The translations under genes and the position numbers were made by a program. Positions 1-64,000 of a stretch of 64,000 bases of DNA are shown here, in pieces. Position 1 is the stretch's first letter. Each line of letters opens with the position of its first letter. The notes under the pieces were generated by a model, which worked only from the letters and a program-made list of their open reading frames with translations, had not been told where the DNA came from and made no database searches. Source of the stretch: Cephalotus follicularis (Eukaryota; Streptophyta; Magnoliopsida; Oxalidales; Cephalotaceae); contig BDDD01001830.1 in NCBI GenBank assembly GCA_001972305.1, positions 33,033 to 97,032 on the forward strand. The letters are read 5' to 3'.

Positions 1-7
1 TATATAT

Positions 8-313
8 GCCGTGACGTAGTAGATGCGTATGTAAAGTAATGTCCGTACATTATAACTAGGCTTTCACGAGAATACTGAATCGGCTCACTCCTGTTTCCGA
101 TTGGGGGATGAAATGTCTAACTACGTCACCTGGCCGAACCCCTGTCGTACCTACCCATAAAAGATGCCGTGACGTAGTAGATGCGTATGTAAAGTACTGT
201 CCGTACATTACAACTAGGGTTTCATGAGAATACTGAATCGGCTCACTCCTGTTTCCGATTGGGGGATGAAATGTCTAACTACGTCACCTGGCCGAACCCT
301 TAGTCGTACCTAC
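8..313. repeat. 158-bp tandem direct repeat, two copies (second partial)
   Basis: Copy 1 is 8-165 and copy 2 is 166-313, offset by 158 bp with only a few substitutions. Each copy contains a 10-bp inverted pair, GTGACGTAGT at 11-20 and 169-178 matched by ACTACGTCAC at 120-129 and 278-287, so each unit can fold into a stem with a loop of about 99 bases. The arms carry TGACGT/ACGTCA cores of the bZIP-binding type. The repeat may extend left of the window. It lies in DNA that otherwise looks like decayed LTR sequence. Confidence 0.9.
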
Positions 314-1872
314 TTCATGTTCAAAAATTATTACAAAAGTAGTTCCCAATATAGGGAAACACACAACACATAGCATAAAAGGACAAATGATCTGAAAACC
401 TACAATGAGCTAATTACATAATACCTAGTACGAGGCAAATACCCGAAAATTGTTACTGTCTGAACATAACTCATCGCATGTCATACCCTACGTGCAATGC
501 ACAAAAAGTTGAATTCTCAAATTACGAAGGTGTTAACTATAGAATAAAGTTTCCAAATTTAAAATGTCATAAACGTACTCGACTTAGAATTACAATTAAC
601 GGAAATGGTGAAAATACACACAAATAGCTTTCGCCCCACACTGTAATGGCGGTGTAACACTCTCCTGACTATACTTAATACTATACTGCGATACCAATCA
701 CAATAGAGTAAGGAGTGTGGAGGTGCTGAGGTTTTCACGCAACTCCCACCCTACCTGGGATTACCTGACTAACAGGGATACTAGCTATACGTAACAATAT
801 ACCTAACAGACGTCCCGAACACCGGAACTACACTGTAATCCTGATCGACACATATGGTGATGAATCCCTGTCAACCATATGCCTTCGACAGGCGTGAACT
901 GTAAGTACGTGTATCGTACGGTATGTGTGTGTATGACACTATACCAATGTAATGTACTGTATGATACTATAACAACGTAACGCACCATGTATTATATTGA
1001 AAGACGGTATTTCTAACGTGCTGACGCCAAATACCTAGCTTACCAATGCTTAGCATCCAATACCTTACCAATGCTATATAAAAGTTAGCAGTACAATAAA
1101 ATAACAGTAGGGGCATATATATGAAAATATATGTATGCAATAACAGTACAGTAGTAACCCGACCAGGGCTACAACACAGGCACAGTAGTGTCCGAAAAGG
1201 ACTAGCAAACAGTACAGTAAGTCCACAAAGGGACTAACAAACAGGCAGGCAGTATGTGCAACATCGCCAACTCCTGGCCCCACGTTACACTCCCACTTCG
1301 GTCCCTTCTCCAGGCAACCAAGCAAGACAATAGTACAGTACAGTGAGTTACCTAGCCAACTCCTGGCCCCTAGGTCAACCCTGCCACTAGTCATTGCTAG
1401 CAGTCCCCGCCACCCAACTAGTACGGCTCAAACACAAACACAGTAAATTCACAGAACAACACAGTGAATCATTACAGTACACAGTGCAGTAGACAGTACA
1501 GTGGTGATCGTTGGATCAATAATGGGCAGTTCATTTCAAAATATTTTCAAGAGTCATAAACATTTGAAATATGTATTTTCAGTAGTGGACAATACTTTTA
1601 AACAGTTCAGTGGGTGGGAATCACTTTCCCAGTTGTTCGAAAATATGTTATTATCAAATATCTATTTCGTATTCAAAATAGTCATTTTCAGTTTCAGATA
1701 TGCATTTCTAAATTATCATAGTAATCTAGAAATCATAAATAGTTTATAATCAGTCAATAAACAGGCTGTAAACAGTACATATGCAATGCATGCATATGCC
1801 TTAATGCATCCTAATCGGGGTCGGGATCATCGCGCATCGTTTTAAGTAAGAGAGGCCCAAACAGCAGCTTGG
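314..1872. other. Non-coding, LTR-like sequence without recognisable genes
   Basis: I see no credible coding region. From about 1070 to 1515 the sequence is rich in CAGTA/ACAGT words, the reverse complement of the TACTG-rich stretches seen in LTR sequence near 4230-4330 and 45660-46200. This suggests the 3' part of a minus-strand gypsy-type LTR. Open frames here are short and have no family features. Confidence 0.4.
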
Positions 1873-2037
1873 CAGTCGGCTGGATTCTTCACCAGTCGGT
1901 TGTTCTGGGTAATCAGTACATGAGTAGTCAGCTGGTTCCTTCTACCAGTTGACTGTTCATCAGGTAGTCGGCTGTTATCCTTCACCATTCGACTGTTTCG
2001 GTTGGGCAGTCGGCTGTCTTCCTTCGATAGTCGACTG
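1873..2037. repeat. Short-palindrome array, CAGTCGRCTG class, 8 units
   Basis: Degenerate copies of the palindromic decamer CAGTCGACTG start at 1873, 1893, 1925, 1946, 1965, 1986, 2007 and 2028. Spacing is 20, 32, 21, 19, 21, 21 and 21 bp. Spacers are about 10-11 bp and not conserved. Open reading frames across the array only reflect the repeat. Confidence 0.88.
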
Positions 2038-2864
2038 TGCAGGGAAACCATTTACATGCAATCCAATATATATTACTCAAACGGATCATTGTAAGCATCT
2101 ATATATATATTCTCAAAACAGAATATCGTCAATCAGTCCTCAAAAGGTTCATAGAACACAACAGTAAACATGCATTTTATCCAGCAATTCAATACGAAAA
2201 TAAAACTCAGCATGCATGTACATGAACTCAAATGATTCTCAACAGTAAGCATAGCATGTGAAAAAACAGTAGTAACCATGGCATAACAACTAAACAACAT
2301 AGCTCACACGAGCAGGCAACCAATCTCAGGACATCCAGTAATCTTGAGCTTGAACTACAAACATAACTTCCCCTACCTTTTGATTCCAAGTTAGGAATCT
2401 GTAAGTCCACCTCTTTTAGTACGAACCATAGCTCCTCCAAGCTTCCTAGGTCCAGTTTGCAAGTCCAGGTTCGAGCTCCAAGTCGCAGTTCCTTTGGTTC
2501 CACAGAGGAGGTAAAGTTCTCCCTTTTCTCTCTCAAAATCTCTCGTATTTTCTCTTCACAACAGTGTTCTCTTTCCTTCGAAGATCACAAGTCCTTTCTG
2601 GCTTAGTGGCTCGGCGGATGAGGAGAAAAGAGAAGCTTTAAACAGCTGAAAAACTCTCCCTCCTTCATCAACCCAAAATGCATGCCCATGTGCCATTTTC
2701 TTCCCACTTTGGCAACTTCTATGCACTACTTGTCAAGAATTGTCACAGATTCAGTCTTGTCTTTGCTCCCTGCATGAGTCGCATGACTCCCAGGTGTCGT
2801 CTCATTTCTTCCCCATCAGTTGCTGCATGTGATCACTTCACATGTCTGCTGAAAGAGTGTCGTC
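2038..2864. other. Non-coding sequence between two arrays
   Basis: No gene is recognised. 2500-2680 is rich in TCTC/CTCTC words, like the transcribed leaders seen in other LTRs of this window (for example 13900-14000 and 48400-48500). That fits a decayed LTR read on the minus strand or in mixed orientation. Confidence 0.35.
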
Positions 2865-2988
2865 TAGTCGGCTGTTCTTACTCGACAGTCGGCTGGCAAC
2901 TCGAGGCCATCCAGTCAACTGTTTCCACAAACAGTCGGCTACCCCCATACCACTAACCAGTCAACTGTCCCTTCAAACCAGTCGGCCG
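2865..2988. repeat. Short-palindrome array, CAGTCGRCTG class, 6 units
   Basis: Decamers start at 2865, 2886, 2912, 2932, 2958 and 2979, spaced 21, 26, 20, 26 and 21 bp. The last unit is degenerate (CAGTCGGCCG). Alternating 21/26-bp spacing makes a pair period of about 46-47 bp. Confidence 0.8.
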
Positions 2989-3127
2989 GTTGGGCATATT
3001 CCTTCTGAAATTCAACCCATCACTTCGCATTATTTCAGGTGACATACCTCCACGTTCCTTAACATTACATAACTTAAAACAACATTATGTAAAAACGAAA
3101 ACGTCATCAAAGTCGGGAAATCAGTCA

Positions 3128-4469
3128 TGACACGCCCCGTTCCCGGGCACCCCAGCCCGAGGACGGCCGTGCCAGGTGGAAGGATCCCCCACCTGGATCC
3201 CTAAGCAAAACCACAACCAATAAAGGCTAACACTAAGGCCAGGGCAGGCGCTAAAGACACGCTGCCGAGGAGTGCCGCGCTCCCCAGGCCAAACGCTCCC
3301 AAGGCATAAAAACAAGAAATGCCCGAGCAGGAAGGAGGAAAGAAGGAAGGGTAAAACCATAAAATAACCCTTACTTAAACTATCCCCAAAGCTCACCGTT
3401 TAACTAAAGGAAACGCGCATAACACCCATTTAGGAAATGCACCGTTTAACTAAAGGGAACACACACAACACCCACTTAGCAAACGCACCATTTAACTAAA
3501 GGGAACAAACGCAACACCCACTGCCCAAACGCATCGTTCCAGTAAAGGAACATGCCAGGGCAGGGAGCCAGGGCAAAGAACGCAACACTATGTCTTGCCT
3601 GGGGTCCCGGGCAGGGGATGCAAACACAACATGACGTAACACAGGCCAGGACTGCGCCCCATCCTAAGACATGCCTTCCCAGGATGAACCATCCTCTGGC
3701 ATGTCCTCACTGGATGACAACCTAGGACATGTTCTCCCCGGGCATGACCCACACACTAAGGTTATGCCCGGGCACAAGAAATCAACAACACTTAACAAAA
3801 GGCTAAGCCTGAGATCAACACAAGGGCCCGGGGACAAACGCCAAGCATATGGGACAACCACTCGAGGTCCCACCATCACTCGAACTACACTTCAGAGATG
3901 AAATCTCACCCCGGCCAGGTACCCAGGGGATCCACCAAGGCTCACCCACCAAAACGTCTCCAGGGACCGAGCTGGTCCAAGGTCGGGAGGATGGGCAAAA
4001 CTAAGGAAAACTGCTCACTCCCACTTAACGCCTACGGCATGCCTGGGGACAACACCCTCTGCTTAGCCAGTGTGGCTAACCCCATCCTTCGGGGTGGGGC
4101 TGTGTTGTACCTGTGTGTGCGGCATAGGTAGGGCAGCAGGTAGCAGCGGACAGAAAGATTGAAGACTCGATTCGATTGCATGACCGTTTGGGCATCACAG
4201 AACTAATTGAGACATCGTGGCAAAAGGATTGATTTGTTATGTATTGTATTGTAACACTGTATTGAAGGATTGATGATGTATTGTAAAAGACTGTATTGTA
4301 AAAGCTTTGCATTGTACTGTTGGATGGATTTGTACTGTTTCTTCCGCAACTGATAAGTATTACAAAGTTTTAAGTTTTCCGCATTTTTATATTGCTAGTC
4401 CCGACCATTAGATTGTGTTTTGGATTGAGTGTAATGCCACGTGTCCGCCCTGTGGGCTCGGGTGTTACA
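3128..4469 (-). mobile_element. LTR of family B (gypsy-type), probably solo
   Basis: The + strand begins TGACACGCCCC and ends GGGTGTTACA, the expected TG...CA LTR ends; in element orientation the LTR starts TGTAACACCC. It is GC-richer than its surroundings and contains CCCGGGC and GGACGGCCGTGCC words. Related sequence recurs at 7518-8896 (opposite orientation) and 60452-62931 (same orientation). I do not see a clean TSD (AGTCA left, ACAGT right), so it may be rearranged. No gag or pol is attached. Confidence 0.65.
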
Positions 4470-4483
4470 ACAGTACCAGTAGT

Positions 4484-7400
4484 TGTAACACCCCCGATTC
4501 GAAGGGAGTTGTCACGGGTCCTAATCCGAGACTATTCATAAATGATCTTATAACATTACTCAATTTTATTCTTTTTATCAAAATATTAAGTCATCTTTTA
4601 TTCAAATTGCGTGATGGTCTAAACATAACATTTATAATCTAAGACATTGTCTGAAAACTTTATTCATTATCTAAAACTTAAACATAGTCTGGAATGTTAA
4701 ACATAAACCAAAAGCTTAAACATAATTCTAAGTCATAAACTGAAAGGCATTACATAGTTCAAATAAGGGTCTAACATGACCATAAAAATAACTAAACATA
4801 ACCGAGACCATCTCCTAAGTTATCCTTATCATAAGTGACATCTCGCTCATCACACATTGCCCGGATGCTGTCCCAGAATACCTGCCGCATGGAAACAAAA
4901 ATGCGGGTGAGCAAACCTCAGTACGAATATAGAATCATAAAACATAAAACGATAATTTAAAGGAATAGAAAATACCTGAACCTTGAAATATCATACGACA
5001 CATATATAAAAATAATTATAAACAGTTCTATCAATTCAAAACCAATATCCGGATTCAAAACGTTAACAAATTTCAAAAACGATATCTGAAAGCAAAATCT
5101 GATTTTCAAAGCATAATCCAAGTTTCAATGCAAAATCGAAATCCCAAAACGATATTCAAAGCGATACTCAAAATCTCATTGTTCGAGTTAAAAAGGGTTT
5201 CAAAACAAAACATATCCGATTCCGATATCTCATAAAAGAGATCCAAAACATATAACAGAGACTTATCCGAATCCGAAATCTCATAATAGAGATCCAAAGT
5301 ACATATACATAAGTGCAAGGGGTTTGCAAGGCCCACATGCTCCGACGGAAAGACGTGTACGGCACTACACAATCAATCCCCAAAATCCGAATCTATAACA
5401 TATCCTAGGATCGACCCATACGCCTCTATCAGATAGAGGATCCATAAGTCCACCTCATGGGTCTTATTCAAACATAGAGATACGCCGTAGTCTAATCACA
5501 CCGCTACGGAAGTGTCACGTCCCCGTGCCAGGCCCGCGACGTGCCTATGGTACATCCCATAGGTGGGAAATATCTCTGTATATCCGAAGTAACATACTTC
5601 CTAATGTGAAAGTCATGTTCGTTTAACACACTTCGATAGTAGAAGTCATGTTCCTTATCAAATCCAAAATCCGTATACTTTCGTATGTGAAAGTCATACT
5701 TATTTTATAAAAACCGGTGATAATAAACTTTAGTAGTAAAACAGATTTTATAAAACATCCGAGGTCGCATAATATTTCATAAACATTCAAAGTCAAAACA
5801 TAAAGTCAGGAAATATTTATTTTCACAAAAATATCCTACCGACTTTATTTCAAAACATATCGAATTACGAAGCATAACGAAGTTCATAAAATCGAAGGGA
5901 CATATTCATAAAGTAAACTATATTTTTACCATAATAAAAAACAGTAGGCGGGTATCAAGGAATGAAACATCCGTACCTTAAGCGATCACAAAATAACTTT
6001 ACGAATCGATCAACAATTTAAAAGTCCCTCGGAGCACAAAAATCTAAGAAGATACAATACCATTCATACAAGGGTTCAAAATCACTTTCAAAACATAAAA
6101 CAGTAATTTAACAATGTTTAAAACATGCTCCAATTCATTACGAAACCAAACGGATGACAAAACTTAAAACCAGGAAATTTTCTGGACAATTCCAGTCGAC
6201 TGCATCAAGATCCAGTCGGCTACTCAAAGGTGGCAGTCGACTGTGTGGCATAGGCAGTCGACTACTCAACCTGGGTATGAATCCAGTCGACTGTGACAGG
6301 GGTCCAGTCGGCTGTGCAAGGCAAAATAGTCGGCTGTCTCACGAGGCAGTCGACTGTTCTGGGCGACAGAAAAGCAAAAACAAAGCAATTCAATTCCAAT
6401 TTTCTGTCAAAACTATATTACAACATTACCAGATGGTTACCAACATTTAAACAAGACTTATGTGACTTAACCGTGGCATTTAAACATACAGAATCAAAAA
6501 GTTTATGCAATGGGTGATCTTTCTTTAAAGAGAAGCAATTTCAATTCATTGCATGCATGCTTATATGATCAAATTTTCTGTATTTAATCATTATCCTTAA
6601 TCAAAACCAGTATGTATCATCTACTTAATGCATGTTGACAGGTTTTAGAAGCCATGGTTGCAGAAAATAAAAAAAAAAACAAAACATACTAGCAACCAAT
6701 CATGCAAAAGACTTTGTTAACAAAACTAAATGCTAAACCATAACAGTGGATGATAACAAACCTGATTTAATGAAGCAATGAAGACAAAAACAACTTCTAA
6801 TCATGCAGGTTCGGCTCAAGGAGAGAGATAAGCAATGGAGGCACAACAATGACTAATGGCATATATATATCACTTAGAAAAGGCAATTTAGGTCATGGTA
6901 ATGCAGAAAAGGAATCCAAAATCTGTTAGAATAGGGAAAGAGGCAAAATTTTCGGGATTGAGGGAGAGAAAGGGAAGGCAGAATCGGTTTGGGCAGCAAG
7001 AAGGAAGAATACGTGAGAGAGAGGGAGAGGGAGAGAAATAAAAGGGAAAAATATAAGCCTTTAACCAAAAATAAGGTTTTATTCCTTAATAAAACTATTT
7101 TGCCATTTATAATAAATAAAACTAATTTAAACTAATTTACAATACAATAAAATTAATTCAATTAATTTTACTTATTCACGTACATAGTCCAACCAATATT
7201 CAATAGCCCAAAATTAACGTCTTTAAGCCTAAAACGTAAAAGCCCAAATTAATATTCACAAACCATATCAATATTTTAAAAACTGATTTTAAAATACAAA
7301 ACAATAAGTTTTTATTTTTTTTTCATAATCCTTATTCCCTTAACTTATCAAAAGCCAAAGATGGTATTATTTAGCCTACGACATAAAAGCCTAAAACAAT

Positions 7401-7517
7401 TATATCATATAGTCCAAACAAAGAGTCCATAAATTAAAATAGGCCAACATAATATAACAAAGCGAAATAAAATCAAAAAAATCCGAAAATATACACGTGA
7501 ATGAACGGAGTATTACA
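4484..7517 (-). mobile_element. Solo LTR of family A, 3034 bp, TSD GTAGT
   Basis: On the + strand it runs from TGTAACACCCCC to GAGTATTACA. The five bases GTAGT occur both immediately before (4479-4483) and after (7518-7522), a perfect target-site duplication. No internal region or second LTR is present, so this is a solo LTR left by recombination. It is inserted in a family B sequence, whose text continues from CAGTACCAGTAGT to CCCCTGATAAATG across the insertion. Related copies lie at 13581-16401, 48114-53653 and 50594-53315. It carries a CAGTCGRCTG array at 6193-6356. Confidence 0.92.
6193..6356 (-). repeat. Short-palindrome array in LTR A, 8 units
   Basis: Decamers start at 6193, 6213, 6234, 6255, 6284, 6305, 6327 and 6347. 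Read in LTR orientation the spacings are 20, 22, 21, 29, 21, 21, 20, almost identical to the array at 14759 (20, 22, 21, 29, 21, 21, 21). The array lies about 1.16-1.32 kb from the LTR start. Spacers have drifted from the other A copies. Confidence 0.92.
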
Positions 7518-8896
7518 GTAGTCCCCTGATAAATGTTGATCCTTAGAGCATGATCTTTTGTTGATCCCCGGATCACTGGCATGATTGATATATATATAAC
7601 CTGTTGTTATCTTCTTTCCTTGAGGTCAGTCATTGAGTTGGTAGCTCTGACGTCTCCTCGGGTTTCCTTTTTATCGATATCTTTGTACATATTCACCTCT
7701 GCCTTATTTTTTTGAGCAGGGGATATGGGTTGTCCTTGGCCCAGTTGGGGCAGGGCACGTTTACCTTGGCTCTTGGAACCCCGGTGGAAGTGGGTTTGCC
7801 CAGGATATTCCTTGATCTTACTCACTAGTCAGTTGGACTAATCCCCTCTCAGTTTTGTGTACAAAGGAAGCGGGGTAGCAGGGTTCTTGAGATCCACTAA
7901 GGATAACGTGTTGAAAGAGGTAGACGCCTGACGCAGCACCTTAGGATGGCTCTTCGGCCATGGGCACCTTCATGCATTTGGGGGCATTCTTGGGGTTTTG
8001 TGTAGACTTTGTTATTGTCTATGTCTTGTAAACCCTCCTTTGTAAACATGTATATGACTTCCATGATGTTGTGGGTCCTTGGCATTTTGTCCGGGACCGT
8101 ATATAATTCACTTGTTGTTTTATATACTTTGTTGTTATGAGCTCTTTTCCCAGCCCTGTTGTTTTTTATGCTAAGTGTTTGGGGTGCAGGGACGATGCAC
8201 AGGTTTGGGAGTCGTTTGACCCTGGGTAGAGGAGCAGGTCTCCCCAGTCCTGGCCTTGGTGAAACCTCAGTGTTTCTCCCAGGGGCCTTTTGAGCGTGGC
8301 ACCTCTACTGAGATGCCGAGGGAAGGGTGGCTATGTTCATGGTTAGACAAACCTTAGGTTAACCTCACAGCTCGGGTTGGTTGACCCTAAGCTGAGGTCT
8401 GGTGGATTCCCCGGGTGTTTGTCCCCGGGCATGCTCGCAGGCGTTAAGAGAGAGTTAAGAAGTTTTCCTTAGTTTTACCCGTCCTCCCGACCTCTGACCA
8501 GCTTGGTCCCTGATGATGTTTTGTCGTATGAGCCCTGGTGGATCCCTTGGGTACTTGGCCGGGGTGAGATTTCATCTCCTTAGTGTAAGTTGAGTGCTAG
8601 AGGGACCTCGGGTAGTTGTTCCATGCTTGGCGTTTGCCCCCAGGCCCTTGTGTTGATCCCAGGCTTAGCTTTATGGTAAACGTTGTCATTTTTGTGCCCA
8701 GGCATATCCTTGTTTGTATGCCTTATGTGCGTTTGGCCTGGGGAGCATGGCTCTCCTCGGCAGCGTGTTTTAACGCCCGCCCTAGCCTTAGTGTTAGTCT
8801 TTGTTTGTTGGGATTTTTGTTAGGGATCCGGGTGGAGGATCCTTTCACTTGGCACGGCCGTCCTCGGGTGGGGGTGCTCGGGAACGGGGCATGTCA
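7518..8896 (+). mobile_element. Family B LTR-type sequence, plus orientation, 5'-truncated
   Basis: It resembles the reverse complement of 60452-61860: shared text includes GAGGTCAGTCATTGAGTT near 7622 and the ACGGCCGTCCTCGGG end near 8860. It ends GGGGCATGTCA, matching the B LTR terminus. The 14 bases at 4470-4483 are its continuation on the far side of the A solo LTR. Its 5' part is missing next to the B LTR at 3128-4469. Open frames are not convincing genes. Confidence 0.6.
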
Positions 8897-8897
8897 T

Positions 8898-10568
8898 CCT
8901 AATAAAAAACCGTTATCATCTCATGATAATCAAACCATAAAGTTCAATCCCAGGATCATTTGAGCATACATGTATAGTTAGAAAATATATATAAAACAGA
9001 AAGAGCAGGCAGAATATACTCACAAAATGGAGTGGCTCCTTCTTTGTTGATTGTGGGTTCCAGCCTCCAAGAACAGCAGGCCTCCAAGGTATCCATACCA
9101 AGCTTCAATCACCAACACCAGACTTCTCAAGTCAACAACTCTTGTTTTTGGTTGCTGTGTTTTTCTTTGTTCTTGAAAGAACCAGAAAAAATGTACTGAG
9201 AGAGAGGAAGAAGAATGACTGGAGAGTCTATTGAGAAAAAACGTGTTCACCGTTGTTATTGCTAGATAAAAACGTGTTGAACTAAATTTCTTAATCTCCT
9301 ATTTTAGTTAAGTATCATACTTAACATAAATAGCATTCCTTCCATATATGTTATATACTTTCCTTAATCACATTAAGCATATTTAATCTCATTAAATATA
9401 ATTAGAAACTAATTATCCTAATTATTTTTCTCTCATACAGTGTCAGAAATATCAGCATGTATTGTGTGTGACCCTATGTGTTCACTATTACGGTAGTTGT
9501 AGGATTAAATCGTGACACTCACGATTATCCGATTAAATATTTATCATCACATAAAAAATATTATCTCGGACATTTCGAATTAAAACTCTTTAATTATTTT
9601 CTTCAAAGCTTAATTATCAATTTAATCTCCGGCATCCTACCTGTCGACATCGACATCTAGCAATGCATAATGACCCCCAGGTAATATGAATTATTCTTGA
9701 ACCACTATTTATAGGTACATGCACGTATAGTCCTTCTATTGACATTGCTCTGATTAATTCTAGGGTACAGATTATGTCAGACCCCAATAATTTAATTTTT
9801 AGCCTCGTGACTATCTTTCGTCAGCCTAAATAATATTAGAGGTGCCCATTTAATATTCAACCAATGATATCACACACTTGATATCGTGGCTAGGATGGCC
9901 AGGTGCTTAATTGCTAACGAAAATCATCCTGAGCATAATCTTCTTTTACTAGAAGCAATAAATTCATTGTTTCCAGTTCACATGCCTTGATACATAAGCA
10001 TACTATGTCCAACTAATGCATGTATACACTTCATTGAATATGTATTTAAACACAATCAAAACACAACACCCTATGCACAAGACATCCAGTGACGGCTCAT
10101 GTCCAAGGACCACATGCATTGCTATAAAACTAGAATTCTGTCTGACATGTAAGTAAAACTCCATTCATATATTCTATCAACAGTCACCTTTAGTGAACTC
10201 ATTAATAAATTAACGAGCACCCACGTAGTTATCATAGCATCAACCATGCGAGTGGTGTGAAATCAGTCACCATCTGCTTACCGATCTGACAGTACGTGCT
10301 GGTCTATCCGGATTGATCATGTCCTGAGTGTCAATCCTATGACCAGGAAGATTTGAAATAAAGTATACCGAGATTCCAATTCTCACATCATGATCTCATC
10401 ATGAACTTGGTTCTCTTACTTTATTCCAAGACATTCATTTGTTAAATAAACATGTATTCAAATAATGAACTCATAGCCAATGATAAAATATAACATCTTT
10501 ATTGAATTTATATACAAGATGGAGTAAATACAAGCTCAGTACTAGCTTGTAAGACTTTATCTCTAACA
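8898..10568 (-). mobile_element. Copia-type LTR (family C), minus orientation
   Basis: The right end reads ATCTCTAACA, so on the minus strand the LTR starts TGTTAGAGAT. The left part (8898-9660) matches, in reverse complement, 46810-47430, and 9750-10150 resembles 35937-36300 (for example AATAATTTAA and AAGGACCACATGCA). The left end abuts family B sequence and may be truncated. The minus frame near 9020-9250 is LTR leader, not a gene. Confidence 0.6.
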
Positions 10569-12897
10569 GATAGGCACTGAAAACATAATTGTATGGTCCG
10601 CCCTTTAATTCTGAGCAAACCTTGAGGAGGATTGTCTCAGTTATTTGATATTGATAATATGAACCGGCAAGTCACGCCGATGGGTTTAAGTCATCAGGTT
10701 GGTGATTAAGGATTTTTTATCCAAGATCGTGGGAGACCGGCATGTTTATCTTGTATCAAAGACAAGACTTGTGTCAATGAGGTTAGGGTGATTCCTTCTT
10801 CAAAGGCAAGAGTTTGGTTTGTATTCAAATAGTACATATATTTTTTCTATTGTACTTAAACATCAAATAAGTAACCAAAAGGAAAGTGAGATGATTGATA
10901 TAATCATCAAAATAATCAATATTAATGCTAATTTGTTTATGTGCCTTTGTTGTGCACACACAAGGTTCGCATGGACTTACTTAGATGCATATAATGATTA
11001 ATACATGAGATGTGAAAGGCATAGTTAACAATGTAGCCATATTCGTTGAATCCATGGCATACATCGTAAATCTTTACCCTCAGCAATACAGACTATGTCA
11101 AGTCTATGAGATAAGGAGTAGTGAGTCGGTTTATCCTAGGTATGTCCATATCCTGGATTATCAATCCAACCTACGAATTCTGTCTTATAGGCAACATGAC
11201 TTAATTTCTCTCTGTACGACATTGGGAGAAGTCTTTAAAGCTGTCAGTCTTATGTTCATTACATGATTATGCATGGACTGCTGATAGCTGGCGATCATGG
11301 TAATTTTATGTAATTCACATCTTTATTTGTCTTTTATTAAAGGAAGGAGCATTTGCACTTTGTTCAATGAGTTTCTGTTTCTTCTCAAACAAGAATGAGA
11401 TTTTATGTTAAAGGAAGAGTAGATTGTGTCATATGTGATGAGATATAATGAAGTGTCTATCTTACATGCTTTCCTTTTTCCTTTTAGTTAATACCCTTCA
11501 GCCACAAATAATTATTAAGGAACATGTGATGTTGATTTGTGAAGTGTCCCAAAGTAAACCGTGGGATGTTGTTTTACGACCCTTGTTTGAGAATGAAAAG
11601 TTCATCTCAGACCCTCCTTCTTATTAGGAGAATTCATTTCTCTTAACGGGAAGTAGTGGGAGTAAAACATAGCTGAATGAGAAATCATAAGTAACACAAA
11701 TATGCACTTGCGTAATAACCTTAATTTTATACACATGTTCTCTGAAGTTTGATATGATAACATGCAGGCACCCAAGAGATGCTTCTGATTCTTTATGAAG
11801 GTATCTAAAGGTGGATCAGATGGATGAGATTCCATCGGCTGAGATTCCATTGAACTACAAAGAACAGTTATATGAGATATCGACTCCAAAATGGATTTTT
11901 AGTTTTTCTGAAATCCATTATGCTTGTCATTTAAAATCTTTTAATAGAATAAAGTAAGTATAAAGGGGGTCTAAATGTGTATAAGAAGAAAGTGGGAGTA
12001 TGTAACTTACTTAATTTTACAAGTGTTGTAATTACTGTATATTGATCATTGAGAATAGATTAATATGTTGTTATCAATCAAGTAAAGGTTGTCAGTATAT
12101 TCATTGAGGTAAGCACTTGACATTATTAAGGGATGTTGATCAATGAGTCGGATCTACATAATAATAGTTGGAGATGATCAGATGCTTGGCTTGACCCAAG
12201 AATTTACATATTGAAAATGTTAAAAAGTTTAACATTTATATGTAAAATGCAAGGGTTGCAGGTAATGCAAGTATTGCTTGCATAGCTAAAATGTTGTTGG
12301 GCATACACTGAAATATGGTATTGCTCGCAACACTATTAGTTATGTACGCAGTGCTGCAAGTATTGCGAGACTTACTGTAATGAGATTTAAAAGCAATACT
12401 GCCAGTGTTAAAGGCATTGCTCTAAGTATAGATGCCTATTATGTAAGTGTTACTAACACTGTTACAAGCATTACAAAGTAACAATGAATAAACAACTATA
12501 CATTTTATGACTAAATGAGTGTTTTTGACAGTGGGAGGAACACTTTCATTGAAAGAGTTTAGAGGTGTAATTAGATGAAGCAGTGCGTATTGAGAGAGTC
12601 TCAATACAGTTGGCACTGCAGATTCAGTGGGTTTGACTTCTAAGTTGCGATATTATATAACTGTCATCAGATGTATGTGAAGAGTTCAAAGGATAGATCT
12701 TGCAGTACTTCAATAACGTAAGAGAGAACGTTGGAAATTGAGATATAAAATAAGGATGAGATTCCATTTAAAACGTTGAATAGCAAATCCCGTCACTAAA
12801 GACATATCGAAGTGGAAGAGTTTCTGATAGTTCGATAGCAATTGCCAGAGGTAGAAAGTCACCGATAACGCATTTGGCTTTTATGCAAGTGGGAGAT
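10569..12897 (+). pseudogene. Decayed copia internal region ending in a polypurine tract
   Basis: There are no long open frames, but the right end has the hallmarks of a copia 3' end. A purine-rich GTGGGAGAT at 12889-12897 directly precedes an LTR start (TGTTGGAGATATG). Near 12785 a short translation resembles the end of copia RNase H (a degenerate form of the PLTK-type motif). The remaining 2 kb is AT-rich and unassigned; it may include other decayed insertions. 12240-12450 is rich in words like GCAAG(T)ATTGC. Confidence 0.4.
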
Positions 12898-13580
12898 TGT
12901 TGGAGATATGCCTTACAAGCCAATTGCGTTTACCATAAAATGCATATTCTTAACGGCAATCTTATTCAATCTATAATACTTAACTAGCAAACGGTTCATG
13001 TATATACATTAATGTATTGATGAATGTCCATAGAATAGAGAAAGAGGACTAAGACCATTTATGAGATCATTGTGGTGAGACTTATAACCTCGGTAAGCTC
13101 TATTCCTAAATATTTACAGTTGTAGGATTACTAATCATGACGTCAGTAATCCGGATAGACTGTCACATGTTTATCATCCCGGTGCAGGGAAATGATTGGT
13201 CTCAAAGTCACAAGTGTAGAGTCCGTTGTGATAAGTATGTGGGTGCTCATTGAGAATGAGTTCACCGAATAGTGGCTCGCAAGAAGAACACCTGTACGGA
13301 GTTTTACTCACTTGTCAAACATGAGTTCTTATGTTGCAGCAGTGCATGCGGTCCTTAGACCTGAGCCGCCATATGATGTCTTATGTATAATCCATTATGC
13401 TTTGATGACACTTAAATACGACTCCTAACCACGGGGTGTATACGGGTGTCTATTGGGTATGGTCGCTTATACATGGAGACATATGAGTAAGCAACAAGGA
13501 ATCTACCAGTTCGGGTATAAGGAATTGTATGCTCTAGACATAACAATTATAATAGCTTCAAGTCCTTGCAAGGCTCTAAG
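12898..13580 (+). mobile_element. Copia 3' LTR, first part (interrupted by a solo LTR)
   Basis: It starts TGTTGGAGATATG immediately after a polypurine tract, which marks a 3' LTR on the + strand. It breaks at 13580 where a family A solo LTR is inserted and resumes at 16402. Confidence 0.75.
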
Positions 13581-13739
13581 TGTAATACCCTGCTTGCCTG
13601 TACGTATTTTTCTTACGGGTTTTATCTGTTTCGTTTAAGTATTTGTCTGTTTTATGTTGGGTTTATGTTTTTGGGCTGACTGATACCAGCCTTAATTTTG
13701 GGCATGTTGGTACGGATATTATGTTGGGTAAATTTAGTT

Positions 13740-13740
13740 A

Positions 13741-13790
<50 letters not shown>
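13740..13790. repeat. ATT trinucleotide microsatellite
   Basis: About 17 uninterrupted TTA/ATT repeats. Open frames here encode only homopolymer runs (Leu, Ile or Asn) and are not genes. Confidence 0.97.
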
Positions 13791-13791
<1 letters not shown>

Positions 13792-14758
13792 AAACCACTT
13801 TTATCAAATACTTAATTACCATATTATATTTACAATTGATTTTATTTAATATTGTATTTTCAAAAATTGCTTTTAAAACAAAATCTTCTATTTTATTACT
13901 TTCCTTCTCCCTCTCAAACTCTCTCTCCCGTATCCCACTCTTTCCTATCTCCCTCTCCCTCACAACTCTATCTCTTTCCTTCTTTTCTCCCTGAAAATCA
14001 GCCATTTTTCCTTATCCAGCAGATTGGTTTTTCCCTTTTTGCTATCCTTTCCCGTTTGGTCTCTTTTTGCTATATATGTATGCCAAAGTCATTGTGCCAG
14101 CCGTCTCTCTCTCTTTGTTGTGGTTGCTGCCGAATCTGCCATTAGAGAGTCATTGTGTTTTTGGTGTTCTTGCTTCATCAATCAGGTTAGTTTCTTCATG
14201 GTTTCAATGTAGGAATCGTTTTTGCAATGTTTGGTATAGTTGACAGGCTTTGAACTCTTGATATCTTCCTCTCGTTTTTCTTTTTGATCAGCCACTATGT
14301 CCTCCGAAGTGGTGTTTCTGCAACTATTTTTGACATCCAACGGGTTGGTTTTCTATGTTGTTATGTCTTGGTGATTGGTCTTGGATTGTTGCCATCAAAA
14401 TTTTTGTACATTAGTTGCTAGAGTTGGTTTTGTTGTGGTTTTGGCATTCTTGATGTTCTGTCAATTGTCTCTGAGTTGGTTAGCAAGCCTATTGTCATCC
14501 TATATGTGTTGTGTAATCTGGTTTTAGGAATTGACAATGGTAATTTGACAGAAAAATTATTTGAAATTAGTATACAATGGTTTGCTCCTCTTACTCACAA
14601 CTCATTAATCGTTGTCAATGTATCTAATTCGAATTCTATGTGGTAACATTTTTTTATATGCCATGCAAGGTTGTTTGTAATGTTGGTAATCTTCTAGTGT
14701 CGAAAAATCCGAGTCTTGGCTGCTAAATTGCATTGAATTACTGTTCTGTCACCCAGAA

Positions 14759-14923
14759 CAGTCGACTGCCCATATGAACAGTCAACTGTCTTGTGTTGAG
14801 TAGTCGGCTGGACCCCTGATTCAGTCGACTGCTTGCATGTCCAGGTTGAGTAGTCGACTGACCCTGTTGTGTAGTCGACTGCCACCCCTGTTTAGTCGAC
14901 TGGATTCTTGAAACAGTCGGCTG
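14759..14923 (+). repeat. Short-palindrome array in LTR A, 8 units
   Basis: Decamers start at 14759, 14779, 14801, 14822, 14851, 14872, 14893 and 14914, spaced 20, 22, 21, 29, 21, 21 and 21 bp. Several are perfect CAGTCGACTG or TAGTCGACTG. The offset from the LTR start is 1178-1342 bp, the same as in the other A copies. Confidence 0.93.
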
Positions 14924-16401
14924 GTTTGTCCTGTAAACTTCTGTTTTCATCCATTTATTCTTCCGATGATCCGGGTCTATTTTAAACATCATTATGATTC
15001 TGTTTTATGTTCAAAATAAATTTTAGACCCTTATTTGAACATTGTTATGTTGAATAGATTATTGTGCTACGTGAAGCAAATTAAGTTTACCGGATTTTCG
15101 TAAGTTAGTCTGTGATCGTATAAGGTACGAATTTTTGTTCCTTGATAAACTCTTACTGATTCAGTTCTGTTTTGAGAATAAATACAGATTCTTTATTTTG
15201 GTTTTATCTGAAAGGAAGCTGTTTTGTTTTAATGAGATGAACGGATAATTATTTCTTTTTGAACATCTGGTTTATTCGAAATAAATTCAGTTTTATGAAT
15301 ATGTCCCTTTTCAGATTATGAACTCTGTTTTGTTGGATTTTGAAATGAAGTCAGTTAATACTTTATTGAATATATTTTCTGGCTTAATGGATTCAGCTGT
15401 GCTATGTTTACGAAATGCTATGCAAATGTCCCTTTATTGTGAAAATAAAAGAGTTGCATTTTGATTATGAAAGTATATGTTATGTGAAACTATGTCGTTT
15501 GTAAACGATTTATGATTATGTTTTGGGAAAACCTTTCTATGTATTTTAAATTGATTTGATGAAATCAAGTTTTTGAAATGGTGAAATACTGAGCTTTTAT
15601 AACCACCTATGGGGGTACCATAGGCATGTTGTGGGCCTGGCACGGGGGTATGACACTTTCCGTAACGGTGTGATTTGTTTACGGCGTCTCTCTGGGATAT
15701 CCTTTGATAGGATTTGTGATAGTGGCGTATGGATCGATCCTAGTTATATGTTTTGGGATATGGGGATTGTATGTGTAGTGCCGTACACTGCAATTCCATT
15801 TTGCAATGTGGGTGTCGCGAACCCCTTGCTACTATGTGTTTCTGATATGTTATGGGTTTTGGTGCTCAGTTATGGATCCTATGTTTTGGAAAGGTACACT
15901 TTATGGTTTCAAAGTTATGAACTTGATTTATATGTTTTGCCGTGGGCATTTACAAAGTATGTTTAAACTATTTTATTGCTTAAGATTGCAGTTTTAAGGT
16001 ACTTTTGGAAATCTTCCTGCTTTAAAATATCATTTACTGTTTTACATTCTATATCCGTACAAAGGTTTGCTCAGCCACGTTTTTGTTTCCATGCGGCAGG
16101 TTATCAGGAGCGACGAGGCCATGTGTGATGAGAGTGACTCCCATATGTTTGAGGATCATCTAGGAGCTGATCCTTCGTGTTTATGTGGTCATAGTGGACC
16201 TGTTTAATAAACAATATGTTAATTTCAGTTATGACTTTTGGGTTATGAATAAGTTTTAGTTTATGATCAGTTTCAGTATGTTTTTGATTATGCTTTAAAC
16301 CATCACGCTTTTAATAAAGATGAACTTTTCTAGTATGTTAAGTTATGTTAAGATTTTGTATTTTGCACCTGTGGCGACTCCCACAGCTCGGGGGTGTTAC
16401 A

Positions 16402-17451
16402 CTAAGCATGTTCAAAGAGTTTCCGATATGCGAGTAAAGCTATTTATATAAGTTGCGATAGGCATAGAATTGAATTGTTAGGGTTTGACAAATTCCATTC
16501 CCTAGATTTAATCAGAGCATAGAAAGGTAGAAGGATTATACCTGCATGGAAACTGCGATAAAATAGTTTAATGGATTTAATAAATGTAATATGTGATATC
16601 ATGAATATTAAATCCACTGTATCCGGGATTAGTCATAATATGCGATGTTAACCTTTATCCGTAAATATAAGATACCCATAAACATAATGAACTCTCATAT
16701 AGAGATTGATTCATCTTGTATAAAGGATAAATTGAAAGTGTTTCAATTTGCAAATTAGTTAGAAGAGTTCTCACTTTATTGGAGAAGTTCAATCGGTAAT
16801 CGTAAATTTACGATTTTGCCCCTACGCTCGGTATACCGCATGAACTATCAGAGTTACACACTATAAGCTTTGTGACAACGACATTTTAAAAGAGTCTTAA
16901 TTGAAGGGTAATTCGTATAATTAAGCGATTGCATGATTAAATACGAAAATCCAGTAAGTTAGACTTACAGGAAATTGCCCCGATATTAAGTTACTAAGGG
17001 TTAGTATAAAAGGAACTTTGCTTTGACCACTTACTAATGATAACTCATTTTAGCTCTCTTCTACGTTTTTCCCTAAGGAAATAAGAGATCTTTCCTTGCC
17101 CCTTCTATGGCCTTCATGGCTGAACTTACATGGTGGAGAGGAGGATGTTAAAGCAAGCCACTCTCTTGGATAGTGTTAGAGATCATGCTTTGTGTGGAAT
17201 ACTAGAAGGCCATGATCACTTCGTGTCAAGAGAAAGAGTCTTCCTTGAAGTCCATGTGAGTGATTCTATTCCTCCTTTTATGCCGCTCCAAGTGTTGGTT
17301 TAGGCTAGGGTTCAAGGCAAGCATAGGTTAGAGATCTTGGAATTGGTTTAGAGTCAATCCTTTGCATATTTGATGACATGTTTGTGTGTTATATTTCCAC
17401 TGCGATTTCTGTTTATGTGTACATGATTAAGTGTTAATTTTATGTTTTGAT
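16402..17451 (+). mobile_element. Copia 3' LTR, second part
   Basis: Continuation of the copia LTR that starts at 12898, after the A solo LTR. It begins with the duplicated CTAAG. The sequence is AT-rich with no credible coding region. Its right boundary is set by the next element, whose left end I place at TGACAATTAAATAAAC (17452). Confidence 0.6.
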
Positions 17452-17473
17452 TGACAATTAAATAAACTACAAA

Positions 17474-17494
17474 GGGGGGGGGGGGGGGGGGGGG
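17474..17494. repeat. G21 homopolymer inside a short inverted repeat
   Basis: There are 21 consecutive G, flanked by AACTACAA (left) and TTGTAGTT (right). A shorter run of 17 G occupies the equivalent place in element E2 (30588-30604). Confidence 0.95.
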
Positions 17495-18149
17495 TGAATT
17501 GTAGTTTCTAAAAATTATCTAAACTTTTCACAATTTAGAACAATGAACAACAAAATCAACTAATAGCAATTTAATCAACAATAAAAAGAGAGAGAGTTAA
17601 AGAGATTGCAAACACTAGTTTAGAGTGGTTCGGCGTAACTCTTGCCTACGTCCACTTTTCCCAAGGATCTCCTTGAGTTTCCACTAGTTCTCCGAATACA
17701 ATTCTGGGTGCTATTCGGTACACCTTTGTGATTGACCTCAATCACTTACAAATCTCTTGGGTTCACTCCCCAATTTCTCTTAGGGTTCACTCCCCTATTA
17801 CAATCAAGATAGATGAAGTAGTGTTTTGATCTAAACCTCTCACAAGGTTGGATTTTACAAGATAAGTTTGCTCAATGTAATTTGCAACAAAGATGGGCTA
17901 AGATATGACAATGAAAGCTTTTGAGATAAGCTTTTAATTTGAATGCTTGTTGTGTATTTCTCTCGAATGATCTTTGTGCTTGTATTTCTCTTGTGTTGCT
18001 CTCTTTTGATGTTTAGAGTGCTAGAATGTTGCTTGAGATAGCTAGAATGAATATTCAACTTGAATGCTTGAACACTTGTGCAAGAACTCCAATTTGCCTT
18101 ATATACTTGTGTTTCCAACGGATCTATTTTTAAAGGTCTGTTACAAATC

Positions 18150-18512
18150 CAGTCGGCTGGATTTATACGGCAGTCAGCTAGATTTGATGGCGCGTATTTT
18201 GAATATAGCCGTTGGTGATGGACAGTCGGCTGCTTCCTCTGGGCAGTCGGCTGGTGGTCCTGGCAGTCGACTGGTGCTCTGTTCCAGTCGGCTGTTGGTG
18301 CTAGAAATGGAGTTACAAAATCCACTGCCTGATATTGCACATATGTGGACAGTCGGCTGGATTCCATGGCAGTCGACTGCTCCCCTGTGGCAGTCGGCTG
18401 GATCATGTGTTCCTGCAGTTTTTGGACTTGTTTGAAGAACCAGGCGGCTACTCAACCCATGGCAGTCGACTACTCATCCTTGGCAGTCGGCTGGATTGCT
18501 TGGCAGTCGGCT
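18150..18512 (-). repeat. Short-palindrome array in copia LTR E1 (left copy), 13 units
   Basis: Units start at 18150, 18171, 18223, 18244, 18264, 18285, 18350, 18370, 18391, 18441, 18462, 18483 and 18503. Spacings are 21, 52, 21, 20, 21, 65, 20, 21, 50, 21, 21 and 20 bp. Eight units are exact CAGTCGGCTG, two are exact CAGTCGACTG, and three are degenerate. CAGTCGGCTG contains the reverse complement of GCCGAC. The right LTR carries a homologous array differing by one unit. Confidence 0.95.
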
Positions 18513-18677
18513 GGATTGCCCTGTACCTGCAGAAATAGCCTTTTGCACACTTTGGACACAAGATCAAGTGAGTATATGAAGTTTTAGCTCAGAGAATTAT
18601 GCATACAGGTGTTATATGTTTGTTAATCATCAAAATAACATATGTTAATGCAATTAACGGGGTGGCAAAGGCCAACA

Positions 18678-19502
18678 ATCTCCCCCTTTTTGATGATTGA
18701 CAAAACATGCGTATTTTGCATAAATTCTTGACAAATTAATCGATTTTGACTTCAAAGTTCAATTTTATCAATTGTATCTTATCCAATGCATTTGATAGCA
18801 TAAAGCAACAACGTATGCACCTTTAACCACTTAGCATTCTACAAATGCAATGCAATCTTAATATTATGCTACATTCCAAATGCAAGTGCAATCTCAATTC
18901 AAGATTCCAAACATTTATAACCATTATGCAATTTAACATATATCTCCCCAAACATTTTTAACATTTACAATGCAATGTAACAACTATGCTCCCCCTTTTT
19001 GTAAACATAATGCAACTTCAATAATATTAACAATATGCAATTTCAATAACATATCTCCCCAAATGCAAATGCTACTTTCAACATATTTATGCAACTTCTC
19101 CAAACATTGTTATTTCTCTCCCCCATTATGCACTGCAAAATGTATTTCTCCCCCTTTTTGTCAAACAACAAAAAGAGTAACGGAAGCTCCCCCTCAATCA
19201 CAGCATTGATTGAAGAGCTCCCCCTCAACATATGCATCCAATTTAAATGAAAGTAAATATCACTTAAGTACAAACAATAACAAAATCCACATTCATTCAA
19301 AGAAGGCATTGAACATAATTTTATTAATTGAAAAGAGGCAATTACATAAACAACTTCAATTTGTTTTACAAACCATAAGTTAACTATTATGGACTAATAG
19401 CAACTTTGGTATATGAGCTAATTTATGTCATAGAGTTAAAAACTCAATGTTTAATGCATGATGATCTTTGAAAAACATTTTTCAACCCAATTCACACAAC
19501 AA
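18678..19502 (-). other. E1 region between pol and 3' LTR, rich in CTCCCC words
   Basis: There is no open frame of note. Repeated CTCCCC(C)T and ATGCAA words are scattered through it, purine-rich on the minus (element) strand. A similar stretch follows the pol-side ORF of element E2 at 31440-32126. This suggests a family-typical 3' untranslated spacer of a SIRE-like copia element. Confidence 0.5.
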
Positions 19503-20335
19503 TTAGCAATTCATTTCAATTTCACACAAACCTAATTCCAATAATGGTTTGGTGAATATGTCCGCGACTTGTTCTTGGGTCGGGACGAAAACTAATTCAA
19601 TATCACCCTTTTCAATGTGATCTTTTATGAAGTGATATCTTATGTCAATGTGCTTAGTTCTAGAGTGATGAACGAGGTTTTTCCCTAAGCATATTGCACT
19701 AGTGTTATCACACCTAATTGGCACTTTTACAAAGTTAAACCCATAGTCAAGGAGTTGTTGCTTCATCCACATGATTTGAGCGCAACAACTGCCTGCGACA
19801 ATATATTCGGCTTCGGTAGTCGAAAGAGCTACCGAATTTTGTTTCTTACTAAACCAAGAAATGAGCATATTGCCTAAGAATTGACATGTGCCACTTGTGC
19901 TCTTTCTATCCACTTTATATCCTCCGAAATCGGCATCGGAGTAAGTGTGTAAGTCAAAGGAAGATTTCCTAGGATACCATAGTCCTAGGGACGGTGTGTA
20001 TGCTAAATACTTAAAGATGCGTTTTACGGCATGCAAATGGGATTCTTTTGGACATGCTTGAAATCTAGCACACAAGCATACACTAAATAAGATGTCATGC
20101 CTACTTGCCGTTAAGTAAAGCAACGATCCTATCATACTTCTATACAATTTTTGATCGATGGACTTACCTTGTTCATCCTTATCAAGCTTTGTAGTTGTGC
20201 TCATGGGTGTCTTGCTCTTTTTGGCATTCTCCATCCCGAATCTTTTGAGTAAGTCTTTGACATACTTTGATTGGTTGATGAAGATTCCTTCCTCCAATTG
20301 TTTGACTTGAAGTCCAAGGAAGTAGTTGAGCTCGA
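19503..20335 (-). pseudogene. Copia pol fragment: end of reverse transcriptase and RNase H
   Basis: An open minus-strand frame of 264 codons (20297-19503), readable a little further upstream to about 20333, matches the C-terminal end of Ty1/copia polyproteins. Recognisable features in order are an SLLYLTASRHDI segment, the RNase H motif YSDADFGG followed by DRKSTSG, STTEAEYI, KHIDIRYHF, and the C-terminal VADIFTKPL. It ends at a normal stop codon, so the C terminus is complete. The 5' end is abruptly joined at about 20336 to an LTR copy, so integrase, most of RT, protease and gag are missing. Together with the two LTR copies it forms rearranged element E1. It cannot encode a functional polyprotein; it may still be transcribed from the adjacent LTR. 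Confidence 0.93.
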
Positions 20336-20850
20336 TTTGATGGCGCGTATTTTGAATATAGCCGTTGGTGATGGACAGTCGGCTGCTTCCTCTGGGCAGT
20401 CGGCTGGTGGTCCTGGCAGTCGACTGGTGCTCTGTTCCAGTCGGCTGTTGGTGCTAGAAATGGAGTTACAAAATCCACTGCCTGATATTGCACATATGTG
20501 GACAGTCGGCTGGATTCCATGGCAGTCGACTGGATCCCCTAGCAGTCGACTGCTCCCTTGTGGCAATCGGCTGGATCATGTGTTCCTGCAGTTTCTGGAC
20601 TTGTTTGAAGAACCAGGCGGCTACGCAACCCATGGCAGTCGACTACTCATCCTTGGCAGTCGGCTGGATTGCTTGGCAGTCGGCTGGATTGCCCTGTACC
20701 TGCAGAAATAGCCTTTTGCACACTTTGGACACAAGATCAAGTGAGTATATGAAGTTGTAGCTCAGATAATTATGCATACAGGTGTTATATGTTTGTTAAT
20801 CATCAAAATAACATATGTTAATGCAATTAACGGGGTGGCAAAGGCCAACA
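20336..20850 (-). mobile_element. Copia element E1, right (5') LTR, truncated
   Basis: This direct repeat of 18181-18677 is highly similar and ends at the same GGCCAACA. It lacks the LTR part equivalent to 17452-18180 and any PBS, being fused directly to pol. No TSD pairs with the left end (TTGAT left, ACAAT right), so E1 is probably a recombination product. Confidence 0.85.
20376..20686 (-). repeat. Short-palindrome array in copia LTR E1 (right copy), 12 units
   Basis: Units start at 20376, 20397, 20417, 20438, 20503, 20523, 20543, 20564, 20614, 20636, 20657 and 20677. Compared with the left LTR it has one extra 20-bp unit (start 20523: CAGTCGACTG plus GATCCCCTAG), while the flanking units align one to one. 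Confidence 0.95.
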
Positions 20851-21690
20851 ACAATAAACCAACAAAGGACATTTAAGACATGAGAGAACAAGAGTTCTCC
20901 AACTTGACAAAGGAGACCATTACAATTGCCCAGTATGAAAGCATGTTTATGGAATTGTCTTGGTTGGCTCCGTATCTTGTTCAAGGAGAGACAAGGAAAG
21001 CAAAGAAGTTTCTACAGGGTTTAAAGATGGAGTTGATGACTCAGTTGGTCATACAGGACTTGAGGACTATGGTCGATGTTGCAGTTAGGGCCAGACAGTT
21101 AGGGGACGTATCAGAGGAGTTCAAAGTGCTGAGGATCTAGACAAGCATTGAACCAGCACAGTTCTTATGGTAAAGTGACTAGAGTGGTTATCCTAGTCGA
21201 AAGTCGGGGAAGATCGATAGTAGTGGCTCACCGAGTGGATCACCGATTGGGTTTCCAAAGCTTCTATAGTGACTTCCAGATGGGTTCAGAAGGGCATGGG
21301 AGTCAGTCCCAACCCTCGAGCAGGATAGATCAGACACGAAATTCCCATCAAGGGAATAGATCAGGGACATCGAGTCAGGGACAATCCAAGTTTTCAGAGG
21401 CAGGGAATCAGTCCACACCAGTACCATGTATGCATTGTCACACCTCTGACAACTATCGCTAGTACTTGGGGAGTTGCATGCATTGTGGAAAGATTGGACA
21501 CATGGCTAGGGACTACCCACCTGGAATAGACACCAGGGGACCATTTCAAACAGGGTCATAATATCGGCCACCTAAGATGCAGTATTAGACTCCACCAGCA
21601 CGGACTGCTAGTGCGCCAAGTTCTTCCATAGCGACAAGACATGCTAGAGGGAAGCAGTCAATAGGAGGTTATGCTCACTTGTACAATGCG
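20851..21690 (+). pseudogene. Ty3/gypsy gag remnant with zinc knuckle
   Basis: The frame at 20880-21140 shows the typical plant gypsy gag pattern (tITiAQYES...F..L, then TRKAKKFLQGL and a basic region). Downstream, after stops and frame changes, a zinc knuckle CMHCGKIGHMARDY is visible near 21478-21520; the last Cys of the CCHC box is replaced by Tyr. A Gln/Ser-rich linker lies between. The same gag order is seen at 53825-55290. The left side is cut by element E1 and the right side by the solo LTR at 21691. It is non-functional, with several stop codons. Confidence 0.85.
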
Positions 21691-23705
21691 TGTAATGACT
21701 AGAAAATTTTCATTTAAGTTATTGTTTATGAAATGTACTTGCTCTAAGTGTGGTGTGTTCTAGAGTATGATATTTTTCATGGTACATTGTGTTGCACGTT
21801 TGGTATCATATGTTGTGATGAAAGCGTCAACTGAAAGGAAGAAAGCGTCGATAATCTAGAGTAAAGTGTCGATAGTATTGTTTAAAGTGTTGACGGTTAA
21901 CCTTAAGCATCGAATGGATGCATCAAAGCGTCGACTGAATTCTTGGACAAATTGACTTAAGCGCCGACAGTTTGTTAAAGCGATAACGGTTAAATTGCAA
22001 AGCAGCGACACTTGAACCCCTTCTAATGGAGCTTTAAACCAGTGCGTTTTCATATATGGAAACACCTTTAAGCGGCAACGCTTCGATTCAAAGCGTCTGC
22101 GCTTTGCCTTAAGCGGTGACTCTTTACCCCAAGCGCCAACGCTTTAACCTGCAAACCAGTTGAAGAATATTGGTATAAAACGTAAGCGACGACGCTTTCC
22201 TTTCAAGTGTCGACGCTTTCCTTCCAAGCGTCGACGCTTTGTCTGTTGATCAGTTGAGGAGATCTAGATTTTTGTCTCTTTATACATTAATTATTGTTAT
22301 TTAAGGGACATGTGGCAAGCTAGGAAGTGAGGACATCAGATATTTTGATGTTGGTATGATGAGAAATGACAAGTGTCATCAATTTGGAGAGAGAGAGAGA
22401 GTGTGTGTGTTAGCACATGGGTAATTTAAGCACATGGCAATAGGTGGCTTATTCAGACTATATATGTGTGTAGTTGTGAGCTGAATTCAGTTAGTTTATG
22501 CGGAGTATCGCTGAAATTAATTGAAGTGAAGAGAAAGAAGAAAGAGATTGAATCAAAGTAAGGAAAATTCTACTCTTTTATGCTAAAGTTCTTTCTCTGT
22601 TATTTTCTAGAATTATGTAGTAGATTGTTTTAATCATAATTTACTCGTTTTGTGATTAAAATTCAAATGGTTTATTGTTCTGAAAACTGATGTGTTCTAC
22701 AACTGTTATGTTTTATGTATTTCGAATTTTTGTCAAATTCTTGACGAAAATCTGTGTTTAAAATTACTACTCATGTTCTACTGTCATATGGAACCTGCAA
22801 CTTCAAAAATTCATTGCAGCTTCGTTTATCAATGAAAATTTATGATCTTTATCATTCTGAAATCGTTAAGATGTCTACTATAACTCTACTGTTTTACATT
22901 TTCTCTAAAAATGAATGTTTTTATATGTACTTTTAGTTTTACAAATGTTGTACGAATTTGATTTTTTGAATGCTTTGAGCTGATCACTCAAAGTATTGAG
23001 AAATGATTTTATGAAATGAGAAAAGGTAATAAACTAAGATGAAAAACTCTTGGATTGCGATCCAAGAGGGATTAATGTTATGAGCGGAGAATGCTCTCGG
23101 TCATGCATGTGATGTAAGGATAGTAATCGGGGAGTGCACAATGCCCTGGTGAAGCAAAGGTTCAATTGGGTTCTTTAAGTTTATATAAGCCCTCAGTATT
23201 TATGAAATATTCTGCTTCATGAGATATGAACAAAAAGAATGAATGTGATGAAATGTTTATTTTGAAACCCTTATTGGCTATTTAAGCTCATTCCTTTCAA
23301 TATTTTGTTTTTAAATAAAATTTTCCAGGGAATGGATGAACAAAGAAATTTCGAGCTTTTGAGGAAATTCGTGAAAGAAGTTTTGAAGAAATTATGTTAT
23401 ATAATAACTATTTTTATGATGTAATAAGTTTACTTTTCCGTTGCTTATTTGTAATATGACAGATGATGTATAAATGTATTGGCACTAAAATTGTTTGTTA
23501 TGGTGCATAGTTTTCAAAAGAAAGAGTTGATGTTTTGAAGTTTAATGTTGAAGGTTGTAAGTTATATTTGAGATTATGAGAAGTTTGATAAATGTTAGCA
23601 ATTAGTAAGATTGTTAAAGATGGTTAAGGTTCACACCCCATGTAACGCACTGAATCCTCGTTGCTTGCTTTGAGCATAAAGTGAACTCGGATCGAGGGCG
23701 TTACA
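21691..23705 (+). mobile_element. Solo LTR, 2015 bp, TSD ATGCG
   Basis: It runs from TGTAATGACTAG to GAGGGCGTTACA. ATGCG occurs at 21686-21690 and 23706-23710. No internal region is present. It is inserted in the gypsy remnant that resumes at 23711. Near its 5' end it carries an AAGCGTCGACGCTT-class array. Confidence 0.94.
21826..22239 (+). repeat. Short-palindrome array, AAGCGTCGACGCTT class
   Basis: Degenerate cores (GTCGAC and variants) start at 21826, 21847, 21868, 21889, 21909 and 21930, then less regularly at about 21963, 21982 and 22004. After a gap they resume at 22074, 22095, 22115, 22135, 22188, 22209 and 22230. Within runs the spacing is 20-22 bp. The best-preserved units at the right end show the 14-bp perfect palindrome AAGCGTCGACGCTT. 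Confidence 0.88.
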
Positions 23706-23710
23706 ATGCG

Positions 23711-23833
23711 ACTACAAAGACTTTTGTGGATCCGAGTACGGCACCAAGAGGTAAGGTTATTGATATGGTTTAAAATATGAATACGGTTATGGATGGTGAA
23801 TCTGAGGACAGATTCTTTTCAAGGAGGGGAGGA
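23711..23833 (+). pseudogene. Tail of gypsy internal region with polypurine tract
   Basis: This short piece of the gypsy remnant continues from 21690 across the solo LTR. It ends in the purine tract AAGGAGGGGAGGA (23821-23833) directly before an LTR start. Because gag is followed almost at once by the PPT, nearly all of pol has been deleted. Confidence 0.7.
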
Positions 23834-25050
23834 TGTAACACCTCAAAGCAATCTCTATTCGCTTTAGCACATTTTGCATTACATGACATGGTAATTACTG
23901 GTATTATAGAAATGATTATGCATATGGATATGTATGACATGGGGGTATTTCTATACCCATGTGGTTTTATTGTATGCCTGTTTACTGTATTGACATTGCA
24001 TGGGGGTAGTTTTAGTAGAGAGCCTAAATAGGGTCACAAAACCTAAAAACACATTCATTTCTCTCCATTCTCTCTCTCCCCGTTTTTCTCCCTTCCTCCT
24101 ACCAAAACTCTCTCAAATCTTCACCAAATTGACTATTTGAACAAGAAATCAAAGGGGTTTTGGATATATAATGATTGAAGACTTGATTGACACAATATTG
24201 AAGCCTTGTTGACCAAGAACTTGAGTTTTTTCTTACTTTACTCAATCTAGGACTAAGTTCAAGCTTCAAATCTTTAGTATAAAACTTATCTATCTAAATT
24301 TGCTATGATTTACACGTGTATGCATATATGTGAGCCGTTTCTATGGATTAATTCGAGTGAAATTGACTGATTTGCTTAAAATAGAAAGTTAGGTTATAAT
24401 GGGGAGTTTATGACCTAAAATGGAAAAGAATAGTTTTGATGGACTCAAATATTGTTTTAATGGCATAGAAATGATTTAAGAAACTAGTATTGAACTTGAA
24501 ATGAAAGGTTTTAAAGAAAGAAATTGATTTGGAAGTTTTAAAAGTAAGAACCATAACTTTCTGCCATGCTAAGCGTTGACGATTTTTCCATTGGCGTTGC
24601 ACTTAGCTGTTGTTTTAAAAAGGGATTTGTTCGCAATTGTCAGTGCTTTGCCTTTGTTGCCAACGCTTGGCTAAACGACGACGCTTAATCTAAACTTTCG
24701 TTGCGTAGGCCATCTTCAAAATGTTTAAAAGCTACTATCTGCTCAAATCATTGACACTTGAACTTGATTGTCAACGCTCAGACTCAAAGCGTCACCACTT
24801 ATGCGTGCAGCTTTTTCGAAAATGTTTTCAAAATAGTTTTCTCACGGGTCCTTTTATAGGCTCGTGTAAGGTAAATACTATGTTTCTTCTCAGGTTTTAA
24901 AAATGATATGGCAAGAGTAATGGTAAGGTAGAGTCTATAGATGTGTACACCGTAGAGTGAACTGTAACTCCTAGTCAAGTATGAGGCATCAGTCTTCAGT
25001 CAACTGAGCCATGTACTATTGTTACTCATGACACATAATTAGTTGAGCTC
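23834..25050 (+). mobile_element. Gypsy 3' LTR, truncated on the right
   Basis: It starts TGTAACACCTC right after a polypurine tract, so it is the 3' LTR of the gypsy remnant at 20851. It contains a TCTC-rich leader near 24060-24110 and a very degenerate AAGCGTTGACG-class array at about 24571-24790 (cores near 24575, 24596, 24639, 24656 and 24679). It is cut at 25050 by the TRIM-like element. Confidence 0.75.
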
Positions 25051-25851
25051 TGTTATAAACTACTGGGATTATTAACTCACAAAAGAAAATTATGCTAGAG
25101 AGAAATTGAGAGAGAAAGTAAGAGAGAATAAGAGATTTCTTATTATGAATTCCTTAATTTCTTCTTAACATTGCATTCCTATTTATAGGAGTTTGTTGGA
25201 ATAGTGTTTGGTTGTTAGAATAGTAATTTAACTATGCAGGCGGCGGCGGCTGCATTACAATACTCCCCCTTGAATTGCTATTCCATATTACTATGACCCC
25301 ACTAAGTCTCGGGCAATTCCAGTAGACAAATGGTACCTTAAGAACAATAAATCATAATAATGTTTCACACCACGTATATGGTGATCAGCTTATATAAGTA
25401 ATATGCTAAATTAATAATAGAGACATACGTTTTCATATGAAAACGCGAAACTTTATATATATATATATAATATAGGTTTCCACACATAGGCGATACGTCG
25501 TCCAATCGGTGGAACCATTAATATTTGTTATTATATATATGTATGTATATATATGTATATGTATATATATGTATACATATATTTGAAAGACTAATTCAAA
25601 TTACCTCAAATCTTAGTTGGATAGAGTCTCGTGCTGATAACGTGTTATAAACTACTGGGATTATTAACTCACAAAAGAAAATTATGTTAGAGAGAAATTG
25701 AGAGAGAAAGTAAGAGAGAATAAGAGATTTCTTATTATGAATTCCTTAATTTCTTATTAACATTGCATTCCTATTTATAGGAGTTTGTTGAAATAGTATT
25801 TGGTTATTGGAATAGTAATTTAACTACGCAGGCAGCGGCGGCTGCATTACA
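25051..25851 (-). mobile_element. TRIM-like element with two 209-bp LTRs
   Basis: Direct repeats 25051-25259 and 25643-25851 begin TGTTATAAACTA and end GCTGCATTACA; by eye they differ at about 8 of 209 positions. Next to the left repeat, CTCCCCCTTGAATTGC is the reverse complement of a polypurine tract; next to the right repeat is GTGCTGATAACG, the reverse complement of the CGTTATCAGCAC sequence common after copia 5' LTRs in plants. The element is therefore minus-strand, 801 bp in all, with 383 bp between LTRs and no coding capacity, as in terminal-repeat retrotransposons in miniature. AT-rich TATATG repeats lie at 25450-25580. I see no clear TSD (AGCTC versus ATAGG). Confidence 0.88.
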
Positions 25852-26232
25852 ATAGGCTCCCAATAATACTACCAATATACAACCAATTCTAATTGACTTA
25901 CTATTGGTATTACCTATAAACAACTGGAGACATAATAGAATACCAAATTCAACGAACAAAAGAATAAACTGGTCAAAAGATTGAAAACACATGTATTTTA
26001 ATGGGATAACAACAAAATTTTTTATAAAAGGCAGCGGCAGGGCACGTGCTAAAATATTGAGAATCACATGAGCGTGAATAGCACGCAGAAGAAGAAGATA
26101 TTTTAGTCACTACCTATACTAGTTTTGCACTACTACTGCAATATCATTCATTTATAAAAATTTTATATTCATAGTAAATAAAATAAATTGAAAAGTAGCA
26201 AAAGCAAAAGAGAAGAGAAGAGCAGAGCAGCT
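25852..26232 (+). promoter_or_regulatory. Upstream region and 5' UTR of the eIF5A gene
   Basis: This is the 381 bp between the TRIM-like element and the eIF5A start codon. A TATA-like TTTATAAAAATTTTATA lies near 26151-26167. It is followed by an A/G-rich leader (AAGCAAAAGAGAAGAGAAG...) just before the ATG, typical of plant 5' UTRs. Transcription start is not determined from sequence alone. Confidence 0.45.
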
Positions 26233-26410
26233 ATGTCTGATGAAGAACACCATTTCGAGTCGAAGGCCGACGCCGGAGCTTCCAAGACTTATCCGCAGCA
26301 AGCCGGCACCATCCGCAAAAACGGTTACATCGTCATCAAAGGCCGTCCGTGCAAGGTCTCATCTCTCCTCCCAGATCTCCTCTTTTTTCCTTCTATTTAC
26401 TGCTGCTATT

Positions 26411-26466
<56 letters not shown>

Positions 26467-26501
26467 TAGATCGGTTTTGTTCCACCATTATAAATTATAA
26501 A

Positions 26502-26545
<44 letters not shown>

Positions 26546-27791
26546 CCCCTTAGATCTGGATTTTCTTTTTTATTCCGAATAATTTTCGCTGTATAGATTT
26601 TGTTAATACTGATGTGTGTTTACATTTTCTATTACTTAGTAGTTGGTTGATTTATTAGTTGTAAGTCCTTTTTATTATTAATGTGGATTTATGTTTTGTT
26701 AATTTAGTGTTGATATACTTAGGAATTCAATTTGATATTTTTTCTAATGCCGCAAGCAGGTTGTTGAGGTTTCAACTTCCAAGACTGGAAAGCACGGCCA
26801 TGCTAAATGTCACTTTGTCGCAATCGACATCTTCAATGGCAAGAAGCTCGAAGATATTGTTCCCTCCTCCCATAACTGTGATGTAGGATCAGGAACATTC
26901 ACTCATTCATGTATTTTTATACTTTCAATAATAATCAATTTGATTTATGCACTGCACCCACCTCACTTTGTTTTTTTCCTTTGGCCTACAGGTTCCACAC
27001 GTCAACCGTACCGACTACCAGCTGATTGATATCTCTGAGGATGGATTTGTATGATCACTCTGTCTCTCTTATTTGCTTTGATTGCCATTCATTGTTTTTT
27101 TTTATACTTGATTTCCTGCCAAATTTCAGGTCAGCCTCCTGACTGAGAATGGAAATACAAAGGATGACCTGAGGCTTCCATCCGATGACAATCTGCTGTC
27201 GCAGGTTAGCTTCCCTTTGTTTTTTTTTCTTTCACACCATGACTTGGTTTCGAGCTACAATCCTTGCTCCTACATACATTCATTCAAGTGAAGTTTGTAT
27301 TGTAATATAATTTTCTGGTTATGGCATTCTAGTTATCTTAAATGATGATGGAGAGATGAATTGGGAGACCTTTAACCCCTTCTTTTTAAACTTAAACCCA
27401 CCCAATCAAAAATTCTTCAATCATTGTTTCCTTGACTGTATTGAACTTGGTTGGGGAAGATTACCATCCCAGTATAATGATTTAGATTTGCCACAAATTC
27501 TCTTCGCATTTTTTGACATGCATCTCTGCAGCTATCATTAATTTCGTTATCTCTTTTGTTGACTATGATTGTCAATTGTTCTGTCATCTTACCTTAATAT
27601 GTTTCTTTTCACAAAAATTACATTGGGTACATGTGCTTGGAACAATGTCATTCAGTTTCTAAGGGATTGTTTCTCGGGATGCTTTGCAGATAAAGGACGG
27701 TTTTGCTGAGGGCAAAGATCTGGTTGTGTCTGTGATGTCTGCTATGGGAGAGGAGCAGATCTGTGCCTTGAAGGACATTGGACCCAAGTAA
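26233..27791 (+). CDS. eIF5A: Eukaryotic translation initiation factor 5A (eIF5A), five exons
   Basis: eIF5A binds the ribosome E site and helps peptide-bond formation and termination, notably at proline stretches; it is the only known protein carrying hypusine. Exons by eye are 26233-26355, 26760-26882, 26992-27048, 27130-27204 and 27690-27791, all phase 0 with GT...AG introns, giving 159 codons and a TAA stop, the usual plant length. The N-terminal [11 protein letters not shown] is typical of plant eIF5A. The hypusine loop [12 protein letters not shown] spans residues 46-57, with Lys52 the expected modified lysine. The SH3-like domain is followed by the OB-fold domain ([17 protein letters not shown] onward), and the C terminus is ALKDIGPK. 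No frameshift or missing residue is seen, so the gene is probably functional. Intron 1 holds two CT microsatellites. It is the only clearly intact host gene in the window. Confidence 0.98.
26410..26543. repeat. Two CT microsatellites in intron 1 of eIF5A
   Basis: Long TC/CT runs occupy about 26410-26463 and 26504-26543, separated by about 40 bp. Open frames through them encode Leu-Ser repeats and are artefacts. Confidence 0.96.
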
Positions 27792-28499
27792 ATGTCCTTG
27801 GCATTCATTGGAATGCTCTGGGCTTGAAAAACTAAATGAGACAGATGCTAGTAAGCTTTACTTACTGAGGGGTTTTATGTGAGTTTGAACTGGGGGGCCC
27901 ATTTCACAAACTTTACTAATGAGATGTGACGTCCATCTAATATGATGACCGCCATTGTCAATTAGCCTCTTATGAAGATTGTTTTTGTTCTGTTTGATTA
28001 CTGCCTGAACCAGGTAATGGTTCTTGGTGTGGATAAGTTATATTTGCCAACAAGGCTTATACAAGCTTCTTGGCACATTGAGATAATTTACGACTTACAT
28101 TTCTATTGGGGTTTGTTAAAGTCATGTTTCAAATTTTCATTCCATCTTATGTTTTCAATTTCTCAAATATCCATTTGATACCATTTATTATGAGTTTTGT
28201 TTCACTTGCCTGTTAAGGTAGGTGGATGTATCAAGGGATGAATTCTAAAGTGGTGGTATGGTAGGTATGCTGGGTTCTGGTTCATGGTTACTGAGCTCGC
28301 GTTTATAGTGGATGGTCTAAACATTTGAGTGTGGATGTCTTTATTGATGCGACTTGTTAGGGTTGAGTGTTATTGGTCCTTTCTATGTGAGATACAATTC
28401 TTGGTGGTTGTGGGTTAAAACATTTGACTTTGGTTTAATGGTTATGAGCATACTTTAGACGCAATGTTTTGAAATTGAGGTTGAGTCACTGGGTCTCCT
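27792..28499 (+). other. eIF5A 3' UTR and downstream intergenic DNA
   Basis: The sequence just after the TAA is presumably 3' UTR. I see no canonical AATAAA in the first 300 bp, so the cleavage site is uncertain. No other gene is recognised up to the copia remnant that starts near 28500. Confidence 0.4.
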
Positions 28500-29920
28500 A
28501 CGTTGAAGCAAGTGTGATAATCCCTCGATTAGCCAAGCTTAATTTGTACACTCCAATTTTTTCCAACCGAACACAAATGACAAAGAACAAAGCTTTTGTG
28601 ACATAAAACAAAGCTAATATACAAGTGGAAAGCTGTTTTTGTGATACCTTAATCTAGACAGGCAATAAAATCGATCAGACTTTCGCCGGTCTTTTATGTC
28701 CCCTCCTTGTTGAGGTGAATTTACCACACGACCATAACAAAACCCAAGTGCAAATGCGATCAAGCTGGGAATTTAAGACAACCGTGCTAAAATTAACGTG
28801 AAGGTATAGCTTGCTTCCCAACTTTCCCAGATACAAAGGCTGATCCCAAGTGCAATCAAGCTGGACTGATATACAACAACGTTGATAACAGGGACTTTAT
28901 CTATAAAGTGATTCATACGGCAGAATGTACGTGGCAAGTTGTTACCTATGATAGGCATCTCCAACATCTAGCGAGAAAACCTCGCTGCCCTATCCCGTTA
29001 ATTGGACAATTGTCCCAAACCAGTCGTCAGTTATGTTGCCTTGACATTTGAACTTCATGTCCATTTGCTTCTTCAAATGTTTTGAAAATGTCACAATTGT
29101 TGCAAACATGGATAGTCGCTCCGAAGTTCAACCACCAAACAGTAGGCTCACATGTCATGTTAGTCTCAGAGATTATAGTCACATGAAGACTAAGATTAGA
29201 GACCATAGCACAAGGTTCTCCTAAACCATGTTAGCTAAGTCACTTTTGAGAAACTTGCATTCCCTAACGTAGTGTCTTGTTTCTCCTTGAACATGACACT
29301 TGCCCTTTCTTTTATTAGGATTTGGTTTTGGTTTCTTTGTAGTTTTCTTGAACTTAGCATTGTTCTTATTCACACCCACAGAAGAACTCTTTCCCTCATA
29401 TGGTCTAGCCTCCAAGTATTTGACATTAGACTATCCTTGAACCAGATTCTTATCATCACCTTTTTGGACCTACTCCTTAATATGTAGATGTTTCTGAGCC
29501 TAATCCAAGGAAATGTCCTCATATTTGTGAATCACCTTTTTGGCAAAATCCATCAAAGGAGGAGGTAATTTTGTAACAATCGCTCTAACTTGAAAAGTTT
29601 CATGGAAGACAATCTTTAAGATTCTCAGCTTGTTCACAATAATTTACAGTTCATGCATTTGCTCCAGAAGAGCTTTAGTGTCAAACATTTAAAAATTAAG
29701 GTACATAGAAATTAAATATTTATTAGTACATTCCTCTTCAATCTCGTATTTAAACTCCAGCACCTCCCAGAGTTCTCTAGGAGATTTAATGTTGGTGTAA
29801 AGTCCGTCAAGATTATCAGACAAGGTGTTGAGGATATGCCCACGAGCAAACTCTTCATCCTCAACTATCTTCTTACTCCTTAAGTTGTTCGATTGCACAA
29901 CATCTGGTACTTACCCTTCA
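28500..29920 (-). pseudogene. Decayed copia gag-protease region
   Basis: On the minus strand, 29898-29689 encodes a piece of a copia gag (UBN2-type: ILNTLSDNLDGLY, ELWEVLEFKY). 29415-29221 encodes a basic linker and a degenerate zinc knuckle (CHVQGETRHYVREC, where Gln replaces the second Cys). Further left, 29220-28770 shows scattered similarity to the copia protease region with several stops. The order gag, knuckle, protease running right to left fits a minus-strand element whose 5' LTR lies to the right (about 30160-36703). Non-functional. Confidence 0.78.
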
Positions 29921-30555
29921 GCAGATTAAGAAAGTAAGAAAATCAGTAACCATGTACAAATAAAATTCAAAAATTTTACCGATTATCTTGTCACAAGATC
30001 TACCTTATTGTATATAGAAATCCAAAGAAGAAGGTTGGAAACGATTTCGCACCTTATTGACAATCAAAGTATCGCAGGAACTTCAATCGGGTTCACAGCT
30101 AATCGCACAAGTGTCCGATCTTTAAGCGTATCAACACAGGTATCCAAATTAGAGAACTCTACTCTAAAGAATATGTGAAAACCTTGATGCTTCATAGAAA
30201 ACGTTTTTCTACCTTAATCAGAATTCTGTAATTATTAATTAAGTATTCACTTAATATTAATTACAGAATAACCCCAAATATTTCTTTAATTCGTAAATAC
30301 CCTTTTGTGTGTGACCTCATAGGTTCAATATTATACTGCTAGTAGATATGCAACTCTTGCATTTAATTAATTAATCTCCTCTAATTAATCCACTCATAAT
30401 TAATCTTATTAATTATTTCGAGATGCTACAAGTCAAGATTGGCACCTAACAGTGTCTGATAACTACCAAGATAATATGAATATATTTCGTGAACCTTTTC
30501 GATTACAGTTAACATGTAATTCAATCATTCTGCCACACAAGTGTATGGATTTTTT
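29921..30555 (-). mobile_element. Copia 5' leader and LTR, part left of E2
   Basis: This AT-rich non-coding sequence joins the gag remnant to the LTR. 30260-30555 resembles the family C LTR (for example TGTGTGTGACC and TAATTAATC words). It is interrupted by E2, and the LTR continues at 35937. The exact LTR/leader border is not clear. Confidence 0.5.
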
Positions 30556-30746
30556 TTGTCTGAAATAAAACACTCTTGCAATATACAGGGGGGGGGGGGG
30601 GGGGTGAATTCTTCTTTTTCTTCTGAGGTTTCAATCTTCCTTTTATAGCCATAAAAGGTTTGTAGCCGTTGCATGATTTGTGGAAACTTTTTGATATAAT
30701 AATATGAGTTGCAATCTTTGAATTTTATCTCTGCTGGTATAAAGAC

Positions 30747-31314
30747 GTCGACTTCTTTGTGAAAGGCGTCGATGTCTTTTCAGTTGGTAGCCGTTGGAAG
30801 TAGTTAAACTAGCCGTTCCTGGTTTCCCGGGTGTTGTTCACTTGAAAAGACGTCGACTTCTTTTGGAAGGCGTCGATGTCTTTTCTGGGAAATCTCCAGA
30901 ATATGAATCTTTGAGCATCACATCGACTTCTTCACTTGGAGTCGATGCATTTTCTGGGAATTGCAGGTACCTCTGTAAAAGGAGTCGATCTCTATGGAAA
31001 GGCGTCGATGTCTTTCTCATTGACGTCGATGTCTTTGATGTAGGGATCGATGTCTTTAATTGCAATTTCATACAGTAGCTTCTGAAACTTAAAACGTCTG
31101 AAAACGTCGATGTTATCTTGGAAGTAGTCGATGTCATGTTGAAAGTAGTCGACTTCTTTTGAAAGTAGTCGATGTCTTTTGGTACGGACGTCGATGTCAT
31201 AACTGGAAGGACGATGTCTTCTTTGTAATTGATCTTGCACTAAAGACGTCGATGTTATTTGGAAGGGGTCGACTTCTTTCGTACGGACGTCGATGGTTTT
31301 CCTTGATAGTTGAC
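30747..31314 (-). repeat. Short-palindrome array, GACGTCGACGTC class (E2 left LTR)
   Basis: TCGA-type cores start at 30747, 30768, 30852, 30872, 30922, 30941, 30984, 31004, 31025, 31046, 31106, 31127, 31148, 31168, 31190, about 31210, 31248, 31268, 31289 and 31309. Within runs the spacing is 19-22 bp. Units alternate GTCGACTTCTTT and GTCGATGTCTTT endings. Confidence 0.93.
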
Positions 31315-31436
31315 TTCTTCTTCTGCAGATGGTATATTGCATTGATTTTGAACTTGTAATTCCTTGTACATCAAGTAAATTAGTTAAATGCAAATATGTT
31401 ATCATCAAAACAAGGATTGAGACTAAATCGTCAACA

Positions 31437-32126
31437 ATCTCCCCCTTTTTTATGATGACAAAAATTTGCTTAAAAAGGCATGAATTATAAGTAATACCAA
31501 TTGAAAGAAATGTAAGTGAATATCAAAAGAGATGCAATATCAGTAAGCATTGTAAACAAGTTGCAATATCAGTAAGCATTGTAATATGAGTTGTAATATC
31601 AAGTTGCAAAAACAAGATGCAATATTAGTAAGCATGAGCATATAGTCTCCCATTGAGCCTTTCTCTCAATATGCATAGCATTTCTCCCCATTTGCATTTC
31701 TTAACATTGTAATAAATCTTTTGAGCAGCCATAAGCGTATGCATTTCTCCCCCTTTTTTGTATAGCATCAAAAAGGTTCTACAAAAGGCAGAAATGATCA
31801 GCTCCCCCTAACTAATAGCAAGGGTTAAAAGAGTATGAATAATGCAAAAAGCATAAAATCTCATAATGTCGGCAATGATGATAATTATGGAGAGAAAAAA
31901 AAATGAGAAAACATAATCATTCAACGCAATTATATCAGAAAATCATTCATATAATTATAAACACAATTCATAAAACACAATCTCATAAACATGATTGCAT
32001 AAACATTTCATTAATATCATCAAATTCAAACTTGTTCATTACAACAAAAAGGATGAACACAAAGGTTCATAATATCAAAACAGAAAACAGCAACGCAAAT
32101 TAAAGGCAGAAACAACAACAAAAACA
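31437..32126 (-). other. E2 spacer between ORF and 3' LTR
   Basis: Non-coding, with scattered CTCCCC(C) and repeated GCAATATCAGTAAGCATTG words (31532-31580). It resembles 18678-19502 of E1 in composition and position. Confidence 0.5.
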
Positions 32127-32723
32127 TCAAGATTCAGGAGTGGAAACATCGGATCCGGATTCATCGGCCGTAGTTTCTTCACATCGATCAATCGTCTTGG
32201 ATTCGGCAAGCTTCCGTTCCATCCTTTTGAGACGCCTCTTTGTGACTTTTAAATCATAGAAGATGGTGTCATCAATGTGTCGGAAGTCCGAATGAATATT
32301 CTTATGATCCCCCTCCAATCTAAAAAGCAGAGAGTTGATTTCTTTAAACGAGGCTTCCATGGCAGCAAATTTTGATTGCATGAACTCCATCATCCGGTCA
32401 TAATCAGAAATAGATGAAGTTCCTTGAGATTGAGGCTGGGCTGGTCCAGTTTGTTGTTGAGCTTCCCAAGGAGGATTCTCTTCTTGCTCTTTAATGCCAA
32501 TCCTTGGTCCTTGATCCACTTTGGGCACATATGTCCAAATCCCTTGTTGTTTCTTCCACCCCATACGATTTAATGTACTCTTGTTGTATGTATCTTCCTT
32601 CTTCAACTTCGTTGAAATCTCTCCTTCAAGCGGAATATGACAATGTAGGAAGACAAGGGTAAGAATGGATCCGTAAGGGAGTACGGATTTCTTCTGTGAA
32701 AAAGCTCTTACCATTGTTTTGAG
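32127..32723 (-). pseudogene. C-terminal part of an extra retroelement ORF (putative plant transposon protein type)
   Basis: This minus-strand open frame of about 200 codons ends at a normal stop. The N-terminal part reads VLPYGSILTLVFLHCHIPLEGE, which resembles the conserved region of plant retroelement accessory proteins of the PF20167 type (family assignment from memory, not a search). It is followed by a Pro/Gln-rich linker and a coiled-coil-like segment (MEFMQSKFAAMEASFKEINS..., then KVTKRRLKRMERKL) and an acidic tail. The frame is cut at 32724 by an inserted LTR; the apparent first codons beyond that are insertion sequence, and the first ATG is at 32714. It sits downstream of where pol would be. 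Function unknown. Confidence 0.6.
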
Positions 32724-35177
32724 TGTCACACCCGTTCCCTACAATAACCAATATCCTACCAAGAACGGATATGACGTCCCACATGACGACTTCCTTTCGG
32801 AAGTCACCATATGGATTTATATAAAACTCACTTTAAACTTGGAAATCAAAAAGTTAAAACGTTTCCAAAACTTTAAAATTTTTTCTAACTCTTAAATTTT
32901 TACGAAAATCGGGCATGTAGTATCTGTTTATAGGACTATCCCCCCTCTAAAGAAAAACACATTTTATAATCACACTCCCGAAGGAGGAATCAACAGTTTA
33001 TAATGGGGCTCAGCCCTCAGTAAACCACATTTTAAAGCAGTAAACATAGGTTGGGCTCAGCCTCAACCATTTTATCCAAACATGCAAAACAAATATGTAA
33101 TGGCTCAGCCATTTAAAAGCAAAACCATAAAAGAAAAACCATTATATAGAAACATAAGTAAATGCTAAATTAAAAGTTGATGTAGTTATGCTATGCATGC
33201 GTTAAAATCCTGGTAGCATGCCCTGCCTCCGTGGTCCGTCATCAACAGCAACCAACTAGCAATCACTTACCATCTTGCCTTTATCTGGAAGGGAAAGAAA
33301 AGAGAGGGGGTTAGTCAAAATGACTAAGTGAGTAGAAACAAAATACATCTCCCATAACTATGTATCAAATAATATGAGAAATAATATAAGCTCAAGGTAA
33401 GGTACAAAGTAAATCTACGATAAGAATGAAATCAAGAATCACAAAGGAAATAAAGATCCAAATGGGTAGTTAATATCCACTGAAGATGTCAAGATCCATA
33501 AGATTTCATGATCCACAAAAGGATATCGAGATCACCAAGAAATATCGAGATCCTCGAAGAATATCAAGTTCCACAAACGTTAACTCACAAAAAGGAATCA
33601 AGATACGCAAGTATAAACGAAATCCGAGAAGGAAGTCTCGATACTCAACAATTAGCTCCACAATATAAACATAAGTCAATAAATAATAACATGATCCACA
33701 AAAGAAATCAAGATCATCTCAAGCTCAAGACTCACGAGTACAATAAAATCAGGGTACATAAAGTATCAAGAATCAAAGATATGATCAGGAGTGGAAACTC
33801 ATACTAGGTAGAATCAATAAATGAAAGAAATGAAAGGCCATCATGGCTCCATAAATGGACGCTCAAACTCATCAAATGCAATAACGTAAGAATCCATGAA
33901 ACAATCACAATGATCAAGTCAATACTCTACAATATGATGGACTTACAATGAATTAACCAAGGACTCAACAAGGAAGTCCACTGAACAAATATCATAATGA
34001 AGGCAATAATCAAATATATGAATCACAATAATATAAAATATCTGGATATCAAAGCTTAACGATATGATCATAACTCAAATGACAGTATCAATATCAAAAA
34101 TGTAATGTGCCCAAAGAGTCATAAACATATAAGAGGATGCTGGTACCAATCATATCACTGTCTCATATCCTCGCCAAATCACATGGCGTCATATTATACC
34201 CCCGCCAAATCACATGGCGTAACATCATAACCGCTACAGCAATAATACTAGGTAAGGCTACAGGATGTGATCATCATCCATCATACACCGGTGTAGAGTG
34301 CCTACCTCTGCCTCGAACGAGGGGCCGGCATGATCAGTGCACGGACCCAACCATCGTCCGAAAAACCCGTACGCACACTCAACCTCATCCGAGGGACCGC
34401 GTGCAATATATATATACATCAGTAACCAAATACAGTCCAATAGGAGGGTAATGGAGCAGCTCTGCTGCACTCACACTCGGCATACCATCATAGACAATAG
34501 TATGCCGCAGATCCAGGTATGGAACCCGGAGGCAGTTTACACATAACACCCCATCATAGACCAATGGGCCTGCTAAGTAGAGTTGAGCGTCGAACATATA
34601 CCACTCCTTGGACCGGTAATACATATCAGAAAACCCGGTACCCAGCATCAGAGTATAACATAGTATAACCATATGACAATCACGATATCACAATTGTGAG
34701 AAGGTGACCAAGTCACCCAGAACATCGAGCATATACCACTCGGAATCATATCACAATAATGAATACGTTAACAGAATACAACCGGGATACAAATCCCAAC
34801 CAATATCACAATCTCGAGGCAATAGGGCACATATGGAATGATATGATTCTCAAACAAAGAATTGCTCAACGGCAACCACAGCAGAGCTCAAATATAAGAA
34901 TGCGGAGACCAATCAAACTCAACAAATCCGGCCCTCAATAGCCATTTCATAATAGAACCACAAAAGAGCACATAGCTAACAACACAACTCCAACATGACA
35001 ATACAAAGCTAGAACGAATATAGCAATAGCAATAGAACAAAATAGATCTTCGTTGAAGTCCAACAGATATAACAACAACAACAGAAATAATATATGTCTG
35101 CAGGAGCCAATGCGGATACGATGTCACGAGGTGAAATGAATATATGATCACAAGGTCTCATATCAAGTAGAAGTTCA
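32724..35177 (-). mobile_element. Family B-like LTR insertion inside E2
   Basis: It begins TGTCACACCCGTTCCC, a B-like LTR end, and shares layout and words with 60452-62931 (for example the GAGAGGGG...TTAGTC...ACTAAGTGAGTA stretch near 33305). 33480-33800 repeats ATCGAGATC/ATCAAGATC words. Open frames are poor. The right end meets E2 LTR sequence at ACTTTTTGATATA; no TSD is seen, so deletion accompanied or followed insertion. Confidence 0.5.
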
Positions 35178-35241
35178 AACACTTTTTGATATAATAATAT
35201 GAGTTGCAATCTTTGAATTTTATCTCTGCTGGTATAAAGAC

Positions 35242-35809
35242 GTCGACTTCTTTGTGAAAGGCGTCGATGTCTTTTCAGTTGGTAGCCGTTGGAAGTGGTT
35301 AAACTAGCCGTTCCTGGTTTCCCGGGTGTTGTTCACTTGAAAAGACATCGACTTCTTTTGGAAGGCGTCGATGTCTTTTCTGGGAAATCTCCAGAATATG
35401 AATCTTTGAGCATCACATCGACTTCTTCACTTGGAGTCGATGCATTTTCTGGGAATTGCAGGTACCTCTGTAAAAGGAGTCGATCTCTATGGAAAGGCGT
35501 CGATGTCTTTCTCATTGACGTCGATGTCTTTGATGTAGGGATCGATGTCTTTAATTGCAATTTCATATAGTAGCTTCTGGAACTTAAAACGTCTGAAAAC
35601 GTCGATGTTATCTTGGAAGTAGTCGATGTCATGTTGAAAGTAGTCGACTTCTTTTGAAAGTAGTCAATGTCTTTTGGTACGGATGTCGATGTCATAACTG
35701 GAAGGACGATGTCTTCTTTGTAATTGATCTTGCACTAAAGACGTCGATGTTATTTGGAAGGGGTCGACTTCTTTCGTACGGACGTCGATGGTTTTCCTTG
35801 ATAGTCGAC
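35242..35809 (-). repeat. Short-palindrome array, GACGTCGACGTC class (E2 right LTR)
   Basis: Same unit order and spacing as 30747-31314, shifted by about 4495 bp, with a few substitutions inside cores (for example GTCGAC versus ATCGAC at the third unit, and GTTGAC versus GTCGAC at the last). Unit number appears equal between the two LTRs. Confidence 0.93.
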
Positions 35810-35936
35810 TTCTTCTTCTGCAGATGGTATATTGCATTGATTTTGAACTTGTAATTCCTTGCACATCAAGTAAATTAGTTAAATGCAAATATGTTATCAT
35901 CAAAACAAGGATTGAGACTAAATCGTCAACATTGTC

Positions 35937-36703
35937 AAACCCCAATAATTTAACTATATGTACCTCGTCATTAATATCATAATTTCACGATGAAATTAGA
36001 AAACTCTTTTTCTAATTTTACATCCATTTTGATTAAATATTTACTGAATTATGAATTAATCATGCTACATAGAATATTCTCCCTCTATCAATAAGGGTGA
36101 CGAATTCCTTGTTGATCACTCACATGCCTCCATACATAATCCATCATATATAATATTTCATCTTATAATTATTTGAAGAATTATTTAGAATCATATCAAA
36201 TTATAATATCATATGTACATGATAACTGTGATGTCTCAAGTCTAAGGACCACATGCACAAGTATAACAAAAAACTCCTAATTGCCAGGGATTGATAACTC
36301 CATTTAGGTGTTCGTAGTCAGAGCCAATTCAGTGAACTTATTCTCTAATAAGTATCCATATATATGTTCTAGTGTCTACTACACTAATGACCTTGAGATC
36401 AATCATACTTCCAATTGAGTAAAACATCATATGTGCTAATCTATCATGATTCACTAATGTCCATTATAGCGATCCTACGATTAGAAATATTTAAGAATAA
36501 AGTATATATAAGAATAATATATTTCACTATCATGATCTCATCATGATTATATTTTCTTTGCTTTAATTCTATGTGATTTATCATAATTAATTATCATATA
36601 ATATAAACAGTAATAAATACGCACATTATGATAAGGAAAATGTCATATTCTATTGCTGAATAAATAAATAAGATTGTGTAAGTCCTGAGTTATAGGTGTC
36701 CAT
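35937..36703 (-). mobile_element. Copia LTR, part right of E2
   Basis: Resembles family C LTR at 9770-10560 (AACCCCAATAATTTAA, AAGGACCACATGCA and a CATGATCTCATCATGA palindrome near 36530, also at 10390). It is the continuation of the LTR interrupted by E2. The right border near 36703 is approximate. Confidence 0.55.
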
Positions 36704-37487
36704 ATTTGTTGTATTTATACTGTATTGTATTTATGGATGGTATGGAATGTATATGGTATTATGGTATTTTCACTTTTATGGTTGTTTATAGTTTGTGTGG
36801 GTTCAATCGAACTTATGGAGTGTTTTCGGGTTTTTCACCAAATGTGTCTATATATAGGTTAACTCTTTCTCTTCTTCTTCTTCTCATTTTTCTAGAGAGA
36901 TAGTGAGAGAGCGAGTTAGAGAGAGAGTGAGAGAGAGAGAGGGCAGAAACGATCAAGGAAGGATTCGTGACGGAGTTTAGAACTTGAAGGAAGGACCAAA
37001 ACAAGGGTTCAAACAACGAATCCCATCCGTTCTTCGTTTTCAATCAGTTTCAGGCAGGTTCTATAGATATGCTTTGAATTCTCATATTGCATTGATTAGC
37101 ATGCTTAAATGGTTATGGATTGATATTTTGATGTTTAGATGAATGGATTATGGTGTTTATTATGGTTGATTAAGGATTATAATGGAAATCAGAGAGAGAT
37201 TTGAGTGTTTTGGGCGTTTTGGTCCTAACTTCCTCTCCCTCTTGATTATTGGTATATGGGTGTTGATTTCAGTGTTTTAAATTTGTTTTTAAGTTGTAAT
37301 CGACTACTAAAGCTTATAGTTTCCTTTGGATCAAGTTTTAAACGATTTAAATGGAGTTTGAATCGATTTTGAACTGTCAAAGGTTGATGTTGCATCGTTT
37401 AAACCGTCGACGGTTTTACTCAAACTGTCGACGCTTTTAGATGAACTCTTCAATTTGTTAGGTTAGGGGTGTCCCTGTATGCCATGA
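36704..37487. other. LTR-like leader sequence with a small palindrome array
   Basis: No gene is recognised. 36860-36960 is a TCTT/GAGAGA-rich leader like those in other LTRs here. At 37383-37440 there are two or three TCGA-core palindromes (perfect at 37406 and 37427, 21 bp apart). Confidence 0.45.
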
Positions 37488-38345
37488 TGTAATGCCCCAA
37501 ATTTTCATAAATAATTATTGTATTATTTGGTACAGTGTATTGTTATGATAAAGCCCAATAGAGGCCCGAAGCAATAAAAGATATTGTGTATTGAAGCCCG
37601 CAATTATGAGGTCCAATTGGCTAATAAATCCCATTTTTAATGCGTAACCATAAGGCCTAATATTTGCATGTACATCATGCTTATTTGGTGGGTGGCTGGG
37701 TAAATTAATATCGCGATGCGCAAATGGGACCCATGTTTTATTATGGTTGGGAAGAAGCCATGACATCGTTTTTCTCCCTTATAGTTCAACGCCACATATA
37801 TGTTGTACTCGTGTGAAGAGAGAAATGGAGGCAGAGAACACGGGAGAAGAAAGAAAAACGGGAAACAGAGAAGGAAGAAAAGTGAAGAGAAAAAGAGAAA
37901 GAGAACAGAGGCAGCGGGAGAAAGAAGAAGACGGGAGTTGAGAGAGAGAGGAGACGAGCCGTGCTAGCTTTCGCCGCCGTTCATGGACGAGCGTTGCTCT
38001 TTCTCTTCCTCACTGTCTTCATCATTCTCCATCAACGCCGAAGCTTGAAGCTTCCATTTCGGCGACACCGTTCACACCGCCGTAGTCATCATTGATGAAA
38101 GCTCGGTGATGCTTGAGGGAGCTGTTGCTGTGTTAATGGCGGACTGTGAAGAAGCTGAAGGAAGCAGCAGCTCGACGACGCTCCTGCAAGTCCTCCGAGT
38201 TTGCAGGCTCTCCAATTCGCAAGTTCAGCCATTAATAGGTACAATATACAAATCACATATGCTTGATTCTTCATTTTGTGATGTATTGAAATGGATGTTA
38301 CCTGGGCTTGTGATGCTTTCGTTGAACCCCTATTTCACACAATCC

Positions 38346-38394
38346 GTCGACGCTTTGTCTAAAGGCGTCGATGCTTTGTGTTGAATTTGTCGAT
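38346..38394 (+). repeat. Short-palindrome array, AAGCGTCGACGCTT class, 3 units
   Basis: Cores start at 38346, 38367 and 38389, spaced 21 and 22 bp; flanks read CGCTTTGTC and TGCTTTGTG. Confidence 0.85.
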
Positions 38395-38931
38395 GATTTG
38401 AGTGCTCTGCCGGCACTTTGAGTTGACAATTTACATTCCCTTTCTACCGCTGTAACTATTAACAGAGAGAGAAACTCGGGATTAATGCTAGGAGGAGTTG
38501 TTGTGCATGGCAGTGAGTAGAATCGATTGGCGCAACTAGACCCTATTCTGATAGCAAGGTGACAGTTTAGCAACGACAGCAAGTGGAGTTGAAGGAAGGA
38601 CCAAATTCAGCTCAACAAAAAATGGAAATGAACGGCAATAGACTTGCAAGTTCGATTGTGATATTAAAGGTAGGTTATACTATTTGCCACATTCTCGCAT
38701 TTTGTATGAACACCTTGCTGCTATTGAGTGATTGATGGATTGTATGGATACGCATATTGAGATGATTGTTATTGTAACTGATGGTTACTATATGTGTTAT
38801 GTGTACTGGTTGGGAACTGGGATATGGTTTATAAACTGTATTTCCTTGGATTGAAACTGATTTTATGGACTTTGGACATGGTTTTCGCTGATTTGCGAAC
38901 TGTTTTGTAAACTGTTGTTTATGATAAAACC

Positions 38932-39091
38932 GTTGACACTTTACTGCTTTCAAAACTGATCCGTCGATGCTTTCATGCCTTTGAAACTGAGTAGTTGACA
39001 TTTTATACTTATGCTTTCTAAAACAGTTGATGCTTTTGTGGGTCGAACAGATCCGTCGACACTTTATGCTTTCCAAACTAAACTAGTCGAT
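38932..39091 (+). repeat. Short-palindrome array with about 31-bp spacing
   Basis: Cores (GTTGAC, GTCGAT, GTTGAC, GTTGAT, GTCGAC, GTCGAT) start at 38932, 38963, 38994, 39026, 39055 and 39086. Spacing is 31, 31, 32, 29 and 31 bp, about one helical turn longer than in most arrays here. Confidence 0.82.
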
Positions 39092-39329
39092 GCTTAGTGC
39101 TCTGCTTTGCCAAAAATGGCTATTTTTACACTGTTTTGGATTTTAAATGGCTTCTACCTTAAATGGATTCCATAGGATTCGATATAAATCCATATTTAAT
39201 ATTTGGATTAAAAAATAAAATTTCAAGGATGATGTTTTACGAAAAGTTCCCCCTAAAAGAGTTTTATACAACGGTTTTCAATGAATGATCATGAATGTTA
39301 GACTACACAATACGAGGGATCCCACTTCA

Positions 39330-39490
39330 TGGGAGGACCAATGGGACCCCGCAAGTTCGGGAGGATCGATATATATTACATGGGACCCCGCAAGTATGGG
39401 ATGATCGATATAAATTGCCATGGGACCCGGAAGGAGGACCGATATAAATTACGATGTGACCCCGCAAGTGCAGAAGGACGGATATAGGTG
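39330..39490. repeat. Degenerate tandem repeat, about 45-bp unit
   Basis: About four units share GGGACCCCGCAAGT and GGAGGATCGATATA words with decreasing conservation. Confidence 0.75.
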
Positions 39491-39563
39491 TCAGGTTTCT
39501 ACAAATATAGACAATTGATTAGGTAATAATAGAAAAGCTATTTCCATCTTTTCACGCCAAACC

Positions 39564-39674
39564 GTCGACGCTTTAAGAGAAAGCGTCGACGTTCATGTGT
39601 TAAGCATCGACGCTTAGAGTAGTTTATCCACGCTTTACTACGTAAGCGTCGATGCTTTTCTCAAATGTGTTGAT
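39564..39674 (+). repeat. Short-palindrome array, AAGCGTCGACGCTT class, 6 units
   Basis: Cores start at 39564, 39585, 39606, about 39626, 39648 and 39669, spaced 20-22 bp. Confidence 0.88.
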
Positions 39675-42354
39675 GCTTATGCGTCTTCCTGCGATTGTTC
39701 GACAGTGGTATCGCGCTGCAATGCATCACATGTAATACCCGGAATTTTATAATATAAAAGAATGGTTGTTGGACTGGACCGAATGTTGGGCCGCATTGTT
39801 TAAAGGAGAAAAGAATGAAAAATTGGGTGACATCGAGGAAATTGGATTAATAAAGAAAATGGCCTTTTGGACCCTAAATGGATAAATAATATTTTGGGCT
39901 AATTATTAAGAAGAGAAAGTTATATTGAGCATTTGGGCCTAGAAATGATTTATGGATTAAATGGTTTGGGCTGAAAATGTGTTGGGCCAATTAAGAGAAA
40001 AGGAAGTGGAATTGTTGTTATTGGGCCAAATATGGTATAAAGGAAATTGGAGATATTGGGCTGACTACCTTCAAGTCTCCAAGCCCGGAGTTGTAAAGAA
40101 ATTGATAGAATTATGTAGCAAATTCTAGAGTCTTCCCTGGTTGCCTATAAAAAGGAGAATGGAGTGAAGGAGACGGTTGTTGGCGATTTGGGAGTGAAGA
40201 AACAAGAGAAGCTATCAGGGAATAAGCAAGGAAGAAGAATCAGTGGAGGAAGGAGCTATTGAAGAACTAGCAGCTGAGCAAAGGATAATGTGCTGCAACC
40301 TCGTCTAATCCAGGTAGGTTCTACTACCTACTCAATGCTTATGTTATTGAATGTTATATTCTGTTAGAGTGATTCAGTGAAATGAACGAGTGAGCTTAAG
40401 ATTAGTCTGTGTAGAATGGTCCTCTGCCTTTCATGGGCGTTGAATCTAGCGTATGTTAGGTTCTTAATGCAAAATGGAGTTCTTTGTGCTTATGCCACTG
40501 TAGTGCCTTGACACACTGAAGTCGGATCCGAGCATGCAGTACGCATGCGTCTGGACTTCCTAGTGCCACGCGTCCTGACTATATGCTCATGAGCCGAGCA
40601 AGCATCCCCTGCATGCTTCGTCCCTCGCCAATGCATCCCAGACGTGTAGGATCGTGTGCCATGCCATCCTGAGTACACATGGCGCCGAGCTGACCTGCAT
40701 GATAGAATCGGATATACCGAGTCTGGTACCAAAATGGACTTAGGAGTGAAGGGTGTAGAATAAAACTTTAAATATACAATCATGCAGCGGAAGAACACCC
40801 AATAAAACATAAACCATTCCATTTTGGCACGTCCACAGACCACATGGATCACCACAACATCAACAGAATTGAATTAGTGTCACCATTGCAAACAATGGTG
40901 ACACACAAGCATGGCATAAGGAAGAAGGACCAAGAATATATACCAGTGGGTGTTGGCTCCTTCGTTCTTTGCCGCTACAAGCTTGAGTAGATTCCCTTTG
41001 ATCTTCTCCAAGTCTCAGGAACACCAAGTATTCCAAACAGCAAAATCAAAGTGCTTGAACTCACTCTCTTTCTCACTTAGCTTAGAGAAGGAGTATTGAT
41101 TATGACTAATGAAGTCAATAATCAATCCACCCTAGATAAGCCTTTGCTTGGTGTTTATCAGATGAAGGAACACACACTTGCAGAGAAGAATTCGAGGCAA
41201 TTGCCTAGCAAAAATGTCTCAACTCACTTTTTTCATTTTCTGCAGAAATGCTCTAATACCAGCCACTAATTCTCTCTCCCAGTCTCCCATTTACTTAGGA
41301 TCATGGCCTTCACTCCCTGGGATTCCGAAGCCATGATTCCCACGTTTCCATAACGTGTAAAATCAAGAGAAATCGGCTAAGGATGTGAGAGAAGTAGTGC
41401 CCACGAAGTGAGATCGTGCACTGGTTGCACGTTCTGCTCAAAGACGTCGACGACGTAGGCGTGTCCAAGTGCTAAAACATAGCCACCCTTTGCGGTGCCC
41501 AACACCGACGTTGACATAATATCCCCAAGTCATCAGCCTCAGTTAGGGCATGACAGACCAACAACCCAGGAACACTACTCAACGAAAATTGTGGAAGGCC
41601 ACGAGGAACCACTCCATGGGTTCCAACGTTAAGACTTATTATTGCATTGAGGGAATTTGCGGTCTCAAGTTTTAATTACCAAGCCATTAATTAATTCATT
41701 GGTTATATTAGCCAATTCCAATTAATTACTGCTGATCATGCAAGACGAGTATCTTATGCACCTTGGACATATTTCTAAAATATGTCAATGGATCTTGGCA
41801 AGGACATTATATGCAATGACTTGAGCCCAAAGTCATTACAAGGTCTTCCTAGGTGTAAAGATTTAAATCTATTTATTACAACATTAACCATGCATACATG
41901 GCCTTCAAAAGTCTTGTACTTCATTTCTCCTTTCCTCCATCTCTCCTTGCAAGGTCTTCTTTTACAAAAAGAACAATACATTTTTGAAAAGAAATTTACA
42001 TTTAAAATTACAAGGAGAAATTACAAAAGTAAGGAAAAATAAACGGTGCACGCAGGCACCTTATTACAGACCTTTAAAGATAATAAATTAAAATCCATCC
42101 ACACTTAGAAAACCTTAAACTAGGTCAAAGTCCTTTTCGGGCCATCCATTGTGCATAAGATCTATATTATATCCAATATAATAAAACCACAAATAAAACA
42201 AATGCCATTTATGATAACCAATTACACAATTTAATTCAATGATTGTTAATTGATCAAACTCCCACTAAATCAAGCAATGAATTTTAATCTTCCAAGTGCC
42301 AAAATGTTATAAAATCCAATTTTATACAAAAACAGTTTTTTTTTTATAAAAGAC

Positions 42355-42639
42355 GTCGACGCCTTACCAAAGGCATTGACGTGTTTTCTGGAAAAACATG
42401 AACAAGACATCGATGTAAGAACAGAGCATCAATGCGTTTCACAAGAACATTTTAAAAAGGCGTCGACGTCCAAAAAATAACATCGACGCGTTTCACAAAG
42501 TATGATCCAGACATCGACGTCTAACACGAATGTCGACGTCTTTACTGGGAATTTGACATGACATCGACGTCTTACCAAAGACATCGACGTCTTTACTGGG
42601 AATTTGACATGACATCGACGTCTTACCAAAGACATCGAT
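42355..42639 (-). repeat. Short-palindrome array, GACATCGACGTC class, paired units
   Basis: Cores start at 42355, 42375, 42409, 42428, 42462, 42482, 42513, 42532, 42563, 42583, 42614 and 42634. Spacing alternates 19-20 bp with 31-34 bp, so pairs repeat about every 51-54 bp. The last two pairs are nearly identical. Confidence 0.92.
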
Positions 42640-42918
42640 GTCTTTAGCCCCCTGGACATTTTCTGAATTTCGAAAAATGCTGAATTCAATGGTTTAGACT
42701 TTGGAATACCATTCTGGCATTCCAAAATGCACTATGCATGTTCCAAACTTAATTCTAAACACATTTAAACAACATTCCCAGCATTAAAACACAATGAAAT
42801 CCAATTTCATGCAATTTTCATTAACGCACTTAGAAAATTTAGTTTGATCACCAATGATTAAATTATTAATCAGTACATCATCTAAGGCATACATATTCAA
42901 TTAAGGATGATGTGGGAC

Positions 42919-42930
42919 GCTCTGATACCA
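42919..42930 (-). other. Primer-binding site (initiator Met-tRNA type)
   Basis: GCTCTGATACCA on the + strand is TGGTATCAGAGC in element orientation, the common PBS complementary to the tRNA-Met 3' end. It lies one base from the right LTR start at 42932. Confidence 0.85.
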
Positions 42931-43677
42931 CTGATAGAATCTGATATACCGAGTCCGGTAGCAAAATGGACTTAGGAGTGAAGGGTGTAGAATAAAACTT
43001 TAAATATAAAATCGTGCAACGGAAGAACACCCAATAAAACATAAACCATTCCATTTTTGCACGTCCACAGACCACATGGATCACCATAACATCAACAGAA
43101 TTGAATTAGTGTCACCATTGCAAACAATTGTGACACACAAGCATGGCACAAGGAAGAAGGACCAAGAATATATACCAGTGGGTGTTGGCTCCTTCGTTCT
43201 TTGCCGCTACAAGCTTGAGTAGATTCCCTTTGATCTTCTCCAAGTCTCAGGAACACCAAGTATTCCAAACAGCAAAATCAAAGTGCTTGAACTCACTCTC
43301 TTTCTCACTTAGCTTAGAGAAGGAGTATTGATTATGACTAATGAAGTCAATAATCAATCTACCCTAGATAAGCCTTTGCTTGGTGTTTATCAGATGAAGG
43401 AACACACACTTGCAGAGAAGAATTCGAGGCAATTGCCCAGCAAAACTGTCTCATCTCACTTTTTTCATTTTTTGCAGAAATGCTCTAATACCAGCCACAA
43501 GTTCTCTCTCCCAATCTCCCATTTACTTAGGATCATGGCCTTCACTCCCTGGGAGTCCGAAGCCATGATTCCCACGTTTCCATAACGTGTACAATCAAGA
43601 GAAACTGGCTAAGGATGTGAGAGAAGTAGTGCCCACGAAGTGAGATCGTGCACTGGTTGCACATTCTCCTCAAAGAC

Positions 43678-43801
43678 GTCGACTCCTTCCAAAAGACGTC
43701 GATGCCGATGCAACGTGGCACTAAAGCACATCGATGCTTTCTAAAAGACATCGACGTCTTTTCCAGAGAAAAGCATCAATGTCTTTCTAAAAGACATCGA
43801 C
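43678..43801 (-). repeat. Short-palindrome array in the right LTR of the nested element
   Basis: Cores start at 43678, 43698, 43730, 43750, 43775 and 43796, spaced 20, 32, 20, 25 and 21 bp. In the left LTR copy homology ends at the first palindrome (near 41449-41455). Confidence 0.88.
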
Positions 43802-44293
43802 GCCTTTTGGCCAGTGAAGCATAAAGAGTCTAACTCTTTTAGTGGTTTCATGTATCCTTCGAATATTGGTTAAGTAAGATCAAACATATGTGTTTCCACA
43901 AAATACGCACCCCGTATTTGCCCTAGTGTCCAACACAGATGGTAGTGAGAGAATCCATCCCCCGATTCCATGAGCAGGCAACATACGCGCAAGTCTATCC
44001 GGTTCACTAATGCCCATAAAGTGAACCTATGACTTGGAACAAGTTGGACATAAGGAGTAAGGTAACCAGTCTCACAGCCTCCATGCCAGGTATCCAACCT
44101 TATGTCAGGGCATCACTAGTATAAGTAGATAATAATTAAACTACTTTGATTATGTGATAAAATACAAGTGATATAGACATAACAAATTTAGCACGCATCA
44201 TATATACATAAGAATAAGATTGTTCTATACATGGTAAGATATAATATGACAACCCATCTAATGGCTTGTCGGGTCACTATATCTAACACTGCA

Positions 44294-45560
44294 TGCACCT
44301 AAAACCCCACGTTGCATGCGTTTTAAGCATGCCCAGGTGGCGAGAATGTTAGGTGTTGTTCTCCACTGCCCATACTAGGCACTGAGGTCCCCGCTGTCCC
44401 TCGCTTGTGTTCGAGATGGCCACCATGGCTTCCACTGTTGTGCCGAGGACGCCGTGGTGCCATTACCATGAACTGAGGAGCCAGGCATCCGAGGAGCTGT
44501 GTGCCGAGGAGCCTAAGCTTTCCATGTGCATGCGACCCGAGCATGCATCCTCATGTCTGAGCTCCCATGGTTAGCAGGCGCCGAGGAGTACAGGTGCTGA
44601 ACTGCCATGCCTAGGCTATCGAGATACCAAGCTCCACTACTAACGGCCGCGCATGGCACATGCCGAACTCCTTTGTCAATGCTCGAAGTTATACAGTGTT
44701 GAGATCTCCCAGCGTGGCATGTGCCCAAAGCGTTCCAACCTTGGCTCTCCACTGACCACTGGCGCATGTCTGAGGATGCACCATAATCGCCACGCGTCCA
44801 TAAGGCTGAGTTCCCCATGCGTGCTCCCTCTGCATGCAACACCATTGTTAGAGCTCTCCACGCATGGCTGTCCACCGACGTGCATCTGAGGATGCCACTG
44901 TGCCATGGGACCATTGTCACTGTTATGTAATGCTTGAGATGCCATTGCCATGCACTTAAGGTCCCAACAGTGCCGAGCAAGGACCATGAACCGAGCATGC
45001 TTCCTCTGCATGCCTTCCCAGTGCACAAGGCATGCGGGAGTGTCCTCGGCCATGCATCTCGAGCCTCCGCCATGAGCCTCCGCTGTCCTCTGCCCTGGTG
45101 TCGAGCCTCCCCTACCATGAGTGCCGTTTAGCAGGCTTCTCAAACATGCAACGGCACTCCTCGCTGTATTCCTCCCTGCACGCGTCCTGTACGTGGCTTT
45201 GTGCCGAGGAGACCTTGTGCCAAGGTGCCCCTGTGCGCCATTGTGCAGAGGAGCCATGTATGCAAAGGAGCCATGCACCGAGCATTCCTCTGCTATACGC
45301 CTGAGCTGGCAATGGCGCCGAGATCGTCCTCTGCCAGGTGTGCCATCCACCGTGTTCTCCTCTGCCATAAGTGTTCCTCTGCCATAAGTGTTCCTTTACC
45401 ATGCACATGTACGCCCTGCATGTAGGAATCTTCACTGCTATACCCGATATTCCCCTAGCGTGGGTTCTGAGCATGCCATCTCGCACTTTTAACACACGAG
45501 CAATGCCCTTGGTCCTCCTGTGCATGCTTTGTTCGTGCGTCCCATGGATATATAGTGGCG
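44294..45560. repeat. GC-rich degenerate region, GCCGAGG and CATGC words
   Basis: Dozens of GCCGAGG/ACCGAGC and GCATGC/CCATGC words with irregular spacing; the same texture occurs at 40510-40695 across the nested insertion. It makes long but low-complexity open frames in several frames on both strands, so I do not call a gene. It resembles a decayed short-motif array of a different sequence class. Confidence 0.6.
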
Positions 45561-45780
45561 TGACCAGGGGCTTTGGGGCCTGAAGCCGAGGATGGATAAT
45601 GAAGAAGGATTATATAATGATGATAAGCGCAGTAAAAGAAAGATAAGTGCAGGTGATAAAAGAGTAGGCATATTAATAAATAAATGTAGTGTATTGTTAT
45701 GTAGTGTACTGTTGCTGAATGTTAATGTATTGTATTGTTATTGTAATGTTAATGTAGTGTAGTGTCACTGTATTGTACCG

Positions 45781-45950
45781 GATCATCAACTGAGATGAGC
45801 CTACGGGATCACCGACCGAGATGAGCTGGTAAGGCTATCTTTGAGATGAGCCTGGTGGATCACCGAGATAGCCCAATGGATCACCGACCGAGATGAGCCG
45901 TCGGATCACCAACTAAGATGAGCCGACTGATCACCGACCGAGATGAGCCA
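45781..45950. repeat. Minisatellite with about 25-bp unit
   Basis: About six units built on GATCACCGACCGAGATGAGC, with starts near 45781, 45807, 45858, 45879, 45904 and 45929. The last units are 25 bp apart. Confidence 0.88.
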
Positions 45951-46616
45951 CACTGACTGTTACTGTTAATGTTATTATTATATAGTGTACTAAATGACTG
46001 ATACCGTATAATGTTTATACCTCCCTGCTCCTCTGCCTTAACGTCTGGATTGCGTTATTGCTCCTCCTTTAATAGGGGATACCGAGGAAGGATTTATTAT
46101 GATGGTTAATGATTGAGAATGACTGTTAAGGAATGATACGGAATGGATCGTACTGTATTGACTGCTAGTAGCGAATGAATGAAGTGTTATACTGTACTGT
46201 TATTTTTGCATCTCATTGCATTGCATACTGCCTGCTACATCGGCATCTCCATGCATGAGTGGGTTGTAGTTCCTACACGACCAGTGGTCGCTGACCCATT
46301 GCATTTTAATGTAATGGGTCAGGTATAGGTGGAGCTTCGCAGCTAGCCGAGGATTGAAGCCCCGGGTGAGTCTCCTCCACAGCAGATCGACGACCAACTT
46401 ATTTATATTTTTGAATATTGTATTTCTTGACCTGCCAACTTGTGGCATAGCTTTTATGAACAGTATTGTATAATATTGGGTTTATCCACGCAAATGATAT
46501 TGGGTTTATTCTACATGCATTATTATATTGCTAAAAGTTTTTAATTTCTGCTAAATATTAGTAAATGAATAATACTGTTAGTAGCGCGTCAAACCCTTGG
46601 GGTTTGGGGCGTTACA

Positions 46617-46730
46617 TCACATGCTTCCATCTCACAGATTTAACCCAAACAATTCAAACATATCATCAACAACATGTTTCTAACCATATATATGCATCAA
46701 ATCCGCTATGATACCATTTTTGTTGGAACC
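46617..46730 (-). mobile_element. Scrap of copia internal region with PBS
   Basis: It ends GCTATGATACCATTTT next to an LTR start. GCTATGATACCA is a one-mismatch reverse complement of the initiator Met-tRNA PBS. This implies a minus-strand element whose 5' LTR is 46731-47490 and whose body is lost. Confidence 0.55.
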
Positions 46731-47490
46731 TTATGGCGATTTAAACAATAAAATATCTAGATGCATAAACAAGGAACCTGTACTTTTGGAAGCAAGAAGA
46801 CTCAAAGGAATAAGTCTGAGATTAAATTGATTAATTAATCTTGGAAGAAAATAATTAAAAGAGTTTTAATTCGATATGTCTAAGAGAATATTTCTTATGT
46901 GATAATAAATATTTAATTTGATAATTATGAGTGTCATGATTTAATCCTACGGCCAGCGTAATAGTGAATCCATAGGGTCACACACAATACGGGCTGATAT
47001 TTCCAACATGGTTATGAGAGAAAAATTAGGATAATAAATTTCTAATTATAATTAATGAGATTAATTATCCTTAATGAGATTAAGGTACATGTTTTTGTGT
47101 TCTTTTGGAGTCTTCTCTCTTTTCTCTCTCAAGAACAGAATCAAGAGTTGAAGGTTTGAGAAACCGGGTGTTGGAAATTGAAGTTTGGTGTGGATACCTT
47201 GGAGGCCTTCTACACTTGGAGGCTAGAACCATTTCATAGAAACAAGGAACCTGCGCTTTTGGAAGCAAAAAGACTCAAAGGAAGAAGGAAGGAGCCGCTC
47301 CATTAAAATGAGTAATTCCGTCTGCTCCTCCTTATCGATATATATATATATATACTGTATATGTATGCTCAAAAGATCCTGCGTATGAATCTTATGGCTA
47401 GATATTCATGAGATGATAACACAATATATATATATTAGGGTTTTATGCATCTAGATATTTTATTGTTTAAATCGCCATAAGGTTCCAACA
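46731..47490 (-). mobile_element. LTR-like unit with 49-bp terminal inverted repeats
   Basis: The first 49 bases (from TGTTGGAACCTTATGG) are the exact reverse complement of the last 49 (to CCATAAGGTTCCAACA). A second, direct repeat of about 40 bp (AACAAGGAACCTG...) follows the left arm and recurs at 47241. The middle is family C LTR sequence in the plus sense (compare the reverse complement of 8930-9640), so the fold-back arms are an addition. The PBS scrap to the left suggests minus orientation. No TSD is seen (ATTTT and CGAGA). Confidence 0.75.
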
Positions 47491-48110
47491 CGAGATCCAA
47501 CCCCTCGAACGACAGGGTGCTATATGTGTATTCAGTTAACGTGGTGATTAACTTGTCCGTAGAGACGGTTTGGGATAATACATATAGCAAAAATGCTAAT
47601 CTTACTGAATATGCACTATAGAAAATGAATGGAACTAAGAATGTATAGACAAAGCGTGTACATATGTATGTATGCAGCCACATTTTGGCTTGCAGGAACA
47701 CCCCTATCTAACACTACATACCCGCGTAGGCTGTCCCAGTCTCGAAATGGGCACACCATTTTAGGGTCGAGTGTTGAGAATACCTTGAAGTGATTTTAGG
47801 CAGGACTTCAGAGCAGGACTTCCAGTTGCAGTTCTATTTTTCTTTTATCTACCTTGTATAAAACTTGTTGTATTTCAGTTGTATCGACTTACCAGCTTGT
47901 GGCAGTGCTGCAGACATGTGTTAAATGTTGTGTATAACCTTTGGATTTATTTATGTAAGTACCTGAATGGTTTTCTTTCGCTATATGGTTGATTATAAAA
48001 GTTTTAAATTTTAGCACATTTTTGGATATTATGCTATATAAGGATGGACTGAATAGACGGTTCTGTCACGTGTCAAGCTGTGGGGTTCTCCCATTGTTCA
48101 GGGTGTGACA
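47491..48110 (+). mobile_element. 3' part of a gypsy-type LTR
   Basis: Ends GGGTGTGACA, an LTR terminus, just before the next LTR. Includes a CTTGTGGCAGTGCTGCAG stretch and AT-rich sequence. The 5' part is missing; no coding region. Confidence 0.5.
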
Positions 48111-49275
48111 GTATGTAATACCCTGTTTATTCGTATGCATGTTTTACGGACTTTTAAGCTGTCTGTTTGTGGGATTTTAATTTGTTTTGTTATGATGTCC
48201 GTTTACCCTGTTATGGGCCTAAGTGTTTTGGGCTGATTGAGACTAGCCTGAATTTTGGATATGTGGGTATGAATATGCTTTATGGATGGGTTTATGCATA
48301 TATATTTTTCTTTTTAGATAAATCAATGTACACAAAATCAATTTATTATTTTAAAACCTTATTAAAACAATTTTTATTCATTTAAAATTCTTTTTCCCTA
48401 TTCGTCCCTCTTTTCTCTCCCTCTCCCGTAACTCTCTCTCTTTTTCTATCTCGTTCACACGATTTCTACCTCTTTTCCTTATCCATCTCCTAAAAATCCT
48501 CCCCCTTTCCTTATCAATCAGATTATGTTTCTTGTTTTCCTTATCTCTCCCGAAATTCCTTCTCTTTTTCTGTTTTAAGAGTTGTTTTGCCTTTGTGTTA
48601 TGCCATCCTCTCCTCTCTTGCAAGTCACTGTCGAGTTTGCAAACCTAGGAACCTATTGTGTTTTTCGTATGTTTGTTGCATCAAAATCAGGTTGGTCTTT
48701 ATGATTTTGTCCCTTAATTGTTTTGTCTTGGTTATGCACTCCTTTGGCAAGTTTTGAAACCATAAGTCTTTTCTTTTGTTTCTTGTAATCAGTGGGTTTT
48801 GAGTCTGGAAAATTGTTGTGTTAATACAATAATTGTGTGTCACCATTACAGGTTAGTTAACTCAATCTTTACTGTGATGGTTTTTGCTACATTGTTATAA
48901 ATTCAGTTTTTTGTTCTCTATGGCCTTTAGAGGTTTTGAGGTTTTAATTCCTATCATTTTATGTTTTGTCCTGGTTCATGAATCCGTTAACATGTTTTAG
49001 GCACCATAGATATGTTGCATACTGGTTTTGATATCTATTAATGATAATGGACAGAAAAATTGGATAATATATATATGTATGTGTTTAGAAATTACCCTCT
49101 TTTTCCCTTGAGTTAGCCACTGGTCATATGTTCACCTTAATTCTGTGTTTTCTACTGTTAAAGGACCACATAATGTCTTATGTAAATGCTAATAGGCCTC
49201 TAGTATATTGTTATTCTGGTTTTTGACAAGTTCTGTACTGGTTTATTGGAGTTTCTACTGTTCTGTCTTCCAGAT

Positions 49276-49482
49276 TAGTCAGCTGTTCTTCTGGACAGTC
49301 GGCTGTCTAGCCTCGAGTAGTTGGCTTTCTGTATGATTAGTCTGCTGCTTTGCCTTGCACAGTTGACTGGACCTCTGTTACAGTCGCCTGACTGCAGTCC
49401 AGTTTGTGTAGTCAGCTAGCCTTGTTGGATAGTCGACTGCCAAGCTTCCAACAGTCGGCTGGAACTCTGTAACAATCGGCTA
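49276..49482 (+). repeat. Short-palindrome array in LTR A, 10 units
   Basis: Units start at 49276, 49296, 49318, 49338, 49360, 49381, 49409, 49430, 49452 and 49473, spaced 20, 22, 20, 22, 21, 28, 21, 22 and 21 bp. The wider gap of 28 bp corresponds to the 29-bp gap in two other A copies; two more units precede it. Cores are more degenerate here. Confidence 0.88.
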
Positions 49483-50593
49483 GTTTGTCCAGGGAATTTC
49501 TGTTTTCAATTTTCTTGGTCCATTTGCATTTCTGATTAATCGGGGTCTGTCCTAAACACTGTAATAATTATGTTTTATGCCCAGAATGATTTTCAGACCC
49601 TTATAAGAATGATTTTGTGTCTTTTAGATTTTTGCGCTACGAATGGCAGTTAGAATTTATCAGTCTTTTCGTAAGTTATTTTCTGTGAGCGCACAATGTA
49701 CGTATATTCTGCTCTTTGGCACTCTTTTCGATAAATTCAGTTTTGTTTTTTTATGATATGTTCCTTCAGTTTTACGAACTCGGTTATGTTTTATGATTTT
49801 GATATGATTATGAAAATAAAGTTAGTTTTGACATCTTCCATAATTGAATGTCCTTGACTTTATACTTATGCTATGATATGTTATGAACTATGTTATGATC
49901 ATCTCTTTATAGTGGAAATAAATGAGTTGATGTTCTGATTATGAAATGTATGTTATGATATCGTTTGTTATCGATTTTTGAATATGTTTCGAAAAGGGCA
50001 TGTTTGCATGGATTTTAAATTGATTATGATAAATCAATGTTTTCGAAATGATAAAAACTGAGTATTTGTACCCACCTATGGGGCATACCATAGGCATGTT
50101 GGAGGCCTGACACGGGGACATGACACTTCCGTAGCAGTGTGATTAGTCTACGACGTCTCTATGTTATTAATAAATCCCAGGAGGTGGATTTATGGATCCG
50201 TTATGTATGATAGAGGCGTATGAGTCGATTCTAGTATATGGCATACGTGTGGAGATATGCAATGTGTGATATGATTTGATATGAGAATTGACTTGTGTAG
50301 TGTCGTACACTTCAATTCTACTAGGCATGTGGAATTAGTGCCTCCCTTGCCATCTATATGTTTTGATACATGACATGTTGTGTGACTCAGTATGAAATTT
50401 ATGTTTTTGAAATGTTTCGTGTATGTTTCGAAGGTTATGGATTTGAATTCAAAGAATGTTTAAACTGATTTACTGCTTAAGATATCTATTTCGAGATAAC
50501 TTTTGAAATGTTACTGCTTTTAAATTATCGTTTACTATTTTACATTCTTTATTCGTACTGAGGTTTGCTCAGCCGCCTTTTTGTTTCTCTGCG

Positions 50594-53315
50594 TGTAACA
50601 CCCCCGGACGGCGGGAGTCGTCACAGGTCATAATACATAACCTATCATAACATAGCATAATTTATCTGAACATAAACATTTCTTTATTAGCCAAAACGTG
50701 GTGGTCATAGCATTACTGAAAAACTGTTCAGAATATAAAACTTAACATATGTCAAAAGTCAAATACTGAAACATAAAACAAATTAGCATATTGTTCATGA
50801 CCACTAAAAATCAAAGACACATAAGGATCACACTCCTAGGGATCCATGACATAAGGTGGCCAACTCTCATTCACACATTCCCCCGCTGATCCTGATAACC
50901 TACCGCATGGAAAACAAAAACGCGGCTGAGCAAACCTCAGTACAGATAAGGAAAGAAAAAGCAGTAAACGATAAGTTTAAAAGTAGTAAGATTTCAATAA
51001 AATTCATAACAGAAATCTTAAGCAATTAAAACAGTTTAATCATATTCGAATTTCCGTAAAATACCAATTTTTATATCTTTCGAAATATTTACGAAACATC
51101 TCAAAAACATCATTTCATGATTGATAAAGTCATACTGAGCCACATACATATCACATTTCATAACATATATTGTCAAGGGAGGCGCTAATTCCACATGCCC
51201 ATTAGAATTGCAGTGTACGACACTGCACAAGTCAATTCTCAAATATCATTCCATATCACATATCCATAAAGTAGAATCGATTTATACGTCTCTATCATAC
51301 ATAGTGGATCCATAAATCCACCTCATGGGATTTATTCATAACATTCAGAGATGCTGTAGACTAATCACACCGCTACGGAAGTGTCATGTCCCCGTGCCAG
51401 GCCTACGACATGACTATGGTACGCCCCATAGGTGGGTACAATACTCAGTATTCAATCATTTAGAAAACATCGATTTATCAAAATCAATTAAAAACACATA
51501 GATATGCTTTCACAACATATTTGAAAGTCGTTCACAATGATATCATAATATACATTTCATAGTCAAAACATCAACTCATTTATTTTTCGTGATAAAGAGA
51601 TGATCATTTCATAACATATCGTAACGTATCATAACATAAAGTCAGGAACATTTAAATTCATAAAATTTCAAAAACCAACTTCATTTCTGAAATATAATTC
51701 AGTTCATAAAATGAAGGAACATAGCATAAAAAAAACTGATTTCAGTTCGATAAAACCAGATAGCCAAGGAATGATAGAAATCCGTACCTTATGCGTTCAC
51801 AAAAGCACTTACGGATAGATTGTCAATTCAGCTCCCCTTTGAAGCACAACAATCTAAAAGACACCCAAAACCATTCATATAAGGGTCTAAGAAACATTAT
51901 AGACATTAAACAGACTTATTACAGTGTTTAGAAAAGACCCAGATTGATTCAGAGAACAAACGAATCAAAACAGTTGAAAACAGCCGACTGTCACAGAGCT
52001 CCAGTCGACTGTCGAAGCTTGGCAGCCGACTACTCAATAAGGCCAGCCGACTACTCAACAGAAACAGTCGACTGCTTTCATATGGAAGCCAACTACTCAA
52101 CTAAACCAGCTGACTGTTCATAAAAAGTAGCCGACTGCTCAACCAAACCAGCTGAGAATGTCTATAAAAAAACAACCGACAGAAACACAACATTTTCAAT
52201 ACAAAAACTGCCTAAACATGAATGACATCATACCAGAGACATATGAACATATACGTGAGACATTATATGATGTTTAGATGACACAAAAATATAGATTGAC
52301 ATGGAATAGCATATTGGCAGTGGTTAACTTCAAGAGAAGAACCTTTAAACATATGCATATGTACAAGTCCAAATTTTTGCCCATAATCATTAACAGATAT
52401 TTAAAACCAGATTATGACATGTCCATGGTGTTTAAAACATACTGACAAACTTAGGAATACAATGACAGAACATATATATGTAGGAATCAAAACCAAGAGA
52501 CTCTAACAACCTATTGAGCACAACTGAATTTATAACAACATAGAAGTAACCATCATAGCAAGATTCACTAACCTCTAATGGTATTAAGAACCCAAAAACA
52601 GCAGGAAGAATACCACTGAACAATTGTTAACCGGCTGTGTAACAGGAACAAAGGAGAAGACAACACAACTCAAAGCTTGCCAAGAAAAGTATAACCAAAG
52701 GACAACAAAAGACACCAACAAACCTGATATTGATGAAGAACGAATCAACACAAGAACACAACAATCCCAGCTTGCAGTTTCGGCAGTGAAAGGCAGAGGA
52801 ATTTTGGATGACATACACACAATGACAGGGGCATTCTTAAACGGGAAAAACAAGAGAGAATTGAGGGAAAGATAAGGAAATAAAGGGGACAAAATCAGAT
52901 TAATAAGGAAGAAGGAGATTGTAAACGTGTGGAATTGATGAGGGGAGGAGAGAGTTTCGCGAGAAGAGATGAGAAGAAAGGAAAGAAAGGAAGAAGAAAG
53001 AAAAAGAAAAAGAAAGAAATAAAATAAAATAAATGAAATGAAATAAATTTTATAATAAGAGAAGTGTTTTAATAATTTTAAAAGTTATAAAATAAAATAA
53101 AGTTTTGATAAAATAAAAAATGCATATAACATAGGCCCAACCCAACATTGCATTAACATATCCAAAAATTCAGGCTGGTATCAATCAACCCAAATCACAT
53201 AGGCCCAAAATACAGGGCAACCGGACTTTAAAACAAAACAATTTAAAAAGCCTGAAAACAAACACATATATATAAAAGTCCGCAAAACACATATACGAAC
53301 AAGCAGGGTATTACA
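50594..53315 (-). mobile_element. Nested solo LTR of family A, 2722 bp
   Basis: Runs on the + strand from TGTAACACCCCCGG to GGGTATTACA inside the LTR at 48114. Flanks are CTGCG (50589-50593) and ATGCG (53316-53320), a 4 of 5 TSD; the uninterrupted relative reads CATGCGGCAGG at 16091. It is an A family member inserted into another A family member in reverse, and carries an array at 51981-52158. Confidence 0.92.
51981..52158 (-). repeat. Short-palindrome array with exact 21-bp period, 9 units
   Basis: Units start at 51981, 52002, 52023, 52044, 52065, 52086, 52107, 52128 and 52149, every interval exactly 21 bp. Cores vary among CAGCCGACTG, CAGTCGACTG, CAGCTGACTG and weaker forms; the spacers often read CTCAACNAAAC. 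Position in the LTR matches the other A arrays. Confidence 0.95.
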
Positions 53316-53663
53316 ATGCGGCAGGTTATCAGGAGCACCGGGGGAAAGTGTGATTGAGAGATCTTCACCATATGTCAAGGATCCTCTAGGAGTGTGATCC
53401 TACTATGCTTTTTGTTAGGATTAGTCCTAGAACAATGAGTTACTTAATGGTTTATGTTTTCAATATTTGACTTTTGGAACATGTTTAAGTTTTAGATTAT
53501 GTCAAGTTTTCAGTTATAGTTTCAAATATTGCTATGTTATGACCGCCACGTATTTTTGCTAATAAAGTTATGCATATGTTCAGTTAAGATATGTTATGTT
53601 AAGTTCTGTTAAGTTATGACCTGTAATGGCTCTCGCCGTTCGGGGGTGTTACATAGTATTGAG

Positions 53664-53676
53664 TGGTATCATAGCC
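53664..53676 (+). other. Primer-binding site of the gypsy element
   Basis: TGGTATCATAGCC lies ten bases after the LTR end; it differs at one position from the usual initiator Met-tRNA PBS (TGGTATCAGAGC). Confidence 0.8.
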
Positions 53677-53824
53677 TCCTTTAAGTTGGCTATGCCATGA
53701 TAGGATCCTTAGCTATTGTAATTAAGAGTTTTTTTTTTTGTTCAGATTGTCTATTGTTTCAGTTATTTTGGAATTGTGGTTAAGATAAGTGGACATCTAA
53801 CATTTTCTCTTATATAAGGTAGAT

Positions 53825-55296
53825 ATGGAAGGCCATCATGGAGGAACTGCTAGAAGAGCCAAAGGTAGACCACTAGGCAGGCACACTAGGGCTAGTAAGG
53901 GTGTTGAGGAGCTGAAAGGAAGTAATGTCACACTAGAAGTGGAGTTTGTTGCAACTGCTTATGAAGAACCAGTGAATCACCTAAGGGAGATGTATGCCAT
54001 TATGACCAAAATGAATGAAATCTTACAGCACCAACTAGTTGCATCAGATCAAGCTACAGCAGAGAGAGCGGCTGATTGTACAGAAGCAGCAGAGAGACCA
54101 ATTGGTCGTACTGCACGTAGGGATGATCCTTTAACTAGGTTCTTGAATCTAAATCATCCAGCTTTTATACGAGATTCTAACGTTATTGCCTCCGAGAGAT
54201 GGTTGATGCAAATGGATAAAATCTTTTGGTTCTTGGAGTGTTCAGACCTACAGAAGATTATTTTTTCTAGTTACATGCTACAGGGTGAAGTAGAGCATTG
54301 GTGAAGGATGGTAGATTCTTCTTGGGAGGAATCAGGGGTAGAGAGGCCTTAGGATTTATTTGTCATAGAGTTCAATGAGAAGTATTTTTCCGAGACTGAG
54401 GTTGGCAAAATGGAGGCCGAATTCCTTGGTTTAGTTGAAGGCAACATGACTGTGCCCTACTATGAGGCCAAGTTTATTGAATTGGCAAGGATTTCCCCTC
54501 ACATGGTCAACACAGAGGCAAGGAAAGCCAAGAAGTTTCTTGGTGGGATTAGATCATACATCAGACAAAGGTTAGTGCCTTTTCGGTTGAGATCTTTCTT
54601 TGAGTTGGCCAGCAGAACCAGAGAGCTTGAGTATGTGTCTAAAGAACTACCCAACTTGAGGATTCAGGCTAGTAGTAGTAGACCAGCTTCTTCAGATTGG
54701 CAGTCAGGGAGGAGTTTTGGGAGCAGTAACAAATCCCAGAGATCAGGGAACAATAGCCAGAGTCAAGGTGGCTCACTTTAGAGTGTTAGCAGTCCACCCA
54801 GTTCTTCAGGACATAGGGGGCAGTTTATAAGTTCACAGCAGAGGGGTAGAGGGAAGGGTTCTCAACAGAGGAACTAAGGGACGACATCTTCACAGGGAGG
54901 TTGCTCTAAACTTTCCAATGGTAGTAGTCAGGTTTCTTTTGATCTGTGTGTGCATTATCAATGCACTCACCATGCATTGATGATTGTTGGTGAAAAACCT
55001 GTAAGTGCATGGGTTGTGGAACTTCGGATCATATGGCTAAAGAGTGTCCTCATGGAAGGTTTGGTACAAGGAATCAGCAAGGTCAGAGTATGGTTCGATC
55101 TCAGGGAGGTTCTCATCTTGGTTATCAGCAAGGCCGTGGTTTTGGACAACAGTATCTGGGCTGTCCTAGTACCAGTTCACCTTCTGTAGTAGGGGGAGAT
55201 CATGGTAAACAGCCTATGGGATCGACATCTACAGTGCAGGGTAGAATTTATGCTATGGACCAAAGAGCTGCAGGGGGATCCGCTTCAGTTAGATGA
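53825..55296 (+). pseudogene. Ty3/gypsy gag, broken
   Basis: Starts with an ATG about 150 bp after the PBS. The frame 53825-54781 carries the retrotransposon gag domain (around ERWLMQMDKIFW, MLQGEVEHW, then PYYEAKFIELARISPHMV and TEARKAKKFLGGI) but has in-frame stops at 54302 and about 54350. A Ser/Gln/Gly-rich linker follows. After a frame change near 55000, a CCHC zinc knuckle (CMGCGTSDHMAKEC) binds nucleic acid in intact relatives. A stop at 55294 separates it from protease. Gag would package the element RNA; this copy is non-functional. The same order of features occurs at 20851-21690. Confidence 0.93.
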
Positions 55297-57403
55297 GGTA
55301 CTATTTGTATCTCTCAGCATATAGCACGGAATCTCATAGATTCGGGTTCATCTCACTCATACATTGCATTGCATTTTCTGTGTTATGTCGATGTGGAACC
55401 CGAATCCTTACCTTTTGTTATGGAGGTTAGCACCCCAGTAAGAGAACCTGTTTATTTCGATTGGGTGTGTAAGTCGTGTGCCATAGAAATCATCGACCGT
55501 GTCTTGACATCTGATCTAATAGTGTTGTCGATCGATGAGTTGGATGCAATCTTAGTAATGAATTGGTTAGCGGCACACTATGCTCAAGTGGATTATTACG
55601 GGAAGGTCATGACCTTCAATATGCCAAGACAGTCTTAGTTTCAGTTTATTGGGACCTTAAAGCACCAGTCAGTTCAGATGATATCAGCCATTCATTCGGA
55701 CAGGCTTATGAGGCAGGGTTGTAGTGGTTACCTGGCACATGTGACAGACAATAGGAGATGGGTACTGAGGTTAGAGGACGTCCCAGTTGTTTGTGAGTAT
55801 TCAAATGTGTTTCGAGAGGAATTGACGTCCTTAGTTCCAAAGAGGGATTCAGAGTTTGCTATTGATCTACTACCAGGGACAGCACCGATATCGAGATCTC
55901 CTTATCGTATGGCACCCCTTGAAAGAGCTGAAACTTCAGTTGCGGGAGTTGCTCGATAGAGGTTTAATCAGACCGAGTGTTTCCCCTTGGGGAGCAACCG
56001 TCTTATTTGTCAAGAAAAAGGATGGATCCCTTCGTATGTGTATTGATTATCAGCAGCTCAACATGGTTACTGTTAAGAACAAGTACCCGCTACCGTATAT
56101 TGATGAATTGTTTGACCAGTTGAGAGGCTCTGTGGTGTTCTCTAAGTTGGATTTGAGGTTAGGATATCATTAGTTAGAGTTAGAGCTGAAGATATTCCAA
56201 AGACAACCTTTAGGTCACTGTATGGACACTATGTGTTCATCGTAATGCCGTTTGGGGTGACCAATGTCCCTGCTGCATTCATGAGCCTTATGTTAAGGGT
56301 GTTTAATCCATATCTTGACCAGTTCATCGTAGTCTTCATCGATGATATCTTGGTGTATTCCAGGACTATGGGAGAGCATGAGAAACATTTGCACTTGGTA
56401 ATACAAGTTTTGAGAGACCACCGGTTGTATGCCAAGTTCAACAAATGTGAGTTTTGGTTGTTAGAGGTGGCTTTTCTTGGTCACATTATCTCCAGTGCCG
56501 GCTTAGCAATAGACCTATCAAAGATAGAAGTAGTGAGGGATTGGAGACCACTGAAAAAAGTGACAGAAGTCCGTAGTTTCTTGTGCTTAGTGGGCTACTA
56601 CCCTACTTTGTTGAGGGGTTCCCATAGATAGCTACACCTTTAACCAGATTGACGCAGAAAAAGTAGTGTTTGTTTTGGATGATAGTTGTGAACGAAGTTT
56701 TTAGGAGTTAAAACACCGTCTGATTTCTGCGCCGATCTGGGCTTTGCCTGAAGATAGTGAGGACTTCATAGTGTACAGTGATGCATCGGGAAATGGTTTG
56801 GGTAGTGTTCTAGTGCAGTATGGGAAGGTGATCGCCTATGCTTTAAGGAAGCTGAAGCCTTATGAGGAGAGTTATCCAACTCATGATCTAGAGTTAGTAG
56901 CGATCGTCTTTGCATTATGTAAATGGAGGCATTACTTGTATGGTACCAACTTTGATGTTTACATGGACCATAAAATTTTAAAACATATTTTCTCCCAAAA
57001 GGACCTGAATATGAGACAAAGGAGGTGGATGGAGTTACGTAATGATTACAACTTTGAGATATAGTATCATCCAATAAAAGCTAATGTGGTTGCAGACGCC
57101 TTAAGTCATCGATTATCTTGCTTGAAAGTTGCTCTGATTCAGGCACGACCGTGGTTGTTGGATAGAATTAGAGAGTCTCAGGGTACGGATAAAGACTTGC
57201 CCAAGGGTGCATCATATGGTCAATGAGGATTGAAACCTGAGTTCTCACTTCATGGTGATGGATTGTTGAGGTTTGAGGCAGAGTTTGTGTTCCTAGCAGC
57301 AAGGAGCTGAAGGATGAGATTTTGTCGCAAGCTCATCACTCCAGTTTCTTAGTACATCCAGGAAGTACCAAGATGTAACTATTGGTGGAATGACATGAAG
57401 AGG
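55297..57403 (+). pseudogene. Ty3/gypsy pol, broken and truncated in integrase
   Basis: Domains in order: protease with DSGSSHSYI near 55340; reverse transcriptase from about 55920, with [17 protein letters not shown], the [13 protein letters not shown] segment, VMPFGVTN and the catalytic FIDDILVYS near 56330; RNase H with [11 protein letters not shown] near 56770; then the HHCC zinc region of integrase (AHHSSFLVHPGSTKM) near 57330. The order protease, RT, RNase H, integrase is diagnostic of Ty3/gypsy. Several stops (for example 55638, 56173, 57064) and frame changes make it non-functional. It ends abruptly at about 57403, losing the integrase core and the 3' LTR. Confidence 0.95.
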
Positions 57404-57404
57404 G

Positions 57405-59338
57405 TGTAAGGCTTATAGGCCGATTAGGTCAATTTTGGGCATTAGGGTGTTCAATTTTAAAATTTTAGTTCAAAGACCTCCAAGCAAAGGTTCACCCTAA
57501 TAATTATGTCTAAAACAGTCCCACTAACGTGCAAGGATTATTAATTGAGCCAGTCAAATGAACCATAAACCATTCCAAGCATGAAATGATGGCAGGTTCA
57601 GCTAGGGTAGCATAAACCCTAGCTTGGCCTACGTACTAAATGGACTAGGGTTTGCACACCAAGAACCCTAATCCAAAGCCATCAAACCTGTAACCAAGAA
57701 AGGCCTTAGGGTTCCCACATGGAACCCTAAAAGGTTCGAGTAGGGTACCAAACCCTAGCCCCAAACCCAAGCCAAAAAACAACCACAAAAAGGAAGAAGA
57801 AAAAAGGTGATTTAGGAACCATTACCTAAAGCCTTTAACTCATTCACTTTGAGTGCTCCCTCTACACTTTCCCAAGATCCAAGTAGCTCCAAAGATGCTC
57901 CAAAATGCTACTATCCTAGTCTTTGAAATGGAGGCTAAGAGTGTTTAAAAACCTAAACTAAATCACTCTAGGTAAAGGTTAAACACAAGGTATGAATAAC
58001 CTCCACCTATAATGACTTTGGGGATGAGAGAAGACTTGAGTGTTGCTCTACATTTTTGTATGCTTTGAGCTGAGATTATCCTCTTGAAATGCACTTCAAA
58101 ATGTCAGCAAGAGAAGACAAGAAAAGGTAGAGGAAGAGAGAGCATATACGGGTGAGAACCAAAGAGAGAAAAGTGTGCTTGTAAGAATGAATTGTGTGTA
58201 GAATGGTGAGACACCCTTTTGTCTCTTTTTCTCTCGTTCCTCTTGGTCAAACCAAGCCATCCATAGCAGAAAAAAAGGCTATCCATGCCTTGTAAGTGCA
58301 GGCCATACTTGTGTAAGAAGTGGCCATGCCGTTGTGTCATGACATTGAGTGTAATTTACACTACCTCAATGTGACAACTTTTAAGTTTGAATTCAAACTT
58401 TGTGGGCATCTCTTAGGGGGCTTGGGGCAGTTGAATTGAGGCTTAACTAAGCCTCAAATTTCGGCCCCGTATGGCTAAGGTTATGCAAAACCCTAGCCGC
58501 CCCATGCTCTTTATCCAAGTTCCTTGTAAAACACTCCACGTGTTAACTTGTTCAACGCTCAACCTTTAACTAGAATATTTTATTATGGTGATGCATGGGC
58601 AAATGTCTAGCAAATAAAATATTCTCTGCAAAGTAACATCTCCCAGATGTTATTCTCTCACTAAATGACATGTCTCCCAACATATCAACCTGTTCCAAAA
58701 TCAAGCGGGACTCGAAACCCTGGTCGGAACCCGGTACGATGATAAATTTCCCAAAACATCCCATGACTATGGTATGACCATTCTAATAGTCCCCGACTAT
58801 CAAAATAGCCTCGGTGTGATATCCAATCACCCCCTGAATCCATGGACCAAAGTTTCACGTCTATCAGTCGTTATCCAGTTAACAAGTGCTCTTACCCTAT
58901 CTCGGTTTGAGTGCAGTGTTTCCCTCGTCATACTTGGCTCCTACCGCGGCCTAGGGTTTGGATAAATGTCAACCCTAGGTAAAGCCACGATAATTATAAA
59001 TCCATGAACGCACTGAGACTATCGGCAGACTCCCAAGGAAACACCCGTCTCCAGTCTACCTATGCCTGGCCAGGACTTTAAGCCTACAATGGTCACAGAT
59101 ATTATAGAACCGTTCACCCTTATTACGGGTGTGACGATCCCATGTTGTGCCAACTCGCTCATACACCAATGTAGCTCCCCCAAGACCCAAAGACAACCCT
59201 TTTTTTGGCTCGTGGTTAGAACCGGGGAAAGCGTAAATCAAAGTCAAGGAGTTACTACACGATGCATGCAAGCAGCTCAGGTCTGGGGAAACATCACAGG
59301 TCACGAATGGCCTACTAGTTACCATAGACTATACACTG
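57405..59338. mobile_element. LTR-like repeat D, copy 1
   Basis: Non-coding and rich in AACCCTAA-type words. It is a diverged homologue of 59339-60451: both share a TTTTAAAATTTT stretch, TCAAATGAACCAT, CTCCCTCTACACTTT and ATCTCCACCTAT-like text in the same order. The second half (58560-59338) is unique to this copy. Possibly LTRs of a copia element; no TSD or PBS found. Confidence 0.5.
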
Positions 59339-60451
59339 TTGGAATGGCTCTATGCGGAAGAAATTGATTGGAACAATTTAGGGTTGTATTTTAAAATTTT
59401 TCATCCAACTAGTCTCCAGTCAATGACACATTCTAAAACCCTAGACCTATAATTGTCCCAATAGGCCCATGGATCACTAATTAAGCTTTCAAATGAACCA
59501 TACTAACATTTCCAAGCAACTAGGTTTCAACCATGGAGGGATGGGAATTCACAAACCCATCATACACATTCAATTACATGGACTAGGGTAACACACAAAA
59601 CCCTTGGACCACAACCTCCAAAACCTAAACCCTAGGAATCAAAAACCCTTAGGGTTTTCACAAGGAAACATTATCTAGAGTATACAAACCCTAGCTCAAA
59701 CCCGAAATTTTCATGCACCAAACAATACACAATCTAACCCTAAAATAAGAGGATTAGAAACCATCATCTAAGGTCTTCTACTCCTTTCTTCAAGTACTCC
59801 CTCTACACTTTGATCCAAGCATCCATCTCCTCCATATTTCTCCATGAATATGCTGCCTCAAACATGTAGAAAGGATGGAGGCTTATGTGTTTGAATCCTA
59901 TACTAAAATCACCATAGATAAATATTGGATGCAAGGTGCAAACAATCTCCACCTATTGTGATACTTGGATGGTGAAAGGAGAATGGTTTGTTCTTCCCTC
60001 TTAAAGAGCACCAAGATCTTGTATTTCCTCTCTTAAGAAGAGAAGAATACGGCAAGAGAAGGAAGAGAGAAAGAGAGAGCAATTCGGGTTCCAAGAGAGA
60101 GAAGAATGAGGTGTGTGTTTTATAAGATATATGCAAAATATCTTTATAAGGCTTGTCCAAGTCAAGTCTAATTTTTGCTTATCCTCCAAGCCAAAATGCA
60201 TTATGTTTTCTCTCCCATTTAGACTCCTTATGGCCTACCAAAATAAGGCAAGAGAAGCCTCAAAATCGGCCAAAGTGTGTTTACACACACTCATTTGAAA
60301 AGTCCACTAAAGTGGGCTTAGCATAATTACAATTGGGCCATTAATGAAACCTCTTTGGACCATCCTTGAATTAAGCCATATTAAGGCATAAATTCGGCCC
60401 AAATGGGATGGTGAATCCCTAACCCAATATGCTATAAGACCATAAGCTCTC
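59339..60451. mobile_element. LTR-like repeat D, copy 2, truncated
   Basis: Starts near TGTTGGAATGGC and follows the same order of shared segments as copy 1. It is cut on the right by a family B LTR. The CTCTC-rich part at 60020-60080 resembles a transcribed leader. Confidence 0.5.
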
Positions 60452-62931
60452 TGACTCGCCCATTTCTCGACCACCCCTGCCGGAGGACGGCCGTGCCAGG
60501 AGGAAGGATCCTCCCACAGGGTCTCTAACCTCAACCATCAAACACCAACACTAAAAGCTTAACACTCGAAGCCAAGGTAGCAGACCTGAAAACGCACTGC
60601 AGAGGAGAACCGAGCTCTCCAACTACCACACATTCAAGGCATTAAACAAACAACACCCGAGCACATAAAATGACAGTGTATCACTAACCTTATGCCTGGG
60701 ATCAACTCTAAGGCACGGGGATAAACGCCTAGCAGAGGACAACCATCCTAGGCCATCCAACGTTCAACTTACTCTAAGGAGATAGCATCTCACAACGCCC
60801 GAGCACACAAAAGATCTATCAGGGCTCACACTTCAAAACATCTCAAGGAACTTTACAGGTCAGAGGTCGGGCAAAACTAAGGAGAACTTTAACTCTTACT
60901 TAACGTCTATGAGCTACACCCGAGGACAACACCCGGGGACTCCACCAGACTTCAACTCTAAGGTCAACTAACCTGAGCTGAAAGGTCAACCTAGGGTCTG
61001 CCTAATCTAAGAACCCCACTATCCCGTCCCCCAGCATCTCAGTAGAGGTGTCGTTAGCTCCCTAAGGCCCCAAGAAGGGTCTCCTAAGGATCCACCTAAG
61101 GCTTGGGCTGAGGAGACCTGCTCCTATGCCAAAAGTCAGACGACTCCAAAACACGCTCCTCATCTCAGCATCCTAAACACTTTGCAAAAAACAACAAACA
61201 TCCATAAAAGGAAGATCTCATAACATAAAATCATATAAAACATCAAGTGATTCATACACGATCCTCTGACGAAATGCTGAAGACTCTCATCTTCCAAGAT
61301 TCGTATACAAAGATAGCAAGAAGAGGTTACAGATCTTAACATCATAAAAATCTATACAAAACCCCCAAGAATGCCCCAAAATGCATGAAGGTTACGCATG
61401 GCCAAGGAGCCATCCTAAGGTGCTTGCATCAAAGGTCTACCTCAGTCAACACGCTTTCTCTTAGTGGATCTCAAGAACTCTGCAACCCTGCTTCCTCTAC
61501 ACACAAAACTGAGAGGGGATTAGTCCAACTGACTAGTGAGTAAGATCAAGGAATTTTCCAAGCATCCCACAAACACTGGGTGCTAAGAAAGAACATACGT
61601 GCCATGCCTCAACTAGGCCGAGGACACCACATCTCCATTGTTCAACAAGAATAAATCAGAGGTGAATATGTACATGAATATTAACAATAAAAGAGAGTCC
61701 GAGGAGATGTCAGAGCTTTCAAACTCAATGACTGACCTCAAGGAAAGATAATAACAAAAAGTTGTAACAAATATGCCAAGGATCCGAGGATCAACAACAC
61801 GATCAGACTCTAAGGATCAGTAATTATCAAGAGGGCTACTGGTACTGAATCAAACACATGCACATACCCTACACATTCATGCACAGATCATACTCACACA
61901 TTTCTATAGCCAGAACCACCTCGGTAACACAAGTAATAGCTCCGCTGAAATCCATCAACGTGGTCATGGGCTACAGGACTATACACATCCCTCATATACG
62001 CATATAGATACCCATTTCCAGAGCACCGTATGAACATCGATGGAAGGGCTACGCGAGCAGACCTTCCTCAGCAATCACATGTTGGTGTACCTCACTACAT
62101 GAACATCGATCGAAGGGCTACAGAAGCACTCCCTCGTCGGCAATCACGAGTTCAGTACTACACTATACGAACATCAATCGAGGAGCTAGCTCATCGGTAA
62201 TTATATAGCGCTAATATCGTCCAAGGGGCCCGCAAATCACCGCTCAGCTCTACCCTTGACAAGATGACAGAGGATAACTTCAACTCAGAGGTAAGTGTAT
62301 CACCACTTAGACCATCTAGGGCCGGCAATCTCATGTCCGAGGACTCTATCATGACTTGATCAAATAATGTAGTGGATCCTCGGCTGCCCTCACACATCAT
62401 TTCATCATAGACCAACAAAATGAGCAGATTCAGGCATGGAACCCCGACACAATCACACCTAACAGTTCATCATAAACAATGGCACTGCTAAATGGAATTG
62501 GGATCGAACGCTCACTCCTCTGCCCACAATAACAAGTCTCATACATATCCAAGTACCAGTAACCAGTATCCAAGGAAAACTACACATGATATCAAGGAAG
62601 CATGAAATACATGGCATTGAAGGGGAAAACAACAATTAACCCAGCATCGAGTCCTCTGCTCGGAAAACAGTATTTCAATCATGCGATAAACAACAAGGCC
62701 ACAGGAAAAGAAATCCTGGTCAAGGATAATATCATTGAAAGGCATATAAACAATGGACTCTCAGTATCAATTGATAGAAAAGGAAAACATCCCACTCACT
62801 AGTATCTGCAGTCCTCTGCTAACTCCCTTGCTATGCGGACTCCGTGCCTGGATCTTCCTCTACAAGATCAACACACACACAACTTAGCTATAACTATCAA
62901 ACAACATCCGAGGAGCATGCATGTAATAACC
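60452..62931 (-). mobile_element. Family B LTR, minus orientation
   Basis: Starts TGACTCGCCC (compare TGACACGCCC at 3128) and shares GGACGGCCGTGCCAGG with the first B copy, plus long similarity to the reverse complement of 7518-8896. 62030-62190 contains three degenerate units with GAACATCGATNGAAGGGCTA. The right end is lost at the LTR that starts at 62932. No coding capacity. Confidence 0.65.
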
Positions 62932-63092
62932 GTAAATTTCAATTAATGTATATTGTACCCATGATAAATAAAATATGTATTTAATTGAGATTAATTGTCC
63001 AAGTGTTATATTTTTATGGTTGTTCTTTAGGTTGTTGGTTTAAATGCAAGGGTTGAGTTGGAAGTGTGTTGTGGTGTGGATAGTGGGAGGAA

Positions 63093-63218
63093 CAGCTGAC
63101 TGTTTGTGAAAACAGCCGACTGGTTGTTTTGGGCAGGCCACAGCCGACTATCGCAGGGAAACAGTCGACTGGGAAGTTAAGCGGTGGCAGTCGACTGCCA
63201 GTTAAAAACAGTCGACTG
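63093..63218 (+). repeat. Short-palindrome array, CAGTCGACTG class, 6 units
   Basis: Units start at 63093, 63113, 63141, 63162, 63188 and 63209, spaced 20, 28, 21, 26 and 21 bp. Cores include CAGCTGACTG, CAGCCGACTG and perfect CAGTCGACTG. Confidence 0.9.
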
Positions 63219-63939
63219 GCAGAGTCCGAACAGGAAGGCTACGTGTTACTTGAAAATAGAGTGTGGTGTGTTGTAAGTTGGACAGGTGTGGGACGGCGGA
63301 TTTCACAGGGTTAAGTGGCATAGACGTGTCATAGACTGATTATACTGATGTTTAATGTCTCTGCATGACCTGTAACCTGCAATGAAACAAAAACAGTGAG
63401 TAATGTGAGAGAGAAGGAAAATGGTGAAAACTTGAGTTAAAGGAATCAGGTGGTTCTGATACGAATTCCTTTATATCAACTGTCCCATGGATGTTTTCAG
63501 ATATTGAAAATGTTGAAAGGTGAGAAGTTATCTTTCGTGTGTGTGCATGATGAACTGAAGTTCAAGTGGAGTTAAACTTGGAATAGAAGCTGGGAAGTTG
63601 GTAAGCTTCTGTTGTTCTTGAATTCAGTTACTGTTATGGTTGTTCAGTAGTATACGTACTGATTTTGTTATGTATACCTACTATTAACATGCGATCGTAG
63701 CTTGAATTGCTGGTTGAATTGGTTGAAAGTGGAAGTTAGAACTTAAAGAGAAGAATCATTTCAACTGATTCTGGGATAGCGTTTGAGGTAGGTAGAAGGA
63801 ATTTATGACATCATTCTGATATATATAGCATGCTTTTCGTGTCATAATAGTCTATATCTGTTTGCATGTTGATTGAAATTGAATTGGAAGTTGTTATAGT
63901 TCATGCTCTATTTCTGTTAATAACGAACTTGGACTTTAA

Positions 63940-63990
63940 CAGTCGACTGTCGTGATTAACAGTCGACTGCTTAATGTAAACAGCTGACTG
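63940..63990 (+). repeat. Short-palindrome array at window end, at least 3 units
   Basis: Units start at 63940, 63960 and 63981 (20 and 21 bp apart): two perfect CAGTCGACTG and one CAGCTGACTG. It probably continues past the window. Confidence 0.88.
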
Positions 63991-64000
63991 TTCAGCATAA

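Follow-up and report, generated by a model that had tools for sequence, protein, structure and literature searches.

Regularly spaced TCGA-core near-palindromes in Sirevirus-type and Ty3/gypsy LTRs of Cephalotus follicularis: putative binding arrays for a host protein

Results

Arrays of TCGA-core boxes and their retrotransposon setting

The window analysed here is a 64-kb stretch of the Cephalotus follicularis genome. A motif scan blind to spacing, with arrays called from at least four sites separated by gaps of no more than 110 bp, identified 15 arrays of TCGA-core near-palindromes (boxes) between positions 1871 and 63329 (Table 1), in agreement with the initial annotation, which had reported over a dozen such arrays with a step of about 21 bp. 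The arrays had also been assigned to LTRs. This setting was seen directly for 8 of the 15 (those beginning at 6191, 14757, 18148, 20374, 21843, 30743, 35238 and 51979), but the array at 42351-42643, found downstream of a primer-binding site, is outside the LTR.

Table 1. Box arrays and associated retrotransposon features in the 64-kb window
Position	Strand	Feature	Boxes	Basis or remark
1871..2039	.	CAG-class array	7	motif scan
2863..2990	.	CAG-class array	6	possible LTR start 1,479 bp off, minus strand
4484..7517	+	solo LTR, TGTAACACC..TTACA		5-bp target duplication GTAGT; holds array 6191-6358
6191..6358	.	CAG-class array	8	motif scan
13581..16401	-	solo LTR		target duplication CTTAG; holds array 14757-14925
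14757..14925	.	CAG-class array	8	motif scan
18099..18110 (approximate)	-	TATA box, element A 3' LTR		sequence; 44 bp past last box
18148..18515	-	CAG-class array, element A 3' LTR	11	motif scan
18676..19225	-	five polypurine octamers AGGGGGAG, element A		at 19225, 19194, 19155, 18996, 18687
19503..20453	-	open frame, end of copia reverse transcriptase, fused to LTR sequence		RVT_2
20329..20851	-	truncated 5' LTR, element A; array 20374-20688	11	95.0% like 3' LTR
21691..23705	-	solo LTR; array 21843-22239	10, mostly GCG	target duplication CGCAT
30743..31298	-	ACG/GCG array, element B 3' LTR	18	motif scan
35181..35931	-	truncated 5' LTR, element B; array 35238-35813	18	98.9% like 3' LTR
39560..39657	.	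GCG-class array	4	motif scan
42351..42643	-	ACG-class array, element C	11	downstream of primer-binding site (42930), outside LTR
43674..43805	-	GCG-class array	6	at or beyond element C 5' LTR edge
49294..49463	.	CAG-class array	5	resembles other gypsy-type arrays
50594..53316	+	solo-LTR-like copy; array 51979-52139	6	flanks CTGCG/ATGCG
63111..63329	.	CAG-class array	6	motif scan

Elements A and B are of Sirevirus type. Copies of the polypurine octamer AGGGGGAG precede the 3' LTR five times in A and three times in B (31809, 31754 and 31446), and in both elements the terminal octamer is followed by AT and the TG of the LTR (AGGGGGAGATTGTTG at 18687 and 31446, minus strand); both are Sirevirus traits. 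The exact primer-binding site TATCAGAGC occurs once in the window, in element C at 42927, the 5' LTRs of A and B both being truncated. The match of the element A frame to RVT_2 was partial, scoring 19.9 bits under a cut-off of 31.6. At three junctions of Sirevirus-type LTRs the array starts 138-174 bp inside the LTR, and at a fourth it starts at 119 bp. An LTR strand was assigned to 32 arrays, partly by ourselves, as also in the sense and hexamer tallies; 11 of these arrays have a TATA-like box no more than 250 bp downstream and 1 has such a box upstream. TATA-like boxes were thus seen at a minority of arrays (11/32).

The target-duplication scan returned 8 duplications against a mean of 1.0 at control offsets. 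It also paired 39731-46616, which was set aside; about one chance match is expected. The copy at 50594..53316 sits inside another member of its own family. Arrays were additionally found inside two Ty3/gypsy elements from other loci (L014 and L031). The CAGTCGACTG (CAG) class is common to Sirevirus and gypsy-type LTRs: 27 of 33 cross pairs of CAG arrays matched when unmasked, whereas none of the 33 matched once the boxes were masked.

Box spacing

Spacing was measured in 58 arrays from 30 sequences, comprising the window, 20 random loci and 9 of 15 pattern-hit loci (six overlapping loci were dropped). Successive boxes were 19-22 bp apart in 252 cases, and none of the distances fell at 9-17, 35-39 or 54-57 bp (the caller suppresses distances below 9 bp). 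The 20 random 10-kb loci alone held 301 sites and 32 arrays, distributed over 15 of the loci, and distances of 19-22 bp occurred 126 times in them; after dinucleotide shuffling of the same loci (five runs) there were 45-57 sites, no arrays and no intervals of this length.

A genome-wide excess at 20-22 bp, proposed as a check in the initial annotation, was borne out by exact GTCGAC pairs, of which there were 174,792 at 19-22 bp and 5,024 at 11-18 bp. At wider distances there were 29,272 pairs at 23-30 bp, 10,082 at 31-38 bp and 84,691 at 40-43 bp, while a backwards-read control gave 742, 1,783, 682, 443 and 822 pairs at 11-18, 19-22, 23-30, 31-38 and 40-43 bp, respectively. Among all 64 six-base palindromes, GTCGAC had the largest excess at 20-22 bp (score 25, next 8.7), in a comparison over 264 kb with a mean of only 2 pairs per distance.

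Gaps outside 19-22 bp had a best period of 10.4 bp, with a mean cosine of 0.29 at 10.35 (bootstrap over families, whose labels were partly our own assignment, 0.14-0.43) and of -0.06 at 21. Box spacing is strict, and the remaining gaps track the DNA helix period rather than 21 bp, although the effect is modest. Gaps of 27-29 bp, which are out of helical phase, are common among GTCGAC pairs and weaken a strict same-face rule. One-base length shifts occurred in 45 of 123 box-to-box segments and 23 of 145 flank segments, a count that retains three overlapping-locus pairs and defines young copies by 90% identity.

Box sequence and symmetry

Across 447 boxes the core was TCGA in 287, TCGG/CCGA in 97 and CCGG in 2. 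The initial annotation had described palindromes in three sequence classes. The shared TCGA core and the step of about 21 bp stand, but ACG and GCG boxes are mixed inside arrays (array clustering, which merged nested neighbours, was relied on only for this mixing and for the LTR-start distances), and most boxes are imperfect palindromes, with 3.73 of 5 arm positions paired. Arms showed no covariation (3.727 of 5 paired, against 3.739 in shuffles), as expected for half-sites read by a protein, and the outer pairs of CAG boxes were T..A in no case.

These uncompensated arm changes argue against RNA or DNA hairpins, in which folded palindromes of the LTR transcript would either supply small-RNA silencing or evade it, an idea put forward for maize Sireviruses, whose palindromes are small-RNA hotspots (PMC10760457, PMC5311732). 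RNA of the element A array, the one array folded, did fold better than shuffles (z -2.35, with 2 of 100 as good). However, hairpins leave the fixed step of 19-22 bp unexplained, and we regard them as a quite improbable explanation of the arrays.

The CBF/DREB core RYCGAC was present in 351 of the 447 boxes and the stricter RCCGAC in 20.6%. RYCGAC was not in excess over within-array column shuffles (0.785 versus 0.782), so nothing marks this hexamer as the unit under selection, and no between-position dependence favouring it was found when the 447 boxes were compared with column shuffles. Relative to these shuffles GTCGAC was slightly rarer and TTGAC commoner; the 22 ATCGAT sites do not contain RYCGAC. 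Separately, 89 sites were sense-only and 10 antisense-only with respect to the LTR (18 arrays), and a hand tally without second LTRs found the sense lean in 13 of 15 arrays; both counts come from few families and carry no weight in the interpretation.

Core conservation and turnover of units

Between diverged family pairs, substitutions were found at 261 of 1623 core positions (16.1%), 656 of 2385 spacer positions (27.5%) and 632 of 2836 flank positions, in counts that leave out L009 and L013 (the same stretches as L008 and L014) and, in the deeper bands, the second copies of LTR pairs, and in which core conservation is partly favoured by the core-calling procedure. Core change was below spacer change in 18 of 18 diverged pairs, whereas in young copies (at least 88% identity) it was not lower. 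Spacers are free, with information falling off outside the core. The proposal that palindrome and distance are kept while spacers vary therefore holds between diverged families. Neither of the two outcomes that the initial annotation had set as refuting, a lack of excess at 20-22 bp across the genome or spacers conserved as much as cores, was observed.

Whole units are gained and lost between boxes within arrays. In element A one LTR has exactly one 20-bp unit more than the other, with identical boxes at the ends of this unit, indicating that step-preserving slippage or recombination also contributes to the arrays, in keeping with the fixed-step slippage suggested in the initial annotation. 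Additionally, L001 and L005 differ by 20 bp and element C contains a 51-bp unit in 2.2 repeats. Such differences would also suit decayed minisatellites, in which a 21-bp unit was multiplied by slippage and the boxes survive as slippage homology without any need for function, as would the asymmetric boxes, which all point in the same direction in 16 of 24 arrays, like a copied unit. In an ordinary minisatellite, however, neighbouring units are alike over their full length, and here likeness between spacers was no greater for neighbours than for non-neighbours in CAG arrays (0.142 versus 0.204) or ACG arrays (0.301 versus 0.341), with some adjacent likeness, slightly reversing the order, in GCG arrays (0.410 versus 0.369). 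Moreover, gaps other than 21 bp fall off the multiples of 21, box and step are common to unrelated superfamilies and cores are kept across diverged families. We therefore consider it unlikely that the arrays are decayed minisatellites.

Discussion

Relation to described repeat systems

The initial annotation knew of no named element type that matches, which is incorrect: the Sirevirus arrays correspond to the published repeated motif (RM) boxes in where they lie, in how many copies they have and in their symmetry (PMC2829016). These boxes, described since 2010, are likewise many symmetric CpG-bearing copies with divergent flanks, located in the LTR upstream of the TATA box; the Vitis RM box CGGTCGACCG has a GTCGAC centre, as here (PMC2829016). 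Box numbers per LTR (11 in A, 18 in B, 12 in L005 and 17 in L017) agree with the at least 8 dyad-symmetric copies of RM boxes, although the symmetry here is imperfect. The TATA box also agrees in position, lying 44, 97 and 43 bp past the last box in A, B and L005; that of L017 was seen only with a looser pattern. Three features differ. The RM-box core is CGG-CCG in 12 of 13 cases, in contrast to the predominant TCGA reported above; RM boxes are known from a comparison confined to Ty1/copia, whereas the arrays here also occupy gypsy LTRs and are not restricted to Sireviruses; and the portion of the RM-box paper available states no spacing rule (PMC2829016). What goes beyond the RM-box account, as far as that portion extends, is thus the occurrence in gypsy LTRs, the cross-superfamily CAGTCGACTG class and the strict helix-period spacing. 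No second description of such boxes besides the Sirevirus paper was found among the matches listed, though Bousios et al. 2016 may report spacing, and the titles among the matches listed for the exact 10-mer CAGTCGACTG concern other subjects.

Maize Sirevirus palindromes also form clusters of high sequence variability within the regulatory region of the LTR, but their motif, CACCGGACNNNGTCCGGTG, is unlike the boxes here (PMC10760457, PMC5311732). The maize Copia palindrome is reported in Helitrons too, a precedent for spread outside Sireviruses (PMC10760457). The plastic 5' CpG island of Del elements (Ty3/gypsy) resembles the arrays in being rich in CpG, variable and placed in the 5' half of a long gypsy LTR; it differs in that the part of the report available mentions no palindromes and eudicot Del elements are without the island (PMC4029996).

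Dense motifs in non-coding DNA, with gain and loss of tandem repeats, are further known from the target arrays of VANC in VANDAL elements, where motifs form same-direction tandem-repeat arrays (PMC5735166). In this genome, too, boxes are densely packed and many arrays have a prevailing direction, and by analogy the arrays might be targeted by a protein of the elements' own for anti-silencing. VANDALs, however, are DNA transposons with an element-encoded reader and an unrelated motif (YAGTATTAY), which lacks a TCGA core and, in the available text, is not described as palindromic or spaced (PMC5735166). An element-encoded reader would also have to act across families for copia and gypsy elements to share the boxes, and we consider this possibility very remote.

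A putative enhancer read by a host protein

On balance, the arrays are probably cis-regulatory enhancer modules of LTR retrotransposons, read by a host DNA-binding protein. The rows of boxes would be host-protein sites upstream of the LTR TATA box, with about two helical turns between boxes placing neighbouring proteins on one face of the DNA, where they could cooperate; Sirevirus arrays would be the published RM boxes. Recombination between boxes, or slippage of the template from one box to another, would add and remove units, while selection on the replicating lineage would maintain boxes and spacing and inserted copies would decay later. The kept core, the quantised spacing and the placement of TATA-like boxes downstream of the arrays support the view of the initial annotation that selection or some mechanism acts on box and distance. 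A DNA-binding protein on one face of the helix, as it suggested, agrees best with the data, but imperfectly, since gaps of 27-29 bp are frequent and out of phase. The one-base length shifts and the presence of TATA-like boxes at a minority of arrays also count against the enhancer model. Since boxes are also found in Ty3/gypsy LTRs, a host factor is a likelier reader than a protein of the elements.

The paper naming RM boxes found no common binding factor; it recovered stress-related sites from PLACE (PMC2829016), where RYCGAC is entered as CBFHV and GTCGAC as CRTDREHVCBF2 (PMC9138379). The shared hexamer RYCGAC makes a CBF/DREB-type AP2/ERF factor the best candidate, though its identity as the reader is doubtful. 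DREB1D sites mark LTRs across 75 plants (PMC11656987). Against this candidate, Vitis CBFs required CCGAC, which is absent from GTCGAC and ATCGAC, and ATCGAT boxes are without RYCGAC.

Tentatively, Sireviruses and Ty3/gypsy elements may have converged on one enhancer grammar, with RYCGAC near-palindromes at two-turn steps. If so, a large share of retrotransposons, judging by the number of exact GTCGAC pairs at 19-22 bp, would be governed by one host regulator or factor family, and phased arrays would be a device of plant LTRs in general, not one peculiar to Sireviruses. The spacing rule, the common hexamer and the sharing by two superfamilies make the question of the RM-box reader testable, as a claim that one host factor family, through helix-phased cooperative binding, jointly controls many retrotransposons. 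TCGA boxes phased at about 21 bp also provide a simple signature for scanning other plants.

Abundance and spacing of the box arrays

The window, a stretch of contig C1830 of the 1.577-Gb genome, is rich in LTR retrotransposons, and its elements have a plant-like character. Boxes (near-palindromes with a TCGA core, of classes CAG, ACG and GCG) were located with three 14-bp weight matrices that make no use of spacing, in 30 sequences comprising the window, 20 random 10-kb loci and nine of 15 pattern-fetched loci, the six overlapping ones being left out. The scan returned 58 arrays, 15 of them in the window. The distance between successive boxes was 19-22 bp in 252 instances, and no distance of 9-17, 35-39 or 54-57 bp occurred; with second copies excluded, 210 of 331 intervals were of 19-22 bp, with a mean of 20.66 inside that class. 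The random loci held 32 arrays and 126 intervals of this length, while five dinucleotide shuffles of them held none of either.

Genome-wide, exact GTCGAC pairs numbered 5,024 at 11-18 bp, 174,792 at 19-22 bp, 29,272 at 23-30 bp, 10,082 at 31-38 bp and 84,691 at 40-43 bp, against 742, 1,783, 682, 443 and 822 for control pairs read backwards, whose own rise at 19-22 bp perhaps reflects decayed boxes. For exact CAGTCGACTG pairs separated by 6-14 bp the count was 38,234, versus 137 in the control. The regular step noted in the initial annotation is a correct and strong observation, both against shuffles and, at 19-22 versus 11-18 bp, across the genome.

Arrays in two LTR retrotransposon superfamilies

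The marks that define Sireviruses include several AGGGGGAG tracts, of which the final one abuts the LTR with AT/TG at the junction (Bousios et al. 2010, PMC2829016). Elements A and B contain five and three tracts, respectively, and in both the terminal tract meets the LTR via AT/TG. Their arrays begin 162 bp (A) and 138 bp (B) inside the LTR, and a TATA box follows the last box by 44 bp (A) and 97 bp (B); coding support is thin, with a reverse-transcriptase match in A that is under the curated cut-off. Among the sequences examined, all four tract/LTR junctions of Sirevirus type led into arrays, one (L017) coming from the random sample and three having been encountered through their arrays. The arrays had been described as matching no named element type, but the marks and TATA-upstream arrays of A and B identify a known counterpart, the repeated motif (RM) boxes of Sirevirus LTRs. 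The arrays, whose function is inferred, are a variant of these, differing in their core, in extending to gypsy LTRs and in an added spacing rule.

Array-bearing elements and LTR copies
Feature	Position	Strand	Characteristics
Element A	18.1-20.9 kb	minus	Sirevirus marks
Element B	30.6-35.9 kb	minus	Sirevirus marks
Element C	40700-43805	minus (primer-binding site)	LTR pair 96.8% alike
Further solo-LTR-like copy	50594-53316	plus	flanks differ by one base
L031 (locus elsewhere in the genome)			two 2.9-kb LTRs (TGTAACGCC...GTGTGACA), both with arrays; Ty3/gypsy by coding domains between LTRs

Between the L031 LTRs, an integrase zinc domain scored 54 bits and a Tf2-1-like SH3 domain 75 bits, while an integrase core match of 24.9 fell under the cut-off of 32.6. 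Another locus, L014, resembles L031 in integrase (76% over 219 residues) and at the pol end (58% over 167 residues); this coding similarity continues into a purine tract, followed by an LTR starting TGTAAGAACC with CAGTCGACTG boxes ~170-250 bp and ~1.3 kb from its start. Array-bearing LTRs of 1.7-3.0 kb were flanked by exact 5-bp target duplications at L016, L018, L020 and L023 and at three places in the window, the duplication scan giving 8 against a mean of 1.0 at 20 control offsets. Solo copies, having no coding part, are putatively gypsy by LTR ends and similarity. The further solo-LTR-like copy sits inside a minus-strand copy of its own family (49400-53653). A remnant plus-strand gypsy element lies at 53801-56631 (RVT_1, 68 bits at 56146-56631), with no array assigned to it.

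CAG arrays were compared between the superfamilies, three of Sirevirus type (L001 placed there for its similarity to L005) and 11 of gypsy type (L014 assigned by coding evidence, the other ten by LTR type or similarity). Matches were found in 27 of 33 unmasked cross pairs, whereas with boxes masked there were none among the 33 at 1e-3, against 24/55 gypsy-gypsy and 3/3 Sirevirus pairs. Because masking abolishes the cross matches, the likeness between the superfamilies is restricted to the boxes.

Conservation of cores and candidate readers

The suggestion that cores are kept over spacers held for diverged families and failed for young copies. In 18 diverged pairs (<80% alike), changes numbered 261/1623 in cores, 656/2385 in spacers and 632/2836 in flanks, cores changing less than spacers in 18/18, although calling cores by motif biases towards conservation and the Fisher value of 1e-17 is nominal, since pairs have members in common. 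A single pair at 80-88% pointed the same way. In seven young pairs (>=88% alike) the counts were 34/640, 41/1147 and 67/1672 (p 0.09); core change at least equalled spacer change, cores being lower in 3/7. CpG-type changes made up 20 of the 34 core changes, and two L031 pairs contributed 21. This contrast is what one would expect if copies decay after insertion and selection acts on the lineage that replicates.

A hairpin as the conserved feature is disfavoured because arm-arm covariation was not found in the boxes, outer pairs included, although RNA of the element A array gave a somewhat more stable fold than its shuffled versions (z -2.35). Among 447 boxes the hexamers GTCGAC (157), ATCGAC (102), GCCGAC (85) and ACCGAC (7) together form RYCGAC. 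A PLACE-citing table lists RYCGAC (CBFHV) and GTCGAC (CRTDREHVCBF2) as CRT/DRE motifs (PMC9138379; also PMC4482647), DREB1D sites are described as typical of LTRs in 75 plants (PMC11656987), and stress-activated maize elements carry DREB/CBF motifs (as cited in PMC11656987). Against a CBF/DREB reader, Vitis CBFs are reported to require CCGAC (PMC4196112), and RYCGAC showed no excess over shuffles, shuffled sites holding it equally often. From motif likeness, CBF/DREB is a named candidate reader, not a proven one.

Spacing rule and unit turnover

All 28 array groups had at least one interval of 19-22 bp. Among 95 family-unique intervals outside this class, the best of the periods tried (8-26 bp) was 10.4 bp; the mean cosine was 0.29 at 10.35 (family bootstrap 0.14-0.43) and -0.06 at 21, a period absent from these intervals. 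The helix phasing rule is loose, since odd gaps (26-34, 47-53 and 68-76 bp) centre slightly below odd turn numbers and 27-29 bp gaps, common in the pair listing, are out of helical phase. In CAG arrays these 27-29 bp gaps (C1 listing; L014 1500-1585) often enclose related inner sequences, e.g. CTGATGCGTG or AACACGCATCAG, perhaps a second putative binding site. In deep pairs, one-base shifts in box-to-box length affected 45/123 intervals versus 23/145 flank segments (overlapping loci included); as distances remain 19-22 bp, this suggests bounded drift. Of 24 arrays holding three or more asymmetric boxes, 16 had these boxes all in one orientation, among them every one of the 14 CAG arrays counted.

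The 5′ LTR of element A has exactly one 20-bp unit missing from its 3′ LTR, bordered by identical boxes while the adjoining spacers differ, and element C carries a 51-bp unit of two boxes 2.2 times at 98% (42533-42646). Boxes thus act as homology for gain or loss of units. Such turnover accounts for part of the regular step, but for neither the odd gaps nor the sharing between superfamilies. The LTRs of element C are separated by just ~1.5 kb; its primer-binding site, TGGTATCAGAGC, is at 42930 (minus) with the array immediately downstream, and no AGGGGGAG octamer was found near the element. The region at 44513-45949 is GC-rich (50%) and has long overlapping open frames, with 25-bp repeats at 45862-45949.
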